Of a stretch of 64,000 bases of DNA, positions 1 to 64,000 are shown in pieces. Under the pieces are notes generated by a model that ran no database searches, had not been told where the DNA came from, and saw only the letters and a program-made list of their open reading frames with translations. Positions within the stretch are counted from its first letter, which is position 1; each line of letters begins with the position of its first letter. Origin of the DNA: Desulfomonile tiedjei (lineage in GTDB: Bacteria; Desulfobacterota; Desulfomonilia; Desulfomonilales; Desulfomonilaceae); contig JACRDG010000117.1 of NCBI GenBank assembly GCA_016218715.1, positions 1-64,000 on the forward strand, written 5' to 3'. Both the position numbers and the translations under genes were made by a program.

Positions 1-2
1 CG

Positions 3-575
3 GGCCGGTTCGGAACGGTAATACTATTTGTGGTCTTCCTGAGTTGCTTCATGTTCCTCGCGTGGCACAAGCCTCACGGCACGGAACTGTGGGCTGTCGT
101 CACGGGCCTCGTCCTCGCCGGAGGGTTCGTTCTGGCTCGTACGAGGTCACCCGAGATAAAGGCGCTGGCAGAAAGCGACAGCCACATGGACATGATTCTC
201 GCCCTGGCCGAATCTTCGGAGAGAGACGTCCATGTTATCTTTCGGAGGCCCAGAGAGGGTGGACTGGATCCGGTAAAGCGCAACGAAGTGTACGTCAGCT
301 TCTACACACCGCGGCAGGGTTCCATCCCGAAGTTGGCTCAGAATCATTTCCGATTTCCATCCACCGGCAGAAGCCTGTACCAGGAAATCATCGCATTGCT
401 CCAGGTAGTCGATTATGAGCTTGCCGACAGGAAGGTGGTCGTTCACTTCGGTTGGCCCATGTCGTCTTGGCTGGATCGCCTGGCCATCGGCGTGATGGTT
501 TTCAACGTCATCCGCCTCCCGAAAAAGTTTCCGCGGTTCGATTTTCACATAGACTATCGGGGGCACGCGGCATAG
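3..575 (+). CDS. partial hypothetical membrane protein (C-terminal part)
   Basis: The reading frame is open to the left edge, so the true start is outside the window; an internal GTG lies at position 30. What is visible begins with two hydrophobic segments separated by a short HKPHGTE loop, probably a membrane hairpin, followed by about 120 soluble residues with alternating strands and helices and a conserved-looking aromatic end. No family is recognised. It ends 22 bases before the P1 peptidase gene on the same strand, so the two may be co-transcribed. Role unknown; I am sure it is coding (long frame, GC-rich third positions) but not of its function. Confidence 0.55.
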   Translation, partial: GRFGTVILFVVFLSCFMFLAWHKPHGTELWAVVTGLVLAGGFVLARTRSPEIKALAESDSHMDMILALAESSERDVHVIFRRPREGGLDPVKRNEVYVSFYTPRQGSIPKLAQNHFRFPSTGRSLYQEIIALLQVVDYELADRKVVVHFGWPMSSWLDRLAIGVMVFNVIRLPKKFPRFDFHIDYRGHAA

Positions 576-597
576 CATCGGAGGCCCGGAGAATCTC

Positions 598-1602
598 ATG
601 CAATCGACAAACACTGGTTTGCACGACGACATCACCGACGTTCCGGGAACTCTGGTCGGGCACTGCGACAACGCAGAAGCCTTGACGGGGGTTACCGTCA
701 TACTCCCGCCTGCGGATGGCGCGCCCGCGGGGGTGTACGTCGGGGGTGCTGCTCCTTCAACACGGCAGATGGATTCGCTTCGACCACGTCATGTCGTTGA
801 CCGGGTCCACGGGATCTGCCTGTGCGGCGGGAGTGCCTTCGGATTGGATGCAGCTGGCGGCGTACTCGCTTGCCTGGAAGAGAAAGGTGTGGGTTTCCGC
901 GTCGTGGGGAGGACGATCCCCATTGTTCCCGCTGCAGCGATTTTCGACCTGAATCTGGGTGACGGTTCGATCCGCCCGGATGCAGACATGGGCCGGTGCG
1001 CATGCGAGCGGGCAGGCTGTGGGCCTATCGCTCAAGGCAGTGTAGGCGCCGGCACAGGAGCCAGTGTCGGCAAACTGTTCGGCATCGCCCATGGCATGAA
1101 AGGCGGATTGGGTTCGGCTTCGGAAGTCTCTGGAGACTTGGTCGTCGGGGCGCTGGTGGTGGTCAATGCGTACGGTGACGTTACCGATCTCGACGGCACT
1201 ATTGTGTCCGGTGCAAGAATGCGTCCCGATTCGCTGGAGTTCGCTGACGCAGCGCGCCTCCTCCGGGATGGTGCTGCCGTCAGTAGGCGGCTGCCGGTGG
1301 AAAACACCACGCTGGCGATCGTGGCGGTGAACGCGAAGCTGGACAAGATCGGAGCCTCCCGGATTGCGGCTCAGGCGACCACCGGACTCGCTCGCGTGAT
1401 AACGCCCTTCCATACGCATATCGACGGCGATCTGACCATTGTGATGGGAACCGGCGAGCTGGAAGTGGACCCCAACCGAATCGGACTCCTGGCAACTCAG
1501 GCGCTCCAGCGAGCCGTGGTCCGCGGCGTCAAGAAAGCCGACGGATTTGGAGCTATCCCTGCATGGAGTGACTTAGCCGCAGCACCGCACAAGCCATCAT
1601 GA
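598..1602 (+). CDS. P1 (S58/DmpA-type) family peptidase, L-aminopeptidase/D-esterase-like
   Basis: A 334-residue member of the DmpA/NylC superfamily (MEROPS P1, formerly S58), N-terminal nucleophile hydrolases that split themselves into alpha and beta chains and act as aminopeptidases, esterases or amidases. Family landmarks are present: the glycine-rich GICLCGGSAFGLDAAGG block near residue 72, GAGTGASVGK at 150-159, the putative autocleavage site Asn236-Thr237 in VENTTLAIVAVNA, and HTHIDGD at 272-278 before the C-terminal strand. By analogy with NylC, Thr237 would be the nucleophile. Length fits the family. There is no signal peptide, so it is probably cytoplasmic. Substrate cannot be told from sequence. 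The ATG at 598 is the first in frame. Confidence 0.85.
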   Translation: MQSTNTGLHDDITDVPGTLVGHCDNAEALTGVTVILPPADGAPAGVYVGGAAPSTRQMDSLRPRHVVDRVHGICLCGGSAFGLDAAGGVLACLEEKGVGFRVVGRTIPIVPAAAIFDLNLGDGSIRPDADMGRCACERAGCGPIAQGSVGAGTGASVGKLFGIAHGMKGGLGSASEVSGDLVVGALVVVNAYGDVTDLDGTIVSGARMRPDSLEFADAARLLRDGAAVSRRLPVENTTLAIVAVNAKLDKIGASRIAAQATTGLARVITPFHTHIDGDLTIVMGTGELEVDPNRIGLLATQALQRAVVRGVKKADGFGAIPAWSDLAAAPHKPS

Positions 1603-1638
1603 GCCCCAGACACAGGACCTGTCCCGCGTTCAACTGTC

Positions 1639-1668
1639 TTGACACGCGCGTCGGCCCCATACTATAAA
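1639..1668 (+). promoter_or_regulatory. sigma70-type promoter for the response regulator gene
   Basis: TTGACA at 1639-1644 and TATAAA at 1663-1668 are separated by 18 bases. The TTG of this -35 box could be misread as a start codon that would lengthen the downstream protein by 16 residues. The predicted transcript starts near 1675 and gives only a very short leader before the ATG at 1687. Confidence 0.6.
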
Positions 1669-1686
1669 AGAATTGGGGATGAAGCG

Positions 1687-2205
1687 ATGGAATTATCCGC
1701 CTTAAAAGGAAAGCAAATCCTGGCTGTCGATGATGAGCCGGACGTGCTGGAGATTCTCAAGGAAGAACTTCAGGATCACGGTGTCGTTCTGGACCGGGCA
1801 TCGACGTTCGACGTGGCGATGCAGAAGATGTCGTCGCTGACCTACGATCTGGTCATCCTGGACATCATGGGAGTGCAAGGCTTCGAGCTGCTGGAATTCG
1901 CCACGGTCAAGAAGGTCCCGGCTGTCATGCTGACTGCGCACGCTCTCAGCCCCGAGTCGCTCAAGAGATCCATCGAGCTGGGCGCTCGAGCATTCTTGCC
2001 GAAAGATCAGCTGGGGAAACTAGCTCCCTTTCTGGTAGATGTCCTCACGCTGAGCTATCAATCGGCCTGGAGAGCGGCCTTGACCCGCTTGAAGGGCTCG
2101 TTCGGGAGACGCTTCGGCCCTGAATGGACCAAGACAGAGCAAGAATTCTGGGAGAAGTTCGAGAAAGATCTGGAAGTGAACGAAGCCACGATCATTAGAT
2201 CTTGA
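1687..2205 (+). CDS. single-domain-type response regulator
   Basis: A 172-residue CheY-like receiver: acidic pocket VDDE at 14-17, phospho-acceptor Asp59 in LVILDIMG, MLTAH switch threonine near 83 and Lys106 in FLPKDQ. About 50 extra residues follow (helical, with an FGRRFGPEWTKTEQEFWEKFEKDL stretch in two parts) and there is no DNA-binding or enzymatic output domain, so it probably works through protein contacts. The start at 1687 is chosen because GGGGA lies 8 bases upstream and an apparent promoter overlaps the longer TTG-started frame. The histidine kinase gene begins 9 bases after the stop, so the two form a two-component pair; the kinase presumably phosphorylates this protein. Confidence 0.85.
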   Translation: MELSALKGKQILAVDDEPDVLEILKEELQDHGVVLDRASTFDVAMQKMSSLTYDLVILDIMGVQGFELLEFATVKKVPAVMLTAHALSPESLKRSIELGARAFLPKDQLGKLAPFLVDVLTLSYQSAWRAALTRLKGSFGRRFGPEWTKTEQEFWEKFEKDLEVNEATIIRS

Positions 2206-2214
2206 CATATAGTA

Positions 2215-2985
2215 ATGCTTGCCGATCTCGCTTCGGGGGTTCCCGTGGGCATAAAGAATATTCAGACCGCTCATCTCGTTCATGACCTAAAAAATCCGGT
2301 GAACATTATTGAAACAAGCGCACGCTCTCTGCTGGAGAAGCAATCGACCTACGGGCAATTGTCCCCCAAGCAAGAGAAGATCATTCACCGAATGCTACGA
2401 AACGTCCTGAAGATCAGGAATCTGACGAACTCCATGCTCGAGGTGGATCGAGCCGAACAGGGACTCATCGAATCCAAAGAGTGCAACCTTGCCGGGATTC
2501 TCAAGACAGCCCTGGTGGAAGTGTTCGACCTCGTCGATCCGCAGGTGTCGGATGTCCTCGAGGAGGCCACGGATTTCAAGAACCTGGTTAGCGTCCTCAA
2601 GCAGCACGGGATTCTCTTGGAAGCCGATGAAGCGCAGGTGAACCGGCGGATCCGTACCGACGAGACCAAGCTCTGTCTCATCGTCATCAACTTGCTCTCC
2701 AACGCCTTCAAGTATAAAGAGAAGAACGTTTTCCTGCGCTGCACCGCCAACGCCGGGACCGTGAGTGTCTCGGTGAGGGACGATGGCCCCGGCATTCCGG
2801 AATGTTACCACAAGCAGATTTTTGATCAGTATTTCCAGTGCGACAAAGTGGAAGGCTTTCCCGTGAGAGGTCACGGGCTGGGGCTGGCCGGTGCGCTCTC
2901 GCTCGCCCAAGCCATGGGAGGAAGCCTCATCCTGTGCAAAACCCCTAGAGGCGCAGAATTCATCGTCGAAGTTCACTGCACGTAA
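2215..2985 (+). CDS. cytoplasmic sensor histidine kinase
   Basis: A 256-residue transmitter module without sensor or membrane segments: a HisKA box with His23 in LVHDLKNPVN, then an HATPase_c domain with N box (Asn163 in LLSNAFKYK), G1 box DDGPGIP at 189-195 and G2 box GHGLGL at 219-224. Nearly the whole protein is catalytic core, so the signal must come from a partner, perhaps the preceding response regulator or another receptor. The first ATG (2215) has no clear ribosome binding site; a GTG at 2245 would keep all catalytic boxes. It is translated directly after the regulator gene, suggesting coupled expression. Confidence 0.85.
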   Translation: MLADLASGVPVGIKNIQTAHLVHDLKNPVNIIETSARSLLEKQSTYGQLSPKQEKIIHRMLRNVLKIRNLTNSMLEVDRAEQGLIESKECNLAGILKTALVEVFDLVDPQVSDVLEEATDFKNLVSVLKQHGILLEADEAQVNRRIRTDETKLCLIVINLLSNAFKYKEKNVFLRCTANAGTVSVSVRDDGPGIPECYHKQIFDQYFQCDKVEGFPVRGHGLGLAGALSLAQAMGGSLILCKTPRGAEFIVEVHCT

Positions 2986-3032
2986 CATAAGTCCGACTCC
3001 GCGCACCGCCGCAAAGAGGACCTCGGCCCTCC

Positions 3033-4331
3033 TCACGCCCCTTCGCCCATTGGGCCGGAATCGTAAAGGCTCGGATATAGTTTCTTGAGGCAGTCGGGGC
3101 AGATACTGTGAGTAAACTCCGCCTCGGAGTGCTCGCATACGTACACTTCAACCTGAGTCCAGTAGCCGTGGTCGTCTCGTATCTTCTTGCACGATGCGCA
3201 AATGGGCAGGAGCCCTTTCAAGGTCCGCACCTGTGCGAGAGCGTCCTTGAGTTCCTTGACGAGCTTCGCCAATTCCCTCTCCGCTTTCTGTCGTTCGGCC
3301 ACTTCGAGCTGCAGTTTCTCGTTGGCCATGAGCAGTTCCGCGGTGCGCTCGGTTACCCTCTCTTCGAGCTTATCGCGAGCCGTCCGGAGCATTTCTTCGG
3401 ATTCTTTCCGGTCGGTGATGTCTTTTCGCATGACCCACAGCCCGCTCAGCATCTCGTCCTTCATGTTCCCGACCAAAGTCGTCTCGAAATAGCGGGTCGC
3501 GCCGCCCAGGCCTCTGTCTCTCGTCTCGACGGAGCGGGGCCGGCAGTGATTCTTGATCCACGTCCGGTAGAGCAACTCGTGAGATCGCTCGAGAGGAAGC
3601 ATCTCGCCTAACAACACGTCTTTCAGAAGGTCGAGGGAGGCAAATCCGTAGATCTTGGCGAATTCAGGGTTCCCACCGACCAGTCTTGCTTCTGAGAGCG
3701 AGCCGAGGATCTCTTCGATCGGCCTTGTCAGGAAGATCGGGTGTTCGAGCCTGAATTCGGCTATTCCGATCGGGAATATCTGCACGAGCCGGTGGTATTT
3801 CTCGTTGGCATGGAGGCGCTTCTTCTCGGCCGTAAAATCCTCGAAAATGGCCAGCACGAGTCGCTCTTTCCGAAACCTGATGGACCGGAAATGAATGCGG
3901 CACCATCTCATCCTGCCGTGGAGTTGCACGAGTCCGTCGATCGCCTCCGTCTTCCGCAGGGTGAAGACCCTTGCCAGGGCCATATCAGCTCGCTCGCCCT
4001 CGGGCTCGCCGGGAAACAGAGAAGCGAAGGGCGCGCCGAGCTGCGGCGAGGTTCCGACATCGGTGCGGCTGCTGAACTGATTGGAAAAAACGATCCGGTG
4101 AGCAGCGTCGACCAGGAAGGTGGGTACAGGTAATGCGGACAGCAACTTGCCGAATGAGACGTCCTTCATCTGGCGGAGATCGAAACTGCCGGATACCGTG
4201 ACGTCTTTGGAGAAGAGGCTCTCCACGTCAATGCTCTCCGTCGGGTTCTCGGAGAGTCGAAGGTAATCGGGCTCGCCGGCACACTCATCGCGGCGTTTGT
4301 GGCTGTCTCGATCCTTCTCGTCTTGTGGCAT
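3033..4331 (-). CDS. tandem PAS-domain sensor protein with C-terminal paired CxxC module, no kinase domain
   Basis: 432 residues. Two PAS domains (about 62-172 and 178-310, each ending in the typical DFTAEK/DITDRK linker) are followed by a long coiled coil (about 310-373, ERVTERTAEL type) and a short C-terminal module LLPICASCKKIRDDHGYW plus ICPDCLKKLY. The four cysteines (378, 381, 411, 414) form two CxxC pairs that could bind a metal. This tail ends many PAS proteins of Desulfobacterota and related groups. No HisKA, HATPase, GGDEF or HAMP region is seen, so it is probably a cytosolic sensor acting by protein contact. The start at 4331 is chosen for its GGAG nine bases upstream; the frame is open a further 31 codons. 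It is convergent with the kinase gene at 2215. Confidence 0.75.
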   Translation of the reverse strand: MPQDEKDRDSHKRRDECAGEPDYLRLSENPTESIDVESLFSKDVTVSGSFDLRQMKDVSFGKLLSALPVPTFLVDAAHRIVFSNQFSSRTDVGTSPQLGAPFASLFPGEPEGERADMALARVFTLRKTEAIDGLVQLHGRMRWCRIHFRSIRFRKERLVLAIFEDFTAEKKRLHANEKYHRLVQIFPIGIAEFRLEHPIFLTRPIEEILGSLSEARLVGGNPEFAKIYGFASLDLLKDVLLGEMLPLERSHELLYRTWIKNHCRPRSVETRDRGLGGATRYFETTLVGNMKDEMLSGLWVMRKDITDRKESEEMLRTARDKLEERVTERTAELLMANEKLQLEVAERQKAERELAKLVKELKDALAQVRTLKGLLPICASCKKIRDDHGYWTQVEVYVCEHSEAEFTHSICPDCLKKLYPSLYDSGPMGEGA

Positions 4332-4834
4332 CGATGGGGTCTCCTTGTGAAACCCTGCACTCATCGCACAACGTGCGTCCCTGACACCAGGAGTTGCTTC
4401 GGTCGCGAATGAGGAGCAGACCATACAAAACTACCGGAACACGACGGCGTGTCCCGCCCGAAACCCCTACATCTGAGATGGCTTGAATAGTACGCTGAAG
4501 GTCTGTTCGCGGAAACCGGACGTGCCCAGGCCACACCTGCGACCGGTCCTGGCCTAACCAACGGTCGGCCGAAGTCTTTGCCGACCCTGTCGCCGGATGT
4601 TCCGCTGTGTTAATCCCCTCCCGTCTCGAACCGGTCGGAAGTTGCCCCGCATCACGCTCGTCTGACCTCGGGACAATCAGAAAGCTGAAAAAAAGGAAAG
4701 GAGACTGAGACCCCGTACATACCTATCCCAAATCGTGCACGACTATACAAATCGTCCTCTCCCGGGTCAAGGGAAAAGTATCCGTCGGACACGGACTTGA
4801 AAAAGGGGAAAGGCTGCAATAGTATCGACAGGCA
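4332..4834. other. intergenic region between divergent genes
   Basis: About 500 bases without a supported gene. At its right end TTGAAA (4797-4802) and TAGTAT (4820-4825) with 17 bases between them resemble a sigma70 promoter reading right, but the predicted transcript start falls almost on the GTG used for the next gene. Nothing else is recognised. Confidence 0.4.
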
Positions 4835-7234
4835 GTGAACGGAATTCATAAGGATGAGGTGGAATTGAGAGGCCTCTCGAACGGACAGGCGAACGGTGGG
4901 CACCCGCCGATCGTTTCGGGACCGAAGCACGCGCTTCCGTGGATGGAGACGGTTTGCTGGTTGATCTTTTGCCTGGTGTCGCTGCACCTCGCATTCGTTC
5001 GACCGTACGTTGTGCTCCTCCCCGGAGAGAGAACCAACGTTTTCTCAGGAATACTCTGTATCTTCGCTCTGTTGACTGCCCTTCTCCTCGCATTCAGGCG
5101 ACCGGTACGTGGTACAGCAGGCGAGCTTCTGGTCACTCTGGGACTGATCTTTCTCGCTGTGACAAGTGGCCTGCTCAGCCTCACCCCCTTCAGTTCGTCT
5201 CTGCGAGTCCTTGTTCTTATAGGCTCCGGCGTGGGCGGTTTCTGGTGTGCCCGGATCCTGCTCAACTCGCCCTCTCGCCAGAAGGCGTTCGCATGGTTGT
5301 GTGCAGGGTGCCTGGCCGGGATCATCGTGGCGAGTCTGCGCCTGTACCCCGAGACGGGAAAGGTCAACTACTTACTCTATTCCCGGTCACATCCTCTCAT
5401 TCAGATGTTGCTTCTCTTTGCGGCCGGACCGCTGGCTCTAATGAGCTGGCGGAAACCGTATCTCGCCGTGGTCGGAATCATGCTCCTGATTGGGACGTAC
5501 GTGACGCTTTACCTGACCGGGATCGACGATACCCGATCCGCGGTCCTGATACCGATGGCAGTGCTGGCGGTCCCGGCTCTCTTTGGGTCCTATCGCTCGG
5601 GTGCGGTACCGGTAGGGCTGGTTCTGTTGTTTGTGCTGTCCGCGGCTGCAGCGTACTATGCCTCGCATTTGTCTCATCGAGGGCTGTTGCAGTACCAGGA
5701 ATATCGCCTGGAGAGCTATCCTTTTTCATGGCACATCGCGAAACAGCATCCGGTGCTCGGCATTGGTCTGAGGTCTCCTCGGGATGAGTTTCTCGAGGGT
5801 TATCGCGTCAAGCTTCCTGCGTACGGGAGAGACACATTTGAACGGGAGGTCAAATACCTCGTTACCTCGGAAAACGTTTTCCTGACCTTCATGTCCGGTC
5901 TGGGCTTGCCGTTCCTCATCCTGTATGCTCTGGCGCTCGTGGTTTTGCTCGCCAGGCTTTTTCGGCTGCTTGCCAAGCCGCCGCCGTACATGGTCTTTCA
6001 CCCGTTGGTGTTGCTGGTCCCGCTCACAGGGAGCATCTTGCACCTGTTCACTACGGACGCCCTCCTGTATCCGCAAGTCAACTGGTTCTTTCACGTTCTG
6101 CTGGGACTCATCCCCTCGCCTCCTGTGCCCGCCGGCGAACGCCAGTTCAGCGCCACAACCGTCTGTATGCGTCTTGCTGCCGCTACCGCGGCCGTAGCGC
6201 TCGGAATTGTCGCGGGCACTCACCAGGCCTTTGCTCCCGCAAATATCCCGGGGATCTCGTTTGTCGCGGGCAAGCGAGCGGCAGCGACCCCGTCCGCTGA
6301 GTCCGGAGATCGGGCGGCAACATCGACCGAGCCGGGCCACGGAAAGAGCACGGAGGCAGCGCCACTGGGAAGCCTGGTGGTCAACCTCGAAGGGTACCGC
6401 GGCGCTCCGGAAAAGTGGGCCGTGATGCTCCTTGTGGATAATTCGCCAACCATGGCAGCACAGGATAATCAGGGCGCTCCAAGCCGCCTTCGCGTTGCCT
6501 GCGATTTCGTCTCAGGGTTTGCCGCCATCGTCCCTCACACCTCTAAGATGGCCATACGGGCATTTTCGGCTGAGGTTTCCGGGAGAAAGGACGGCAAGGA
6601 AGTGCCGTTACGCGTGAGCAGGCTGCTCCGATCCTGGACAGATGGACCTGTGAACGGCCTCCAGGACCTTTTCGACACGACGGAAGGAATGCAGGGTCGG
6701 AACCATCTCATTGCCGCTGCGCTCCATTCGTTGCGCCGAGATTTCGCGACTGCCCCGGACTATTCACCGAGGATTGTACTTCTTACGGACGGATCCGGAA
6801 CTGCTTCCGCGAATCCGCTTTTGGAGGCCAACGGGAAACTTCGGAAGGAGAGCAGAGTCAAGATCGACGTCGTGGCATTGGCGATGTCAGACTCCGCGAG
6901 AAGAGCGGAGTTCCGAAAATTGGTCGGCGGTACCGGCGGTATGTACCTTGCCATAGAGCGGTCCCAAGACATCGATGCGGCCCTGGCAACCTACAAGCGG
7001 CTGTTCCAAGAAGTTCGCCCTGCACATATCGAAGTGCAGGGAGCCGGCACGAGGTACAAGACGCTTCCGGGAAAGGAACTCAAGCTCACTTCCGGTGAAT
7101 ACCGCATCGTTCTGCCGCACATGGAGGGATTGTCTCACGACAAAGCGGCGGTCCTCCCACCGGTACCGATTCGTGCTGGGGAGACGAGGACCGTGACCAT
7201 CCGAGTGAACCGAGACGGGGTCACTCAGGATTGA
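4835..7234 (+). CDS. O-antigen-ligase-like polytopic membrane protein fused to a von Willebrand factor A domain
   Basis: 799 residues. Residues about 37-465 contain roughly 10-12 membrane segments with features of the Wzy/WaaL O-antigen ligase family (PF04932): a periplasmic-loop-like region, HPVLGIGLRSPRDEF at 305-319 and SENVFLTFMSGLGLP at 345-359, resembling the family's PLxGxG and HNxxL blocks. After a low-complexity linker (480-510) comes a VWA domain (about 525-715) with a metal-site motif DNSPT at 535-539 and LLTDGSG at 649-655; a short beta-rich tail follows. The ligase family moves glycans or related polymers across periplasmic substrates; what a VWA domain adds is unknown. GTG at 4835 has only a weak ribosome site, and ATG at codon 37 is an alternative start. 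Confidence 0.7.
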   Translation: MNGIHKDEVELRGLSNGQANGGHPPIVSGPKHALPWMETVCWLIFCLVSLHLAFVRPYVVLLPGERTNVFSGILCIFALLTALLLAFRRPVRGTAGELLVTLGLIFLAVTSGLLSLTPFSSSLRVLVLIGSGVGGFWCARILLNSPSRQKAFAWLCAGCLAGIIVASLRLYPETGKVNYLLYSRSHPLIQMLLLFAAGPLALMSWRKPYLAVVGIMLLIGTYVTLYLTGIDDTRSAVLIPMAVLAVPALFGSYRSGAVPVGLVLLFVLSAAAAYYASHLSHRGLLQYQEYRLESYPFSWHIAKQHPVLGIGLRSPRDEFLEGYRVKLPAYGRDTFEREVKYLVTSENVFLTFMSGLGLPFLILYALALVVLLARLFRLLAKPPPYMVFHPLVLLVPLTGSILHLFTTDALLYPQVNWFFHVLLGLIPSPPVPAGERQFSATTVCMRLAAATAAVALGIVAGTHQAFAPANIPGISFVAGKRAAATPSAESGDRAATSTEPGHGKSTEAAPLGSLVVNLEGYRGAPEKWAVMLLVDNSPTMAAQDNQGAPSRLRVACDFVSGFAAIVPHTSKMAIRAFSAEVSGRKDGKEVPLRVSRLLRSWTDGPVNGLQDLFDTTEGMQGRNHLIAAALHSLRRDFATAPDYSPRIVLLTDGSGTASANPLLEANGKLRKESRVKIDVVALAMSDSARRAEFRKLVGGTGGMYLAIERSQDIDAALATYKRLFQEVRPAHIEVQGAGTRYKTLPGKELKLTSGEYRIVLPHMEGLSHDKAAVLPPVPIRAGETRTVTIRVNRDGVTQD

Positions 7235-7696
7235 TCCCAAGGCGCAATACGGAGAATTTTGGGAGGGACTTCTTTACACAATGGACTATTGACTTAGCTC
7301 CGCAAAGGAAAAGCGCATTCCTCAGCTAAATGGGACCCGGGACCCAGTCGGCCAGCCTGAGCGACAGACCGGTGAACGGTAAGGGCAGGCCCCCGCGCCT
7401 GCCCGAATCTGTGTGACAAGGACTGCCCACGGGCGGACTGGGGGGGCCGCGCCGTACGTAGATCCAGGCAGAGTTCTTATCGCAGGGGTGGGGTTTATCT
7501 CCGTCCGCCAGGGCACTGCGATCCGAGCCGGGAGGGAATAAGCCCCTCTCCTACGTACATCCACCCACAGAGCCTGTATCGGATTTTCAACGTTGGAAGA
7601 AACGGAGCAAAGGACCTAATCCATTGCACAAAGAAGTTCCCCCCGGTATTACTTCTTTGAAAGCGAGCCGGTATGACAGGTTTTCTGGTGGCCGGT
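7235..7696. other. intergenic region with hairpin and repeat remnant
   Basis: About 460 bases between convergent genes. A perfect 7-bp stem GGGCAGG/CCTGCCC lies at 7383-7404. The last part (7635-7674) is one arm of the dispersed ATACCGA repeat described separately. No open frame here looks coding. Confidence 0.45.
7635..7674 (-). repeat. single arm of the dispersed ATACCGA-type 3'-end repeat
   Basis: Read on the minus strand it starts ATACCGGCTCGCTTTCAAAG and ends in a C/G run before AAC. It matches the arms at 8415, 18719, 20177 and 21971. It sits about 22 bases beyond the stop codon of the ankyrin gene. Confidence 0.55.
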
Positions 7697-8311
7697 TCAG
7701 AGCGGTGCGCTCTCTGGAGGGTCTCTGAATCGTTGGGTGCGCTCTTCCGCCTCTTTGAGCAGGTCAGCCACCGCTGCGTGCCCTTTGGAGGTCGCCAACG
7801 TGCAAGCTGTCCGGCCTTCACAGTCCTTGGCATTGATGTCGGCACCCCACTGGAGGAGTTCCTTGACCGCAGCCGCGTGACCTCCGGACGCTGCCAGCAT
7901 CAGGGCGGTCGCGCCGCTATGATCCGCGGTTTCTGTCTGGGGACTCTGGTCCAGTATGAGCTTGACCACCGACTTGTGGCCGCACTGCGCCGCTCTCATG
8001 AGGGCCGTCCACCCCAGCGCGTCCACAGCATCGACGTTGGCTCCGTATTTGAGGAGCAGGTCGGCCACTTCGACGTTCCCCTGACGGCTCGCCTTCATCA
8101 GCGCGGTGGCCCCGTATTCGTCACTCGCCTCCGTGTGCGCTCCATGTTCGAGGAGGAGCCGGACCACCTGCGCGAGCCCCAACGCCGCAGCCCACATCAA
8201 TGGGGACCAGCCCAGGGAGTCGCGGGCGTTGAGATCCGCCCCGACACTGATAAGCATTCTCAGCTTGGCCAGATCACCCGATTTCACAGCGGCTAGCACT
8301 GCTTCTTCCAT
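7697..8311 (-). CDS. ankyrin-repeat protein
   Basis: 204 residues built almost wholly of about six ankyrin repeats (recurring GATALMKAS, GWTALMRAAQCGH, GATALMLAASGGH and GRTACTLATSKGH turns followed by LLLKYGANVDA-type helices) with a short charged C-terminal tail. Ankyrin arrays are protein-binding scaffolds; neither partner nor process can be named. There is no signal peptide or membrane segment, so it should be cytoplasmic. It lies downstream of the POT transporter gene on the same strand (157 bases between them, carrying a repeat arm), so co-transcription is possible but not certain. Two other ankyrin proteins occur in this window (40276 and 62837), not obviously duplicates of this one. 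Confidence 0.85.
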   Translation of the reverse strand: MEEAVLAAVKSGDLAKLRMLISVGADLNARDSLGWSPLMWAAALGLAQVVRLLLEHGAHTEASDEYGATALMKASRQGNVEVADLLLKYGANVDAVDALGWTALMRAAQCGHKSVVKLILDQSPQTETADHSGATALMLAASGGHAAAVKELLQWGADINAKDCEGRTACTLATSKGHAAVADLLKEAEERTQRFRDPPESAPL

Positions 8312-8414
8312 GTCCCGGCATCTCCTGTTCGGTCTGCGTCAGGCAGAAAGAAAAGAGCAGGAATCGGCAAGGCGAGAATAGCAGATTGTAATACCCAGCC
8401 GCAATCCAAAGAAA

Positions 8415-8452
8415 GTTCTTCCCGGATTACTTCTTTGAAACCGAATCGGTAT
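8415..8452 (-). repeat. single arm of the dispersed ATACCGA-type 3'-end repeat
   Basis: On the minus strand it begins ATACCGATTCGGTTTCAAAG and runs through a GTAATCCGGGAAGAAC end. It lies 16 bases after the stop codon of the POT transporter gene and matches the other copies closely. Confidence 0.6.
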
Positions 8453-8467
8453 CCGGCGCTTCTTGCC

Positions 8468-9781
8468 TTACGAGGGGTCGAGTCTTCCCTGGTTGCGAAG
8501 TCCCGCGTCCATAGCCTTTTTCAGGGGCTTATAGATGAGCAGAATGGCCAATCCTGCGGCCGCTGCAACCGCGGCCATCATGAGAAAGAAGACGTCTTTC
8601 GGCATCTTTTCCCAGTACTGGCCGAGAAACCCCGCTGCATAGTTTCCGAAAAAGGCGGCCGAGAACCAGATCCCCATCATCATGGAAACCATGCGGGCCG
8701 GCGACAGCTTCGTCACCAGGGACAGGCCTACCGGCGAGAGGTACAGCTCGCCGAGGGTTACCAGCAGCGTGAACAATAACAGCCAAACAATGCTCACACG
8801 GTCTCCGGTCGCGTCGAACAACCTCGCCGCGGGAACCATGACGAGAAACCCGGCCGCGAGCAGGAAACAGCCGACGATCATCTTTGAGACTGGCGACGGT
8901 TCCCGCTGCTTGCTCGATTGTCGCGCCCAGAGTGTGGTGATCATGGGGGTGAGGAGGAATACCAGGGCAGGGTTGATGGACTGAACCCACGACGCGGGGA
9001 ATTCCCAGCCGAAGATGTATCGATCGGTGTTGGCATCGGCCCAGAGCGCAATCGTGTTCCCCTGCTGTTCGTAGGCTGCCCAAAAGGCTATGCTGATGAG
9101 CCCGACCGCGATGAGACTCCATACTCTGCTTCTTTCTTCCTGGGCAAAGGCCGGTGGAGCTTGTTCCGGGGCAAGCTTGCGCTCCATCAGGTAGTCCGGG
9201 GCGAGCCAACGCTGCCCCCGAAGATAGATGAGCAACCCGGTCACCATGCCCACGCCGGCCGCGGCGAACCCATAATGCCATCCGTATACTTCGCCCAGCG
9301 TGCCGCAAACCAGCGGGGAAAAGAAGGCCCCGAGGTTAATGCCCACATAGAATATGCTGAAAGCCCGGTCACGCCGCGGATCGCCAGGAGGGTAGAGGCT
9401 GCCGACCTGGGTCGAGATGTTCGGTTTGAAAGCTCCGTTTCCCAGGATCAGGAAGAAAAGGGCAGGGAAGAAGAGCGCTTGGAATGCCATCAGGAAATGA
9501 CCGATCGCCATGAGCACCGCGCCCACAATGACGGTCTTCCGTTGTCCCCAGGCTCGGTCTGCCAGAATACCGCCGAAGAAGGGGGTCAGGTACACAAAGC
9601 CTGTGTACAATCCGTATATCTCGGATGCCTGGTCCTGGCTGAACGCAAGCTGCTTGATCATGTAGTAAACGAGCAACGCCCGCATCCCGTAGTACGAGAA
9701 CCGTTCCCACATCTCGGTGAGAAACAACACGAAGAGTCCTCGTGGGTGGCCGAAAAGGTCTTTCTCAGCCAGCTGCGACAC
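8468..9781 (-). CDS. POT/PTR-family proton-dependent peptide transporter
   Basis: 437 residues with about 12 membrane helices. The first helix carries the POT signature ExxERFxYYG (EMWERFSYYGMRAL), followed by the family block GNGAFKPNIS and the second PTR2 signature around FSIFYVGINLGAFFSP. These proteins import di- and tripeptides, or other small compounds, with protons across the inner membrane. The length is slightly short but all helices seem present. The start is GTG at 9781, supported by GGAGG seven bases upstream. Transcribed leftward toward the ankyrin gene; the region upstream holds an inverted repeat. Substrate specificity cannot be judged from sequence alone. Confidence 0.9.
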   Translation of the reverse strand: MSQLAEKDLFGHPRGLFVLFLTEMWERFSYYGMRALLVYYMIKQLAFSQDQASEIYGLYTGFVYLTPFFGGILADRAWGQRKTVIVGAVLMAIGHFLMAFQALFFPALFFLILGNGAFKPNISTQVGSLYPPGDPRRDRAFSIFYVGINLGAFFSPLVCGTLGEVYGWHYGFAAAGVGMVTGLLIYLRGQRWLAPDYLMERKLAPEQAPPAFAQEERSRVWSLIAVGLISIAFWAAYEQQGNTIALWADANTDRYIFGWEFPASWVQSINPALVFLLTPMITTLWARQSSKQREPSPVSKMIVGCFLLAAGFLVMVPAARLFDATGDRVSIVWLLLFTLLVTLGELYLSPVGLSLVTKLSPARMVSMMMGIWFSAAFFGNYAAGFLGQYWEKMPKDVFFLMMAAVAAAAGLAILLIYKPLKKAMDAGLRNQGRLDPS

Positions 9782-9886
9782 CCGGTCCTCCGTGCACGGT
9801 GCAAGCAGAGTAAGAGTCTTCCTGACGAAGCAGGATACGTGCTATCACAACGGAACCATATTTACTACCGTGGATCATCGCTGCCT

Positions 9887-9958
9887 TGCCGGCTGTATTG
9901 GTGGGACAGGCATCTTGCCTGTCCAGTGAGGAATAACAGTCAAGATGCCTGTCCCACC
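9887..9958. repeat. inverted repeat of the GGTGGGACAGGC intergenic family
   Basis: A perfect 18-bp inverted repeat: GGTGGGACAGGCATCTTG at 9900-9917 and its complement at 9941-9958. The left flank (9887-9922) is nearly identical, in reverse orientation, to 38821-38854 elsewhere in the window. It lies in the roughly 300-base gap between divergently oriented genes, where no other feature is seen. Confidence 0.65.
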
Positions 9959-10094
9959 AGAGCCGCTCAACGCACGACCGCGAACTTACTCCCCTACGCC
10001 CTACATCCTTGCGCACTCAGTCACGATTGACCGAAGGCGTCGGCTGCAGTATGCTCCACGAGGGCCGATTCGCGGCTGAATGGGGAACGACGGA

Positions 10095-10889
10095 ATGAAA
10101 TGTCTCAAATCATCGTCTCAGGATCTGCGAGAGCTTTTTGACCGGAACATATCTGTACGGTACATCGCGGAGTACCTGACCTCATTTGACGGAGAGGCCT
10201 CGGCCTCTCAGATTCATGAGTTCATGGCCGCTCGTGATTACGATGTCGTTGGCGTAAGACGGCAAGGTCAAGTAGTCGGGTACGTAAACAGGAAAGACCT
10301 CACGGACGGGCTGCTCGCCGACCATACGATCGGTTTCTCGGAGTCCGACCTGATCGACGAAGCAGATCCTCTGGTGGAAGTATTCGTGTCGATGCGCCAT
10401 TCGCCGCGCCTTTTTGTCCGCATGCTCGGCCAGGTCGGAGGCATCGTGACCCGCGGCGACTTGCAGAAAGCTCCGGTCAGAATGTGGCTCTTCGGGCTGA
10501 CCACGCTGGTTGAAATGCAGCTCCTGCGCATTATCCGGGACAACTACCCGAACGAGTGCTGGCGCAAATGCCTCTCCGAGAAAAGGCTGAACGCTGCCGA
10601 ACAGGTTCTGGCCGAGCGGAGACAGCGAAATGAAGCCATAGACGTGGTAGACTGTCTGCAATTCTGCGATAAACGCGATATTATCCTCAAAAACACCGAG
10701 TTGAGGAAGGCGATCGGAATTGAATCCGCCAAAGCCGGCGATCGCCTTCTGTCCGATCTGGAGAGGCTGCGCAACAGTCTGGCGCATGCACAGGATATCG
10801 TGGCCGACAACCTGCCCAGGGTCGTGGATTTGGCCGAACAGGCAGAGCTGTTGCTGCTCAGATGCGAACAACTCTGCGCGGAGAAATAG
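10095..10889 (+). CDS. CBS-domain protein with C-terminal helical HEPN-like domain
   Basis: 264 residues from ATG 10095 (GGGGA eight bases upstream); an ATG at 10080 would add five. Numbering from 10080, residues about 25-135 look like a CBS pair (VVGYVNRKDL and GGIVTRGDL are typical CBS ends), a module that often senses adenine nucleotides. The rest is a long helical domain containing RNSLAH (231-236), which fits the RNxxxH motif of HEPN ribonuclease-like domains. Whether it is an active nuclease is unknown. The next gene, a methyltransferase, follows after 85 bases on the same strand. The CBS assignment is fairly secure; the HEPN one is tentative. Confidence 0.65.
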   Translation: MKCLKSSSQDLRELFDRNISVRYIAEYLTSFDGEASASQIHEFMAARDYDVVGVRRQGQVVGYVNRKDLTDGLLADHTIGFSESDLIDEADPLVEVFVSMRHSPRLFVRMLGQVGGIVTRGDLQKAPVRMWLFGLTTLVEMQLLRIIRDNYPNECWRKCLSEKRLNAAEQVLAERRQRNEAIDVVDCLQFCDKRDIILKNTELRKAIGIESAKAGDRLLSDLERLRNSLAHAQDIVADNLPRVVDLAEQAELLLLRCEQLCAEK

Positions 10890-10974
10890 GGATTGTCTCA
10901 CCTGGCATGCGGCCGCGGCCGCAAGGAGGCGATCGTTTGGTTGCTCGTGCCGAATTGAGGCGATAGGAGCATGG

Positions 10975-11778
10975 ATGACTTCGGAATACATTCACGGGTA
11001 TTCAACGAGAGAGGGTGAGCGCCTCGTCGATCAGGCTACCACCTTGACGGAACTGTTGCACTCGGACACCGCGTATCCAGCGGGGAGTCTCGTGCTGGAA
11101 GCAGGCTGCGGTGTGGGCGCGCAGACGATGACGCTTGCCGGCAACAGTCCTGACGCGGCCTTTGTCTCGGTCGAGATCTCCGAGGAATCGCTGGCTCAGG
11201 CCCGGCAACGGGCTCAGAGTCTGGGGCTCGGAAACGTCGCGTTCGGGCAGGCTGACATCTTCAGTCTCCCGTTTGCATCGGGCACCTTCGACCACGTGTT
11301 CGTCTGTTTCGTCCTGGAGCATTTGTCGAATCCGCAAGAGGCGTTGGCTCACCTGGGTCGGGTTTTGAAGCCCGGCGGGTCCATAACCGTCATCGAGGGC
11401 GACCACGGCTCCGCGTACTTCCATCCTCAGAGCGCCCACGCGACCAGGGCCATTCAATGCTTGGTCGACCTGCAGCGGCGAGCGGGAGGCGATTCTTTCA
11501 TTGGACGCCGGTTGTACCCGCTCCTCGTGCAGAGCGGTTTTTGCGACGTGCGAGTGTCACCACGGATGGTCTACGCCGATGCGAGCAGGCCCGAACTCGT
11601 CGACGGGTTCACCAGGAAGACGTTCACCGCAATGGTGGAAGGGGTGGCGCAACAGGCCCTCAGCCAAGGGTTGATGGACGAGGCCTCCTGGGCTGCGGGA
11701 ATTCGCGATTTGTACCGCACGGCAGAACCTGACGGGACGTTCTGCTACACATTCTTCAAAGCCAGGGGGTTCAAATAA
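10975..11778 (+). CDS. class I SAM-dependent methyltransferase
   Basis: 267 residues. The Rossmann-fold SAM site is clear: motif I VLEAGCGVGAQT, an acidic residue at the end of strand 2 (SVEIS), motif II/III ADIFSLPFASGTFDHVF and the post-motif LEHLSNPQEALAHLGRVLKPGG, typical of Methyltransf_11/25 enzymes. The substrate is unknown; a C-terminal 110-residue region probably forms the acceptor site. The start is ATG 10975, with AGGAG five bases upstream, rather than further upstream in the same open frame, because the upstream part overlaps the CBS protein gene in another frame. Confidence 0.85.
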   Translation: MTSEYIHGYSTREGERLVDQATTLTELLHSDTAYPAGSLVLEAGCGVGAQTMTLAGNSPDAAFVSVEISEESLAQARQRAQSLGLGNVAFGQADIFSLPFASGTFDHVFVCFVLEHLSNPQEALAHLGRVLKPGGSITVIEGDHGSAYFHPQSAHATRAIQCLVDLQRRAGGDSFIGRRLYPLLVQSGFCDVRVSPRMVYADASRPELVDGFTRKTFTAMVEGVAQQALSQGLMDEASWAAGIRDLYRTAEPDGTFCYTFFKARGFK

Positions 11779-11867
11779 GCACGTCGAACTGGGGCGGGCA
11801 TGGAACCGGAGCAGGGGCGGGTTCCCTCTGGTGGTACGATTACGCTCTGACACGAGGAATCCTGATG

Positions 11868-11905
11868 CCCTCACCCTCAACTCTCCCTCAGAGAGAGAGG
11901 GAAAT
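11868..11905. repeat. small CTCTCCC-type intergenic palindrome
   Basis: CCCTCACCCTCAA is followed by CTCTCCCTCAGAGAGAGAGG, an imperfect palindrome of a short intergenic type that recurs at about 22524-22546 and 51049-51071. Nothing else is seen in this 240-base gap. Confidence 0.35.
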
Positions 11906-12018
11906 CACCGGCAAGATGCCGGCGCCACGGGGAATCCACTCTCCCAATCGGGGGACAGGATGAGGGCCGGCCAACTTCACCGGCCGCGTACGAAATCGTG
12001 TGAAACAGGAGACTCTCC

Positions 12019-12417
12019 ATGGAAGCTCGTATCAGCTTTGTCACGCTGGGCGTCAAAGATCTCGATCGCGCGACCCGTTTCTACGAAGAGGTCCTTCACC
12101 TCCCTCGCCTGAAGACTCCGCCGGGGATTTCCTTCTTTGAGATGGGCAAGACCTGGCTCGCGCTGTTTCCTCGTCATCTGTTGGCCGCGGATGCGGGAGT
12201 GCCGGCAGAAGGCGTGGGATTTCCCGGTTTCACGCTCGCGCATAACGTGCGCTCCGAAGCTGAGGTTGATCGACTCCTCGCGGAGATTGCCGCGGCTGGC
12301 GGGCAAATCGTCAAGCCGGGCCAACGCGCGGACTGGGGAGGGTACTCCGGCTATTTTGCAGACCCGGACGGCTACCTGTGGGAGGTCGCTTGGAATCCGG
12401 ACTTTCCCCATGTGTAG
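12019..12417 (+). CDS. VOC-superfamily (glyoxalase/bleomycin-resistance-like) protein
   Basis: 132 residues of the vicinal-oxygen-chelate fold: N-terminal FVTLGVKDLDRATRFYEEVL and C-terminal YFADPDGYLWEVAWNP, both classic for the glyoxalase/dioxygenase family. The potential metal ligand Glu in the YLWEV strand is present, while the first strand has Thr rather than His at the usual ligand position, so the metal site may differ from glyoxalase I. It stands alone, with AGGAG seven bases before the ATG. Function within this broad family (isomerase, dioxygenase, drug binding) cannot be assigned. Confidence 0.85.
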   Translation: MEARISFVTLGVKDLDRATRFYEEVLHLPRLKTPPGISFFEMGKTWLALFPRHLLAADAGVPAEGVGFPGFTLAHNVRSEAEVDRLLAEIAAAGGQIVKPGQRADWGGYSGYFADPDGYLWEVAWNPDFPHV

Positions 12418-12798
12418 GGCCCTCAGGGGAAGTGCCGTGGTCGAGGGTTGACCAGAGGTGAGGCGTGAAGTATGCTCGATGAAGACGGCGCATCGGTTCA
12501 TGCCGGAGCATGGGCGCCATTCCCCGCCCTCGGCACAGGAGCGGCCATGATCCCGGGTCATCGGAGCCGCGTTCAGCCAATGGAGGAGAGCGCCAGAGGT
12601 CGGGCGTCCGGCAGGTTGCGGTTTCGTTTCTGCCACGCGATATCACCCTCACGACACTCAACCGGTCACGCCGATTAGTCGTAGCGGTATTCTGCGAGAG
12701 AACCGCAGGTGTCTTATAGGACCCCACGCAGCGTGTCAGTGTCTTGCACCGACCCCTAAGGGCCAGGGCGCTCGCAGCCGGGCGAAACGGAAATAAGA
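12418..12798. other. intergenic region before the restriction-modification-like unit
   Basis: About 380 bases. Short overlapping open frames on both strands look non-coding. No promoter or terminator of convincing quality was found. Confidence 0.35.
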
Positions 12799-15039
12799 GT
12801 GACCCATCAGCTTTCATTTAGTTTCATGCAGCCAAGCCGAAAGGATCGGCCCTCCGCGCGCAACGAGGAACAGCTTCATTCTATAGAAGACAGGTTCGAT
12901 ACTACCTTCGTCGCTGCCCTGGCCAGTAAGGAAAAGCAAATTCAGCAGAGCTACCGGCCGGTGATCGGCATTCACAAATGGTTTGCCCGAAGGCCAGGAA
13001 CAGTCTTCCGTAATCTTCTGTTGGCTGAGTTCAACGGAGAGGAGTCACTCCATAGAGACTACTGGCGCAGTCACCAGTTCGAAGGGGTTATTGCGGACCC
13101 GTTTATGGGCGGAGGCACTCCTATCTTTGAAGCAAACCGACTTGGATTCAGTGTGGTTGGCGCTGACATCAATCCCATGGCATTTTGGATTGTCCGCCAG
13201 TCACTCGCTCCCCTCGACTTGGTTCGCTTTCGGCGTTCCGCGGAAGCGGTCATCCACGATGTGGAACAGGAGTTGCAAGATCTATTCAACACCACCTGTA
13301 CAGAGTGCGGAACAAAGGCCACGGCCAAGTATTTCCTTTGGGTCAAGACGCAGACTTGCCCATCCTGTGGAGGTGAGAACGACCTGTTCCCAGGTTACCT
13401 ACTAGCTGAGGCTGTGCGGCATCCAAGGCATGTGGTCGTCTGTCATCACTGCGGAAGTCTGAACGAGTTCGACCATCAACCCCGCAAGGACCACCCGGAA
13501 CCCTGCTCGAAATGCAACAAAGACGTGTATATTGATGGCCCCGCTAAGAAAAATCGAGTGGCCTGTTCCTCCTGCGGCCAAGTGTTCTCCTACCCGGCAA
13601 AGGAGCCATACGGCCCGCCCAAACACCGCATGTGGGCCATCGAGTACCATTGCGAGCATTGCAAACCCGGCCACAGGGGGCGTTTCTTCAAGACGCCGGA
13701 TGTGGATGATTTGAGACGATACCGGGATGCCGAACAACGATTCAGGGAAGTGGCGCCCCAGCTTCCCATTCCTGAGGATGCGATTCCGGAAGGGGACGAG
13801 ACGAACCGCCTTCACCGCTGGGGTTATCGGCATTTTCGCGACATGTTCAACGACCGTCAGCTTCTGGGTCTCGGACTGTTGCTCCGTCGCATTTCTCAGG
13901 TCGGGGATTCATCAGCAAGACACGCCTTGCTGACAGTGTTCTCCGATTTCCTCAGGTATCAGAACATGCTTGGACGGTACGATACCTACGCACTCAAGTG
14001 TCAGGATATCTTCAGCGTCCACGGATTCCCAGTGGGGCTGGTTCAGTGCGAAAACAACCTGCTGGGTATTCCGAGGGTTGGATCGGGAGCTTTCCGCCAC
14101 TTTCTGGAAAAGTACCGTCGTGCCAAGGAATACTGTCAGCATCCATTTGAAACACGGTACAAGGGAACGCGCAAGCAGATAGTCCCTATCGAAGGCGAAA
14201 GATTGGAGGCTCATTTGGTGAGCCGCTTTCCCCGGGCAGGTCGCCGGGAGGCCTGGATCAATTGTTCATCAGCGGAGACGGTCCCATTACCGGTAAACTC
14301 ACTCGATGGAGTCTTTACCGACCCCCCGTACTTCGATAATGTGCAGTACGCTGAGTTGATGGATTTCTGTTACGTGTGGTTGCGGACAGCGCTCGCCGAT
14401 GAGGTCTCTGCTTTCCAGGCTCCTACAACACGCACACCAGCGGAACTAACAGGCAACGAATCAATGGGGCGCGGTCTCGAGCACTTTACCGCAGGGCTGT
14501 CGAGCGTCTTTCAGCATTACGCTGCCGCTCTGAAGGCAGGAGCGCCTTTCGTCTTCACCTTTCACCACAACGATCCACAGGCCTATGTACCGATTGTGGT
14601 GGCCATTTTGGATGCCGGACTGGACTGCACGGCCACCCTTCCGGCCCCAGCAGAAATGGGGGCCTCATTGCACATTGCCCGAACCAAGTCATCCGTCCTT
14701 GACTCAATCTTCGTCTGTCGCCGCATTACCGTCGGCCCCAGGTCGATGACCCTGAGAGAACACGTCGACAGGGATCTATCCGGACTGGAGTCGGCAGGGC
14801 TTGAACTGAGTAAAGGCGACATACGTTGCATTTTGGCCGGACACGTGGCACGTATTGCCATTAACCGCCTCTGGGCCAAGTGGGACGCGGCCCAGCCTTT
14901 GCCGCAACGAATGGCAACCGCGAATTTGGCTCTGACGGAAGTTAGCGAGCTGGTCGACGTCGAAACCCTACTGCCGGAGCGCACAGATGAAACAGCGGCA
15001 AGGAAGTCAGGTGAGGATGCCAGGTCAGCGGCCATTTGA
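12799..15039 (+). CDS. DUF1156-like DNA methyltransferase with internal zinc-ribbon-like motifs
   Basis: 746 residues. A start region IHKWFARRPG (58-67) resembles the H-WWARRP motif of DUF1156 methylases. SAM motif I is DPFMGGGT (100-107) and catalytic motif IV is TDPPYF (507-512), followed by DNVQYAELMDFCYVWL, so adenine-N6 or cytosine-N4 methylation is expected. Between motifs I and IV lie six CxxC pairs (Cys167/170, 187/190, 215/218, 236/239, 256/259, 285/288), enough for three zinc ribbons. It overlaps the nuclease gene by up to 53 bases. GTG at 12799 has a weak ribosome site and an ATG at codon 10 is possible. It probably protects the host DNA against the partner nuclease. Confidence 0.8.
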   Translation: MTHQLSFSFMQPSRKDRPSARNEEQLHSIEDRFDTTFVAALASKEKQIQQSYRPVIGIHKWFARRPGTVFRNLLLAEFNGEESLHRDYWRSHQFEGVIADPFMGGGTPIFEANRLGFSVVGADINPMAFWIVRQSLAPLDLVRFRRSAEAVIHDVEQELQDLFNTTCTECGTKATAKYFLWVKTQTCPSCGGENDLFPGYLLAEAVRHPRHVVVCHHCGSLNEFDHQPRKDHPEPCSKCNKDVYIDGPAKKNRVACSSCGQVFSYPAKEPYGPPKHRMWAIEYHCEHCKPGHRGRFFKTPDVDDLRRYRDAEQRFREVAPQLPIPEDAIPEGDETNRLHRWGYRHFRDMFNDRQLLGLGLLLRRISQVGDSSARHALLTVFSDFLRYQNMLGRYDTYALKCQDIFSVHGFPVGLVQCENNLLGIPRVGSGAFRHFLEKYRRAKEYCQHPFETRYKGTRKQIVPIEGERLEAHLVSRFPRAGRREAWINCSSAETVPLPVNSLDGVFTDPPYFDNVQYAELMDFCYVWLRTALADEVSAFQAPTTRTPAELTGNESMGRGLEHFTAGLSSVFQHYAAALKAGAPFVFTFHHNDPQAYVPIVVAILDAGLDCTATLPAPAEMGASLHIARTKSSVLDSIFVCRRITVGPRSMTLREHVDRDLSGLESAGLELSKGDIRCILAGHVARIAINRLWAKWDAAQPLPQRMATANLALTEVSELVDVETLLPERTDETAARKSGEDARSAAI

Positions 15040-16111
15040 GCTTACTGAAGAGGAGCTGGAGCGGCGCCTTGACGAAATGGTGGACGTCACCTTCTCCGAT
15101 CTGGCATCTGAATTCTTGCTCATGCCAACGGGCAGCGCATTCATACGGTATACAGACTTCCGCGAGGCTTACGAAGTCCTTAAATCCCACACGAGAGCCT
15201 TTGAGGCTTTCACACCTACTGTGGTAAGAAAGGCCTTGATCGAGAACAGTCGGGTCTTGGGAGTGATTCGCTCAATACTGGGGATGACAGCGCCCGAGTG
15301 GGCGGAACTCGCGCGTACGGAGCTGGACAGCGATATCACGCAGGGCGCCGCCCGAACGCTGGACAGACACTGCCGAGAAGACGTGGAGTATGTGCGCAGC
15401 CTTTCTGAAAGAGACGCAGAGAGGGTGACGCGGGTACGCCAACACGGCGCAGTGCAACCAAGCCGCTCAAAATCTTTGGACAGAATTGACGCTCTGGTGG
15501 AGATTGCCGTTCGGTCAATCACGCAAGGAGCCCCGCGTGAACAAGAGGGAGTTATTCATCGGTTAGCCAAGTTTGATACCGAGCAAGGACTGGCATCGCT
15601 AAGATACGCTGCCATAGAGCACGTGCCCTTTGCAGTCTTGCTTTATGAACGATACCTCGGTCGTCCGTTCGCCGCGCATCGGGATGCTGTTTCCGAACTC
15701 GTGGGCGAGGTGATGGAAAATGCTATCGAGGAGCGACTTCGCAAAGCTGGTGTGTCCTACCGAAAGACCGGCCGAGCCGAGAGGATCCCTGGCTTCGGAC
15801 AGGCCCCTGACTTTTGTGTCCCCGACGAAATAAACCCGGCTGTGATCATTGAGGCTAAGATAACCAGTGACGACGGCACAGCCAGGGATAAGGTCGCGCG
15901 GATCAAGGAACTCGAGACCCAGCGAAACGAGCATGTCGCGGCTGGCCTTGGCCGCTATGAGGTCGTGGCTTGCATAGATGGTCGGGGATTTAGACAACGG
16001 CGGGAGGACATGCGGCAACTCCTTCGGCGTTTGGCTGGCAAGGTGTTCACCACGGCAACTCTGGATCATCTGATATCGCATACGCGCATCCGTGGTTTCA
16101 TCAGTAAGTGA
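14987..16111 (+). CDS. PD-(D/E)xK-superfamily nuclease, probable restriction partner
   Basis: 374 residues from ATG 14987; ATG 15017 is an alternative that would still overlap the methyltransferase gene. Residues about 240-330 carry a PD-(D/E)xK nuclease core: helix VGEVMENAIEERLRK, then PDF (Pro274-Asp275) and IIEAKI with Glu289 and Lys291, then a helix with KELETQRNEHV. The N-terminal 230 residues are helical and not recognised; they may bind DNA. The overlap with the methyltransferase suggests translational coupling and a restriction-modification role. No helicase or ATPase is adjacent, so it most resembles a two-gene type II-like system. Recognition sequence is unknown. Confidence 0.7.
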   Translation: MKQRQGSQVRMPGQRPFELTEEELERRLDEMVDVTFSDLASEFLLMPTGSAFIRYTDFREAYEVLKSHTRAFEAFTPTVVRKALIENSRVLGVIRSILGMTAPEWAELARTELDSDITQGAARTLDRHCREDVEYVRSLSERDAERVTRVRQHGAVQPSRSKSLDRIDALVEIAVRSITQGAPREQEGVIHRLAKFDTEQGLASLRYAAIEHVPFAVLLYERYLGRPFAAHRDAVSELVGEVMENAIEERLRKAGVSYRKTGRAERIPGFGQAPDFCVPDEINPAVIIEAKITSDDGTARDKVARIKELETQRNEHVAAGLGRYEVVACIDGRGFRQRREDMRQLLRRLAGKVFTTATLDHLISHTRIRGFISK

Positions 16112-16251
16112 GCCGTCCGCTTCGGACCTGAATGCCCTGCGGCGTACTTGAATCTTTGCCGAACTAGCAAGAGATGCCTTCGGGTGACATCAGGAAGCCA
16201 GATCGATAGCCGGCATAATTTTGCAACACGTATGACAGCGAGGTAGAGAAC

Positions 16252-17319
16252 ATGGCAAGAGTATTGATCCATCCTGCGAGCTATGAGAACGTGCGGGAGG
16301 CCGTGGACCGGGCCTTCGAACTCTTCCCTCTGGAACTGCAAGGCAAAAAGGTCTTCATAAAACCAAACGTGCTGCGGGCCTCCGAAGCGCAGGAAGCTAT
16401 CGTTACCAACCCTGCAGTCATGCGGGCTGTGGTCGAGAAGGTCGAGTCGATGCGACCCGCGTCCATCGTGGTGGGGGACAATCCAGGCCTTTTCAACTAC
16501 GGAGCGAACGAGCTTTGCTTCCAACAAACCGGCCTATTGGAGGCAGCCAAGGGCTATTACGAGAACATCGGAAACGATTCGCAGAAAGTCGACTTCAATC
16601 CCGATTTCCTGCCCACGGTGAGCCTCTCTCGGATCGTGTTGGACGCGGACATCTTCATCAGCCTGCCGAAATTCAAGACGCACGGTCTTACCGTCATGAC
16701 CGGCGCGATCAAGAACAGTTACGGCATCCTCCCCGGGGCGCAGAAAGCCAAGCTCCACAAAGCCGCGGGGAACCCGGAACGCTTCCACGAGATGGTGGTC
16801 GACGTGTTCCGACTGCGGGTGCCCGACCTGTTCATCATGGACGCGGTGGTCGGTATGGAGGGGAATGGCCCTGCCTCCCCCGACCTGAGGGAAATCGGCC
16901 TTGTCCTGGCATCCAACAATGCAGTCGCCATGGACGCGGTGGTTGCCACGATGATGGGATGCGAGCCCGGTCGGCTCAGGTTCCTCCAGACAGCAAAAGA
17001 AGCGGGCCTGGGGGATTACGACCTCGATACCATCGACATCGTCGGTGAGCTGCGCCGACTCCCTGATTTCAAACTCCCGCCTTTGGGTGGCGAAGCAATT
17101 TTTCATAACCAGGCCGTACAAGAGATCCTCCACGATCGGACCCTCGTGCGGCCACAAGCCGATCCCGACTTGTGCACCGGATGCGGTACCTGTGTGGATC
17201 AGTGTCCGGTATCGGCATTGTCCATGAACGGCCAGCTCCCGCAAGTGGACCCGGACCTCTGTATCACCTGCTTCTGCTGCCAGGAGATCTGCCCGGAAAA
17301 GGCGATGAACCTGCGGTGA
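16252..17319 (+). CDS. DUF362 protein with C-terminal 2x[4Fe-4S] ferredoxin domain
   Basis: 355 residues. The body (1-290) is a DUF362 domain (IKPNVLRAS, VVGDNPG, SLPKFKTHGLTVMTGAIKN), and the C-terminus is a two-cluster ferredoxin with Cys308/311/314/318 and Cys337/340/343/347. DUF362-ferredoxin proteins are common in anaerobes; the biochemical role is not established, and an electron-transfer or cofactor-assembly role is inference. No signal peptide. GAGG eight bases before the ATG supports the start. It stands alone between the restriction unit and an MFS gene whose start lies 89 bases downstream; these two might share a transcript. An extra cysteine (342) interrupts the second cluster motif. 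Confidence 0.85.
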   Translation: MARVLIHPASYENVREAVDRAFELFPLELQGKKVFIKPNVLRASEAQEAIVTNPAVMRAVVEKVESMRPASIVVGDNPGLFNYGANELCFQQTGLLEAAKGYYENIGNDSQKVDFNPDFLPTVSLSRIVLDADIFISLPKFKTHGLTVMTGAIKNSYGILPGAQKAKLHKAAGNPERFHEMVVDVFRLRVPDLFIMDAVVGMEGNGPASPDLREIGLVLASNNAVAMDAVVATMMGCEPGRLRFLQTAKEAGLGDYDLDTIDIVGELRRLPDFKLPPLGGEAIFHNQAVQEILHDRTLVRPQADPDLCTGCGTCVDQCPVSALSMNGQLPQVDPDLCITCFCCQEICPEKAMNLR

Positions 17320-17408
17320 TCCCATAACTTCGCAGCAGCCGCTGCTTCACTACATCGGCCGCGAGGACCGGTCCCACATTGCAGCTGCGACACAGGGGTC
17401 CCTGGGAC

Positions 17409-18713
17409 ATGAAGGCTTCGGCAATCGCACAACCTCGGTCCCGTGCGCTCGGGCAGGCGATCACAGCCAGTACGGTGGGCAATATCCTCGAGTGGTTTGA
17501 CTTTGCCGTGTACGGCTATATGGCGCCGTACATCGGTCCGCTGTTTTTCCCGTCACACGACCCTGTAGCATCAACCATCGCAGCGTTCGCTGTCTTTGCC
17601 ATCGGATATCTGGCGAGGCCTCTGGGTGCCCTGGTCCTTGGACGGGTGGGTGACCGAGTGGGTCGAAGGACCATGCTTGTCATTTCCATTACCATTCTTG
17701 GAGCGTCAAGCTGCGCCATAGGCCTCCTGCCCACTCACGAGAGTATCGGCAACTTCGCGCCGGTCTTGCTGGTTCTCATGCGCCTGGCCCAGGGGTTCTC
17801 CGTGGGCGGCGAGTACACAGGGTCCATGGCATATGCGTCCGAAGTGTCTCCTCACGGGCATCGGGGTCTCCTGAGCAGCCTGGCCACCACAGGAACCATG
17901 ATGGGAATTCTTCTGTCCAGCATGGCTGTGTGGCTGGTGCGCTCTGTTGTGGGCCCCGAGGCGCTCGCTGCCTGGGGTTGGCGTATCCCCTTCCTTATGG
18001 GACTGGTCGTCATGGTCTTTGGCATCCTCATACGAACCAGGATCCCCGAGACTCTGCATGAAGATGGGGCCCACGGTGAACGCACCATGCATGCGTTTAC
18101 CGCACTGCGGGCACACTGGCGCGAGGTGGTTCAGGCAATCGGGATCGTGACGGGTGCGAACGTAGTGCTGTACCTCATGTTCGTCTTTGTGATCCACATA
18201 GCCGTAGAGGCTGGTGCATCGCATGTTGAAGAGATGAACACGATAGGACTCGCCGTGACCATCCCTGCCACCGTGTTGGGAGGCTGGCTCTCGGACCGTC
18301 TTGGGCGGAAACGGGTTTCCTTGATAACCAACCTGGCTATGGCGGTCCTCGCCGTTCCCGCGTTTTCCCTGAGCGTCTGGTTTGCGCCGTGGCCGGGTGG
18401 ACCGTCACCGGGACCGACCGTCGCCTTCCTGGTCGGACAACTGCTCATGGCTGTGCCGATGGGGCTTGTTTTCGGGGTTCAGGGAGTCATGATAAGCGAG
18501 ATGCTACCGAGAGACGTTCGCTGCACGGTCTTCTCGGTTTCATACAGCCTGGCGATGGGCCTGTTTGCGGGAACCGCTCCTATGGTGGCTGAGTGGATGA
18601 TGATGCGGGCAAATTGGCATCTCGGTCCGGCTTTCTACATGGTGGGCTGGCTGGCCGTGGCCTTGTGGTGCATCAGCCGCCGTCGGGAGACAGCCTACTC
18701 ACCCCTCGATTGA
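17409..18713 (+). CDS. MFS transporter, MHS (metabolite:H+ symporter, ProP/KgtP-like) family
   Basis: 434 residues and 12 predicted membrane helices. It has the MHS-family opening GNILEWFDFAVYGY, the loop 2-3 motif GRVGDRVGRR and the second motif RLAQGFSVGGEYTGS, all characteristic of ProP/KgtP/ShiA-type proton symporters for organic acids and osmolytes. ATG 17409 is chosen over a TTG ten codons upstream. The substrate cannot be deduced. It follows the DUF362 gene after about 90 bases, and a repeat arm begins six bases after its stop codon. Confidence 0.85.
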   Translation: MKASAIAQPRSRALGQAITASTVGNILEWFDFAVYGYMAPYIGPLFFPSHDPVASTIAAFAVFAIGYLARPLGALVLGRVGDRVGRRTMLVISITILGASSCAIGLLPTHESIGNFAPVLLVLMRLAQGFSVGGEYTGSMAYASEVSPHGHRGLLSSLATTGTMMGILLSSMAVWLVRSVVGPEALAAWGWRIPFLMGLVVMVFGILIRTRIPETLHEDGAHGERTMHAFTALRAHWREVVQAIGIVTGANVVLYLMFVFVIHIAVEAGASHVEEMNTIGLAVTIPATVLGGWLSDRLGRKRVSLITNLAMAVLAVPAFSLSVWFAPWPGGPSPGPTVAFLVGQLLMAVPMGLVFGVQGVMISEMLPRDVRCTVFSVSYSLAMGLFAGTAPMVAEWMMMRANWHLGPAFYMVGWLAVALWCISRRRETAYSPLD

Positions 18714-18718
18714 TGCGC

Positions 18719-18758
18719 ATACCGAGTTGCTTTCAAAGAAGGCACGTCCCGGGGCTAT
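18719..18758 (+). repeat. single arm of the dispersed ATACCGA-type 3'-end repeat
   Basis: Begins ATACCGAGTTGCTTTCAAAG six bases after the MFS stop codon, in the transport gene's direction, then degenerates through CCCGGGGC. The inverted partner arm is not clear here. Confidence 0.55.
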
Positions 18759-18835
18759 TCGAACAATTCCCCTCCTACTATGACCCCCGGGGCCGAAGGC
18801 CGAATCCAAAAAAGACACGACTTTTGGGAAGCAGT

Positions 18836-19561
18836 CTATGCGGTGACCGCGAACCGGTCGGCATCACCGTCGGCTATCGCTGGCCGCAGGCGAATCGCGC
18901 CGGCGTCTCCATACCCTTTCTCAAAGGCATCGACACTGACCGCTCTCCTTTTCCCGTATTCCGTGCGGATGCGGGGGAATGCGTCGGCCATGTAATCCCT
19001 AATCATTTGTTCCTTGGCCAGGACCAGCTCTTTGCATCCACGGTATTCGGCAGCCCTGACCGCTCGGGTCTGCTCCTGGAATCTTTCACCGATCCGCTTG
19101 ACCGCGCCATCGAGGTAGGCGTACCGGAGCGCGGCTGTACTCCACCCTCTATTCTCTCGTTTGAGCGCGGGAAGCGCTCTGTCCACGAGCCTATCGAGCT
19201 GCCGGTACAAGAAATGAAAGGTGTAGACAGCGACCTCAGCGTCGGCCGGCGTGCCGATGAAGGTCAGGATCGGACTGCTTCCGTGCCTGCGGCGGATGAC
19301 GTGGTCGCACTCGAACCCCTGGGCGACGTGAATGAGCAATCCTTTGACCCAATTCCTGATCACTTTACCCGCGGCCACGGATTTCTCGGTGGCCGCGATC
19401 GTGGTCTTCATATCATCGGTGGGCAGGTCCGCAATGCTCAGGTTGTAGCGGCACAGCAGCTCGCGGGCCTTTGCAGCGGCCAAGGCGGCCTCGTTTTCAT
19501 TGGGCGAGTTGGCGAGTTCAAAGAGCTTCCTGACTTTTGCAAGCACCTCATCCTTGGTCAT
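18836..19561 (-). CDS. DUF2786-domain protein
   Basis: 241 residues. The N-terminus (TKDEVLAKVRKLFELANSPN, then AALAAAKARELLCRYNLS) is a DUF2786 domain, a short helical module found in many phage and bacterial proteins of unknown role; the remaining 180 residues resemble its usual partner region. The start at 19561 is chosen because AGGAG lies seven bases upstream; the open frame runs a further 33 codons without a better site. No signal peptide or membrane segment. The family is often phage-borne, but no other phage gene is nearby. Function unknown. Confidence 0.75.
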   Translation of the reverse strand: MTKDEVLAKVRKLFELANSPNENEAALAAAKARELLCRYNLSIADLPTDDMKTTIAATEKSVAAGKVIRNWVKGLLIHVAQGFECDHVIRRRHGSSPILTFIGTPADAEVAVYTFHFLYRQLDRLVDRALPALKRENRGWSTAALRYAYLDGAVKRIGERFQEQTRAVRAAEYRGCKELVLAKEQMIRDYMADAFPRIRTEYGKRRAVSVDAFEKGYGDAGAIRLRPAIADGDADRFAVTA

Positions 19562-19770
19562 TATTAGACTCCTAATCCATTGAGAGCACCCACATTGTCG
19601 GGCCTTGACTCGACCAAAACCGTCGAAAGCGGTGACGCGGCTCGTGCCAGTGCGAGACATCGGGGCTCGTGTGAGTCGATAGAGCAGAAGGGAGGTTCAG
19701 GTCAAGCGGTTTCTGGAGTCGAGGGAATTCTCCTGGTGTCAGAAGGAGGGACTGTCACGGTGCGGTCAAC

Positions 19771-20010
19771 TCAACCGAGTTCGTCAATGGCCTTTTGCGC
19801 TTCGACGAAGGCTTTGGTTATCTGGGTGTCGCTCAGCCGGCATCGTTCCCAGAGTTCCAGAGAGGTGATGAAATCCGCCTCGATCAATTTTTGGAATACG
19901 GATTCCAGCTGGCTCCCGGTCAGTTCGTATTTTCTCATAAGTTCGTTATCATCCATCCCCGAGCGGATATCCTTCACCAACTCTTTTGCCTTGAGCTGTC
20001 GCGTGGCCAC
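19771..20010 (-). CDS. small helical protein of unknown function
   Basis: 79 residues from a GTG at 20010 that has GGAAG five bases upstream; the frame stays open to 20145 but that extension looks non-coding. The core KAKELVKDIRSGMDDNELM and RKYELTGSQLESVFQKLIEA resembles short proteins or C-terminal modules widespread in Desulfobacterota, with a helix-turn-helix-like look (MDDNELMRKYELT). I do not know its function; a small regulatory or DNA-binding role is only a guess. It lies upstream of and parallel to nothing obviously related: the next minus-strand gene, DUF2786, starts 210 bases on. Confidence 0.5.
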   Translation of the reverse strand: MATRQLKAKELVKDIRSGMDDNELMRKYELTGSQLESVFQKLIEADFITSLELWERCRLSDTQITKAFVEAQKAIDELG

Positions 20011-20176
20011 GTCTTCTTCCCCTCGATCGGGAACGTCACAACCTTCGCCGGCGCCAACTACCGGCGGGAATCCATGTCCACGCCGAACAGAGGCCACGGA
20101 TCCACAAACTTCATCAATTATCGCATAGCTGGCTGTCGGGAGCAAGCATCAACATGCTTGCCCGGACCGGCGCGTC

Positions 20177-20265
20177 ATACCGATTTGCTTTCCAAGATGT
20201 AAGCTAGGGAGGAGAACCGTTTCAAGAAAAGGTATCTCCCAGATTTACTCTTTGGATTGCGACTT
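20177..20265. repeat. dispersed ATACCGA-type inverted repeat (paired arms)
   Basis: Left arm ATACCGATTTGCTTTCCAAG through GGAGGAGAACC and a right arm (GGTATCTCCCAGATTTACTC onward) in opposite orientation, with a loop of about a dozen bases. The right arm runs into the end of the GGDEF gene, so its last codons lie inside the repeat. Hairpin GCAAGCAT/ATGCTTGC at about 20143-20162 lies just left of it. Confidence 0.55.
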
Positions 20266-21216
20266 GGCCTGCGGCCGCTCCTCAAGCCCGAGGCAAGGCG
20301 GCGCATCTTCATTCCAGGATTCGACGCGGTTGCGGCCGAGATTCTTGGCCCGGTACAGGGCCGCGTCCGCGGCCCGGATCAGGGAGTCCACGTCCCACCC
20401 CTGGCCTTGTTCGAAGGAGGCCACGCCAAAACTCATCGTCATAGCGAAGGACCCCTCTGCGGTACGGAGCGGCTCCGCGGACAACGACTCGCGCAGGCGC
20501 TCAGCCATCTGAGTCGATTCTGCAAGAGAGGCGCCGGGAAGAATCATGATAAACTCTTCCCCGCCGTACCGACCGACGGAGTCGTACGGGCGAACCGCCG
20601 AGACCATCCAGCGAGCAAGTTCGACCAGGACCGCGTCCCCCGCACCATGGCCGTACGAATCATTGATTCTCTTGAAATGGTCCGCGTCGGCTATGACCAC
20701 GCCGATGCGAGTGCCCGTCCGCCGAGACCGCGCGATCTCGCGCGAAAGGACTTCCAGCACGGCCGCTCTGTTCCAAAGATTCGTCAGTGAGTCATGAGAA
20801 GCCTGAAACTTCGAAACCTTCAAGGCGGCCAGGAGGTCTTCCTGCAATTGCACCACCCGGCTCCCCGCACGTACGCGAACCTTCAGCTCGTGAGGATGAA
20901 AGGGTTTAATGATATAGTCGTCCGCGCCCGCTTCCAGGCCGTTCACCACGTCCTCGACACGGTTTCTCGCAGTGAGCAGGATAATGTACACATACGGTCC
21001 TTGCTCGATCTTTCTGATTTCGCGGCACAGATCGACCCCGTCCTTGCCCGGCATCATCCAGTCGAGGATTACCATTGGAGGTGTTTCGCCACTCCTGAGT
21101 ATCTCCCACGCCTCGCTCCCGTTGGAGCAGAGAACCACCTCGTATCCCCACTTCTTCAGATGGAGTTCGAGCAGCTTACGACTTACGGGATCGTCTTCCG
21201 CGACCAAGACTCTCAT
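20245..21216 (-). CDS. response regulator with GGDEF diguanylate cyclase output
   Basis: 323 residues: a receiver (1-120; acidic AEDD, phospho-acceptor Asp52 in VILDWMMPG, LLTAR, Lys104 in YIIKPF) joined by a coiled helix to a GGDEF domain (about 135-300) with intact catalytic GGEEF at 218-222 and a product-inhibition I-site RPYD at 209-212. It should make cyclic di-GMP when phosphorylated. No EAL domain, no membrane segment. GAGG seven bases upstream of the ATG supports the start. The cognate kinase is not adjacent. Its product may bear on surface genes nearby such as the adhesin at 22832, but that link is inference. Its last codons lie within a dispersed repeat. Confidence 0.92.
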   Translation of the reverse strand: MRVLVAEDDPVSRKLLELHLKKWGYEVVLCSNGSEAWEILRSGETPPMVILDWMMPGKDGVDLCREIRKIEQGPYVYIILLTARNRVEDVVNGLEAGADDYIIKPFHPHELKVRVRAGSRVVQLQEDLLAALKVSKFQASHDSLTNLWNRAAVLEVLSREIARSRRTGTRIGVVIADADHFKRINDSYGHGAGDAVLVELARWMVSAVRPYDSVGRYGGEEFIMILPGASLAESTQMAERLRESLSAEPLRTAEGSFAMTMSFGVASFEQGQGWDVDSLIRAADAALYRAKNLGRNRVESWNEDAPPCLGLEERPQAKSQSKE

Positions 21217-21434
21217 AAACTGTCCTCACGACGCACGTGAACGCCTACCTATCAGCATAACATCTCCTTGACTTTCTGTCAGTTTCATGTGACATGCACC
21301 GGACTCGTCCGCCCCACCGCAGCCGGCGAGGCTCAGCGCCAGGGTATATGACATGCGCGGTCGAGAAGAGCGAGCGGGATACCAGGAAAGCGTGACAACC
21401 GGCTGAGCGACAGGAAACCACTGGAGGACCGACA

Positions 21435-21971
21435 ATGGAACAGAAGAACTCCCAGCAATCTCAAGAGGCCTCGAACCCGAACATGGCAGCCCCCATGCGA
21501 GTGATTCAGGACAAGATCCCGATGTATTACAGCAACTGCGCCATGCTGGCTACCACGCCGGTGGACATTTCCATCTACTTCGGCAGGTTGCTTCCGGTGA
21601 ATCAAGGGGGCGCCCAGGGACTTGCGGAGTACTTCGAACAGCAAGTCGTCGTCACCGTGGAGCAAGCCAAGAAGCTTGCGCAAGCACTGGCCCAAACAGT
21701 CCAGCTGATGGAAGCGCGACAACAGATGCCGATCCAGCCTGCGCTGGCCGAGCATCAGGCCAAGCCGAGCACCGCGGTGTCGAACGCGGTTGGGACTGCT
21801 GGGGCACCGTTGCCGAAGGACGATATGGACCTCGAAATTGAGATACCGATCGAGGACCTTCAAGAAGCCCAGAAACGGCCTGCCGTCAGGTCATCCCGGT
21901 CACAGCAGCCCGCAGCGCCGGCACAGGCGGTTGGTCCGGCCCCTCGCACCTCTACCAAGATCGACGTCTGA
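21435..21971 (+). CDS. DUF3467-like protein
   Basis: 178 residues. The first half (residues about 25-95) has the DUF3467 pattern: YYSNCAMLATTPVDISIYFG, a polar loop, then VVVTVEQAKKLAQALAQTV. The second half is low-complexity, proline- and alanine-rich, with an acidic MDLEIEIPIEDL stretch, and probably disordered. DUF3467 proteins are small soluble proteins of unknown role. GGAGG eight bases before the ATG fixes the start. The gene is monocistronic: it is followed directly by an imperfect inverted repeat whose first base is the last base of its stop codon. Confidence 0.75.
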   Translation: MEQKNSQQSQEASNPNMAAPMRVIQDKIPMYYSNCAMLATTPVDISIYFGRLLPVNQGGAQGLAEYFEQQVVVTVEQAKKLAQALAQTVQLMEARQQMPIQPALAEHQAKPSTAVSNAVGTAGAPLPKDDMDLEIEIPIEDLQEAQKRPAVRSSRSQQPAAPAQAVGPAPRTSTKIDV

Positions 21972-22061
21972 TACCAGGTCGCGCTGCAACAAATGACTTC
22001 GGGGAGAACCCCTTTTTGAAAAAGGTTCTCCCCAGATCATTTCTTCAAAGCGAGTCGCTAT
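21971..22061. repeat. dispersed ATACC-type inverted repeat with strong central hairpin
   Basis: Two roughly 38-40 base arms with about three-quarters identity, facing each other. Its left end overlaps the stop codon of the DUF3467 gene. The centre (22001-22033) is a hairpin with stem GGGGAGAA/TTCTCCCC, a two-base bulge and stem CCTTTTT/AAAAAGG. Confidence 0.65.
22001..22033 (+). terminator. hairpin at the 3' end of the DUF3467 gene, possible transcription stop
   Basis: Fifteen base pairs (with a two-base bulge) around a single-base loop, 30 bases after the stop codon. There is no U-run after it, so it may act as a processing or mRNA-stabilising structure rather than a classical terminator. 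Confidence 0.5.
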
Positions 22062-22831
22062 GATCTAACAGGCGGCGATTCGCTTCACGATTCTCAGGGG
22101 GAAAGCCCTTTGGCCAGGCGCTTTTCCCCCTGATATTCTGATGTTCTCGAACAAGGGCTCCCGGCTTCCTCGCCCCAACCGTAAGAGAGGTTGGGGCAGG
22201 GTTTCCGTTGCCCGGCGATTCCCTCTATGCCCGTGGGATGGGCAGGGTGAGGGTTCTCTCTCTGCAAGTCGGTTTGGTGACCGGAATTCCGGTCAAGGTC
22301 TTGTGTAGTGGATTGTCTTTCTGCGTGCGAGGCAAATCACACCCGCACTCCACATCCTCGCTGGAAACCGATTCCCTCCTTGCTGAGCCGGGAAAGTTGC
22401 CGTGGGGCAACCGTTCCGCTGTGTCGGAAGCGCCGGTCCATGGCTCCGACCCTGCCGACTGTTCACTTCAGCCCTGCGCTGGGCTCACTATCACTCGGAA
22501 TGGGAAGCCTCACACTCACCGTCTCCCTATAAGGGAGAGGGTCTTGGAACCCCCCTCCCTGGATGGGAAGCGGGAGGGCGGCTCTTGTCTCAATCTCTAC
22601 GCTCTTTATGGATGGGGCCGGGGGAGAGCGCGCGTGGTTGCTCTCTGCCCCCGGGAGACGGGTTGCATTCAATCCAGGCCTCCTGGAGGGGCCGTTCTGC
22701 CCCGGAGGCCTTCTCTCGTGCTGCGCTCTTGCTGGGGCCCGGCCCCATTACCAGAGACCGGGCGGTTGCGGTTTCGGAGGGCGCAGTGCTCGTCTCTCAG
22801 TCCTGCACCCTCATCCAGCTAATAGCGTTCA
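22062..22831. other. long intergenic region rich in hairpins
   Basis: About 770 bases between convergent genes. Strong palindromes: 22094-22133 (11-bp stem TCAGGGGGAAA), 22172-22197 (9-bp stem GCCCCAACC) and about 22524-22546 (TCTCCC/GGGAGA). Open frames of up to 200 codons cross it in several frames but look like GC-rich chance frames. No gene is supported. Confidence 0.4.
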
Positions 22832-25800
22832 TTACGGTTGGTCATAGAGACGCCCAAAGAAACCGCCCACAGGGAAGTCAATATTAACCGGGACGGTTGC
22901 GAAGGCCATGTAGTTCGGGTTGGGCTGCACGAGCTGGTTGGGCTGGCTCGGCTGGACAGCCGTTACACCCGTATGGCCCAGGTCGCTCACCATGATCGAC
23001 ACTCCCGTGCCGCCGACAGCGTACGGGGCGGGTGTGAAGATCATATTGTTCAAGGCGTTGTCCACATCAACCAGGTTTCCGGTGAACTGCTGGATGGCGT
23101 TCTGGGCTCCCGGGGTGCCCTGCTGGAACGTCAAGCCCGCGGTGCCGGACAGCCTGAGATTTCCTTCACCCGCGTTCAGTGTCACCTGAACCGTGTTTCC
23201 CGGGGCGATGGTCTCGTTCACATCGACGTCACGGACGAGGATCTGGTTTGCGTTCCCCGCGTTGAACAGCAGGTGACCGGTAGAGCTCACCACCTGCAAG
23301 CCGGGGAATGTCGGGTCGCCAACAAGGCTGTTGAAGGTCGGCGGGTCATTGATCGGAGCGACCGTCAAGTTTGCAATCGCCTGCCCCGGATCGATATTCG
23401 GATCCGCGCCGGCCGGAACCGGGAAGTCGGTCAAGTGTCCGATTCGGGTCAGTGTGCCATTCGTCAGCTCTGTCACGGTCACGTCGATCCTGTGTGAGGT
23501 GGCCGCGTCGATGACGGTATTCGCGTTGGTATCGACGTTCGGTGTTGCAGTCAACGTCGCCAACACGTCGTTGATGAAGGGTTCCTGCTGCCAGTCAGCA
23601 ATGGTTCCCGCAATGCGCCACTGAGTATCGGTTCCGGGGTTCAGGTTCGTCACGGTGATTATCCCCGGATGCGGATTAGTTAAATTGAGGGCGAGGTTGG
23701 CACCTTGCGTGGAAAAACCGGATTGCGCCGTTACATCCACCTGTAGGATATTGTTGCTATCCGGGTCTCCGATCCTCAGTGCGTTGGGGAGCGGTATCGG
23801 GGTGTTCAGGTTATTGTTGTCCTCGAGCACGGCCGTCAGATCTGGAATGGTGGTGGTGGGACGACCGTCCGCGACGGTAAAGATCTCCTGGGAATCATGG
23901 GCGACAAATGCCGGGACCCCGCCGGCGCCCGCGATCAGTTTGAAATCAGGATCGGCAATACCAAAGTTGGTGACCTGTTCCATGGTGATGGGATCGGCCG
24001 GACCTGCTGCCACCCTCGTGGCGTCAACCCTGAACAGCTCGCGGGACTTGCCGTCGATGGAGTCAGCCTCGAAATACAGGAAGCGGCTCGCTCCTTGATC
24101 GATCCCTGCTACCAACTTGATATGCGCGTCCGGATGAGCGGAATAGGAGCCGGCAAGGGCGGTCTCAGGGAAATTGGTGATGGCCGCCACGGTGTCAGCC
24201 GCGCCGCCGACACCCGGGGTCACGCGGAATATCTGGTAATCATCCTGGCCGGGATGTCCAGCGGTGCTACCCTGGTTACCTACGAAGAAGAGGTTGCCGT
24301 TGTAGCCGATCAGTTGAGAAATGTCGGGATGCGTGGCGGACAATACAGCCGGAACTTCTGCATTCGCCAGCCTGTCCGTTACCGCGTTGGTCGATACGCC
24401 GACATTGGCGCCGTCGGAACCCCAGATTGAGGGACCGGTGCCGTCGTCGGCCACAAAGTAGAGCCGACCGCCGACCGCGCCTGCGCCGGTCTGGACGAAG
24501 GTCAGATCGTGGATATTGGGATCGGTGTCGGTCCCGAGTCCAAAGTTCGTTATGTTACCAAAGTCACCCACCGCGCCGATAACTCCGGCAGGGGGCGGGG
24601 TCGGGTTGTGGGTTCGCTCAAAGTGGTTGACCGCGTCACCAAGGAAATTGGGGGCGGTTCCGTCGGATCGCCAGATTTCATAGCCGAGCCAGGAGTGAGG
24701 TTCGTTCGCGGTGAAGAATACGTCCGACCTGCCCGGGACCGGCGTTACTTCGGCAATATCCGCATCATAGGCGGGGTAATGGACCACAGCGGCGCCGTTG
24801 AATCCCCAGTGGCCGAATGCGGAGACCGCTCCCTGGTTACCTAGATTGTCGGTTATCGGGCCACCAGGTGCAACTGCCGGGTGGGTTCCGAGGGTGCGCC
24901 AAACCTGAGTCCCCTGAATGTTCGAGTAAGCGGTCGTATCAGCGGTGTCCAGTGTGAAGGGGCTGTGGCCGATAAGATACATCGAGGTATCTCCGGCAGC
25001 AGTCAGTTCCCTGATATTCGGGTTGTACACCACAAAGAAGTTCGCTGCGTTGAACGCGGTCACGTTCCCCGCGTCCGCGCCTAATGAGCCGTCGTCCGTC
25101 ACGATGGGAGTGAGAACCGTTGGTGTCGCCGGTCCGCCGTTCGTTCGCCAGACCTCAAATCCCAGGGCGTCGGGATAAACGGTCTGGGTCGTGAGGCCAT
25201 TCTCTTCCTCGCCTACGAAATAGACGGCGGTATTGGTGGAATTGGCCGTGATTTGCTGAATGTGAGCGCTCGGTCTCGCGAATGGGGTGCCGACGGTGTC
25301 CATGTCATCGTTGAAGTTGGAGACCTGCGTGGTCACGCCGGCTGGGGTGACCTGATAGAGCTGCTGGCCCACATCCGTCGGAGTGAACTGATCGGGATTG
25401 ACTGCCCCTGCATAGACGTTTCCGCCCATGGGGGTGAGCTCGACAATCTGAGGATCAGAAGGGGTGAAGTTGGTCAGAACCGTCTGGCCCGCACCAACAC
25501 CGGTGGCTGCTACGGTAGCAACGTTTGAGGATGCGTAGATTTCCGCTCCTGCACGGATGTTAGGATCGGTCGCGGCAAAATAGGCCTGGCCGCCGATCAC
25601 CGGGAGGAGCGGCTGGCCGTCGGGGCCGATCTTGAAGCTGTTGATGCCCGGATCCTCAGGACCCAGGGCCGTCACGGCGATTTGCTGCAGATGTCCGGGG
25701 ACCTTCTCCAGTTTGATAGCGTCAAGAACCGAGGCGAGCTGGGCCTTGGGATCGGAAGCATACTCCAGCGTCCAGTTCCCCGGCTTGGCGCCGGTCGCAT

Positions 25801-26635
25801 CAGAGCTGGCGAAGACCTGCGCGCCGGTCATCACCGCGACACGGTCCACCAGCGCTTCACCGAGCGCGTCGGCTGCTACGGAACAGTTATAGAACTGAAC
25901 CTGGGCGTGGGGCGCCAGGTTCTTGGCCAAAGCTTTGAATTCAGATCGGTGCTCGCTCGCATTGCTCAGATCGATCTGCTGGGAGCCCATGATGAGGGTG
26001 TCCTTTTCACCATGCCCCGCTATTGCCAGGTGTTCGATCTTCTTACCCGCGGCACTGACCAGCTCGCCGAGTTTCGCGTTGATCGAGTCCAGGCTGTCCT
26101 TCTCCGCACTGTAGAAGACAACCTTGGTGTCAGGAGACGCTGCCGCTGCAATCGCGTCTTTTCCTTCCAGACTATCCTGGATCAGGACAACGTCCAGGCC
26201 GCTGTGGCTCGAAGGATCAGCTTTGTGTGCGGCAGATGACGCGAGATGCTCGACATGGGCCGCTGCATGGGTTGCTGTATGAAGAGCGGGGGAGGGAGCA
26301 GGGGCCGCATGAGCTGCGTCGGCGGGAGCGTGGAAAGCCGCGGAAGGGGCAGGTTTCGCAGCCACATGAGGAGCCGATGCGACGGGCACGGGATCGTGGC
26401 CCACAGAGGCCTGGTGGACAGGCTTGTGGTTCCATCCTTCACCCACGAGGGCGCTCGAGATACCGTAGAAGGCCCTCGGATCCTCGGCAGACCCGAAACT
26501 TGTCGGATGCTCGCTGAACGAATGGCCGTGCAACGCGTGGTCCACGGCAGCGTCCAGGACGATGCGCTCCTCGAGAGCCTCGAAAATCATCTTTCGCCCG
26601 TTGACGGCGGGCTTGTTCCAAAACCGGGATTTCAT
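22832..26635 (-). CDS. large LEPR/DUF4347 surface or secreted protein with WRxDGT-type repeats and cadherin-like C-terminus
   Basis: 1267 residues. It opens with a LEPR-like sorting or processing motif, FEALEERIVLDAA (18-30), instead of a classical signal peptide. After an Ala/His/Pro-rich linker comes a DUF4347 domain (about 146-294) with HLAIAGHGE (His208) and FYNCSVA (Cys251). Residues about 330-950 hold repeated beta units ending in YEIWRSDGT, FEVWRTNGG or RELFRVDAT, then cadherin-like repeats (VLEDNNNL, DVDVNET) near the C-terminus. This is the architecture of adhesin-like exported proteins. AGGAG six bases upstream fixes the ATG. Likely exported by the diverging HlyD/TolC-type genes at 28.7-34.9 kb (inference), perhaps under a candidate riboswitch at 26988-27090. 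Confidence 0.8.
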   Translation of the reverse strand: MKSRFWNKPAVNGRKMIFEALEERIVLDAAVDHALHGHSFSEHPTSFGSAEDPRAFYGISSALVGEGWNHKPVHQASVGHDPVPVASAPHVAAKPAPSAAFHAPADAAHAAPAPSPALHTATHAAAHVEHLASSAAHKADPSSHSGLDVVLIQDSLEGKDAIAAAASPDTKVVFYSAEKDSLDSINAKLGELVSAAGKKIEHLAIAGHGEKDTLIMGSQQIDLSNASEHRSEFKALAKNLAPHAQVQFYNCSVAADALGEALVDRVAVMTGAQVFASSDATGAKPGNWTLEYASDPKAQLASVLDAIKLEKVPGHLQQIAVTALGPEDPGINSFKIGPDGQPLLPVIGGQAYFAATDPNIRAGAEIYASSNVATVAATGVGAGQTVLTNFTPSDPQIVELTPMGGNVYAGAVNPDQFTPTDVGQQLYQVTPAGVTTQVSNFNDDMDTVGTPFARPSAHIQQITANSTNTAVYFVGEEENGLTTQTVYPDALGFEVWRTNGGPATPTVLTPIVTDDGSLGADAGNVTAFNAANFFVVYNPNIRELTAAGDTSMYLIGHSPFTLDTADTTAYSNIQGTQVWRTLGTHPAVAPGGPITDNLGNQGAVSAFGHWGFNGAAVVHYPAYDADIAEVTPVPGRSDVFFTANEPHSWLGYEIWRSDGTAPNFLGDAVNHFERTHNPTPPPAGVIGAVGDFGNITNFGLGTDTDPNIHDLTFVQTGAGAVGGRLYFVADDGTGPSIWGSDGANVGVSTNAVTDRLANAEVPAVLSATHPDISQLIGYNGNLFFVGNQGSTAGHPGQDDYQIFRVTPGVGGAADTVAAITNFPETALAGSYSAHPDAHIKLVAGIDQGASRFLYFEADSIDGKSRELFRVDATRVAAGPADPITMEQVTNFGIADPDFKLIAGAGGVPAFVAHDSQEIFTVADGRPTTTIPDLTAVLEDNNNLNTPIPLPNALRIGDPDSNNILQVDVTAQSGFSTQGANLALNLTNPHPGIITVTNLNPGTDTQWRIAGTIADWQQEPFINDVLATLTATPNVDTNANTVIDAATSHRIDVTVTELTNGTLTRIGHLTDFPVPAGADPNIDPGQAIANLTVAPINDPPTFNSLVGDPTFPGLQVVSSTGHLLFNAGNANQILVRDVDVNETIAPGNTVQVTLNAGEGNLRLSGTAGLTFQQGTPGAQNAIQQFTGNLVDVDNALNNMIFTPAPYAVGGTGVSIMVSDLGHTGVTAVQPSQPNQLVQPNPNYMAFATVPVNIDFPVGGFFGRLYDQP

Positions 26636-27172
26636 TCTCGTCTCCTTTTCTGTAGTTCCCTTTGCAGAACGCCCCGCGGATCGGAACCGCAGCCGGCCCG
26701 AGATTCAAGGAACATGAATCCCGGCCCTGATACCCCGGTAATGGAGTGGGGGCGCCTGTTGATTTCTGTGATGCGGTCGTGCATCGCCTCGACACACGAA
26801 CAACCCGGAAAAGCGTGACCGGAGGAACGCCAAATCGGAGTGGCCGAACAATTGCAATCAGTCGATACAAATGAGACGCGATGGTACATTGATCCTTTCG
26901 GTCTTGCCTCTGCATCGAAAGAGCGACAGCCGTTTGCGTTCATATCCAAGGATTTCATCGTCGGTCGTCCCGTCATTGCGCAATTGTCCGCCGGCACCAT
27001 AAGCCGGCTCTCTGTGTCTCGTCACCGGAACGCATCACGTGCGGCTTCCGTTTGGCGATCCATCTCTCCGGTTTGCCCGTGTGGACTCTAGGACCGGCTT
27101 GTTGCCGTGGGAACAGCCGTGTACCCAAGTAGAGGGAAGCACGTCTCCAGTGCCGGCCCGGCCTCGACGCTC
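26636..27172. other. 537-base leader/intergenic region upstream of the adhesin gene
   Basis: Between the outer-membrane protein gene and the adhesin gene, both leftward. Contains the candidate cyclic-di-GMP riboswitch at 26988-27090. A 122-codon minus-strand open frame at 26632-27000 has no recognisable family and poor composition; I do not call it. Confidence 0.4.
26988..27090 (-). ncRNA. candidate GEMM-I-like (cyclic di-GMP) riboswitch, weak match
   Basis: On the minus strand, CACACGGGCAAACC (27083-27070) is followed by a GAGA-loop hairpin-like segment, then CGCCAAACGGAAGCC (27057-27043) and, at the end, GCCGGC-TTATGGT-GCCGGC (27008-26990). Blocks GGGCAAACC and a GCxAA..AAGCC segment occur in this order in GEMM-I riboswitches, but the second block has an insertion relative to GACGCAAAGCC. 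It lies in the leader of the adhesin gene, where c-di-GMP control would make sense. Confidence 0.25.
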
Positions 27173-28261
27173 CTAGAGTGGCGAGGCGAAGCCCACTGCC
27201 ACATTTCCACCGGCGCTGAAGGAGAGCCGGTTCAGATCCACATCGAACGGCACGGATACTGATACTGCCGGGAGCGCGACTGGGCCTGTTCCGGCAAAGC
27301 GATAGGCATCCATGTCCTGTTCGCAATGAGATGTCATCATATTGATCATGGCAAAGCCACCCACGGTCACACTGCAGGAAACCTTCATCCCGTAATAGAG
27401 GGATGCTTCCACCAGAGTGCCGAACCGTGAGCTACCCACCAGGGAGTCGCGAATCGGTCCCCTGTCAGGAACGCCGCCGTTCCCGAAGGTCAGCCCGAAA
27501 TTGTGGTAGGTGCTCGTCCACGGCGCCCCGATGATCCGGAACATCATCCCGCTGTCGCTCCCCACGAACGCGAACTCCGCGCCCGCGTACGGTTGGATGC
27601 TGCTCAGGGTCAGGTTCCCCTCATCTCCGGGATTGGAGAGGAGTGGGATGATCGCGGTGCTCCCCATGGAAACCTCAAACAGGTCCCACCGGCAGCCGCC
27701 GAGCAAAGAGATACCCTTGCCCATACACAGCGCCACGTTCCCGTCGACGATGTTCCAGTTGTACCGACTCGTGTCGAAATCCCGGTTCCCCGGCGCGCCG
27801 ACATTGATCGTGGTGCGCGTGTGCATGAGCTCGTTGGTGGGGAAGAGGTGCCGGTACTCGGCTCTCAGGGAGACGCTCTCGGACGCCTCCATACGCGCCG
27901 ACGCGCCCACCCAGATGCCGTTCAACACGAAGTCGTGCTCCTGGGTGGTCAACTGGATCAGGTGGTGTCCCCGCGTGGCGAACTTGATTTTGCCCGGATC
28001 GTTGTTGATCTGATACCCCACCATGCCGCCGATGGAACCGTTTTTCGGCGGCTCACACATCTGCGGCGGACAAGTGGGCATGGGTAGGCAAGAGGGATCC
28101 ATTCCAGGCATCGCGCCGGGTTGCCCCATCATGGGCAGCGGACCGCCCGGTTGAGGCATAGCCGATATCGGAGGCCCCGGCGTCCAGCCTTGAGAGTAGA
28201 CTGCCGGCGCGCCTAGGCAAGAAACCAAGGCCAAAATCATTAGGAATACAACTCGTCTCAT
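27173..28261 (-). CDS. outer-membrane beta-barrel-like protein
   Basis: 362 residues from ATG 28261 (GGAGG five bases upstream). A clear signal peptide (RRVVFLMILALVSCLGAPAVYSQ) is followed by a Pro/Met/Gly-rich stretch with four cysteines and then by alternating hydrophobic and polar strands with aromatic ends, ending in a strand FSAGGNVAVGFASPL, as in outer-membrane barrels. The sequence resembles no named porin that I can identify; a BBP7-like or DUF-type barrel is possible. It is transcribed from its own promoter at about 28346-28374 and precedes the adhesin gene on the same strand. It may serve as an outer-membrane anchor or partner for the surface protein, which is inference from position. 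Confidence 0.65.
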   Translation of the reverse strand: MRRVVFLMILALVSCLGAPAVYSQGWTPGPPISAMPQPGGPLPMMGQPGAMPGMDPSCLPMPTCPPQMCEPPKNGSIGGMVGYQINNDPGKIKFATRGHHLIQLTTQEHDFVLNGIWVGASARMEASESVSLRAEYRHLFPTNELMHTRTTINVGAPGNRDFDTSRYNWNIVDGNVALCMGKGISLLGGCRWDLFEVSMGSTAIIPLLSNPGDEGNLTLSSIQPYAGAEFAFVGSDSGMMFRIIGAPWTSTYHNFGLTFGNGGVPDRGPIRDSLVGSSRFGTLVEASLYYGMKVSCSVTVGGFAMINMMTSHCEQDMDAYRFAGTGPVALPAVSVSVPFDVDLNRLSFSAGGNVAVGFASPL

Positions 28262-28296
28262 ATTGTCCTCCACGGCTTATTGCAGCACGCTTGACC

Positions 28297-28325
28297 AAAA
28301 AATAAGCGAGCTTAATTCACTTATT
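28297..28325 (-). terminator. terminator-like hairpin within the leader of the outer-membrane protein gene
   Basis: On the minus strand a 9-bp stem AATAAGTGA/TCGCTTATT, 7-base loop, then a T tract. It lies between the promoter and the start codon of the outer-membrane protein gene, so it could attenuate it. Confidence 0.4.
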
Positions 28326-28345
28326 TGAGCATGTTGCGCTGATTC

Positions 28346-28374
28346 GTTATATCATAGTGGGAGGTCTACTTCAA
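28346..28374 (-). promoter_or_regulatory. sigma70-type promoter for the outer-membrane protein gene
   Basis: TTGAAG (complement of 28369-28374) and TATAAC (complement of 28346-28351) lie 17 bases apart on the minus strand, about 80 bases before the start codon. Confidence 0.5.
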
Positions 28375-28677
28375 GTAATTTTTTGGAAATCGATCTAACT
28401 TATTGGTAGTTCAGCATCTTTTTGCAATAATACGGCAGCAAAAACGCTGTGGCCACGCCGGGGAAGCCGCACTCCCTGCACCCCTAGTTTGGCTAAAACC
28501 TGCACCCCTGGCCGATTTGTCAATGAGCAACGGTTGAAAAGGCGACGCCGTCCTTTGCGCGTTTCTGTCCGCTCTTTCCCGCGTAATCTCTGATAACAAT
28601 TTCCAAGAAAGGGGTCCGATTCGATTGCCGCCTACCTGAGGACTCCTCCACCGTGGACAGCGCCGAGCCGTTAAGCC

Positions 28678-28706
28678 TTGACATTAGCCTTAATACCGGA
28701 TATATA
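28678..28706 (+). promoter_or_regulatory. near-perfect sigma70 promoter for the export operon
   Basis: TTGACA at 28678-28683, a 17-base spacer, and TATATA at 28701-28706. Transcription would begin about 28713, giving a leader of roughly 20 bases. The TTG of its -35 box could be mistaken for a start codon. It should drive the genes from 28732 onward. Confidence 0.65.
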
Positions 28707-28731
28707 TCGCCACGAATTGAGGTATTTTCTC

Positions 28732-29613
28732 ATGATTGACGCTTATCATATGAAATCGACAGCGCGTATCGTCCTTGCCATCGCCTGCTTCGCCGCCGCG
28801 GCTGTCCCTGTAGGTGACTCCTATGCTGCCGGTATTACCGGCAAGGAACGTCCGGTAGCGGCCTTGACCAAACAGGCCCCCTCCGGGCCGCGGGAACAGG
28901 TTGCGGACCCGTCGGTTACAGTGCCGATCAAATCTGCAGTGATTGTCCCCTTTCGGGCTGCAGACGTCCCAGCAGATGCTCGCGGAATCATTACTGTCTT
29001 CAATTTCGAGAAGGGTGATCTGGTCCAGAAGGGGCAACCGATCGTGGAAATCTCCAAAGACCGGTACGAGATCATGGTGGAGATGGCCAAGACCAAACTC
29101 GACGGCCTGAAGCAATCCCTCAAATTTGCAGAAGAGAGCCTGGCGTCGAAAAAGGAAATCTACTCGAAACATTACGGAACGCGCCAGAAGCTCCTCGAAG
29201 CGGAGGCCGAGCTATCGACCATTCGGCACAAGGCTGAGGAGGCCAAGCGGGAATTGCAGCTCGCCAAGATCAACTTGCAGTCCTGCGTGGTCCGCGCTCC
29301 GTTCACCGGCTATCTCGTGGAAAAGTACAAAGAAGCCCACGAGGCGGTAAACCAGTTGGACAAGCTCTTTCGCATCGTAGATACCCACAATGTCTACGGC
29401 GTGGCCAATGTGCCGGAGAATCAGCTCGAGAGATTCCGGAAGGGGGCGCGGGCCTCGTTCGTCGACTCACTGGGGACCACCTACGCGGGGAGCGTCGACA
29501 AGATCGAACCGGTAATCTGTCCTGAATCGAAGACTGCGAAGGTCCATCTCCTGATTCAGAATCCCCAGTTCGCACTGAAGGTGGGCATGACAGGCGCGCT
29601 GTGGTCGGAGTAG
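28732..29613 (+). CDS. HlyD/RND-type periplasmic adaptor protein (membrane fusion protein)
   Basis: 293 residues from ATG 28732 (GAGG nine bases upstream); ATG 28750 is also possible and places the signal peptide KSTARIVLAIACFAAAAVPVG right at the front. The protein has a membrane-fusion-protein layout: an N-terminal lipoyl half-motif (FNFEKGDLVQKGQPIVEI), an alpha-helical coiled hairpin (KTKLDGLKQSLKFAEESLAS, then LRHKAEEAKRELQLAKINL in part), the second lipoyl half (VVRAPFTGYLVEKYK) and a beta-barrel domain. It should link an inner-membrane partner to the TolC-like gene that follows. Three adaptor-type proteins occur in this one operon, but no ABC or RND pump is present. Confidence 0.85.
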   Translation: MIDAYHMKSTARIVLAIACFAAAAVPVGDSYAAGITGKERPVAALTKQAPSGPREQVADPSVTVPIKSAVIVPFRAADVPADARGIITVFNFEKGDLVQKGQPIVEISKDRYEIMVEMAKTKLDGLKQSLKFAEESLASKKEIYSKHYGTRQKLLEAEAELSTIRHKAEEAKRELQLAKINLQSCVVRAPFTGYLVEKYKEAHEAVNQLDKLFRIVDTHNVYGVANVPENQLERFRKGARASFVDSLGTTYAGSVDKIEPVICPESKTAKVHLLIQNPQFALKVGMTGALWSE

Positions 29614-29753
29614 CAGGGGGTTCGATTTCCAGGCCCGGTCCGATGGCATACCCGAAGAGCGCTCGAACGCTTGCGCGACGGACCGCGGGTTTGGCTGACG
29701 ATCTCCCTCCCTCTCAGTCCCTGAATCCTCTCTTGGACCGCCGAGTGAGTTTG

Positions 29754-31250
29754 ATGGTAAGAAGCTACGTGAACTTCGCTTTGCTCCTGCCTGTTCTCGC
29801 CTGTCTCCTGGCTGGTGGATGCCAATGGGCTAGAATGGCGCAGGCCCCCGTGGATACCGGCTTTGACCGTCCGGCTGAGGCCGGCGCTGTTCCGCCGAGT
29901 TTGCGTGAGGATGTTCGGCAGGCTCCCCTGCTTGCAGCGCAAACGGCTCGGGGAACGGATCAGTCCGGTCGGGCCGCCTCCAGGACCACTGGCCGGCCGT
30001 ACACCCTGGAGGAGTGCCGGGCGATCACTCTCAACAGCAATCCGGACATACAAGCGGAGTTCTGGGAAGAGAGTGCCAGAGGTTCGCTGGCATCTGCGGC
30101 ACGGGCGCGCATGCTCCCGCATCCTTCGCTGGTTGGGGAATTCAGTAACCGGAACAACCACCGCTGGCCCTACGACAGTACGGACGATATGCATTGGTAT
30201 GACGTGCTGTGGAGGTCCACCTGGCGGTATTTCCTGGAAATCAAGTGGAGCCCCACCGACGCGCTCACCAGCTATTACCTGTCCCAGAATCAATGCAATG
30301 ACAGCGTCAAGGCGCGCTATCACCGCGTGAGACTGATTCAAAAACTTCTGGCGGGCGTCGACGCGGCATATTTCCGTCTCCTCGGTCTCCAGCAGTGCCT
30401 GCCCCTCGCAGAGCGCCTGAGCCGCATTCGTACTAATGTGGCCCGCGAGACGTACGAGCTGAGACAGGGCCGATTGGCCGACCTGGACGAGTATCACCGA
30501 ACCGAGGAACGAGCTTCCGCGGCCCGTTTCCGGCTGTCCAAGATGCGGGTGGAACTGGAAAGACAGAAGATCATCCTTTCCAGCCTCATGGGGCTCCCCC
30601 CCAAGAGTTGCCCTGAGGGGCAGTTTTTCGTAACAGGCGCTCTGAGCGTTCCGCACTACCCGCAAAACCCCTGCGACCTGGAAGTGCAGGCACTCAAGAG
30701 CCGTCCCGAGGCGTGCATCGAGGGGCTGAATCAGCTCAATTCCTTCAACGAGGTCAGGCGCACCCAGCTCAAATACTTCCCCAAGGCGACCGGTTTCCTG
30801 CGGTACGGCCAAGACAACGCATATAAGCGGCAGGACTGGAATATCAACGACGCCGGCCTGTACGTCTCTCTAGATCTCCTGGACTGGTTCACCAATTTCA
30901 AGGAAACCTCGGCTGCAAAAGCGAATGACCTCAAGACCCAGCAGCGGATGGCTGCTGTTGCCCTTGCCGTCGCGTCGGAGGTGAGGGTGTCCGCGCTGCG
31001 ATGCCTTGAATCCACGGAAGAGCTGCTTTCGCTCGAGGCGTCCATCGAAAGGGCGCAAAAGCATCTCAATGTGGCCAAGGGGCGGGCAAAAGCCGGCATG
31101 CTCGAAAAGGTCGCGGTAGAGGACGCGGAAGGGAACCTCTTGCAGGAGCAGATGGAACGGATCCACGCGCTCGGAGAAGCCAATGCCAGAGTTGCCGAGT
31201 TGCAATGCGCGACGGGAACCAATTACGGCGACGGGGCCTCGTGCCCGTAG
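29754..31250 (+). CDS. TolC-family outer-membrane lipoprotein
   Basis: 498 residues from ATG 29754; the open frame continues upstream without a good start. The N-terminus RSYVNFALLLPVLACLLAGGC is a lipoprotein signal with lipobox LAGGC. A proline- and charge-rich linker leads into a TolC-type body with TLEECRAITLNSNPDIQ, long coiled helices, and repeated paired motifs (two long helical hairpins), as in outer-membrane efflux proteins. It would form the trimeric exit duct. It follows the adaptor gene by 140 bases and precedes the M50-HlyD gene by 34 bases. The weak ribosome site leaves the exact start open. Confidence 0.85.
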   Translation: MVRSYVNFALLLPVLACLLAGGCQWARMAQAPVDTGFDRPAEAGAVPPSLREDVRQAPLLAAQTARGTDQSGRAASRTTGRPYTLEECRAITLNSNPDIQAEFWEESARGSLASAARARMLPHPSLVGEFSNRNNHRWPYDSTDDMHWYDVLWRSTWRYFLEIKWSPTDALTSYYLSQNQCNDSVKARYHRVRLIQKLLAGVDAAYFRLLGLQQCLPLAERLSRIRTNVARETYELRQGRLADLDEYHRTEERASAARFRLSKMRVELERQKIILSSLMGLPPKSCPEGQFFVTGALSVPHYPQNPCDLEVQALKSRPEACIEGLNQLNSFNEVRRTQLKYFPKATGFLRYGQDNAYKRQDWNINDAGLYVSLDLLDWFTNFKETSAAKANDLKTQQRMAAVALAVASEVRVSALRCLESTEELLSLEASIERAQKHLNVAKGRAKAGMLEKVAVEDAEGNLLQEQMERIHALGEANARVAELQCATGTNYGDGASCP

Positions 31251-31284
31251 GACATGATCGCCGATTCGTGCAGGGAAAGAAGAG

Positions 31285-33396
31285 ATGCCAGGTCACCCCA
31301 AACTGAGACCGGACTTGAAGGTCTCCACGTATCGAGAGAGCGACGGGACCGAAACCTTCATCCTGAAGGAGCCGGTGTCGGAGAAATTCTTCCGACTCTC
31401 CCGGTATGAATTCGAGTTGCTCAAGGCGCTGGACGGGCAGGTTTCGGTCGAGGAAGCGGTCGAGCGGCTCAAGTGGAGGGGTTCGTACTATCCGCTGGAT
31501 GAAGCGCAGACGATCGTGGGCAGGGCTGCCCAACACGGTCTCGTCATGGGAACCGGCGCGGGAACGGCCAAGTATCTGGGCGAGATGAAAGAGCGTGTGC
31601 AGCAGGCCATGAAGACCCGTCGTTTCTCCAGTTTCTATTTCATGAATCTGCCGTTGTGGAATCCGGACAATTTCCTTGCGCGGACTGTCTGGCTCTTTCA
31701 ATTGTTGTGCAACCGGTGGACCGCGATCCTTCTGGCAGTGGCGACTCCCGGCGCGATTTACTGTGTCATCGACGGCCTCCCCCGGTTGGAAACCGAATAT
31801 CTTTTCTTCTTCACCTGGCAGAATTTGATGTGCCTGTGGGCCGTCATAGTCGTGACGAAGCTCGTCCACGAGTTTTCTCACGCGTATACCGCCAAGAGCT
31901 TTGGCCTGCACGTGCCTCAGATGGGTGTGGCGTTATTGCTCTTTCTCCCTTGTCTGTTTTGCAATACCACTGATGCGTGGCAACTGGCCGACCGCAGGCA
32001 ACGTATGGCCATCAGTGCCGCGGGTATCCTCGCCGAGACGGTTTTGGCGACAGCCTTCACGTACGTGTGGTACTTTACCGAGCCTGGAATCGTGAATTCC
32101 GTGGCCTTCTACCTGATGACGATTTCCCTGGTCTCCACCTTCATCTTTAACGCGAACCCGCTGATCAAGTTTGACGGCTATTACGTTCTCATGGATTACC
32201 TGAGAATACCCAACCTCGCCACCAAGTCCATGGAACACCTGAAGTACCTGTTCATGGACCGCGTCATGGGAGTCCCTCACGCTGCCATACCTGCACGAAG
32301 CGCCAGGGAGACCGTGATCTTCAGCGTGTACGGGGTCAGCTCTTTTCTCTACCGCATCAGTCTGTATTTCGGCATCGTTGCGGGGATTTACTATCGGTTC
32401 GACAAGTTTCTGGGGATTCTGCTGGCCATTCCAGCGCTCGTGTTGTTTGTGATCCGGCCGTTGATACGAGGGATCACGATCCTCTATACCAAGCGCGCCG
32501 AGTTACGTCCCAGGCCGAAGGGGGCCATTGTATTCGCGCTGCTCCTGGTCGGGTTGTTTGGGGGATTCTTCATCTCCTGGCCGAGGCACTCCGTTTACCG
32601 CTGCTATGTGGCTTCCGGCGCGGCCCAGAAGATAACGATTCCGCTCCACACGTCGGTCAAAGAGGTTTTCGTACGTCCCGGCAGCAGAGTGAAAGAGGGC
32701 GACCTCCTCTTCACGCTGGACACCACGCGACTTGACCTCGCCCTGGCCACGCGGCAGATCGACCGCGAGATCGTGGCAAAGCAGGTCGATTTGTTGCTCC
32801 TGGACGACGAAAAGCGCGCGTTGGCCGACAGCAGGAAGATCGAATTGCTCAAGATCGACGACGACATCGCGAGAACCCGCGAAAAACTCGCCCTGGCAAA
32901 CGAGGGGATTCGAGCGCCGTTCGACGCTGTCGTCACCACGATGGACTACCGGCTGCAGCGCGGGTTCGAGCCCGGCGAAGGGGTGGTCGTGGGTGAACTG
33001 GAGACCATGGACGGACGCGTGGCCCAGGCACTTATTCCCGAAGAGGACCTCGGGAAGGTTCGCACAGGACAAGTCGTGAAAATATGGCTCCCATCCAGTG
33101 GCGGACACGTTTACCGCTTGCCGGTGGAAGGCGTGAGACCGTACAGCGAGCGCAACCTCTCCGATAGCCCCTTTTCCAGCAGGGTCGGCGGAGACGTGGC
33201 CACGGAAGTCAAGGGCGAGCACGAACTGGACTCACCTCTGCGCGCGTACTACACCTGTTCGGTGCGCTTTCCCCACGAGGAAGAGCTACCCCTGGGAGTG
33301 ACCGGGAGGCTGATCGTCCCCGCGGTGCCGCGTAGCATGTTTGCCCATCTCGCTGATCACCTCGTACAGGTTTTCCACCGGGAGTCGCTGCTCTAA
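31285..33396 (+). CDS. PqqD-like domain, M50-type site-2 metalloprotease and HlyD-type adaptor fusion
   Basis: 703 residues. Residues about 8-85 look like a PqqD-type recognition domain (RPDLKVSTYRESDG, FRLSRYEFELLKALDGQVSV). A membrane domain follows with zinc-protease motif HEFSH at 195-199 and NPLIKFDGYY at 291-300 (third ligand Asp), the pair typical of M50 proteases. After TM helices (about 385-430) comes a HlyD-like periplasmic part with both lipoyl halves (VKEVFVRPGSRVKEGDLLFTL; IRAPFDAVVTTM) and a coiled coil between. This protein resembles the putative peptide zinc metalloprotease/HlyD family. It may process or recognise an exported substrate at the inner membrane (inference). Confidence 0.8.
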   Translation: MPGHPKLRPDLKVSTYRESDGTETFILKEPVSEKFFRLSRYEFELLKALDGQVSVEEAVERLKWRGSYYPLDEAQTIVGRAAQHGLVMGTGAGTAKYLGEMKERVQQAMKTRRFSSFYFMNLPLWNPDNFLARTVWLFQLLCNRWTAILLAVATPGAIYCVIDGLPRLETEYLFFFTWQNLMCLWAVIVVTKLVHEFSHAYTAKSFGLHVPQMGVALLLFLPCLFCNTTDAWQLADRRQRMAISAAGILAETVLATAFTYVWYFTEPGIVNSVAFYLMTISLVSTFIFNANPLIKFDGYYVLMDYLRIPNLATKSMEHLKYLFMDRVMGVPHAAIPARSARETVIFSVYGVSSFLYRISLYFGIVAGIYYRFDKFLGILLAIPALVLFVIRPLIRGITILYTKRAELRPRPKGAIVFALLLVGLFGGFFISWPRHSVYRCYVASGAAQKITIPLHTSVKEVFVRPGSRVKEGDLLFTLDTTRLDLALATRQIDREIVAKQVDLLLLDDEKRALADSRKIELLKIDDDIARTREKLALANEGIRAPFDAVVTTMDYRLQRGFEPGEGVVVGELETMDGRVAQALIPEEDLGKVRTGQVVKIWLPSSGGHVYRLPVEGVRPYSERNLSDSPFSSRVGGDVATEVKGEHELDSPLRAYYTCSVRFPHEEELPLGVTGRLIVPAVPRSMFAHLADHLVQVFHRESLL

Positions 33397-33416
33397 ATCG
33401 GGTTCATGGTGAAAAG

Positions 33417-34901
33417 ATGCTGATAACTCAACAAACCGGACAAGAAGTGGACGTGCCGTGCCAGCAACCGGGGCAGGCGGAGCTGCTCAATCGAGCGCAA
33501 AGCTTGGCTGTGGGCTTCGAATTTGCCCAAGCGGTCGCGAAGGCTCGGAACCTCGACGAAGTCTATCTCCTCCTCACCAATGACATACGCTGCCTGATCG
33601 AATTCGATCGCTCCTTTCTCATAATCCATCTCGGCAACGCGTCCCGGTTTGTCGCGGCCAGCGCACTCATTGCTCCGGAAAAGAAATCCCGGTTCTATAA
33701 AGAATTGACCAGACTGGCGCCGATCCTCACGGAGCTGGACAGGCCGGTGCTTACGTCCAGGGATTACATCGACCGACTCGGGGAGCACGGCGTCGTAGAG
33801 TCTGTGCAGGCAGGGCTGAAATCTTTCATGGATTTCTCGGAATCCACTCATCTGTTCTGTCTTCCCCTAACCTTTGAGGGCGCTGCCGTCGGTCATTTGC
33901 TCTTCGAATTTGTCGACGACAATCTCCCCGACCGGGAAGGAGTGATGGTTCTGGGGAAACTGGAGACCATTCTCGCTTCAGCATTGGCCCAGAAGTGGCT
34001 TGCCAAGACCAAGCCGTCCGTGGCCGGATTGCTGCGTCCCGGTCCTCAGGTGGAGGTCAGCACGCTCACCGCCGTGGCACGGAAGCTCAAGTACGTCGGC
34101 CCAGGCGTCCTGGTTCTCCTGGTAGTGCTGTTCTTGATCCCCTTTGACCATACAGTGGGGGGCGAGGCCGAAGTTGTGGCGGGCGAGCGCCACGTCGCGT
34201 TCTGCATGATGGACGGTCCGATCCAGAAGATCCACGTGCAGGAAGGGTCAACGGTGGCTGCAGGCGCCGTATTGGCCAACATCGATCCACGAGATCTGGA
34301 ATTCAAGATAAACATAGCTCAGCGGGAATTCGACATCCTGACGAGGGAAGTGACCATCCTCAGCGACGGCGCGGGCGTTCATCCCTCAAAGTTGGCTCAG
34401 GCGCAATTGACCGAGCTGAACCGGAAAAAGAAGTTCAAAGAATTGGAGCACCTGAAGTCGCTGCGCGAATTTCTCGAGGTAAAGTCTCCGGTCGCTGGCG
34501 TGGTCGTCACCAAGCACGTCGAAACCCTTGTGGGCAAGCGATTCTCCCCTGGCGAACCCTTCTGCGAGGTCCTCGTCCGGAGTGAACTCTGTGCGGACGT
34601 CTACGTCCCTGACGACCGGATAACCCACGTGAGGCCCGGCCAGGAGGTTACGGTCCACCTGAACAGCGATCCGGTCAAAGGCTACCCGTTGAAGCTGAAG
34701 GAAATAGCCCCCAGAGCCGAAGCTCTGCCGCGTTTCGGCAACGTCTTCCGTGCCCGAGCCGAATTCCCCAATGCGCCCAGCTCTGCAATGGTCGGCATGA
34801 AAGGGATTGGCAAGATTCACACCGGAACGTCCAGTCTCTGGTCGCTCATCACCGATCGGCTCGCCACCCGCTGGAACCAGTTCGCCGCCTCTTACCTGTA
34901 A
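33417..34901 (+). CDS. GAF-like domain, transmembrane helix and HlyD-type adaptor fusion
   Basis: 494 residues. The first 200 residues form a cytoplasmic domain of GAF type (LLTNDIRCLIEFDRSFLIIH, LPLTFEGAAVGHLLFEF). A single TM helix (about 227-243, GVLVLLVVLFLIP) leads to a periplasmic adaptor: lipoyl half IQKIHVQEGSTVAAGAVLANI, a coiled coil (about 300-345), lipoyl half LEVKSPVAGVVVTKHVE, and a beta-barrel with VPDDRITHVRPGQEVTVHL. The layout suggests a sensory input coupled to an export adaptor, a combination not known to me as a named family. It begins 20 bases after the M50 gene and is probably in the same operon. Ribosome site is weak. Confidence 0.8.
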   Translation: MLITQQTGQEVDVPCQQPGQAELLNRAQSLAVGFEFAQAVAKARNLDEVYLLLTNDIRCLIEFDRSFLIIHLGNASRFVAASALIAPEKKSRFYKELTRLAPILTELDRPVLTSRDYIDRLGEHGVVESVQAGLKSFMDFSESTHLFCLPLTFEGAAVGHLLFEFVDDNLPDREGVMVLGKLETILASALAQKWLAKTKPSVAGLLRPGPQVEVSTLTAVARKLKYVGPGVLVLLVVLFLIPFDHTVGGEAEVVAGERHVAFCMMDGPIQKIHVQEGSTVAAGAVLANIDPRDLEFKINIAQREFDILTREVTILSDGAGVHPSKLAQAQLTELNRKKKFKELEHLKSLREFLEVKSPVAGVVVTKHVETLVGKRFSPGEPFCEVLVRSELCADVYVPDDRITHVRPGQEVTVHLNSDPVKGYPLKLKEIAPRAEALPRFGNVFRARAEFPNAPSSAMVGMKGIGKIHTGTSSLWSLITDRLATRWNQFAASYL

Positions 34902-34905
34902 GACG

Positions 34906-34925
34906 AGGGGACTTCTTAGTCCTCT
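34906..34925 (+). terminator. hairpin after the GAF-HlyD gene
   Basis: Stem AGGGGACT/AGTCCTCT (one G-T pair) around a TCTT loop, three bases past the stop codon. There is no T-run, so termination is uncertain. Confidence 0.3.
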
Positions 34926-35333
34926 GTGGCACAAGTACGTCGCTGTTTTGCGAGCAAGGTCAACTGCACCTGTAGCGGGTGCCGGCGAGCACGGCAGTGA
35001 CGTGCGAACCGTACCGCTCACAGTTTATCTGGCTGAGTTACCTGTCGCGAACACGTCGGAGGGTGCGGTTCGCTCACCACACCCTCCGATGGTTTTCGCG
35101 ATCCCCCCATCGCATCTGCGCAATAGTGCACTTGGTTTTGAGAAGCACCTCGCAAAGCTCTCCCCAAGAAACTCTTCTCCATATTCCTACTCCAAGAATC
35201 GGCTCGAACCGCCTGCTTCTAACAGGAAAATCTCCGAATCCTCATTCTCTCTGAACAGGAATAGTCACGTATAGGGGGTGTAAGTCTCGCACGCAAGAGG
35301 CGAAGCCACTTTGTGCAATCTGGAGGGACCCCT
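34926..35333. other. intergenic region of about 410 bases
   Basis: Separates the export genes from the next plus-strand operon. An ACGTATA-containing sequence occurs at about 35268 and again at 35337. No gene, convincing promoter or riboswitch was recognised. Confidence 0.3.
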
Positions 35334-37823
35334 TTGTCACGTATACAGCTCACGCGGCGCGGCGTACCGGAGAAGCGGCATTCCCTGGCGCTGGAGCGCA
35401 TCTGCGAGGTCCTCGGAATCCCGGGATGCCGGACCGCGGGATTCGTGGAGTCGCTCCCCTTTTCCCTCAACGACACGACCTCCGGGTCGGAAACCGAGTT
35501 GCAGGCCGCAGTATCCGGACCCAGGGGGAGCGTCGACCTTCCCATAACCATCGAAAGATCCAACTACTTCGCCAACCTTATCAAAAGGGCTGCCGCGGGG
35601 GATACCTCACGCAGCGTCCTCACGGACCTGGAGCGGTACCTCGACAGCAATCCCGGGGAGGTGTGGGAAAATAGCTGGGTGAGGTTTCCTGCGGGCAAAC
35701 TGAGCCCATTCGCCCGGGGAGTCCTGGATCGCGATCTCCTGCGCAGCAAGAGCTGCTCAGGCGGCCACTTGCGAGCTGATTCCGGAAAATTCGTGTTCTG
35801 CCATCGAGGAGAGGAACATCTTCGCATACCGATCAGCTATCTGATAAAACTGGCTCTGGCAGACATTATCGGCTCACAGGACGGCCTTCCACGTTCGATC
35901 GAGGAGACCGGCCGTCGCCTCATGCGGCACCTGTTGAACGACAATACCTCTCCCGAGACATTCTCGTTCTACGTTGTGCCGGTACGGCCGGAGAGCGGGT
36001 CCGGCAAAGCGCTGGCGCGAGAGACTTCCAAGCGGTTCCTGCTGACGCAATTACTCGTCATGTATGCCAATGAGAAGTTTTCGCTGAGAGAAGCCGGCCA
36101 GCAGGCTCTCCTCTACTTCTCTCCGCATCCTCCCGTCCGCCAGAAGCAGTTGAATGAGAGCATCTCGGATTCGTTCTATCGAGAACTCTTCATGAGTCCT
36201 TGTCTCTCCGGATGGGACAACGGCGAAGAGAAGCACGCATACATGTGCCTATGCCACCAGGTCCTCAGCCGAAGTCAGTTGAACGCGGTGGCCAAGTTGA
36301 GGGAAGCGGGGATCATGACAAGGAATTTGGTCGTGCTTCCCACAGTGTCGAATATTAGCCTTGCCAACAACGGGACACACGTAAGCCTCGGGAGCGTCAA
36401 ACTTACCCGGATCCAACAGGACGAACGGTCGGGATTCGACCGCCGCCACGAGAAATACCTGGGTGACCTGGTCATCAAGATCGTGGAGCATTTTCTGCCG
36501 CTTTTCGTAGGAACCTACAGCGCCGCACCGTACCGGCTCGACTTTACGGACTTTCACCCGGAGCAGGTCCTCGGGTTCTTGCCGCACGAACTCGACTATA
36601 CGCACCTGAGGATGCTCTGGCGGCGATGGAAGAAAAAGGCCAGCCTCAAGGTATTCGGCCAACCCGTCACCCCTTTCGGGCTGAGGTCACTCGACCGTCT
36701 GTTGAGTGCGGTGTTTTGCATGAGGGGCGATTTCATTCCGGATTTTCGGCTCGTTGACTATCCGGTGAGCCTGTTGAGCACGGATCGCAGCCCGGCCTTC
36801 GACGGAACCCTCGACAGTGAAAATAGGCTCAAGCAGGATCTGGCGGAACTCGGGGTGTTCGACACCAAGATGGCTCTGTACGAACTCTATAGGCTCCGGG
36901 AACACGCGAGAGCGGGATTCTCCGGCTTTGAGGGACGCCATTACAGCTTGTTCCCCGGCCTTACCGATGACATGGGCTCCGCCGTGGACCTCCAGGTCCT
37001 TGTTACGGCCCTGGCATTCAAATACGTCCTGCAAGGATCGGTTACCCATGCTCACATTCCCGATGATCCGCACATAGAGAGCGAGCGACGGCAGATCTTC
37101 TTCGGCGCGGCCATAGGGGTCCCCACCTTTTACGTAAGAGAGGACACCGGTAACCATTTCTTGAGAGATCTGGTGCACCGGACAAGCGGAATTCGCTCGA
37201 GCCGACGATACCCCGGATATCTGAGGGTCTACAATCGACAATTCCGCCGTGCGCTGGCCGAAGTACTGGTGACCGACGCCGCGGACCTCGTCGAAATGCT
37301 CCATTTGGCCGAAACGATGAAAGATCTCACCGCGAGGCTTGAAGCACCCGAAGAGGTGTCTGCAGAGGGGAAGCTCGTGCGCGGTATCCTGGCTGCATTG
37401 GGTGTGGCCTCTCCGATGAGCGTCGAGGCACAGGAGTTTAATCTCGCGGCGGAACGATACTATCGGACGAGCTTGAGGGCGCGACACATCGAGGAGGCGT
37501 TCGCCTTCCTGGAGCGAGATTTCAGGACCGGTAACGCAGGACTGATTGCAGGCGATAGCGAACATGCCGCGGCCATTCGGTATGCCCTGAACGATCGGAG
37601 CCCATTGGACTTCCTTCATGCGGTCAAGCAGGGTGTCTTGAGCGAAGGGATCGAGTTGGAGGAACTGGTAAAGCTCATCAACCTGCTTCTCGCGAACACG
37701 CGGCGCGACATAATGCACATGAAGAGGCTTTCCGAAAGGAGCGAGACGGATGATCGCGATCCGGCACCAATATGTAGATCGGGAGACGGGCCAAATCTGT
37801 ACGGAACCCCTGTTCTGGGATAG
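35334..37823 (+). CDS. large protein of unknown function, paired with the PSD-like gene
   Basis: 829 residues from a TTG at 35334 that has GGAGGG six bases upstream. I recognise no domain. It lacks a signal peptide and obvious membrane segments. Visible traits: a charged N-terminus, several long amphipathic helices, cysteines in pairs around 310-330 (MCLCHQVLSR), and a helix-rich C-terminal third (NTRRDIMHMKRLSERS). The stop lies 74 bases past the start of the PSD-like gene, so the two are translationally linked. It might help process, position or regulate that enzyme, or act on the same envelope substrate (inference from context only). Confidence 0.65.
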   Translation: MSRIQLTRRGVPEKRHSLALERICEVLGIPGCRTAGFVESLPFSLNDTTSGSETELQAAVSGPRGSVDLPITIERSNYFANLIKRAAAGDTSRSVLTDLERYLDSNPGEVWENSWVRFPAGKLSPFARGVLDRDLLRSKSCSGGHLRADSGKFVFCHRGEEHLRIPISYLIKLALADIIGSQDGLPRSIEETGRRLMRHLLNDNTSPETFSFYVVPVRPESGSGKALARETSKRFLLTQLLVMYANEKFSLREAGQQALLYFSPHPPVRQKQLNESISDSFYRELFMSPCLSGWDNGEEKHAYMCLCHQVLSRSQLNAVAKLREAGIMTRNLVVLPTVSNISLANNGTHVSLGSVKLTRIQQDERSGFDRRHEKYLGDLVIKIVEHFLPLFVGTYSAAPYRLDFTDFHPEQVLGFLPHELDYTHLRMLWRRWKKKASLKVFGQPVTPFGLRSLDRLLSAVFCMRGDFIPDFRLVDYPVSLLSTDRSPAFDGTLDSENRLKQDLAELGVFDTKMALYELYRLREHARAGFSGFEGRHYSLFPGLTDDMGSAVDLQVLVTALAFKYVLQGSVTHAHIPDDPHIESERRQIFFGAAIGVPTFYVREDTGNHFLRDLVHRTSGIRSSRRYPGYLRVYNRQFRRALAEVLVTDAADLVEMLHLAETMKDLTARLEAPEEVSAEGKLVRGILAALGVASPMSVEAQEFNLAAERYYRTSLRARHIEEAFAFLERDFRTGNAGLIAGDSEHAAAIRYALNDRSPLDFLHAVKQGVLSEGIELEELVKLINLLLANTRRDIMHMKRLSERSETDDRDPAPICRSGDGPNLYGTPVLG

Positions 37824-38757
37824 CGCGATCGGGTGGCTCTATTCGGACGCGCGAGAAACGGGATCCAGGCTATACCGGGCATTCACCTCGGCACGAGCTT
37901 CCCGGATGCTCGCGTTGCTCAACTACGACTTTCCGGTGAGTCGTGCCACCAGGAGGTTTCTCAACGACTGCGGCACTGACCTGACCGAGTCGGTTGAAAG
38001 ACCGGAGAGGCTGAACACAGCGAGAAAGCTTTTTGAACGTCGGATTCGCTACTGGGAATGCCGCCCCATGCCGATTCAGCCCGAATTCGTGGTCGCTCCC
38101 GCCGATTCGAGGGTCATCGTCGGGTCGTTGAGCGAGCGATCGGCGCTCTTCCTGAAGGATAAATTCTTTGATTCCGAGGAGCTTCTCGGGAGCAACAAGT
38201 CGCAATGGATGGCAACCTTCGAACAGGGGGACTTCGCGATCTTTCGGCTGACTCCGGACAAATACCATTACAACCACGCACCGGTCGCGGGTGTTGTCGA
38301 GGATTTCTACGAGATCTCGGGAGGATACCACTCGTGTAATCCGGGAGCGGTTGTCAGTGTGGTCACACCGTATTCGAAGAATAAGAGGGTGGTGACCGTC
38401 ATCGACACTGAGGTACCCGGCGGTTCGGGAGTGGGCCTGGTAGCGATGATCGAGGTCGTTGCGCTGATGATCGGGGATATCGTCCAGGCGTACAGCGAAA
38501 AGGAATACGAAGACCCTCGGCCTGTCGTCAAGGGAATGTTCTTGAAAAAAGGCGTGCCGAAGAGCCTCTACCGCCCTGGAAGCAGCACCGACGTTTTGCT
38601 CTTTCAGAAGGGGCGCGTCGGATTTGCGGAAGACTTGATCCGGAACATGGGGCGACCCGACGTCCAAAGCCGGTTTTCCGTGGGCTTCGGCCGATCCCTG
38701 GCAGAGACCGATGTCAAGGTCCGGTCTCTGATCGCAATCCGGCGGGAGGAAGTCTAG
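37750..38757 (+). CDS. phosphatidylserine-decarboxylase-like protein (pyruvoyl-type)
   Basis: 335 residues. The family landmarks of pyruvoyl PS decarboxylases are present: the VAPADS stretch with Asp119 (usually PADG), the FFDSEELLG block, FRLTPDKYHYNHAPVAG with His173 and His176, and a self-cleavage-type Gly-Ser-Ser-Thr at 277-280 (canonical LGST). The enzyme would release CO2 from phosphatidylserine to make phosphatidylethanolamine; a different acceptor is possible because GSST and PADS deviate from the canonical forms. GGAG eight bases before the ATG supports the start. It overlaps the 829-residue gene by 74 bases. The housekeeping psd gene is presumably elsewhere. Confidence 0.7.
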   Translation: MIAIRHQYVDRETGQICTEPLFWDSAIGWLYSDARETGSRLYRAFTSARASRMLALLNYDFPVSRATRRFLNDCGTDLTESVERPERLNTARKLFERRIRYWECRPMPIQPEFVVAPADSRVIVGSLSERSALFLKDKFFDSEELLGSNKSQWMATFEQGDFAIFRLTPDKYHYNHAPVAGVVEDFYEISGGYHSCNPGAVVSVVTPYSKNKRVVTVIDTEVPGGSGVGLVAMIEVVALMIGDIVQAYSEKEYEDPRPVVKGMFLKKGVPKSLYRPGSSTDVLLFQKGRVGFAEDLIRNMGRPDVQSRFSVGFGRSLAETDVKVRSLIAIRREEV

Positions 38758-38820
38758 GAGGCTGTTGCGTAACGCAATGTTTCCCCGACAACGCGCTACG
38801 ATGCCGGTCCATGGGGAAAT

Positions 38821-38854
38821 GACAGGCAGGGCGCCTGTCCCACCAATACAGCCA
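38821..38854 (-). repeat. copy of the GGTGGGACAGGC intergenic family
   Basis: On the minus strand it reads GGCTGTATTGGTGGGACAGG and continues to CTGTC, closely matching 9887-9922. It is in the gap between the PSD-like gene and the Lgt-like gene. Confidence 0.55.
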
Positions 38855-38965
38855 GGGAGGCCGCGGTGGTTGACACAAACCGCGTCCCGCGAGAATCCGC
38901 GACCGTATTTACCCATCCGAGGACCTATCAGGGCAGTGACACTATGCTTAGAGGAGATTTGTTGT

Positions 38966-40018
38966 ATGTGGGATGCAGCGTTTATTTCCGCAATGGGTCT
39001 GTTGTTCGCGATGCTCCTTCGGTGGGCGTGCAGAACGTTGCCGGGAGAGGACTGGCAGATAATGGCCGCCGTTCCTGTTGCCAAACGAGACTCGGCCACC
39101 TGGGTCGGGGCCAACTTGACCTATTACGGCCTCTTCGTTTCGGGTTCGTGTGTATTGGGGGTGACCCTGTTTCTCGTGCTGATGGGGGCAGTGGGCTGCC
39201 AGGCAAGGATCTCTCTCCTTGTCGTGCTCGTTCTGCTCGGGCTCTGTGTGCCGGCTTCCAACGTTCTCGCTCGTCTCGTCGAGAAGAAGCATCATACGCT
39301 TACCATAGGTGGCGCTTCCTTTCTGGGCGTGCTCGTAACGCCAGGCATCCTCTGGTGCGCAAATGCTATTGCCGAGTCCGCAGCTAATCTGCCCGTGCCG
39401 ATGGTCCCGGCGCTTGCCTCTCTTTCCATCGCGTACGCCATAGGTGAGGGGGTGGGTCGGCTGGCTTGCATAAGCTTCGGCTGTTGTTACGGGAAGCCGT
39501 TGGCCGACTGTTCCCCATGGATACGCCGGGCCATCGGAGCTCACGGTTTCGTGTTCAGCGGTTCCACCAAGAAGATAGCGTACGAGGGAGGGTCGTTGGG
39601 CAAAGAGGTGGTCCCCATACAAGCCATGACTTCAGCTGTTTTCCTCGGCATCGGTCTCGTCTCCATGTTCCTTTACCTCGGGAACCACCATTTCGCTGCC
39701 GTAGCGGTATCCATCGTGATGACGCAAACATGGAGGGCTCTCTCCGAAACCTTGCGGGCTGACTATCGGGGTGGAGGAACGTTCTCCGCGTATCAGGTCA
39801 TGGCAGTCGTGGCAGCTATCTACACGTTGGGTCTCTTATGGATCTTGCCGGCGGAGCCGGTTCCTCCTGCGAGTCTGGCTGCAGGGGTGACCGCTCTGTG
39901 GGATCCGGTGGTGCCTTTCGCGCTACAATCGCTCGGGCTGGCGGTCTTCTTGTTTTCAGGCCGCAGCCGGGTGACGGGGTCGACCCTCTCGTTTCACGTC
40001 CTCCCCGACAGGCTGTAG
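38966..40018 (+). CDS. Lgt-like (prolipoprotein diacylglyceryl transferase family) membrane protein
   Basis: 350 residues, about 8 membrane helices. Residues EGVGRLACISFGCCYGKPL echo the Lgt signature GRLGNF-NGELYG, with the arginine kept and the Asn replaced; the later VVPIQAMTSAVFLGI resembles the HPTQLYE region loosely. Lgt moves diacylglycerol from phosphatidylglycerol to the lipobox cysteine of prolipoproteins. The divergences suggest a specialised acyl or diacylglyceryl transferase rather than the housekeeping Lgt. The start at 38966 is favoured by GAGGAG nine bases upstream, though the frame is open 67 codons further. It follows the PSD-like gene, a neighbour that also concerns phospholipids. 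Confidence 0.6.
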   Translation: MWDAAFISAMGLLFAMLLRWACRTLPGEDWQIMAAVPVAKRDSATWVGANLTYYGLFVSGSCVLGVTLFLVLMGAVGCQARISLLVVLVLLGLCVPASNVLARLVEKKHHTLTIGGASFLGVLVTPGILWCANAIAESAANLPVPMVPALASLSIAYAIGEGVGRLACISFGCCYGKPLADCSPWIRRAIGAHGFVFSGSTKKIAYEGGSLGKEVVPIQAMTSAVFLGIGLVSMFLYLGNHHFAAVAVSIVMTQTWRALSETLRADYRGGGTFSAYQVMAVVAAIYTLGLLWILPAEPVPPASLAAGVTALWDPVVPFALQSLGLAVFLFSGRSRVTGSTLSFHVLPDRL

Positions 40019-40179
40019 CACCGGTGTGGCTGCCAAGAAGCATGGCAGTTACCGCATCTGCTGCCTGCTTCACCCAACTGACCTGGAGGCCATGGCACCA
40101 ATCCATGATTCGCGGTCGCCGCATGGCCACGGTCTCCATGCCGGTCCGAAATCTTGGCATCTGTCGTGAATTTTTTGCG

Positions 40180-40233
40180 ATAACTGAAATCTCACCGAAC
40201 CCTCATTTCAATCTGACCCCAGCCTCCTATGAT
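40180..40233 (+). promoter_or_regulatory. possible Pho-box-like array and promoter before the ankyrin gene
   Basis: Seven-base units at 40180, 40191, 40202 and 40213 (ATAACTG, CTCACCG, CTCATTT, CTGACCC), each separated by four bases, give an 11-base period. Eight bases after CTGACCC comes TATGAT (40228-40233), a -10-like box. The same 8-base gap is seen in the better array before arsC. The units match the Pho box less well than those before pstS, so this is tentative. Confidence 0.4.
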
Positions 40234-40275
40234 TTGGGTACACAGAAAATCACAAAGAGAGGAGGCAACGACTCA

Positions 40276-41178
40276 ATGACAGCACTAGCAGCCATGATGG
40301 GAAAGGAGAACGGGCCTGCCACGAGATCGGTTGCGGACAGTCGCGAGCTGATAATTGCCGCTCGTTCAGGAGATCTCGCCAGACTTAAAAGTTGCCTTGA
40401 CCGAGGCGCGGACTTCAATTGCCGAGACGAAGAAGGGAAAACTGCCCTCATTTGGGCCTGTGCGGAGAATCACCGGGGCGCGATGAAGTTCTTGCTCCAA
40501 CGAAGGGCCAAGGTTAACGCAGCAACGCCACACGGGATCACCGCATTGATAGCGGCCGCCATGGGCGGGCACACGGACGCGATGGAACTGCTGCTCCGGA
40601 ATGGCGCGGACGTCAATATGAAGGAACGCCTCATGGGGTCAACCCCCCTGCTCATGGCCTCGTTCGCGGGTTTCGAGAGAATAGCCGCACGACTGTTAGA
40701 CCACGGCGCGGCAGTGAACGCGCGAGACAAGGATGGGAGAACCCCGCTGCTGGAAGCCTCCTTCACCGGTCACCTCGAAATCGTTCGACTGCTCCTGGAG
40801 CACGGGGCAAACGTGCACGCGAAAAATCGCTTTGGCAGCACTCCGTTGATGGCAGCCGCGGTGGGCGGGCATTGCGAGATCGTGACGCTCCTCTTCGATC
40901 GAGGAGCGGATGTCAATGCCAGGAACAAGTTCGGCAAAACTCCGCTGCTGGAAGCGTCACTCGCGGGATGCGCCCGGACGGTCGAGTTCCTTTTGGACAA
41001 CGGCGCAGATATCCTAGCTGAGGACGTGAATGGGAAGAATGCGCTTATCCTGGCCTTCGATTGTGGCCATCCGGACGTGGTGCGGCTCCTGGAAGACAGG
41101 AGTGTCCCGCGGCCAACTCCGGTGAAGCACGGCGTGGTGGAATTCGAACCGTTTTCGCCGTTGTACGCAAGAGTTTGA
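40276..41178 (+). CDS. ankyrin-repeat protein
   Basis: 300 residues from ATG 40276 (GGAGG ten bases upstream); the frame is open further upstream but with no supporting site. About eight ankyrin repeats follow a short N-terminal region (repeats of the type GKTALIWACAENHRGAMKFLL and GRTPLLEASFTGHLEIVRLLL, seen in pieces), with a hydrophilic C-terminal tail. No signal or membrane segment. Ankyrin arrays bind proteins; the partner is unknown. It is the first gene of the phosphate-locus side and has a possible Pho-type array before it, so it may belong to the phosphate response. A GGGGG hairpin at 41246-41263 follows it. Confidence 0.85.
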   Translation: MTALAAMMGKENGPATRSVADSRELIIAARSGDLARLKSCLDRGADFNCRDEEGKTALIWACAENHRGAMKFLLQRRAKVNAATPHGITALIAAAMGGHTDAMELLLRNGADVNMKERLMGSTPLLMASFAGFERIAARLLDHGAAVNARDKDGRTPLLEASFTGHLEIVRLLLEHGANVHAKNRFGSTPLMAAAVGGHCEIVTLLFDRGADVNARNKFGKTPLLEASLAGCARTVEFLLDNGADILAEDVNGKNALILAFDCGHPDVVRLLEDRSVPRPTPVKHGVVEFEPFSPLYARV

Positions 41179-41245
41179 CCGGCCCGGTCCCAGCGTTCAA
41201 CCCAGCGTTCAAAGGTCCGGCCGGGGCGAATGGCATTCCTCTATT

Positions 41246-41263
41246 CGGGGGAAAATCCCCCCG
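41246..41263 (+). terminator. GC-rich hairpin after the ankyrin gene
   Basis: CGGGGG, loop AAAAT, then CCCCCCG, 68 bases after the ankyrin stop. No T-run follows, so it is only a possible terminator. The remaining gap up to pstS holds the Pho-type array. Confidence 0.35.
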
Positions 41264-41383
41264 TTCCACGAAGGGAGCCACGGAAGGACTTTGTGCCCAC
41301 TCCTAGCGATCGTTGGTCTCGGAGAATCACCACCATTGCCCTGCCAGAATCCTTATCCCGTCCGGGTCGGGGAACTCCCTAGA

Positions 41384-41423
41384 CTAACGATCTTCTATCG
41401 ATTGCCTAACCATTTTCTAACAT
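41384..41423 (+). promoter_or_regulatory. Pho-box array (four 7-base direct repeats, 11-base period) before pstS
   Basis: CTAACGA (41384), CTATCGA (41395), CTAACCA (41406) and CTAACAT (41417), separated by TCTT, TTGC and TTTT. This is the exact geometry of Pho boxes (7 bases, 4-base AT-rich spacer, 7 bases), here two boxes in tandem, with CTAAC in place of the enterobacterial CTGTC. PhoB encoded at 50342 presumably binds here. The array ends 73 bases before the pstS start; the downstream -10 box is unclear. Confidence 0.75.
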
Positions 41424-41496
41424 ATGGCGAGCATCGTGTGGACAAGCCCTGCACAGGATCGCTCAGCTATACCGAACTGCGACGAGGAGGTTTGAG

Positions 41497-42465
41497 ATGT
41501 TTGTAAGGGCGTGGTCGATTCTCTTCTTGGTCGGTCTTCTCATGGCCACCACGGTCTTTGCCGTCACTGTCGATCCCAGCTTGCCGGATTATAAATCGGT
41601 CAGCGGCGTGTCGGGCAGTCTGAAATCGGTCGGCTCCGATACCTTGAACAATCTTATGAGTCTCTGGTCGGAGGGGTTCAATTCAGCCTATCCAGGGGTC
41701 AAGATCGCGGTAGAAGGAAAGGGGTCCTCAACCGCACCCCCGGCCTTGATAGAAGGGACGGCTCAATTCGGCCCCATGTCCCGGGAGATGCAGTCCAAAG
41801 AAGAAGATGCGTTTGAAAAGAAGTTCGGCTACAAACCCGCCCGTGTTCGAACTGCGGTGGACGCTCTGGCGGTTTTCGTGCACAAAGACAATCCCATCAA
41901 ATGCCTCACGTTGAAGCAAGTCGATGCCATGTTTTCCAAGACGCGCAATGGGGGCCTACCCAAGGATATCGTCACCTGGGGCGATCTCGGGCTGAAAGGT
42001 GAATGGGCCGCCAAGCCAATTTCTCTGTACGGCCGCAATTCCGCGTCGGGCACGTACGGTTTCTTCAAGGAGGTTGCCCTGTTCAAAGGAGACTACAAAG
42101 ACAAGGTGAAGGAGCAGCCCGGCTCCTCAGCAGTCATACAAGGGGTGGCGTCCGACCGATATGCCATAGGGTACTCGGGAGTCGGGTATAAGACGGCCGA
42201 CGTGAGGACGGTTCCTCTCACGATCGAGGAAGGCGAATGCTTTGATGCCACGGCAGAGAGCGCATACAGCGGTGACTATCCTCTCGCCCGGTTTCTCTAC
42301 CTTTACTTGAACAAGAAGCCCAACGAAAAACTCGATCCACTGAGGGCAGCATTCATCGAGTACGTATTGTCCAAGCAAGGCCAGACTGCCGTGATAAAAG
42401 ACGGCTTCTATCCGGTCTCAAAGGCTATCTCGGACGAGGATTTGAAGGCTCTGGGCATCAAGTGA
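41497..42465 (+). CDS. pstS: phosphate-binding protein of the high-affinity Pst ABC transporter
   Basis: 322 residues, with a signal peptide (VRAWSILFLVGLLMATTVFA). Hallmarks of the PBP-like PstS family: KSVGSDTLNNLMSLWSEGF, GKGSSTAPPALIEGTAQFGPMSREM, and YGRNSASGTYGFFK, which supply the phosphate-binding serines and aspartates, then a C-terminal YPLARFLYLYLNKKP. It captures phosphate in the periplasm for the PstCA channel. It heads the pstSCAB operon behind a Pho-box array, and GAGGAGG six bases upstream marks the start. Phosphate starvation should induce it through PhoR-PhoB. Confidence 0.95.
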   Translation: MFVRAWSILFLVGLLMATTVFAVTVDPSLPDYKSVSGVSGSLKSVGSDTLNNLMSLWSEGFNSAYPGVKIAVEGKGSSTAPPALIEGTAQFGPMSREMQSKEEDAFEKKFGYKPARVRTAVDALAVFVHKDNPIKCLTLKQVDAMFSKTRNGGLPKDIVTWGDLGLKGEWAAKPISLYGRNSASGTYGFFKEVALFKGDYKDKVKEQPGSSAVIQGVASDRYAIGYSGVGYKTADVRTVPLTIEEGECFDATAESAYSGDYPLARFLYLYLNKKPNEKLDPLRAAFIEYVLSKQGQTAVIKDGFYPVSKAISDEDLKALGIK

Positions 42466-42508
42466 CCAGCGACCCCGGCACCGAGACCGAGCCACGGAGG
42501 GCGTTAAC

Positions 42509-45106
42509 ATGACCGAAGGTGCGTCCGGGGTTCGTCGGAGATCGGTTCGGCGCTCCGTCCTTGTTGCGGACCGGATCGCGGACCAGACCATCAGAATCGG
42601 CGGTGTCCTCGTTATAGCTGCAGTGCTGGGGATCCTCGTGTTCCTGGTATACGAGGTGGTGCCGCTCTTCAAGGGGGGGACGGTACAGGCCCGCCAGAGT
42701 TTTGCACTCCAGGAGCCTCCAAAGGACATCGCGGCTCTGACGCTTGACGAGTACAAAGTCCTCGGGGTGACCGTCGCGATGGACGGCTCGATCACCGCGT
42801 TCCACGCCAGGACGGGCGCCTCCCTTCACGTTCCCTCCCTGGATCTCAAAGGCAAGAAAGTCACTGCGGTCGCAAAGACCTTGGACAGGAAAGACCTGGC
42901 TTTCGGATTTTCCGATGGCACGGTCAGATTCGCGCGGGTTGCCATCGAGCCCGAAATCATACCCGCGGCCGCGCTGCCGCAAGGACTCACGCAACTGAGC
43001 GACGGCGACAGCACCGACGGTGTGTCGGTCTTTTCCGTCATTCCCGGCGACCAGATCCGAAAGGTGACCGCCAAAATCTATCTCAGCGATGAAATCCAGG
43101 TGTCCAAGACCGGGAGTCCGATCGTGGCAATGGACTACCGGTCGGCCGGACCCTGGGATAGCCCGCGAAGGAGTTTCGTCACCGTGGACGGCCAGGGGGT
43201 TGCTGCACTGAACCGCGTGGTGTCCAAGAAGAACCTCCTCACGGGGAAGGTTAGCGAAAAAGTCGTCAGTACGGTGCTCCCACAACTTCCTCAGGGGGCT
43301 CCTGTTAGTTACGCCCTCCTGACAGACAATAGCGACGAGGTGTATCTGGCGGAAAAGAGAGGGCGAGTCTATCGGTACAATACGAGGAATCCTCAGGTTC
43401 CGGTCCTTGCCGAGACGGTGGACCTCCTCCCGCGAGGGGTGGAGCTGACCACCTTCGGGTTCTTGCTCGGGGAGAAATCACTGGTGGTGGGCGGATCGAA
43501 CGGATGGCTCGGAATATTCTTCCGCCTCCGCCAGGAGGAAGCCGGTACCCCGGACGGCTACGGTCTGGTCCTCACCAGGAAACTCGAACCGCAACCGGGG
43601 TCGATTACTGGACTTGACGCGGGCCAGCGGGGCCGGCTTTTCGTGACGACCGACGGGGCAGGCGATATCTGGGTGCGCCATGCTACCAGTCAGAGGACGC
43701 TCCTGCGCTTGCAGCCCGAGAAAGATCGAGGCAGGGTAACTGCAACGGCTTTTGCGCCGCGCGGGGACGGAGTCCTGGCCCTCCAAGAAAAAGGTGGGGG
43801 CACCTTCTGGGACCTGAGCATCCCGCACCCGGAAACCTCTCTCGGCTCTTTGTTCGGCAAAGTGTGGTACGAGGGTTACCCGGAGCCGTCCTATACCTGG
43901 CAGTCTTCCGGGGCAACGGACGACTTTGAGCCGAAGCTGTCGCTCGTTCCTCTGATCTTCGGCACCCTCAAGGCAACCTTCTATTCGCTGATGTTCGCGA
44001 TCCCTATTGCCTTGTTGGCTGCCGTCTACACCTCCGAGTTCGTTCACCCATCGGTCCGGGCTACCGTGAAACCGATCATGGAGATGATGGCGTCCCTCCC
44101 CTCGGTCATACTCGGCTTTGTGGTCGCGCTCGTTCTCGCGCCCGTCGTCGAATCATGGATTGCCGCGGTGATCCTGGCATTCGTCGTGGTGCCGCTCGCG
44201 CTTGTCTTTGCCGCTCACCTGTGGCAAATGGTGCCAGCTCCTGTTGCCATACGCCTCGAGGGATTGCCTAAATTGATCATCATGTTCCTCTGCGTCGCAG
44301 GCGCAGGTGGCGCCAGTTACGCGGCAGGACCGCTCTTCGAGCGACTCTTCTTTGCAGGCAATATCAAGGCATGGCTCAATGGCGGGGTCGGCTCGGCCGC
44401 TCCGTTTCTCTTTCTCCTGCTCATGCCGCCTGTGTTCTTCGCGATGGCAATGGTCGTTCCGCGATGGCCCGGCCAAAACCCCGGCCGCTCGGCAGGCGGA
44501 GAGGAGCGATTCAAGGCCGCTGCCCTGGAGCTGGTGCGATGGCTCGGCCTGTTGGTGGCGGCAGCGGGATGCTCCTACGCTCTGGCGCTGCTGCTCCAGG
44601 AGGCAGGGGTCGATGCCAGGGGCGGATTCATCGGGACGTACGTGCAACGCAACACCCTGCTGGTGGGGTTTGCCATGGGGTTCGCCGTGATTCCGATTAC
44701 GTACACGCTGGCGGAAGACGCTCTGAACGCAGTCCCCGATCATTTGCGCTTCGCCAGCCTCTCGTGCGGCGCCACACCATGGCAAACCGCGATTTGGGTG
44801 ATACTGCCGACCGCTGCAAGTGGCGTCTTTGCCGCCATCATGATCGGGATGGGCCGAGCGGTGGGGGAGACCATGATCGTGGTCATGGCCTCAGGCAACA
44901 CGCCGCTCCTCGACCTGAACGTGTTCGACGGCTTGAGGGCCCTCTCGGCGAATATCGCAGTGGAACTACCCGAGGCAGTGAAAGACGGCTCGCTCTATCG
45001 CGTGCTCTTTCTTACTGCGCTCGTTCTCTTTTCCATGACCTTCGTCATCAACACCGTCGCAGAAGTGGTCCGGCTGCGGTTCCGAAAGAGGGCGATGCAG
45101 CTCTAA
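42509..45106 (+). CDS. pstC: phosphate ABC transporter permease PstC, long form with extra N-terminal domain
   Basis: 865 residues, about three times the usual PstC length. An N-terminal TM helix (GGVLVIAAVLGILVFLVYEV) is followed by about 400 residues of beta-propeller-like periplasmic sequence (VTAVAKTLDRKDLAFGFSDG, LVVGGSNGWLGIFFR), then the permease domain with the PstC entry PLIFGTLKATFYSLMFAIP and a further long insertion between helices, ending with the EAA-type loop SLSCGATPWQTAIWVILPTAASG. Such long PstC forms occur in some proteobacteria. It forms the inner-membrane channel with PstA. GGAGGG seven bases before the ATG supports the start. Confidence 0.92.
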   Translation: MTEGASGVRRRSVRRSVLVADRIADQTIRIGGVLVIAAVLGILVFLVYEVVPLFKGGTVQARQSFALQEPPKDIAALTLDEYKVLGVTVAMDGSITAFHARTGASLHVPSLDLKGKKVTAVAKTLDRKDLAFGFSDGTVRFARVAIEPEIIPAAALPQGLTQLSDGDSTDGVSVFSVIPGDQIRKVTAKIYLSDEIQVSKTGSPIVAMDYRSAGPWDSPRRSFVTVDGQGVAALNRVVSKKNLLTGKVSEKVVSTVLPQLPQGAPVSYALLTDNSDEVYLAEKRGRVYRYNTRNPQVPVLAETVDLLPRGVELTTFGFLLGEKSLVVGGSNGWLGIFFRLRQEEAGTPDGYGLVLTRKLEPQPGSITGLDAGQRGRLFVTTDGAGDIWVRHATSQRTLLRLQPEKDRGRVTATAFAPRGDGVLALQEKGGGTFWDLSIPHPETSLGSLFGKVWYEGYPEPSYTWQSSGATDDFEPKLSLVPLIFGTLKATFYSLMFAIPIALLAAVYTSEFVHPSVRATVKPIMEMMASLPSVILGFVVALVLAPVVESWIAAVILAFVVVPLALVFAAHLWQMVPAPVAIRLEGLPKLIIMFLCVAGAGGASYAAGPLFERLFFAGNIKAWLNGGVGSAAPFLFLLLMPPVFFAMAMVVPRWPGQNPGRSAGGEERFKAAALELVRWLGLLVAAAGCSYALALLLQEAGVDARGGFIGTYVQRNTLLVGFAMGFAVIPITYTLAEDALNAVPDHLRFASLSCGATPWQTAIWVILPTAASGVFAAIMIGMGRAVGETMIVVMASGNTPLLDLNVFDGLRALSANIAVELPEAVKDGSLYRVLFLTALVLFSMTFVINTVAEVVRLRFRKRAMQL

Positions 45107-45162
45107 TACCGATTCGCAGAGCGGGACAAAGCAAGAGGGCTTGTGGTCCCGAGAGGCATTCG
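45107..45162. other. pstC-pstA spacer with a short match to the ATACCGA repeat
   Basis: The bases ATACCGATTCGC overlap the pstC stop codon, as in the clear repeat copies, but no partner arm follows. It is a weak, possibly chance, match. Confidence 0.25.
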
Positions 45163-46932
45163 ATGGTTCCAACCACAACGAAAGACCGGTCTGAAGGAAG
45201 AGAGGAAGCGAATCCGCGAACTCCTCCCGAGAGCCGGTCAACCTCGGGGAAAGCTCCGAAGGCCTGTAGCCTTTCCGCTCGAGGAGAGCCGTTTCTCTGG
45301 GGATTCGGAGGTTCCCTCGCGATCGGCATCATGATGATTCTCGGCTTCATGACGCTCATTCTTTGGAACGGGATCGCTGCCTTCTATCCGAAGCCTCTCC
45401 AGGTCGTGACGCTTCGTGACGGGACTCTGGTAGCCGGAGAGCCGATCCGGACCGAGAGTTTTCAACCCCAGGAGGAGTCCCCCGGTAAGGGCGACAAGGA
45501 ACACGGCGAGTCACCTTCGGCCGGCCCAATCCCTGCTTTGCGGACCCTCTACCGGATTGGGAATTTTGACCTGTACAACGAAGACTTCCGTTGGGTGCTC
45601 GAGTCCAGCGTGGAGAAGACGGCAACTCCTCCGGACCTCTTCTTCGTGGAACGCCTCGAATGGGGGCCTTTTGTCGGAACCGTGCAGTCAATCGACCTGG
45701 CCGGCTCGCAAATTGGCGGGCCAAGCCTCTCGACGAATGAGCTTTACTCCGCAGTCGAGCAAGCGGCCGAGAGGCGGGCAGGCATCCGCTCCGTCGAAAG
45801 GGGCGACATCGCCGCGGTGAATTATGAGATGGAAGAGGCGCGGTTGGCCTTGAAGAAAGCTGGGCTGAAATACGGCCCACGGAGCCCCGAGTACCAAGCC
45901 GCGGAGAAGGGCTACGCTGACCGTTCAGCCGTCCTGGCCGAACGGTATCGGGCCTTGGAAGCCCGCGCACATGAGCTGAAATCTCAGGACGCGAAATTCA
46001 CCATCACCCTCGCGGACGTGAGCGGTCGGGAGAAAGTCCAGAAGCTCTCGGACGTGGTGCGCATGTATCCTGCCAATCTTCTGAGCGTTTTCCAGAAGCT
46101 GCGGATCTATGCGTCTCGCTGGTGGGAGTTGCTCAGTCAGGAACCTCGAGAGGCCAATACCGAAGGGGGGATTATGCCCGCGATCTTCGGGACGTGCGTC
46201 ATGACTATTTTCATGGCGCTGGCCGTGGCTCCGTTCGGGGTGGTCGCAGCTTTGTACCTACGGGAGTACGCTAGGCAGGGGCGTATGGTTTCAGCGGTCC
46301 GGATCGGTATCAACAACCTCGCCGGTATCCCCTCCATCGTGTACGGGGTGTTCGGACTCGGCTTCTTCGCCTACATGATCGGAGCGGGGATTGACGGGCT
46401 GCTCTTTCCGGAGAGGCTCCCGAACCCGACGTACGGCACGGGCGGATTGCTCTGGTCGTCACTCACCCTGGCCCTGTTGACCGTTCCCGTCGTGATCGTC
46501 GCTACGGAAGAAGCTCTCGCTGCGGTCCCGCAGTCGTCGCGTGAGGGTTCTCTCGCTTGCGGCGCATCGAAGTGGCAGACGGTGAAATACATCGTGCTGC
46601 CTCGCGCCATGCCCGGCATCATGACCGGGCTCATCCTCGCCATGGCCCGCGGAGCAGGCGAAGTTGCGCCACTCATGCTCGTCGGAGTGGTGAAACTCGC
46701 CCCTGAATTGCCGATCGACCACTTCTTTCCGTACATACATCTCGAGCGGAGTTTCATGCACCTGGGATTCCACATTTATGACGTGGGGTTTCAGTCCAGG
46801 AATTCTGAGGCGGCCAAGCCGATGGTCTTCGTGACCACGCTGGTTCTCATCACGCTGATTGCGGTGATGAACGCCGCGGCGATATACATTCGGAACCGGC
46901 TGAAACGCAAATTTTCTGCAGGGGGCTTCTGA
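45163..46932 (+). CDS. pstA: phosphate ABC transporter permease PstA, long form
   Basis: 589 residues from ATG 45163 (GAGAGG six bases upstream); the frame is open upstream across the end of pstC, which is an overlap in another frame, not coding. A TM helix near residue 50-70 (IGIMMILGFMTLILWNGIAAF) precedes about 250 residues of soluble sequence with a coiled coil (AAVNYEMEEARLALKKAGLK), and the permease core begins near residue 334 (GGIMPAIFGTCVMTIFMALA), with the conserved loop SLACGASKWQTVKYIVLPRAMPG. It pairs with PstC in the inner-membrane channel. The extra N-terminal domain matches the extended PstC in style. Confidence 0.92.
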   Translation: MVPTTTKDRSEGREEANPRTPPESRSTSGKAPKACSLSARGEPFLWGFGGSLAIGIMMILGFMTLILWNGIAAFYPKPLQVVTLRDGTLVAGEPIRTESFQPQEESPGKGDKEHGESPSAGPIPALRTLYRIGNFDLYNEDFRWVLESSVEKTATPPDLFFVERLEWGPFVGTVQSIDLAGSQIGGPSLSTNELYSAVEQAAERRAGIRSVERGDIAAVNYEMEEARLALKKAGLKYGPRSPEYQAAEKGYADRSAVLAERYRALEARAHELKSQDAKFTITLADVSGREKVQKLSDVVRMYPANLLSVFQKLRIYASRWWELLSQEPREANTEGGIMPAIFGTCVMTIFMALAVAPFGVVAALYLREYARQGRMVSAVRIGINNLAGIPSIVYGVFGLGFFAYMIGAGIDGLLFPERLPNPTYGTGGLLWSSLTLALLTVPVVIVATEEALAAVPQSSREGSLACGASKWQTVKYIVLPRAMPGIMTGLILAMARGAGEVAPLMLVGVVKLAPELPIDHFFPYIHLERSFMHLGFHIYDVGFQSRNSEAAKPMVFVTTLVLITLIAVMNAAAIYIRNRLKRKFSAGGF

Positions 46933-46944
46933 GGGAATTAAGAA

Positions 46945-47766
46945 ATGCCTGAAACAGGACCACCTTCCGTGAGATCGGAAGGAACCATATATCACGTTAA
47001 ACGGGGCCGCGAAGGCACCGTGATGGAGATCGAGGATTTCTGTCTCTGGTACGAGCTGGCCCAGGCGCTCTTCAACGTGAGCATGGGTGTGGAGAAGGGC
47101 CTGGTCACCGCGCTCATCGGACCGTCCGGCTGTGGGAAGTCGACCCTTCTGCGATCTATCAACCGTATGAACGACCTCATCGACGGCGTTAAGGTGTCTG
47201 GACAAATGCTCGTTGAAGGGTTTGACATTTACGGCCCCGGGGTCGACGTGATAGCGCTCAGGAAGACCATGGGCATGGTATTTCAGAAGCCGAATCCATT
47301 CCCCATGTCCATAACGGACAACGTCACCTATCCGTTGAAGGTGGACGGCATCACGGACAAGAGAGTATTGGCACAGACCGCGGAAACTGCTCTGAAAGCT
47401 GCGGCTCTGTGGGACGAAGTGAAGGACAGGCTGCACGAGAACGCCCTGGGCTTATCCGGCGGACAGCAGCAGCGCCTCTGCATTGCTCGAGCCGTCGCAG
47501 GAGATCCCGACGTGCTCCTCATGGATGAGCCGTGCTCGGCCCTGGACCCGGTGGCCACCGGAAAGATCGAAGACTTGATCGACGAACTGCGCGGCAAGTA
47601 CACGATCCTCATCGTCACGCACAACATGCAGCAGGCAGCCCGCGTCTCGGACAACACCGCATTCATGTACCTGGGTAGGCTCATCGAATACGGCCTGACC
47701 AGCACGATCTTCACCAATCCCCGCGTCGAAAAGACCATGGAATACGTCACCGGCAGGTTTGGATAG
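46945..47766 (+). CDS. pstB: phosphate ABC transporter ATP-binding protein
   Basis: 273 residues with all ABC ATPase motifs: Walker [11 protein letters not shown]-loop [10 protein letters not shown], signature LSGGQQQRL, Walker [13 protein letters not shown], and the switch His in [13 protein letters not shown]. The family-typical ending EYVTGRFG is present. It energises phosphate uptake through PstC/PstA. It starts 12 bases after pstA with GAGGG nine bases upstream, so it is in the same operon. It ends 17 bases before the converging phoU gene. Confidence 0.96.
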
Positions 47767-47783
47767 AGCCTAATTATCGAAGA

Positions 47784-48482
47784 TCACTTCTCGGCCTCGG
47801 TCTCCCGGACGTCGAGGGCTCCGCGGTGGCGGTGGATCTCGCCGGTAACCATGTAGATCACGTCCTCCGCGATGTTCGTCGCGTGGTCCGCGATGCGTTC
47901 GAGGTGCCGGGAAACCAGGAAGAGATGGACCAGAGCTTCCAGGCGGGGAGGAGGGGTGTTGATCTTCTCTTCGAACTGCCGGTGAATGACATGTTTCATG
48001 TAGTCGACTTCGTCGTCCTGTGCGCAGACGTCAAACGCGGCTTTCTCGTCCAGGTTGACGAACGAATCGAGGCTCTTCTTGAGCATGAATCTCGCCGTCT
48101 CGGCCATGGGGCCATAATCGAAGGGGAGTTCGGCGTGTTTGCGTGAAGCGGCCAAGACCGCGGTTTCAGCGATATTGACCGCGAGATCTCCGATTCGTTC
48201 CAGATCGTTGTTGATCTTCATGACGCCCACGATATAGCGCAGATCGATCGCCACAGGCTGATGCAGCGCCAGGATCTCGAGGCATTCCTCTTCCAGATCG
48301 ACCTCGGCCTGGTCGATCTCGACGTCGCCGTCGATCACCCGTGCCGCCATAAGCGGATCTCGGGCACTTATCGCTTGAACCGCCAGACGCACATGCTCTT
48401 CCACCTGAGCGCCAAGCTCGAGGACTTTCTTCTTCAAATCCTCGATCTTTCGACCAAGACGCACTCTCACTGTCGTGGACAT
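47784..48482 (-). CDS. phoU: phosphate signalling regulator PhoU
   Basis: 232 residues of all-alpha PhoU type: two related three-helix units, each with an E/D-rich motif (RVIDGDVEIDQAEVDLEEECLE in the first, QDDEVDYMKHVIHRQFEEK in the second) that binds metal clusters and contacts the Pst transporter and PhoR. It dampens the phosphate response. The start at 48482 lies six bases after GGAG; a TTG four codons upstream is less likely. It is the last gene of the arsC-phoB-phoR-phoU series and converges on pstB. Confidence 0.93.
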   Translation of the reverse strand: MSTTVRVRLGRKIEDLKKKVLELGAQVEEHVRLAVQAISARDPLMAARVIDGDVEIDQAEVDLEEECLEILALHQPVAIDLRYIVGVMKINNDLERIGDLAVNIAETAVLAASRKHAELPFDYGPMAETARFMLKKSLDSFVNLDEKAAFDVCAQDDEVDYMKHVIHRQFEEKINTPPPRLEALVHLFLVSRHLERIADHATNIAEDVIYMVTGEIHRHRGALDVRETEAEK

Positions 48483-48562
48483 CATACTCTCCAATTCACA
48501 TTTGTTATGTAGGCAGCAAGAATAACGGGACCTGCCCCGGGCGATGCCAGTATCGCGGCACC

Positions 48563-50338
48563 TCAGATCGCGGGCAGACGAATGGAGAACGTACTCCCTC
48601 TGCCGACGACGCTCTCCACGAGAATCTTGCCGTTATGAGCGTTCACAATGTGTTTCACAATGGCGAGTCCGAGCCCGGTACCTCCGACCTCGCGACTGCG
48701 GCCCTTGTCCAGGCGGTAGAACCGTTCAAACACGCGGTTAAGATGCTCCCGCGGTATCCCAAATCCCTGATCCCGCACGAGAATGACGATTTCTCCATCC
48801 ACCAGCTCAGCCGACATGGTCACGGACTTACCCGGCTCGCTGTACTTCACGGCATTGTCTATGAGATTCACGAGGGCCTGTTCCAGCAGCGTCGGATTGA
48901 TCATCGCGATCAGGTCGGCGTCGCAATTCCATTCGAGAGAGATCTCCTTTTCCACGGCTCTGTCGCGGCATGTTTTGCTGACAGCTTCAAACACCTGTGC
49001 CAGCGATCCCGGCTCGAGGGAAATGGACCCTTTTTCAGCTTCCTGCTCTATCCGCGAGAGGCTCAGGAGGTCCTCGATGATCATTCCCAGACGATCGGCC
49101 TGCTTGATCACGATGTCGAGAAACCGTCTCGCATTCTCGGGGTCTTCGATGGCCCCCTCGTTCAACGTCTCCAGAAAACCCTTGATGGAAGTGACCGGCG
49201 TCTTCAGCTCGTGCGAAACGTTGGCCACAAAGTCTTTCCTGATCTTTTCCAGAGCACGTAAGCGGGTCATGTCGTTGAGTACCACGACCGCGCCGGTCGG
49301 GCGACCGCTTCCATCTTTCATGAAGGAACCTTTGGCCTGGAGGAGCAACTCGGGTTCGCCGGGAAGGGTCAGGCTCTCTTCTATCGGCGTTTCCGAATCG
49401 AGCACCTTCCTGATGAATCTTCGCAGGTCGTTGTTCCGTATGGCCTCCAGTAACCGGCGCCCGCGAACGGCCTTTGCATCGACGCGAAACAGCGTCTCCG
49501 CCGAGCGATTCAGACGAACGATGGTCTCATGCTCGTCAACGACGAGGACCGCTTCCACCATGCCGCGAAGGACCGCCTCCAGTTCGTCGCGTTGACTCGT
49601 TACGGCGGCCAGTCGCACGTGAAATCTTTCGGCCATTCGGTTCATCGCCTCGGCCAGCGCTCCCGTTTCCTCATACGAACCCCCATCCATCCGGTAGAAG
49701 AGATCGCCGGCCGCGAATCGCTGAGCCCCCTCTTTCATCTCGCGGATCGTGCGGATCAACGGCCGGGAAACCAGGAGACTCGCGAGGCCTGCAAAGGCGG
49801 CTATCAGGAGTCCGGCCAAGGCAATATTGAGGAGAACGGGTCTGAGGATCTCGGTGAGGTCGGAGACCGGTATCGCGGCTCTTGCCACGGCCACGACCTC
49901 TTCGTTCCTTTTCACCAGCACCGCTACGTACAGCATGTCGGTCTTGACGGTGTAACTCCGACGGACTGAACGCGCCGTCTCCCCCTTGAGGGCCGCAATG
50001 ATTTCCGGCCGCTCTGCATGACTCGGTAAAATGGAAGGATCGACCTCAGAATCCGCGAATACCTCTCCCGAAGGGAGGACAATGGTGAACCTCGTGGCAG
50101 TGCTCGCACCCAGCTTCTTGACGATCGCGTCGATCTCCGGCCTTTGGTCGGGTGACGGATCTCGGGCGAGACAGGTCCCCACAAGCGACGCCCGCGCACT
50201 GAGGTCCGATATCATCTTTTCTACATAAACGTCGTACAACCAGTCGCTCGCAAACCAGGCCGTCGATACAAGGGAGAGTAGAATTATCAGGAGGTAGGAG
50301 GGATAAAGATACCACAATAATCTCCGTCTCTTCGGCAT
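48563..50338 (-). CDS. phoR: phosphate-regulon-type sensor histidine kinase PhoR
   Basis: 591 residues: two TM helices (about 12-30 and 168-190) flank an approximately 135-residue periplasmic domain; then HAMP (191-245), PAS (about 250-365), HisKA with His376 in NVSHELKTPVTSIKG, and HATPase_c (NLIDNAVKY, DQGFGIP, GGTGLGLAIVKHI). The layout is the long PhoR form that senses phosphate supply through PstSCAB/PhoU. The ribosome site overlaps the stop of phoB, and the ATG lies three bases after the phoB stop, so the two are coupled. It phosphorylates PhoB. Confidence 0.93.
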   Translation of the reverse strand: MPKRRRLLWYLYPSYLLIILLSLVSTAWFASDWLYDVYVEKMISDLSARASLVGTCLARDPSPDQRPEIDAIVKKLGASTATRFTIVLPSGEVFADSEVDPSILPSHAERPEIIAALKGETARSVRRSYTVKTDMLYVAVLVKRNEEVVAVARAAIPVSDLTEILRPVLLNIALAGLLIAAFAGLASLLVSRPLIRTIREMKEGAQRFAAGDLFYRMDGGSYEETGALAEAMNRMAERFHVRLAAVTSQRDELEAVLRGMVEAVLVVDEHETIVRLNRSAETLFRVDAKAVRGRRLLEAIRNNDLRRFIRKVLDSETPIEESLTLPGEPELLLQAKGSFMKDGSGRPTGAVVVLNDMTRLRALEKIRKDFVANVSHELKTPVTSIKGFLETLNEGAIEDPENARRFLDIVIKQADRLGMIIEDLLSLSRIEQEAEKGSISLEPGSLAQVFEAVSKTCRDRAVEKEISLEWNCDADLIAMINPTLLEQALVNLIDNAVKYSEPGKSVTMSAELVDGEIVILVRDQGFGIPREHLNRVFERFYRLDKGRSREVGGTGLGLAIVKHIVNAHNGKILVESVVGRGSTFSIRLPAI

Positions 50339-50341
50339 TTC

Positions 50342-51031
50342 CTACTCCATGAACCGGTAGCCCACACCCCTGACCGTCTCGATCAGCCGACCGGCCTCCC
50401 CGAGCTTCTTGCGCAGTCCTACGATGGTGACGTCCACCGCGCGGTCGGTCACCGAATAATCATCGCCCCGGACCGCTGCGATGATCTGGCCGCGACTGTA
50501 TACTCGACCCGGCCTGAGCGCAAGAAATCTGAGTATAGCGAATTCGGTGGCGGTAAGCGCTATCGGCTGCTCCTTGACCCGCACCTCGTGACGACCCGGG
50601 TCGACGGTGATTTCGTGGCTCCTGATGATTTCCTCACTCTCAGACTCCTCACCCCCCGCTTTTCGCCGGAGTGCGGCCTTTACCCGCGCGGCCAGTACGC
50701 GGGGGCTGAATGGCTTGGTCACGTAATCGTCGGCACCCAATTCGAGGCCTGTAACGATATCCGCATCCTCGCTCTTGGCCGTAAGCATGACAATCGGTAC
50801 GGTCGCGGTTCGGAGATCGCTCTTCAATTTGCGACACACATCCAACCCGTCCATTCCGGGGAGCATGAGGTCGAGCACGATCAGGTCGGGAGGATCTTCC
50901 GCGGCCCTCGATAGCGCCTGCTCTCCGGAGCTTGCGCACTTGACGCGATATCCTTCCTTCTCCAGATTGTATTTCACCAACTCGAGTATGTCAGCCTCGT
51001 CGTCTACCACAAGTACCTTCTCTTTTGCCAT
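50342..51031 (-). CDS. phoB: phosphate-regulon response regulator PhoB
   Basis: 229 residues from ATG 51031; GTG 51049 would add six and has a nearer purine-rich site, so the start is uncertain. A receiver (LVVDDE, phospho-acceptor Asp54 in IVLDLMLPG, MLTAK, YVTKPF) is joined to an OmpR-type winged-helix domain (ALTATEFAILRFLALRPGRVYSR, DRAVDVTIVGLRKKLG, RGVGYRF). It binds the tandem repeats seen before pstS and, probably, before arsC. The gene lies 66 bases from arsC, on the same strand, and directly before phoR. The start region overlaps a short palindrome (51049-51071). Confidence 0.93.
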   Translation of the reverse strand: MAKEKVLVVDDEADILELVKYNLEKEGYRVKCASSGEQALSRAAEDPPDLIVLDLMLPGMDGLDVCRKLKSDLRTATVPIVMLTAKSEDADIVTGLELGADDYVTKPFSPRVLAARVKAALRRKAGGEESESEEIIRSHEITVDPGRHEVRVKEQPIALTATEFAILRFLALRPGRVYSRGQIIAAVRGDDYSVTDRAVDVTIVGLRKKLGEAGRLIETVRGVGYRFME

Positions 51032-51048
51032 GGAATCGCTCACTTCCA

Positions 51049-51071
51049 CTCTCTCCCGAAAGGAGAGGGTG
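51049..51071. repeat. small CTCTCCC-type intergenic palindrome
   Basis: CTCTCTCCCGAAAGGAGAGG lies in the arsC-phoB gap. It is a copy of the short intergenic palindrome seen at about 11885 and 22530. It might influence phoB translation since it borders its ribosome site. Confidence 0.35.
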
Positions 51072-51097
51072 CGGGGGACCTAGAACTATCGTACTCA

Positions 51098-51535
51098 TCA
51101 CTTGCTTTCGGGGACAACCAATTCCTCGACCAGTTCCTCAACGAACGATCGGATTTCGTCTCTCACTCTTCGGTAGTGCCGGAGTTTGGCCTCTTCGTCC
51201 GATTCGGCTCGGGCGAGTCTCGGTGGATCGGCAAAACTCCGGTGCAGCATTTTGGCCGTGCCGGGAAACAGGGGACACATCTCTCGGGCATGGTCGCAGA
51301 CCGTGATGACGTAGTCGAACTCCTGGTCTCCCAGCTCCTGCAGCTGTTTCGATCGCTGACCCGATATATTGACGCCGACCTCGGCCATAACCCTGACTGC
51401 TCTCGGATCGAGGCCGTGGCTTTCGACCCCTGCGGAGAATGCCTGAATCGCGTCACCCATGAGGTGGCGAACCCATCCTTCCGCCATCTGGCTCCGACAT
51501 GAGTTCCCGGTGCACAGGAACAGGATTCGAATCAT
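51098..51535 (-). CDS. arsC: low-molecular-weight phosphatase-fold arsenate reductase
   Basis: 145 residues of the LMW protein tyrosine phosphatase fold: catalytic loop CTGNSCRS (Cys8-Arg14), SFADPP with the acid Asp, and the redox-type positions seen in thioredoxin-coupled ArsC enzymes. The family reduces arsenate to arsenite; the Bacillus/Staphylococcus-type enzyme uses Cys82/Cys89-like residues for a disulfide relay, and here VCDHAREMC supplies an analogous pair. Other LMW-PTP functions are possible. It lies directly before phoB on the same strand, and a Pho-box-like array stands upstream of it. Arsenate enters cells by Pst, so this placement is logical. Confidence 0.85.
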   Translation of the reverse strand: MIRILFLCTGNSCRSQMAEGWVRHLMGDAIQAFSAGVESHGLDPRAVRVMAEVGVNISGQRSKQLQELGDQEFDYVITVCDHAREMCPLFPGTAKMLHRSFADPPRLARAESDEEAKLRHYRRVRDEIRSFVEELVEELVVPESK

Positions 51536-52015
51536 GATATGCCTCCGGTAGGACAGCTTCTCGCTCCGACCCGCAAATACTGTCTCATACTCCTATGCTT
51601 CCGATCTCGCTCGGGGGATCTCTCCTGGCGGCGGCTGGCAAGATGCGGGCCCACCGAACAACTCGGGACACAACCGAGGATTAAGACGCCGTAGTTGCGA
51701 AACCGACTACTGGGGAGGAGGGCGCTCTTCCCGGGCAAGGCGATTACTCCCAATCCCGATCGGAGTCAACCAAGATTGCCAAGTCCTATCGCTCAGTGCA
51801 GCGGACACGATCGGACCTGCTCACAAGCACTGGCGACACCATATTAAGGGAATGTTTTGATACGATGAGCGAAGTGTTAGAAATGCGTTATCGAAACGCC
51901 CATTAGGAATAGCCTTACCGGTCCGGGGAAAGCAATTGAGCCTACTGGAATCGGCCGTGTTCGAGAGGCTCCAGTGAACGCCGCCCACTCGTGCTGCAAC
52001 AGGGTGTTTTGGCGT
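51536..52015. other. intergenic region upstream of arsC
   Basis: About 480 bases. It holds the Pho-box-like array at 51852-51891. A small minus-strand frame at 51532-51753 (TTG start) overlaps the arsC start by four bases but has no recognisable sequence, and I do not call it. The last part before 52016 contains a possible decayed end of a receiver domain belonging to the kinase gene. Confidence 0.4.
51838..51891 (-). promoter_or_regulatory. Pho-box-like array and -10 box before the arsC-phoB-phoR-phoU series
   Basis: On the minus strand: ATAACGC (91-85 of 518xx), CTAACAC (80-74), CTCATCG (69-63) and AAAACAT (58-52), with 4-base spacers ATTT, TTCG, TATC, i.e. an 11-base period. Eight bases further comes TATGGT (51843-51838), a -10-like box. 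It lies about 300 bases upstream of arsC. The two central units fit best; the outer ones are partial matches. Confidence 0.55.
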
Positions 52016-53563
52016 TCATTGCCCGTAACCCATCTGTTGCGGCATCTGTTTGCTCATATTGGCCACCACCGGTTCGTCATCGTCCGGCAAGAAGTGCTCA
52101 CTGGCCCCATGACGGATTTCGGGCCCTGAATCGCCGACCGGCACCCGGTCATCGGGTACGACAGGGAGATATACCGAGAAGGTGGAGCCTTTTCCCACCT
52201 CACTGTGCACTTCCATAAAGCCTCCATGGGCTTTGACGATCCCGTGAACCACCGAGAGCCCTAGGCCGGTTCCCTCGCCCCTGTCTTTCGTAGTAAAATA
52301 CGGCTCAAAGATATGTTCCAACTGGTCCGGGGTCATGCCGAGGCCTGTGTCGCTGACACTCAGCCTCACATAGCGACCGGCAACAACTTGTGGATGGCGT
52401 GAGGGGAGAGTCGCATCGAACCGCTGGTTGGCCAATCGAATCTCGAGGACTCCGCCCGTCTCCCGCATAGCATGCACCGCGTTTGCGCACAGATTCATCA
52501 GGACCTGATGAATCTGGTTGGGATCGCCCATAATCACCTCCGCGCTAGCCTCAACCGTTTCATGGAGTTCCACCGTGGAGGGTGCCGAAGCGCCGAGAAA
52601 TCCCAGGGTCTCTTTGATGATAGGACTCAAGCGGATAACCCTTTTCTCCTGGTCGCTCCCGCGGCTGAACGTGAGTATCTGGTCGACCAGAGCCTTCGCT
52701 CGGTTGGCCGCAGCGAGAATCTGTTTCACGTTGAAGTGGATTTGCCCTACCTTCGCGGCCCGGTCCAGCGCCAGTTCGGAATATCCCATGATTACATAGA
52801 GGATGTTATTGAAATCATGGGCAATACCCCCGGCCAAAGTGCCGAGGGCCTCCATCTTGGCAGCCTGGCGGAGTTGCCCCTCAAGTCGCAGACGTTCCGC
52901 CACATCCTCTGCATGCCGAGTAAGATACCTTTTGACCACGAGCGACACGCCGGCCCAACCGAGGATCACGATGGTCAGACTCAGGACCGCGAGAAATCCT
53001 CCTTGCCAAATGCGCGTGCGGAAGACGTCGATCTCTTCTTTGATTCTCTGGTGGATCGAACTCGCAATCCGATCGATCCCTTGTGAATAGAGGGCCTTTT
53101 GCGTGTCATAATCCGTTCCCAATAAAAGCGTGGACGCCTCCTGCAGCCGGCCCTGTCGAGCCATTGCCAAAGCGACGGACTCCATTTCCAGGAGGTTCGA
53201 ATAGGCCAGCTTCGTTTGGGCGGCGTAGCTCTTTTCGTATTCCACGCGGAGAAGCAGAGCCGCTTCCAGAATCGAATCGTCGAGCTGGGGTTGAATGACT
53301 CGATAATGCCTTTCCCATCTTGCGTCGCCTGTTGCCGCGGCCATCCTGGCCGACATGGTCAGCAGCTCGTTGAGGTGGGTAATGTCTCCAACGAGCCGCT
53401 GCAGTCGCAATCCTTCAGTTCCGACGGCCAGCAGAGAACCGTACATGCTCCAGACGAGGTAGCCCAGCGCGGGCAGGAGCATCACGGCCAGTATGAGTCC
53501 GAACGTCAGGGCCTTCATGGGATTCACATGGCGATTGTTCAGGAGCCGTATCATAGAGTTCAC
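52016..53563 (-). CDS. membrane sensor histidine kinase ending in a truncated receiver domain
   Basis: 515 residues. An N-terminal TM helix (19-40), a periplasmic helical domain (about 45-185), a second TM helix (190-212), a HisKA domain with His249 in [11 protein letters not shown], and an HATPase_c domain ([30 protein letters not shown]) are intact. The last 25 residues ([17 protein letters not shown] and MPQQMGYG) match the first strand and helix of a receiver domain and then stop. The protein probably descended from a hybrid kinase that lost its receiver. GTG 53563 has a purine-rich site four bases upstream; ATG 53554 is an alternative. Confidence 0.85.
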
Positions 53564-53888
53564 CCTGCCTCTCCAGTCAAATCTTCCTTGGTTGCACAGA
53601 GACCCTGCCGAGAGATTGCATCCCTGTTCTACGGGAGGGGGGTTAGCAAACTATGAGGACGTAATTACTTATCGGTTAGAAATCGAGAGGTCATCGCCGG
53701 ACAGAGACCGGTCGCAAAGCACCGGCCCTTGCCTAGAAGTAAGAATCGAAATGCCCTGGGATCCGGTGGGCAGCGGATCGGTACGAAAAGCGGAGTTCCT
53801 CCTTAGCAAATTGATGAGCGATCCGGGAGGAAATAACTATGATTAGAAGGGGTTCACGAGAATGCGCCTTGAAACGTATCGAGCAGAT
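53564..53888. other. intergenic region, about 325 bases
   Basis: Lies between the kinase gene start and the M16 protease end. No hairpin or coding sequence of note was found. Confidence 0.35.
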
Positions 53889-56561
53889 TCACTCCTTTGA
53901 TCCAGAATTGGTGGCATTTCCCTCAGGCAGTATTTTGGCTATGGCAGCATGGTCCATATCGAGATATCTGCGAGCGACTCGGAGCACATCTGCCGCGTTC
54001 ACTTCCCGTATTCTTGCTATGTACACGGGGTCGTAATCGTACCCCATGCCGTAGAGCGTATGAAGACCGACCTCTTCGGCACGATCCGACGTACTCTGCT
54101 GCGAGATCAAATGGTTGCCGATGAGGCTGTCGATGGCTTTCTTTAGCTCTGCTTCCCCTACCGCGGTCTTCTTGATCGCCTCGATCTCGTTCACCAACCC
54201 AGCGAAGGCTCGATCGACTTTCGGAGCGTCGCACGCGAGGTACAGGCCGAAGATTCCCGGTGCAAGTCCGGGCCGAAAGAACGACGTGACCTCGTAAGCC
54301 AGCGATTCCTTGTCCCTTAGCTGGAGAAAGAGCCTGCCCCCTTGGCCCGCCAGGATGCTGTTGAGTACGTCCAGCGCAAAGCGGTCCGGGTCGGTCAGGG
54401 TGACCGTACGGAATCCTATGGTGAGGTAGGCCTTGGCCCGAGGAATACGCATCACCGTCTCGCTGACCGATTCCAGGGGATGCTCGGCAGGGATCTGGGG
54501 CATTTCCAGGGCCTGTCCCGTGGTCTTTCCGAAGAGCCGTTCCACTCGATCCATGACCTCCTTTGGGTCCATCGAACCCACCGCTGCGATAACCGTATTG
54601 GACGGGACAGCGAGCTGCCGGAACGTCTGCTTGAGATCTTCCGGAGTGAAGCCTGAGACCGTGTGTGGTGTCCCCAGCAGGTCGAATCCATAGGGGAAGT
54701 GCGGGAACAGCGTTTTGTTCAGGGTCTTGATGACGTACTCGCTTGGATTGTCAGGCTCTGTTCTGATGGCGTTTATGATCAGGTCGCGCTCTCTGTCGAG
54801 CTTGTCTTGCGGGAATGTCGGGTCCGCGTACATCTGAGCGAGTAGCTCCAGGGCCTGGTCCCAATAGCGGCTGAAAAAGCTCGCGTACAGGCCGAACGAA
54901 TCGTTCCCGGAGAAGCCCTGCAGCGTGCCGCCCATGTTGTCCACCTTCCTGGCGATATCCCGTTCGTTCATCGTTCCGGCGCCTTTGGTGAGCATACGCG
55001 CGATGAAGTTCATGATCCCCTGCGTGTCATCGTTTTCGAACCGCTTGCCACCGAGGGAAGCGATGCGAAAGCTGATCACCGGATTGGAGTTATCGGGGAC
55101 GAGCACAACCTTGGTGCCGTTGGCGAGCTCTCGAAACATGGGGCGTGCGGGAGTCTCGGCCGCGGCAACGGGGGTTATCGCCGGGGCCGCGAAACGGCTC
55201 ACGATTTGCTCCAGCCCTTCGATCCGGAAATCTTTCGCCTCCCCGTGAGGCAGCAGCACGGCAACGCTCACATTGGGCGGCATCAGGTATTTCTTAGCCA
55301 CTGCCGAGATCTGCCGGGGGGTCACCGCGGCATTCAGGGTCAGATACTTCTGTTCGTAATTCGGGTCGCCAAGTTGATTCTGGAAGTCCCCCATATTCCG
55401 GGCTATTCCCTGAACGGTTTCCCGCGCGTACACACGCCCGGACTCGAGATGGATCCTCGCCTGCTCCAACTCGTCAGGCGGCGGTGGTGTTCCGGCCAGG
55501 AGGGCCAATTCGTCCATGATGGCCTGGGTGGCGAGTTCCAGATTCTCTGCCGCGAGATTTGCGGAGATGATGAGCAGGCCCGGTTCCTTCGGCGTCACCG
55601 AAGAAACGGAAAGAGAGGTTACAAGGCCCTTGTCCTGCTTGAGTATCCGAACGAGCCGCGAATCGTCCCGCCCGCCCAGGAGATCTGCAATCAGGTCCAA
55701 TGCATTGACATCATAGCCCTTCATGGAGGGTATGTGAAAAGCTATGCTCAGCCGAGGCTCAGTGGCATTGGGATCTCGCACCACAGCGCTCCGGATCTGC
55801 TCCTGTGGCGGTTCCTGCGGGAGAGAGACCGGCAAGAACCCGGTGGGTTTCACATCCGCGGTGAGGCGTTCGACGTCCTCGCGGACCGCGACGGGGTCCA
55901 CATCCCCCACAACGATCAGGAACATGTTCTCCGGCACGTACCACTTCTTACGAAAATCCAGGATGTTCTGGCGGGTAACCTCCTCGACGACCTCCTTCCG
56001 GCCTATAACCGGGAACCGGTACGGGCTTTTGACATAGGCTGTCTTGAAGAGCAGCTTGGATATCACCTCGTCCGGCAGGTCCTCGTCCTGAAGGATTTCC
56101 TCAAGGACGACTTTCTTTTCCTTCTCGAGTTCCTGCGGGTTCATCACCGCCCGGAAGACCGCATCGGTGATAATATCCAGGCCGCGAGACGTGGCCGACG
56201 AGGGGACGACGATGTGGAACACGGTTTCGTCCCAGCTCGTGTAGGCGTTTATTTGCCCGCCGATTTCCGCAACCTCGGTGTCAATCTGCCCCACACCTCG
56301 CCTCTCGGTGCCTTTGAAAGCCATGTGTTCGATGACATGACTGATCCCGCGTTCGGACTCGTTCTCATAGGCGCTCCCCACCTTTACCCACAGTTGAATA
56401 GCGGCCGCCTTGCGGGAATGGTTTTCCTCGACGAGCACATCCAGACCGTTTGACAGCCGGAACTGTGTGAGAGCTCCGTCCTGCGCCAGTCCCTTATTCG
56501 GAAAAATGGCCAGAATGAGCCACAAGGTTGCAGCCAATGTCTTGGCTGGAAATCGCGACAT
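53889..56561 (-). CDS. two-domain M16 (pitrilysin-type) zinc metalloprotease
   Basis: 890 residues from ATG 56561 (AGGAGG five bases upstream), with a signal peptide (TLAATLWLILAIFPNKGLAQ). The zinc motif HxxEH is HVIEH (His75, Glu78, His79), followed by the downstream glutamate region DTEVAEIGGQINAYTS. Two M16 halves are seen: the active N-terminal half and a C-terminal half (starting about 475) that lacks the zinc motif, as usual for these peptidases. It should be periplasmic or membrane-attached, degrading peptides. It lies downstream of the DegP-type gene on the same strand, separated by about 150 bases with a terminator-like hairpin; a shared role in periplasmic protein turnover is likely. 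Confidence 0.9.
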   Translation of the reverse strand: MSRFPAKTLAATLWLILAIFPNKGLAQDGALTQFRLSNGLDVLVEENHSRKAAAIQLWVKVGSAYENESERGISHVIEHMAFKGTERRGVGQIDTEVAEIGGQINAYTSWDETVFHIVVPSSATSRGLDIITDAVFRAVMNPQELEKEKKVVLEEILQDEDLPDEVISKLLFKTAYVKSPYRFPVIGRKEVVEEVTRQNILDFRKKWYVPENMFLIVVGDVDPVAVREDVERLTADVKPTGFLPVSLPQEPPQEQIRSAVVRDPNATEPRLSIAFHIPSMKGYDVNALDLIADLLGGRDDSRLVRILKQDKGLVTSLSVSSVTPKEPGLLIISANLAAENLELATQAIMDELALLAGTPPPPDELEQARIHLESGRVYARETVQGIARNMGDFQNQLGDPNYEQKYLTLNAAVTPRQISAVAKKYLMPPNVSVAVLLPHGEAKDFRIEGLEQIVSRFAAPAITPVAAAETPARPMFRELANGTKVVLVPDNSNPVISFRIASLGGKRFENDDTQGIMNFIARMLTKGAGTMNERDIARKVDNMGGTLQGFSGNDSFGLYASFFSRYWDQALELLAQMYADPTFPQDKLDRERDLIINAIRTEPDNPSEYVIKTLNKTLFPHFPYGFDLLGTPHTVSGFTPEDLKQTFRQLAVPSNTVIAAVGSMDPKEVMDRVERLFGKTTGQALEMPQIPAEHPLESVSETVMRIPRAKAYLTIGFRTVTLTDPDRFALDVLNSILAGQGGRLFLQLRDKESLAYEVTSFFRPGLAPGIFGLYLACDAPKVDRAFAGLVNEIEAIKKTAVGEAELKKAIDSLIGNHLISQQSTSDRAEEVGLHTLYGMGYDYDPVYIARIREVNAADVLRVARRYLDMDHAAIAKILPEGNATNSGSKE

Positions 56562-56631
56562 GCCTGCCTCCTTTATTGCCAACGAGTGACCGTTCACCGG
56601 GACAGACGCAGTCCCTCGAAATGACGATTAC

Positions 56632-56690
56632 GAAAACGGGCAACAGGCGAACTCCTACTCGAACCTTGTCGATTCACCCGTTGCCCGTTG
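56632..56690 (-). terminator. terminator-like long hairpin between the DegP and M16 genes
   Basis: ACGGGCAAC (56636-56644) pairs with GTTGCCCGT (56680-56688) around a 35-base loop that itself has GCGAA/TTCAC-type pairing. On the minus strand a TTTT tract follows the stem. It lies directly after the DegP stop codon. Confidence 0.55.
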
Positions 56691-56710
56691 GAACACGCGG
56701 ATTCGGTTGG

Positions 56711-58150
56711 CTACTTGAAGCTCTCCGCCAAGAATATAGTCGAGGTGCCTCGCTGGATCATGAAACGAATCAGGCCGTTCTTCTTGGCCTGTGCAACCTC
56801 CTTGTTGAAGGTCGCGACATCCGAGATCGTCTTGCCGTCTACCTGGAGAATGATATCACCGGTCCTGAGCCCCATCGCGGCACCCTGGCCGTCAGGTTTC
56901 ATCTCCTTGACTATCAACCCCTGGTCCCCTTTCAGGTGCAGCTTCGAGGCTACTTCCGACGGGACCTTCTCGACTTTGATTCCGAGTTCCGTGGATGCCT
57001 CTCCGGCCTGCCCCCCGGTCGCAACTGCTTGCGCGGTGCGCTCAGCCGCCACCACATTGACATCAAGGGTCTTTTTGTCTCGGAAGATCTTCAACTTGAG
57101 CGCGGCTCCTGGTTTCGTCTGCCCGATGAGATTTTTCAGTACTTGAGCGCCATCCACCGGCTGCCCATTCACATCGACAATGACGTCTCCCGGTTTGACC
57201 CCGGCCTTTTCAGCCGGGCCGCCCTGCACAACCTGGGAAACCAGCGCTCCGTTGGTATCCTTCATGCCGAAAGACTGGGCGAGCGATTCCGTGAGATCCT
57301 GAACGTTGACGCCTATAAGGCCTCGTTCCACCTTACCGCTCTTAACAAGCTGATCCATGACGAGCTTGGCAGAGTTGGAGGGTATGGCGAACCCTATCCC
57401 CATATAGCCGCCGCTTCGGCTCGCAATGGCTGTGTTGATGCCGATAACTTCCCCTTTGATGTTGACCAGAGGCCCTCCGGAGTTGCCCGGGTTGATTGGC
57501 GCATCGGTCTGAATGAAATCCTCGTACCCGGTGATTCCCACGTTGGTGCGGCCTGTGGCACTAATGATGCCGCTGGTGACCGAGCCGCTCAGGCCGAACG
57601 GGTTGCCGATGGCAACGACGATCTCACCCACATGCAGCTTCGATGAGTCTCCCCACTGGACGGGGGGCAAGTCTTTGGCATCGATCTTAATCAACGCGAT
57701 GTCGCTCTCCGGATCCGTTCCGACCAACTTGGCCTTGTATTCCCGCTTGCCGGGAAGGGTCACCTTGATATCCTTCATGTCTTTGACGACGTGGTTGTTC
57801 GTCATGATCAGCCCGTCGGGAGACACAATGAATCCCGAACCCATCATGACCTCAACCCCGCGGCGCTGCTGGGGGGGTTGCTGGGGACCCTGCTCCCCGA
57901 ATGGGGAGAAAGGAAACTGCTTCAGGAAAGGTTCCAGACCCTCGGCGCCGGAGACCGGGGCGGCTTTCGTGGAACTCACCCGCACGACGGTAGGTGCAAC
58001 TTTCTGGGCAATTTGAACGTACGCTTGGTCCAGTTCTTTGATCGTCGTCAAGGGGTCGGCCGAGGCCGGCGCGGCTGCGCCCGCCACGATCAGCGTGACA
58101 ACAAGTAGTGCGATTGCGATAAGAGATCCCACAGAACGATTTCGGGTCAT
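56711..58150 (-). CDS. degP: DegP/DegQ-type periplasmic serine protease (Do family)
   Basis: 479 residues with a signal peptide (SLIAIALLVVTLIVAGAAAPASA). The trypsin-like triad is His120 (TNNHVV), Asp150 (DIALIKI) and Ser224 (NPGNSGGPL), followed by two PDZ domains (about 270-360 and 390-470). It degrades or chaperones misfolded periplasmic proteins. AGGAGG seven bases before the ATG fixes the start. A Gln/Pro/Arg-rich loop (residues 85-97) is of the LA-loop type. It lies upstream of the M16 gene. Confidence 0.95.
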   Translation of the reverse strand: MTRNRSVGSLIAIALLVVTLIVAGAAAPASADPLTTIKELDQAYVQIAQKVAPTVVRVSSTKAAPVSGAEGLEPFLKQFPFSPFGEQGPQQPPQQRRGVEVMMGSGFIVSPDGLIMTNNHVVKDMKDIKVTLPGKREYKAKLVGTDPESDIALIKIDAKDLPPVQWGDSSKLHVGEIVVAIGNPFGLSGSVTSGIISATGRTNVGITGYEDFIQTDAPINPGNSGGPLVNIKGEVIGINTAIASRSGGYMGIGFAIPSNSAKLVMDQLVKSGKVERGLIGVNVQDLTESLAQSFGMKDTNGALVSQVVQGGPAEKAGVKPGDVIVDVNGQPVDGAQVLKNLIGQTKPGAALKLKIFRDKKTLDVNVVAAERTAQAVATGGQAGEASTELGIKVEKVPSEVASKLHLKGDQGLIVKEMKPDGQGAAMGLRTGDIILQVDGKTISDVATFNKEVAQAKKNGLIRFMIQRGTSTIFLAESFK

Positions 58151-58783
58151 CGGTAATCCTCCTGTCTTGTAGAATTCTTGAGACGGGACTCCTCAAACCA
58201 AGCAACAAGCCTATTGCCCCATGGAATAGTTAATCCTGACAATGCCTTAACCGAGTCCTCCCCCCTGGTGACAATCGTCGGCACACTCCTCCTTCGTTCC
58301 CTCTCGGTGCCGTGAATGCTTTTGAGCTTTCGGGTTGTCTTCGAGGTGGGCTCGGTCGTGCAGCCATTCTCAAATGTGAAAGAAATCGTCAAGTTACTAG
58401 TCGTCTTCCATAGTCCTCTGGCATTATTTCCCCCCTCTTGAGCACGGTTTGTGTGACGCAATTCTCCGTAATCAGTGCTCCTTGTCTTTCAATGTTATGT
58501 CCGGGTATGGGGTCAGTCAAGAGGGAAAGGGTCGGTTCTTGACTCATGAAGGGTAGATTCAGACGGATCGCTCTGTGGCAGGGCACGGATGCCTTGCATC
58601 GCTGACCGTGATCCCAGAGTTGTTGCCAAGAATAATGTTCGTTTGGATGGCCGACGACGGGAGATCGCCGATGTCGGCACCCACCGTCATGGCCATGAGG
58701 ATGATCGGGGTCAACGATCTTTCCAACAGAGAGAGCTACTTCGGGGCTGTCATTCCGGTCGACTCGTTGAGGTACGTTCAAGC
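58151..58783. other. intergenic region, about 630 bases, upstream of the DegP gene
   Basis: Open frames at 58147-58461 and 58389-58781 (minus) and 58575-58970 (plus) do not look coding. No clear heat-shock or extracytoplasmic-stress promoter was identified. A TTGACG box with a poor -10 partner occurs about 58385 on the minus strand. Confidence 0.35.
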
Positions 58784-59308
58784 CTACACATCAAAACTGA
58801 AGTTGCCGAGATACGATTCGAGTTTTGCCCTGTTCTCGGATGTCAGGCTGGGACAGTCACCGGGACCTTTGACCCCCTCGGCTGCCCTGAGAGCAAACAC
58901 CATGCAGGTCGGCTCACCGCACTCACGGCAATTGGTTTTGGGCAAGAGCCGGAGGATCTCCATCATTTGAGGCGGCGCCGGAGACTCGAAGCTGGGCTCG
59001 ATCTCCTCGCGTTTCTCCCAGGTCTCGTTTATCTCTTTCTTCAGCCATGCGAGAATCTTGTCCGCCTCCCCCTCATCATTGAGTGCGTTCACAAAGATCT
59101 CGCGGGCGTGGAGCGCGATGAGCTTGCCGTGAATCCTCAGGGTGAGAGAAGCGGGGGACTTAATGTAATCCCCGCCCCCCAGCGCGGTGTTGAGATAGGG
59201 GAGGACATTGGAAATGTCCTGGTCCAGATGCGCCACACAGTGGACTGATTGGAAATTGGGGTTGCACTTCGGCAAGAACATCTCCTTCGTGTATCCTTGC
59301 AGCAACAT
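58784..59308 (-). CDS. small Fe-S (PF04060-like) cysteine-cluster protein
   Basis: 174 residues. The C-terminal part, LLPKTNCRECGEPTCMVFAL then GPGDCPSL (Cys127, 130, 135, 152), is the four-cysteine Fe-S motif found in corrinoid/iron-sulfur proteins and the RnfB/AcsD-type FeS domain. The N-terminal 110 residues (HCVAHLDQDISNVLPYLNTAL) resemble a partner domain seen in related anaerobes. It is probably an electron-transfer or metal-binding protein of the cytoplasm. GGAGG precedes the ATG. It is followed on the same strand by the DegP gene 633 bases away, so it may be the end of the HEAT-repeat series upstream. Confidence 0.75.
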   Translation of the reverse strand: MLLQGYTKEMFLPKCNPNFQSVHCVAHLDQDISNVLPYLNTALGGGDYIKSPASLTLRIHGKLIALHAREIFVNALNDEGEADKILAWLKKEINETWEKREEIEPSFESPAPPQMMEILRLLPKTNCRECGEPTCMVFALRAAEGVKGPGDCPSLTSENRAKLESYLGNFSFDV

Positions 59309-59353
59309 TCTGTTCCCTCCTCCTTCGGTATCTTGTCTGTATTCGCTCGCGCG

Positions 59354-60586
59354 CTAGTGCCTCGGGGCGTTGCCTTGCCCCAATTCAGCAGCTCGTTCCG
59401 GAACGTCGATCGCTCCTGACGGATAACGCCGCTTTATGGCTCGCAACGTATTTGCGGACGCGTTTCGCACTTCCTCGTTCTTGTCCCTGAGCGCCTCATC
59501 GAGAGCTTCGAGCGTCTCTCCGGACGGCGGCGTGAAGATCCGGAGGGCCGACACTGCCTCCACCCGAACGGCGGTACTTCCTTGCCGCGTCAAGGCGATC
59601 AGGCCTGGAACGGCAGCAACCGCCTTGTGGTCGAGACGTTTCACAATCCCAATGGCGAGGAGGAGATTCTCATCCTCCGCGTCCTTCAAGCATTGGATGA
59701 TGGGGCCGACGTGCTTATCGAGGCTGGATTCGTACCGCATCGCGCCCTCGAGCGCCTCTTTGCGAACAGCAGCGTCCGAATCCGCCAGCGCTCTGACGCA
59801 GAGGGGAAGGGCGTAGTCTCCTCCTTCATCCATCTGCGCAACGGTTTGCAGCACGAGCGCACGGTTTCTTGGATCGACCTCGTCGTACACCCCGGAGAGC
59901 TCTGGAATTATCCAGTCCCGCCGATCCAGTAATTCCTGGAACAGCTTCACCACGTTGGCGACCACGCGTTCGTCCGAGGACTTCAACGCCTCTACTAGCG
60001 TAGGGATGATTCTGTGCGGCTCCGTGCCGGCACATTCTTTCAGCGCGGTCCCGGCCGCTTCCGACGTGGGTTCGCTTTTGCTCCCCAGCGCGGTCACAAG
60101 GATCGGAATTGCGGAATCGTCCGTTCTTCCGAGCAGAGCCGAGGCGATGATGAGGTTCGTACGAATGTCCGCGTCCGCGTCACTCGCGAATTGTGTCAGT
60201 GCTTGCCGAATCTCCTCCGAATCGGCTCTGAGACGCCCCAGCGACAGAATGACCGCCCGTCGAACATCCACACTTTGGTCGCTCAGCCGTTCCAGCAGGC
60301 GTGGTACGACCTGGTCGGCTGCTGCCGAAAAATATCCGAGCGCCTCCGCAGCCGCCTCTCGGACCTTCCATTCGGGGTCACTCAGTGCTTGCACGAGAGG
60401 CGGAACTGCCCGGAGCGGCCTGCAGCATGTGCCTACCGCCATGGCCCGAGCGGTCTCCGCGCGCAGCTCGGGGTCTTTGTCTCGGAGCTGCCTGATGTAC
60501 CAGTCGACCGTCGAGGCCGCGGTCACAGTCACGGTCAGAAGCAAGAGCAGTGCTGAGCCGGTGACCTGTCGGAGCAACCTCCACAT
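59354..60586 (-). CDS. secreted HEAT-repeat protein
   Basis: 410 residues with a signal peptide (QVTGSALLLLLTVTVTAAS) and then about ten HEAT-type helix pairs (KDPELRAETARAMAVG, DPEWKVREAAAEALGYFS, SDERVVANVVKLFQELL in pieces). HEAT arrays are protein-binding scaffolds; the role is unknown. GAGGAGG six bases before the ATG marks the start. It lies 45 bases upstream of the Fe-S gene and 74 bases downstream of the thioredoxin-fold gene, so the genes are likely to be in one operon. Confidence 0.85.
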   Translation of the reverse strand: MWRLLRQVTGSALLLLLTVTVTAASTVDWYIRQLRDKDPELRAETARAMAVGTCCRPLRAVPPLVQALSDPEWKVREAAAEALGYFSAAADQVVPRLLERLSDQSVDVRRAVILSLGRLRADSEEIRQALTQFASDADADIRTNLIIASALLGRTDDSAIPILVTALGSKSEPTSEAAGTALKECAGTEPHRIIPTLVEALKSSDERVVANVVKLFQELLDRRDWIIPELSGVYDEVDPRNRALVLQTVAQMDEGGDYALPLCVRALADSDAAVRKEALEGAMRYESSLDKHVGPIIQCLKDAEDENLLLAIGIVKRLDHKAVAAVPGLIALTRQGSTAVRVEAVSALRIFTPPSGETLEALDEALRDKNEEVRNASANTLRAIKRRYPSGAIDVPERAAELGQGNAPRH

Positions 60587-60660
60587 TTCCGCCCTCCTCG
60601 GCAGCCGGGTTAGGAAGACTTTGACCTGAGACCGCGGCGCATTTCAGGTGCCGCTGCTGC

Positions 60661-61197
60661 CTAGTATCCCTGCCTCGGGTCGCCGGCCCCCGCCATGGTG
60701 ACAGCGTCGGCCGCGGCAGCCAATAGGTCCTTGATCTTCCCTTTGGACGGCACTGTCCCTTTCGCCACCACGTTTCCGTTGATCAGCAGCGCGGGGGTCG
60801 GGATGAAGCCGTACGTGGTTATTTCCTTGATATCGGTCACGTGCTCGAGAGACGCGGGGAGATCCAGCTCCGTCAAGGCCTGCATGACCGCCTGTTCCAG
60901 ACGGTTGCACTGGGAGCAGCCCGGACCGAGCACCACGACCCTCAACGATCCTTGAACCGGATCGTCGTACGGTTGGCCGAGATGCTTGCGAAATTCGCGC
61001 GTGAACGCTCTGCCGTAGTCCTCTCTGGCAGATCCTGGAATGTAGTTCTTCTTCCCGAGTCTCAGCAGGAGCGCCTGCTGCACTTCGGCATCGCTCCTGC
61101 TCTCGTGGGACGGAGCAATCTCCTCGATTGCCTGCATCAAACCCATGACACCAACGTCGCTATCCCCAACGCGAATGCGACGGTGATCGTCAGCCAT
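60661..61197 (-). CDS. thioredoxin-fold protein with N-terminal helical domain
   Basis: 178 residues from ATG 61197 (GAGG upstream). The C-terminal 90 residues are a thioredoxin_3-type domain: VVVLGPGCSQCNRLEQAV with redox Cys94 and Cys97, then ITTYGFIPTPALLINGNVVAKG. The N-terminal 80 residues form a helical domain not recognised. A longer frame exists upstream but overlaps the CcdA gene. It is one of three thioredoxin-fold proteins in this series, probably passing electrons from CcdA to a partner. Confidence 0.75.
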   Translation of the reverse strand: MADDHRRIRVGDSDVGVMGLMQAIEEIAPSHESRSDAEVQQALLLRLGKKNYIPGSAREDYGRAFTREFRKHLGQPYDDPVQGSLRVVVLGPGCSQCNRLEQAVMQALTELDLPASLEHVTDIKEITTYGFIPTPALLINGNVVAKGTVPSKGKIKDLLAAAADAVTMAGAGDPRQGY

Positions 61198-61223
61198 CCT
61201 CGGCCACCTCGTTGCTCTCTCCG

Positions 61224-61934
61224 CTAGAATGCCAACCCAAGATTGGGAAACATGGCTCCGACACCCAAGTAGAGGCCAACACCAGCGAGAAGGGCCCCTG
61301 CCGCCTTTTTGAGGACCAAATTGGCTGAGTGCATTTTCTTGGACCCCAGAAGATGCTTGGCAGCGCCTGCCGACGTTCCCACGGCAAGGATCAGCAAGCA
61401 GTGACCGATGCCGTAGAAGAGCATCATGACACCTCCAAAGAGTGCCCCTTTCAAGGGAATGACGCTTACGATAAGCAAGAGAGCCGGTCCGGTGCAGGGC
61501 AAGGAAACGAGACCGAACATGAATCCGAAGAGAGCGGCCCCGAAAATTCCTGTGTATTTGGGCAGCTTGTCCTGAGAAATGGGGAGGGGTATATGAAAAA
61601 GATCCATAAAATGGAGTCCCAGCAGAATACAAATCGCGGCCACCACGTAAACCATATACTCGGACTGCAGGAATGGAGCGGCAGCCAGGCCGACGGTAAA
61701 CAGGATGGCCAGCTCCACACTGAAACCTGCAACGAAGACCAGCGTGAACAGAAAGGACTTCCCTGCGGTCATGTCTTCACCCATGCCCCCGATAAACCCT
61801 ATCAATAAGGGGACCATGACGAGAACGCATGGATTCATGGCTGTCAGCGCTCCGCCTACGAAGGACCCGCCGGCCGCAAGCCAGATGCTACCGGACGATA
61901 CCCACTGCTGAACGATTCCGAATATCGATTCCAT
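61224..61934 (-). CDS. ccdA: CcdA-type thiol:disulfide transporter
   Basis: 236 residues with six membrane helices and the two redox cysteines of the family: Cys36 in MNPCVL and Cys147 in SLPCTGPA. CcdA carries reducing equivalents across the inner membrane to extracytoplasmic thioredoxin-like proteins. It sits between genes for two thioredoxin-fold proteins, which are its natural partners; the upstream one has a signal peptide. GAGG eleven bases before the ATG supports the start. Confidence 0.92.
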   Translation of the reverse strand: MESIFGIVQQWVSSGSIWLAAGGSFVGGALTAMNPCVLVMVPLLIGFIGGMGEDMTAGKSFLFTLVFVAGFSVELAILFTVGLAAAPFLQSEYMVYVVAAICILLGLHFMDLFHIPLPISQDKLPKYTGIFGAALFGFMFGLVSLPCTGPALLLIVSVIPLKGALFGGVMMLFYGIGHCLLILAVGTSAGAAKHLLGSKKMHSANLVLKKAAGALLAGVGLYLGVGAMFPNLGLAF

Positions 61935-62010
61935 TCTGTGTCACCTCACTGGCAGACCGTTTCCTGGTAACAGCGATGGCGCAGTTCCGTCAGAGGAATA
62001 CGTGCCGCTC

Positions 62011-62475
62011 CTATCGATAGGCCCTGGGGCCCGCCTGAGGCGCCTGGGTTTGCGGAACGGCCATCGGAGCAGCCCCTTGAGCAGGCGGCGCTGCACCCAT
62101 CTTGGCGAAAACTTGAGCGATTTGCTCGCGTTCGAGCGTACCCTCGTTTCTGAAAAACTCCTTCCCGTCAGGCGACAGGAAGACCTGGGTGGGCATCATC
62201 CTGATCTTGAAAGTCTTTACCAGGTCCTTGTTGGCATCCATGTCCACGGTCGTGACGATTGCCCTGCCCGTGTATGCTTTGCTCGTGTCCTCGAGGATAG
62301 GCTTCATGTATTTGCAAGGGATGCACCAGCCACGTCCGAACTCCAGAAGAATGGGGACCTGCTTGGACAGGAGCGTCTGGATATTAATTTTGGGTTCCGC
62401 TGCGACCCCCGACCAGGCACCGGCAACGAGAACCGCAGCGAGGCCCAACAAGACCACGGCATACTTTCTGCTCAT
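62011..62475 (-). CDS. secreted thioredoxin-like protein
   Basis: 154 residues: signal peptide (KYAVVLLGLAAVLVAGAW), thioredoxin fold with active site WCIPCK (Cys51, Cys54), cis-proline RMMPTQVF, and a proline/alanine/glutamine-rich C-terminal tail of 30 residues. It probably receives electrons from CcdA in the periplasm. AGGAGG nine bases before the ATG fixes the start. It precedes ccdA on the same strand by 76 bases. Confidence 0.88.
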   Translation of the reverse strand: MSRKYAVVLLGLAAVLVAGAWSGVAAEPKINIQTLLSKQVPILLEFGRGWCIPCKYMKPILEDTSKAYTGRAIVTTVDMDANKDLVKTFKIRMMPTQVFLSPDGKEFFRNEGTLEREQIAQVFAKMGAAPPAQGAAPMAVPQTQAPQAGPRAYR

Positions 62476-62520
62476 CCGAGAAAACCTCCTTGGAGACGAT
62501 CGCTCTATTTAGCTTGACTG

Positions 62521-62751
62521 CTACGAGAGCCACTTGAGAATTTCAGCTTCTTTGGGTACCTTACCGGCCACCTTCACCTGACCGTCGACGACGAGCGCGG
62601 GGGTCATGAAGACGCCGTATTGAGCAAAGATCTTAATATCTTCGACCTTTACTACTTCGGCATTGATACCGTTCTTGCCGACCAGATCGGTGACCAGGTC
62701 GTACAGCTTGTTGCATTTGGCGCATCCCACGCCCAGAATCTCTACTTTCAT
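62521..62751 (-). CDS. small glutaredoxin-like redox protein (thioredoxin_3)
   Basis: 76 residues: LGVGCAKC (Cys10, Cys13), then VEDIKIFAQYGVFMTPALVVDG, a redox-active disulfide protein of the MTH895/thioredoxin_3 type. Start ATG 62751 has GGAGG five bases upstream. These proteins commonly sit beside PF03773-type permeases, as here, with an ankyrin gene between them. Confidence 0.88.
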   Translation of the reverse strand: MKVEILGVGCAKCNKLYDLVTDLVGKNGINAEVVKVEDIKIFAQYGVFMTPALVVDGQVKVAGKVPKEAEILKWLS

Positions 62752-62836
62752 CAAATCCTCCGTGTCTCCCTGTGACGAGAATACGACTGCCCGTCAACTC
62801 TATTTCAGGACTCAGCGAACACTACATCCTTTAGAT

Positions 62837-63448
62837 TCAGTTGAACCTGGACCGTCCGATCTGGCATGAGCACACTGCCAGATCGGGTCTCTTCTCGAGA
62901 ATCATTTCGATCACTTCGCTGTGCCCCTGTTCACCGGCCAAGCTCAGGGCCGTGTTTCCTTTTCGCGACTTGACGTTGACGTCTGCACCGCGATCCAGGA
63001 GAAGCTTCACGACCTCCTTATGCCCTTTGTGTGCCGCGCACATCAGAGGGGTTTGGTTGTATCGATCCTTCGCATTAACATCCGCGCCGCTATCGAGAAG
63101 GAGTCCGACCATTTCCAGATGCCCTTGCGATGCGGCTGGCATCAACGCGGTCTTCCCATACCTGTTGCGATCGTTCGCGTTTTCACCCCGTTCCAGGAGA
63201 AATCGCACCATGCGCACATCCCCGTTGAAGGCTGCGCGCCCAAGAGCGGTTTTACCACCACTGTCCCTGAAGTCAACGGGAACCCCCCGATCCAGAATCG
63301 CCTGGACCTGCGCGACGTTGCCGCTGGCAGCCGCGTTCGTCAGTTCGTCCCCGGGTGCGATTGCCAGATGGTAGAGGAACCCTACGACAACCCCTACGCC
63401 CAGAAAGGCACCCGAGATTGCCCATTTCTTGACCGATCTCAAATCCAT
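62837..63448 (-). CDS. membrane-anchored ankyrin-repeat protein
   Basis: 203 residues. An N-terminal membrane anchor (AISGAFLGVGVVVGFLYHLA) precedes about five ankyrin repeats (GKTALGRAAFNGDVRMVRFLL, GADVNAKDRYNQTPLMCAAH in pieces) and a short cysteine-containing tail. The repeats probably face the periplasm or the cytoplasm; the topology is unsettled. It lies within the thioredoxin/permease series, between the permease and the 76-residue redox protein. GAGGAG four bases before the ATG supports 63448. Confidence 0.85.
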   Translation of the reverse strand: MDLRSVKKWAISGAFLGVGVVVGFLYHLAIAPGDELTNAAASGNVAQVQAILDRGVPVDFRDSGGKTALGRAAFNGDVRMVRFLLERGENANDRNRYGKTALMPAASQGHLEMVGLLLDSGADVNAKDRYNQTPLMCAAHKGHKEVVKLLLDRGADVNVKSRKGNTALSLAGEQGHSEVIEMILEKRPDLAVCSCQIGRSRFN

Positions 63449-63596
63449 CACGCTCCTCGACTCTCATGCTCGAAACGTTCAATTCAGGAAACCGTCCGGC
63501 CCTAGAGGCACTCCGAACCGGTTCCGGTCCTTCTTTCCTTAGACAACCGTCGGGGCAAAAACCCGCGAAACTTTTCTCAAAAACGGCTGGCGGCTG

Positions 63597-64000
63597 TCAC
63601 TCCACGAACGCTCCAAAGAGCATCCCCGCTACGGTGGACAAAACGCACACGAGGACGATGAAAACGACTGTCCTCTTGAAACCCATCACACTGTTGATCA
63701 CCAGCATGCTTGGCAGCGACAGGGCAGGACCGGCCAGCAGCAGCGCGAGGGCAGGCCCCTTCCCCATTCCGCTCCCGATGAGACCCTGGACGATGGGAAC
63801 CTCGGTCAAAGTGGCGAAGTACATGAATGCACCCGCGACCGAGGCAAGGGCGTTGGCCCAGATGGAGTTTCCGCCCAGAGCCCAGGCGATCCACGCATTG
63901 GGGATGAGGCCTTCCTTGTCGGGCCGCCCCAGAAGCAACCCGGCAACGAGTACCCCGAGGAGAAGCAACGGCATGATCTGCTTGGCAAATCCCCATGATT
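63597..64000 (-). CDS. partial permease of the PF03773 (DUF318/ArsP-like) family
   Basis: The 3' part of a gene that continues past the right edge; the frame is open to position 64000. The visible 134 residues match the C-terminal half of the family: GVLVAGLLLGRPD, NSIWANALASVAGAFMYFATL, EVPIVQGLIGSGMGKGPALALL and the LSLPSMLVI helix. Some members (ArsP) export organoarsenicals; others are of unknown substrate. The neighbouring CcdA and thioredoxin-fold genes suggest thiol-dependent chemistry. Confidence 0.8.
   Translation of the reverse strand, partial: SWGFAKQIMPLLLLGVLVAGLLLGRPDKEGLIPNAWIAWALGGNSIWANALASVAGAFMYFATLTEVPIVQGLIGSGMGKGPALALLLAGPALSLPSMLVINSVMGFKRTVVFIVLVCVLSTVAGMLFGAFVE

Follow-up and report, generated by a model that had tools for sequence, protein, structure and literature searches.

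A candidate leader-guided export cassette for large surface proteins, centred on an RRE-protease-adaptor fusion in Desulfomonile tiedjei

A stretch of 64,000 nucleotides of Desulfomonile tiedjei (contig JACRDG010000117.1, positions 1 to 64,000), referred to here as the window, encodes a DUF4347 protein and, beside it, an M50 protease, a lipoprotein of TolC type and three adaptors of HlyD type. The question raised by this locus is what such a set of genes would export and what would drive the export. An earlier note on this DNA had described a candidate export system that lacks an ABC ATPase. The ORFs it named are present at their coordinates and, in agreement with it, the ten window proteins scanned gave no match to ABC, RND or MFS pump families, leaving the HlyD, TolC and M50 genes with no pump beside them. 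The features considered are the following.

22832..26635, minus strand: leader-tagged DUF4347 surface protein, 1267 aa, the presumed substrate (Pfam DUF4347, 1.6e-29)
26549..26575, minus strand: leader core LEERIVLDA, residues 21-29
25745..26191, minus strand: DUF4347 domain, predicted caspase-like (clan CD) fold, His208/Cys251
28732..29613 (ORF 28678-29613), plus strand: periplasmic adaptor (MFP) with signal peptide (HlyD_D23, 1.4e-19)
29754..31250 (ORF 29601-31250), plus strand: TolC-type outer-membrane lipoprotein (Pfam OEP, 1e-21)
31285..33396, plus strand: M50-HlyD fusion of RRE, predicted site-2 protease and adaptor, 703 aa (Peptidase_M50, 4.6e-8)
31291..31551, plus strand: PqqD-like/RRE domain, residues 3-89, putative leader binder (predicted fold)
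31810..32205, plus strand: predicted site-2 protease core, residues 176-307, with HExxH (195-199) and N-x-x-P...D-G-Y
32512..33354, plus strand: MacA/HlyD-type adaptor domain, residues 410-690 (predicted fold)
33417..34901, plus strand: GAF/TM/HlyD adaptor (HlyD_3, 1.6e-15)

The signal-peptide adaptor and the TolC-like lipoprotein proposed earlier are borne out by their Pfam matches, and the lipoprotein carries, by eye, a lipobox-like ...LLAGGC. Pfam HlyD/CusB families match the adaptor as well as the 31285-33396 and 33417-34901 proteins. The divergent promoters proposed between the two sides of the locus are weakly supported, since two promoter-like sites were found against 0.7 +/- 0.8 in shuffles. 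The range first assigned to the system, 22832-40018, is too wide: 35313-40018 is a separate unit. Its genes for an 829/836-residue, a PSD-like and an Lgt-like protein were rejected as members because they form a conserved three-gene unit of their own, found in 7 of 30 genomes (the 836-aa match having one internal stop in two of the seven), among them G330, which has the unit and lacks the cassette. The 366-aa outer-membrane-like protein at 27173-28261 was likewise left out, for no homologue was found among the ORFs called in the own-genome stretches and phylum loci that were searched. The M50-HlyD/GAF-HlyD pair occurs in five cassettes of the window's genome, always with the GAF-HlyD gene after M50-HlyD. 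In the cassettes on C81 and C88, adaptor homologues sit ahead of TolC; in those on C80 and C101, adaptor and TolC are not nearby.

The structure model of the M50-HlyD fusion (pLDDT 86) has three parts, a predicted leader-binding domain of RiPP type, a site-2 protease and an adaptor of the MacA/HlyD kind. The N-terminal domain takes, in the predicted structure, the winged-helix fold of PqqD or lasso B1 and matches a lasso-peptide B1 protein with bound leader (6jx3_B, Z 10.7, rmsd 2.7, 82 aligned residues). Of 25 such N-terminal domains scanned, seven match Pfam PqqD, the window's own not among them; the PqqD-like/M50/HlyD fusion described in the earlier note thus stands, PqqD by fold and Peptidase_M50 and HlyD by Pfam. 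The M50 core is a predicted site-2 protease by its HExxH and NxxP...DG motifs and its RseP-like fold (RseP orthologue 7w6y, Z 11.1, rmsd 2.8, 130 aligned), and H195, E196, H199, N289, P292 and D297 are invariant across 46 aligned rows. The adaptor domain resembles 9qgy_G of a MacA complex (Z 16.6, rmsd 8.8, 242 aligned). For the neighbouring protein, described earlier as a GAF/TM/HlyD fusion, the HlyD part is confirmed. The GAF part holds by homology only: no GAF match was found in the window's own protein, three of four paralogues match below cut-off and one not at all, and two of four distant homologues match clearly (3.8e-13 and 8.7e-11) and two not.

The presumed cargo exceeds the gathering cut-off for DUF4347 (PF14252; 103.2 against 24.6), while an ELWxxDGT repeat match in it falls under the cut-off. 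Its predicted DUF4347 structure matches Tce1 (9qpe_G, Z 15.3), CHAT (8tl0_C, Z 9.2) and C11 (6n9j_A, Z 7.5), and the aligned rows have Cys in 18 of 18 and His, counted by eye, in 15 of 18. The domain is therefore a predicted clan CD caspase-like fold with a His/Cys dyad, a putative peptidase. The LEPR motif reported earlier is present only as the variant LEERIVLDA, which scores 13.1 bits with the LEPR-XLL model (NF012209) against a cut-off of 17. Ten proteins of the genome, nine picked via DUF4347 and one via the motif, all keep the E, R, I, V, L, D and A of this core. Across phyla, L, E, R, D and A are invariant in 18 aligned rows, 17 of which were chosen by a motif pattern that itself fixes L and R. 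The general form is LE-x-R-x-hydrophobic-hydrophobic-D/S-A/G, and the N-terminal tag, consensus FEQLEERIVLDA, has twelve matching places in the window's genome. A Sec-type hydrophobic stretch is absent from eleven leader proteins of this genome (hydropathy <=1.45, against >=2.85 in seven exported controls).

Cassette and presumed cargo go together across the phylum. Among 395 of its genomes, DUF4347 is present in 14 of 21 with M50-HlyD as against 2 of 374 without (Fisher p 6.6e-19, uncorrected for kinship); the count of 21 omits weak M50 matches without an HlyD part (G015, G118, G253 and a second one in G089). The association of surface protein and adaptors on which the earlier note had staked its reading was thus found, and its proposal that the LEPR-type protein is the substrate, or at least a partner, gains from the leader itself: it is seen on a DUF4347 protein in all 14 genomes with both and in neither of the two cassette-less DUF4347 genomes, some leaders being read by eye since the search pattern disallowed their third letter. 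Seven of the 21 cassette genomes lack DUF4347 over cut-off. Three of these (G333, G385, G387) do show a giant with a leader; in the other four (G105, G117, G281, G389; two of them at contig edges) none was seen. In the control set, after removal of the two unclean loci L019 and L022, the difference was weak (0/85 ORFs vs 19/536). The proposed system extends over Desulfobacterota, Pseudomonadota, Nitrospirota, Planctomycetota, Verrucomicrobiota and Lentisphaerota (L056, a record identical to L142, was dropped). In Methylobacterium brachythecii (L166), for example, the cassette lies next to a giant.

Leader divergence follows that of the RRE (r 0.77) and of M50 (r 0.79) more closely than does the DUF4347 domain of the same proteins (r 0.47 and 0.45). 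In partial Mantel tests, whose values can be inflated by shared ancestry, HlyD adds nothing once M50 is accounted for (-0.17), and DUF4347 and GAF-HlyD gave weak RRE signals too. The correlation of leader and RRE distances is consistent with binding of the leader by the RRE.

With a little more confidence than doubt, we favour a leader-guided, dedicated export system for large surface proteins with a SecA-type motor, which would act in trans in the window's class. The substrates would carry an N-terminal leader. The M50-HlyD fusion would read it through the RRE at its cytosolic end, and at the inner membrane its site-2 protease core would clip the leader or gate with it. The periplasmic part, docked on the TolC-type lipoprotein, would consist of the separate adaptor, the GAF-HlyD protein and the HlyD domain of the fusion, and the giant chain would exit N-terminus first. 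The motor would be, in a sister class, a finger-less SecA paralogue encoded in the cassette and, in the window's class, most likely the single housekeeping SecA in trans. Gene content, predicted folds, co-occurrence, the matching of leader and cassette and the sister-class SecA paralogue rest directly on the data; leader binding, cleavage, direction of travel, SecA use in the window's class and export itself are what we infer.

The earlier note had supposed that the M50 or the GAF protein replaces the pump. In that form the idea finds no support: a distant sister class of the window's class encodes a SecA paralogue in the cassette, which makes a motor of SecA type the likelier choice. Within the phylum, 9 genomes have the paralogue beside M50-HlyD, in 10 loci; of 80 GTDB loci, 6 have it (a 998-aa SecA ~7 kb from the L160 cassette, taken as housekeeping, was left out). 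These paralogues keep the motor motifs; the wing, the two-helix finger and the C-tail are missing in the ten aligned, and the two scanned (L204, L062) fall under every NCBIfam SecA2 cut-off. Where the tag was seen, its D/S position holds S in sister-class proteins and D in those of the window's class, with one exception. The L076 cassette, from the SecA-bearing genome G387, has no SecA within its 19.9 kb; with L076 taken as SecA-less, the tree needs five changes. In five genomes of the window's family no second SecA was found beside one housekeeping SecA each; of the 17 other cassette genomes, 9 have two or three SecA. The motor in the window's class is therefore a guess; it could also be an unlinked HlyB-type ABC exporter.

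Such an exporter exists on contig C32 of the window's genome (TIGR01846, 1027.6 bits, above cut-off), preceded by an ORF that is RTX-like by eye. Together with a Vibrio giant that, in a passage of PMC10868602, pairs an N-terminal LEPR-XLL with a C-terminal RTX domain, it favours the view that a separate type I ABC exporter carries the giants, the cassette maturing the leader or retaining the N-terminus in the TolC duct. We consider this unlikely. A nearby ABC exporter was rejected for the window and the 80 GTDB loci: none of these loci has an ABC ORF of exporter size, their 15 ABC-type ORFs (in 13 loci, some cut by contig or locus end) measuring 171 to 367 aa; the nearest is encoded on the opposite strand, 1.6 kb away from the M50 gene. 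Among cassette-bearing members of the family, the ABC_membrane matches typed in G312 (3/3) and G386 (3/4) are MsbA/HepA-like, not HlyB- or C39-type, and the cassette often brings its own TolC (30/80 loci) and adaptor (62/80), many loci being cut.

The single SecA of the window's family and the lack of an ABC exporter in the 80 loci also suit a different view, in which the chain passes through the M50 membrane domain itself, with no need of an ATPase in the window's class, and is pulled by the proton motive force or by folding outside. PMC3482391 proposes that the intramembrane protease PrsW acts as such a conduit, serving both extrusion and processing. The sister-class cassette, however, keeps a SecA motor, which makes this quite improbable. 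Nor is any site-2 protease known to act as a translocon. Very improbable is that the giants use ordinary Sec, or some other way into the periplasm, beside a small-molecule or peptide efflux cassette: HlyD and TolC families are frequent in efflux pumps, but the eleven leader proteins lack a hydrophobic signal stretch, leader and cassette go together genome by genome, and the cassette has no pump-family match.

The favoured SecA-driven, leader-guided system shares with type I secretion (HlyB-HlyD-TolC) the HlyD-type adaptors, the TolC-type duct and very large surface proteins as presumed cargo. It differs in that no ABC exporter is in the cassette, the genome's HlyB homologue being on another contig, that the presumed signal is N-terminal, and that the inner-membrane part is the RRE-protease-adaptor fusion, joined in the sister class by the SecA paralogue. 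Like accessory Sec (SecA2), the sister class has a second SecA beside a presumed substrate; here, however, there is a tripartite duct, the paralogues are the trimmed forms described above, and none was found in the window's family. With RiPP leader handlers (PqqD/RRE, daptide and the YydH/LiaK HExxH proteases) it shares the RRE fold and an intramembrane HExxH protease, and the daptide intramembrane protease model NF041824 aligns over residues 22-387 of M50-HlyD, at 167.8 against a cut-off of 300; an HlyD domain is fused here, and the partners have hundreds to thousands of residues. A short N-terminal motif on giant proteins is also what defines the likeness to LEPR-XLL (NF012209), a named domain for which a literature search of open-licence PMC papers found no described function. 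The same kind of search found no paper on such a system. We propose tentatively, at somewhat short of an even chance, an undescribed kind of secretion in Gram-negative bacteria: an RRE-protease-adaptor fusion would read a RiPP-like leader, and proteins of up to ~15,000 residues would pass a TolC duct, driven by a finger-less SecA or, in the window's class, by the housekeeping one.

If true, this would explain the exit route of giant surface proteins that lack a Sec signal, very long bacterial proteins among them, and would say what the proteins annotated as LEPR-XLL and DUF4347 have their domains for. A tripartite duct would be coupled to a SecA-type motor instead of an ABC, RND or MFS pump, and the leader would offer a simple handle to find the cargo.

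A sequence check of the window found the open reading frames (ORFs) where the earlier note had placed them. The export cassette and the DUF4347 protein, encoded on the opposite strand, are arranged as follows:

22832-26635, minus strand: DUF4347 protein
28732-29613, plus strand: adaptor, cassette member
29754-31250, plus strand: TolC-type lipoprotein, cassette member
31285-33396, plus strand: M50-HlyD fusion, cassette member
33417-34901, plus strand: GAF-HlyD, cassette member

The absence of an ABC ATPase from these export genes was borne out: ABC, RND and MFS, the pumps of tripartite systems named in a review (PMC8277102), had no match among the window proteins scanned. The range originally proposed for the system was too wide, as the three genes at 35313-40018 (an 836-residue unknown, a PSD-like and an Lgt-like protein) are a separate, exporter-independent unit. 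Of 30 genomes searched, seven encode relatives of the 836-residue protein, each time neighbouring PSD-like and Lgt-like genes; beyond the window these units lie on contigs different from those of cassettes, and one genome (G330) has the unit and lacks the cassette. The unit is likely a lipid-related pathway. Between giant and exporter genes sits an outer-membrane-like signal-peptide protein (27173-28261, minus strand); searches around cassettes of this genome and of the phylum gave no homologue of it. The window also encodes two ankyrin-repeat proteins (39838-41178 and 62837-63451).

A sample of 395 genomes from the phylum showed co-occurrence of M50-HlyD and DUF4347 proteins, part of the check proposed earlier. 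The fusion, counted at E < 1e-140 and leaving out three further genomes with the protease part alone, is present in 21 genomes and DUF4347 above cut-off in 16. DUF4347 occurs in 14/21 genomes with the fusion versus 2/374 without (Fisher p 6.6e-19, kinship ignored and therefore too small, because the genomes are related). In 14/14 genomes having both, a DUF4347 protein carries the N-terminal leader (LEERIVLDA in the window); the leaders of G153, G203, G252 and G362 were recognised by eye, the search pattern barring their third letter. No leader was seen in the two genomes with DUF4347 and no fusion (G145, with an uncertain frame start, and G165). Three genomes with the cassette and no DUF4347 (G333, G385, G387) have a leader-bearing giant adjoining it; in G105, G117, G281 and G389 none was seen, the giant leaving the contig in G105 and G389. 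Given the 14/14 leaders, the leaderless exceptions and these adjoining giants, the leader is a closer partner of the cassette than DUF4347 is. In G153 (contig C1, L269), a 15,080-residue frame bears the leader LENRVLLSG and is preceded by a TolC-like gene.

The organism's own genome (5.55 Mb in 124 contigs) holds five M50-HlyD copies, the other four being 49-54% identical to that of the window. GAF-HlyD follows in 5/5, while adaptor and TolC are also present in three (window, C81, C88) and absent in C80 and C101. DUF4347 occurs ten times, and a leader profile built from ten N-termini matched twelve places; the two additional ones are on C72 (contig edge) and C9 (335-residue frame). The leader lies about 20 residues after the protein start. 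No hydrophobic signal stretch was found in 11 of these leader proteins by an 11-residue window scan (best hydropathy ≤1.45 versus ≥2.85 in seven exported controls). A 975-residue leader protein adjoins the C88 cassette upstream, and one of about 2,400 residues immediately follows GAF-HlyD on C101. Small proteins bear the leader too (L139, 4618-5622, 334 residues; L023, 2679-4106, 475 residues), so it is a tag not exclusive to giants.

The M50-HlyD model (pLDDT 86) has three parts. Residues 3-89 resemble the leader-bound form of lasso-peptide protein B1 (6jx3_B; Z 10.7, rmsd 2.7, 82 aligned), residues 176-307 RseP (7w6y; Z 11.1, rmsd 2.8, 130 aligned) and residues 410-690 MacA (9qgy_G; Z 16.6, rmsd 8.8, 242 aligned). 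The M50 zinc-site residues are invariant across 46 aligned rows. Pfam PqqD matched 7 of 25 N-terminal domains scanned, the window's not among them. Across 28 loci having leader, DUF4347 and GAF-HlyD, leader distances correlate with those of the PqqD-like, putatively leader-binding domain (RRE) at 0.77, M50 at 0.79 and HlyD at 0.65; for the DUF4347 domain of these leader proteins the corresponding values are 0.47, 0.45 and 0.42. Partial correlations of the leader are 0.21 with RRE given M50 (p 0.008), 0.34 with M50 given RRE (p 0.001) and -0.17 with HlyD given M50. As DUF4347 (0.16, p 0.046) and GAF-HlyD (0.15, p 0.042) also correlate with RRE given M50, the RRE signal is just somewhat specific; GAF-HlyD best tracks the HlyD part (0.43 given M50). 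These values, which shared ancestry can inflate, fit a leader that would be read by RRE and protease.

In the model of the DUF4347 protein's N-terminus, the domain is mostly above 90 pLDDT and the leader part low. Its closest listed fold is the type VI effector Tce1 (Z 15.3), followed by CHAT (9.2), C11 protease (7.5) and legumain/caspases (6.3 to 7.3). The Cys is kept in 18/18 aligned rows and the His in 15, with Glu in three Nitrospirota (L159, L185, L213). DUF4347 may be a self-processing domain. P. aeruginosa PA0256, a putative type VI effector, bears a DUF4347 annotation (PMC8262886).

A GTDB scan (one genome per species) gave at least 589 candidate stretches; the counts in this paragraph refer to the best 80 of these, just 46 having flanks of at least 5 kb on both sides. 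They are chiefly from Planctomycetota and Pseudomonadota, with Nitrospirota, Verrucomicrobiota, Lentisphaerota and Desulfobacterota as further phyla, and show GAF-HlyD in 70, adaptor in 62, TolC in 30, DUF4347 in 18 and a labelled leader-like motif in 20. A stricter motif matched 19/536 non-overlapping ORFs of at least 300 residues, none of the reversed N-termini and 0/85 ORFs of clean control loci, a weak contrast taken alone. Giant repeat proteins are recurrent neighbours (at least 18 loci). LEPR-XLL is above cut-off in 9/14 genomes of these loci, including planctomycetes with frames up to 11,906 residues; among 14 control genomes seven match at E up to 1, one above cut-off. A small conserved gene adjoins M50-HlyD in at least seven loci (L156, L157, L163, L182, L184, L189, L214), six planctomycete and one labelled Chthoniobacter; it reads FCRVTGSPEELI.DFGL in rows where visible and presumably resembles DUF3467. 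A MAG contig labelled Bordetella parapertussis (L172), a doubtful species label, carries M50-HlyD and a 3,152-residue leader protein.

Concerning the source of energy, an HlyB-type ABC exporter acting in trans could export the giants in the window's organism: its genome has a genuine one, of conventional type, on contig C32 (L257), following an ORF that is RTX-like by eye. In the family, the ABC_membrane matches typed in G312 (three of its three) and G386 (three of its four) are MsbA/HepA-like, and the one typed in G102 is NHLM-type; type I ABC exporters therefore do not track the cassette. Among the best 80 of at least 589 GTDB loci, 13 hold 15 ABC-type ORFs, which are so small (171 to 367 residues) and distant from the M50 gene (1.6 to 9.5 kb) that none of these cassettes includes an ABC exporter.

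A SecA paralogue is encoded within the cassette at ten loci in nine genomes of the phylum, and in 6 of the best 80 of at least 589 GTDB loci (L153, a fragment, L157, L181, L199, L204, L218). In an alignment of ten paralogues, one of them partly masked, the ATPase motifs are retained, and the proteins terminate beyond the initial portion of the helical scaffold; in the usual SecA domain scheme they lack wing, two-helix finger and C-tail. Each of five genomes from the window's family yielded a single SecA, and a second cassette of G387 (L076) has none in the 19.9 kb of its locus. On a quick M50-HlyD tree the SecA label requires five changes with L076 as SecA-less and four, versus 14.3 in shuffles, with it counted SecA-bearing. 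Leader position eight is S in 7/7 SecA-bearing loci of the table tested, and in 10/10 SecA-bearing genomes or records that show a leader once G153, G203 and G208 are added. Among 28 rows in which no SecA is visible, 27 have D and one, L055, has A; two of these rows are one record and several are cut loci. This association (Fisher p 1.2e-6) represents one or few events, since the leader-bearing SecA class is approximately one clade. No leader was read beside planctomycete SecA loci.

No description of such an RRE/M50-HlyD/SecA export system was found in the open-licence literature searched, and no NCBIfam model scored above cut-off for two sister-class SecA proteins, two distant M50 fusions or the window's. 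We know of no secretion system in which an HlyD/TolC duct is combined with RRE, SecA and a site-2 protease. Every cassette part is a member of a known family, and together they form a candidate secretion system of unfamiliar assembly and putative function.
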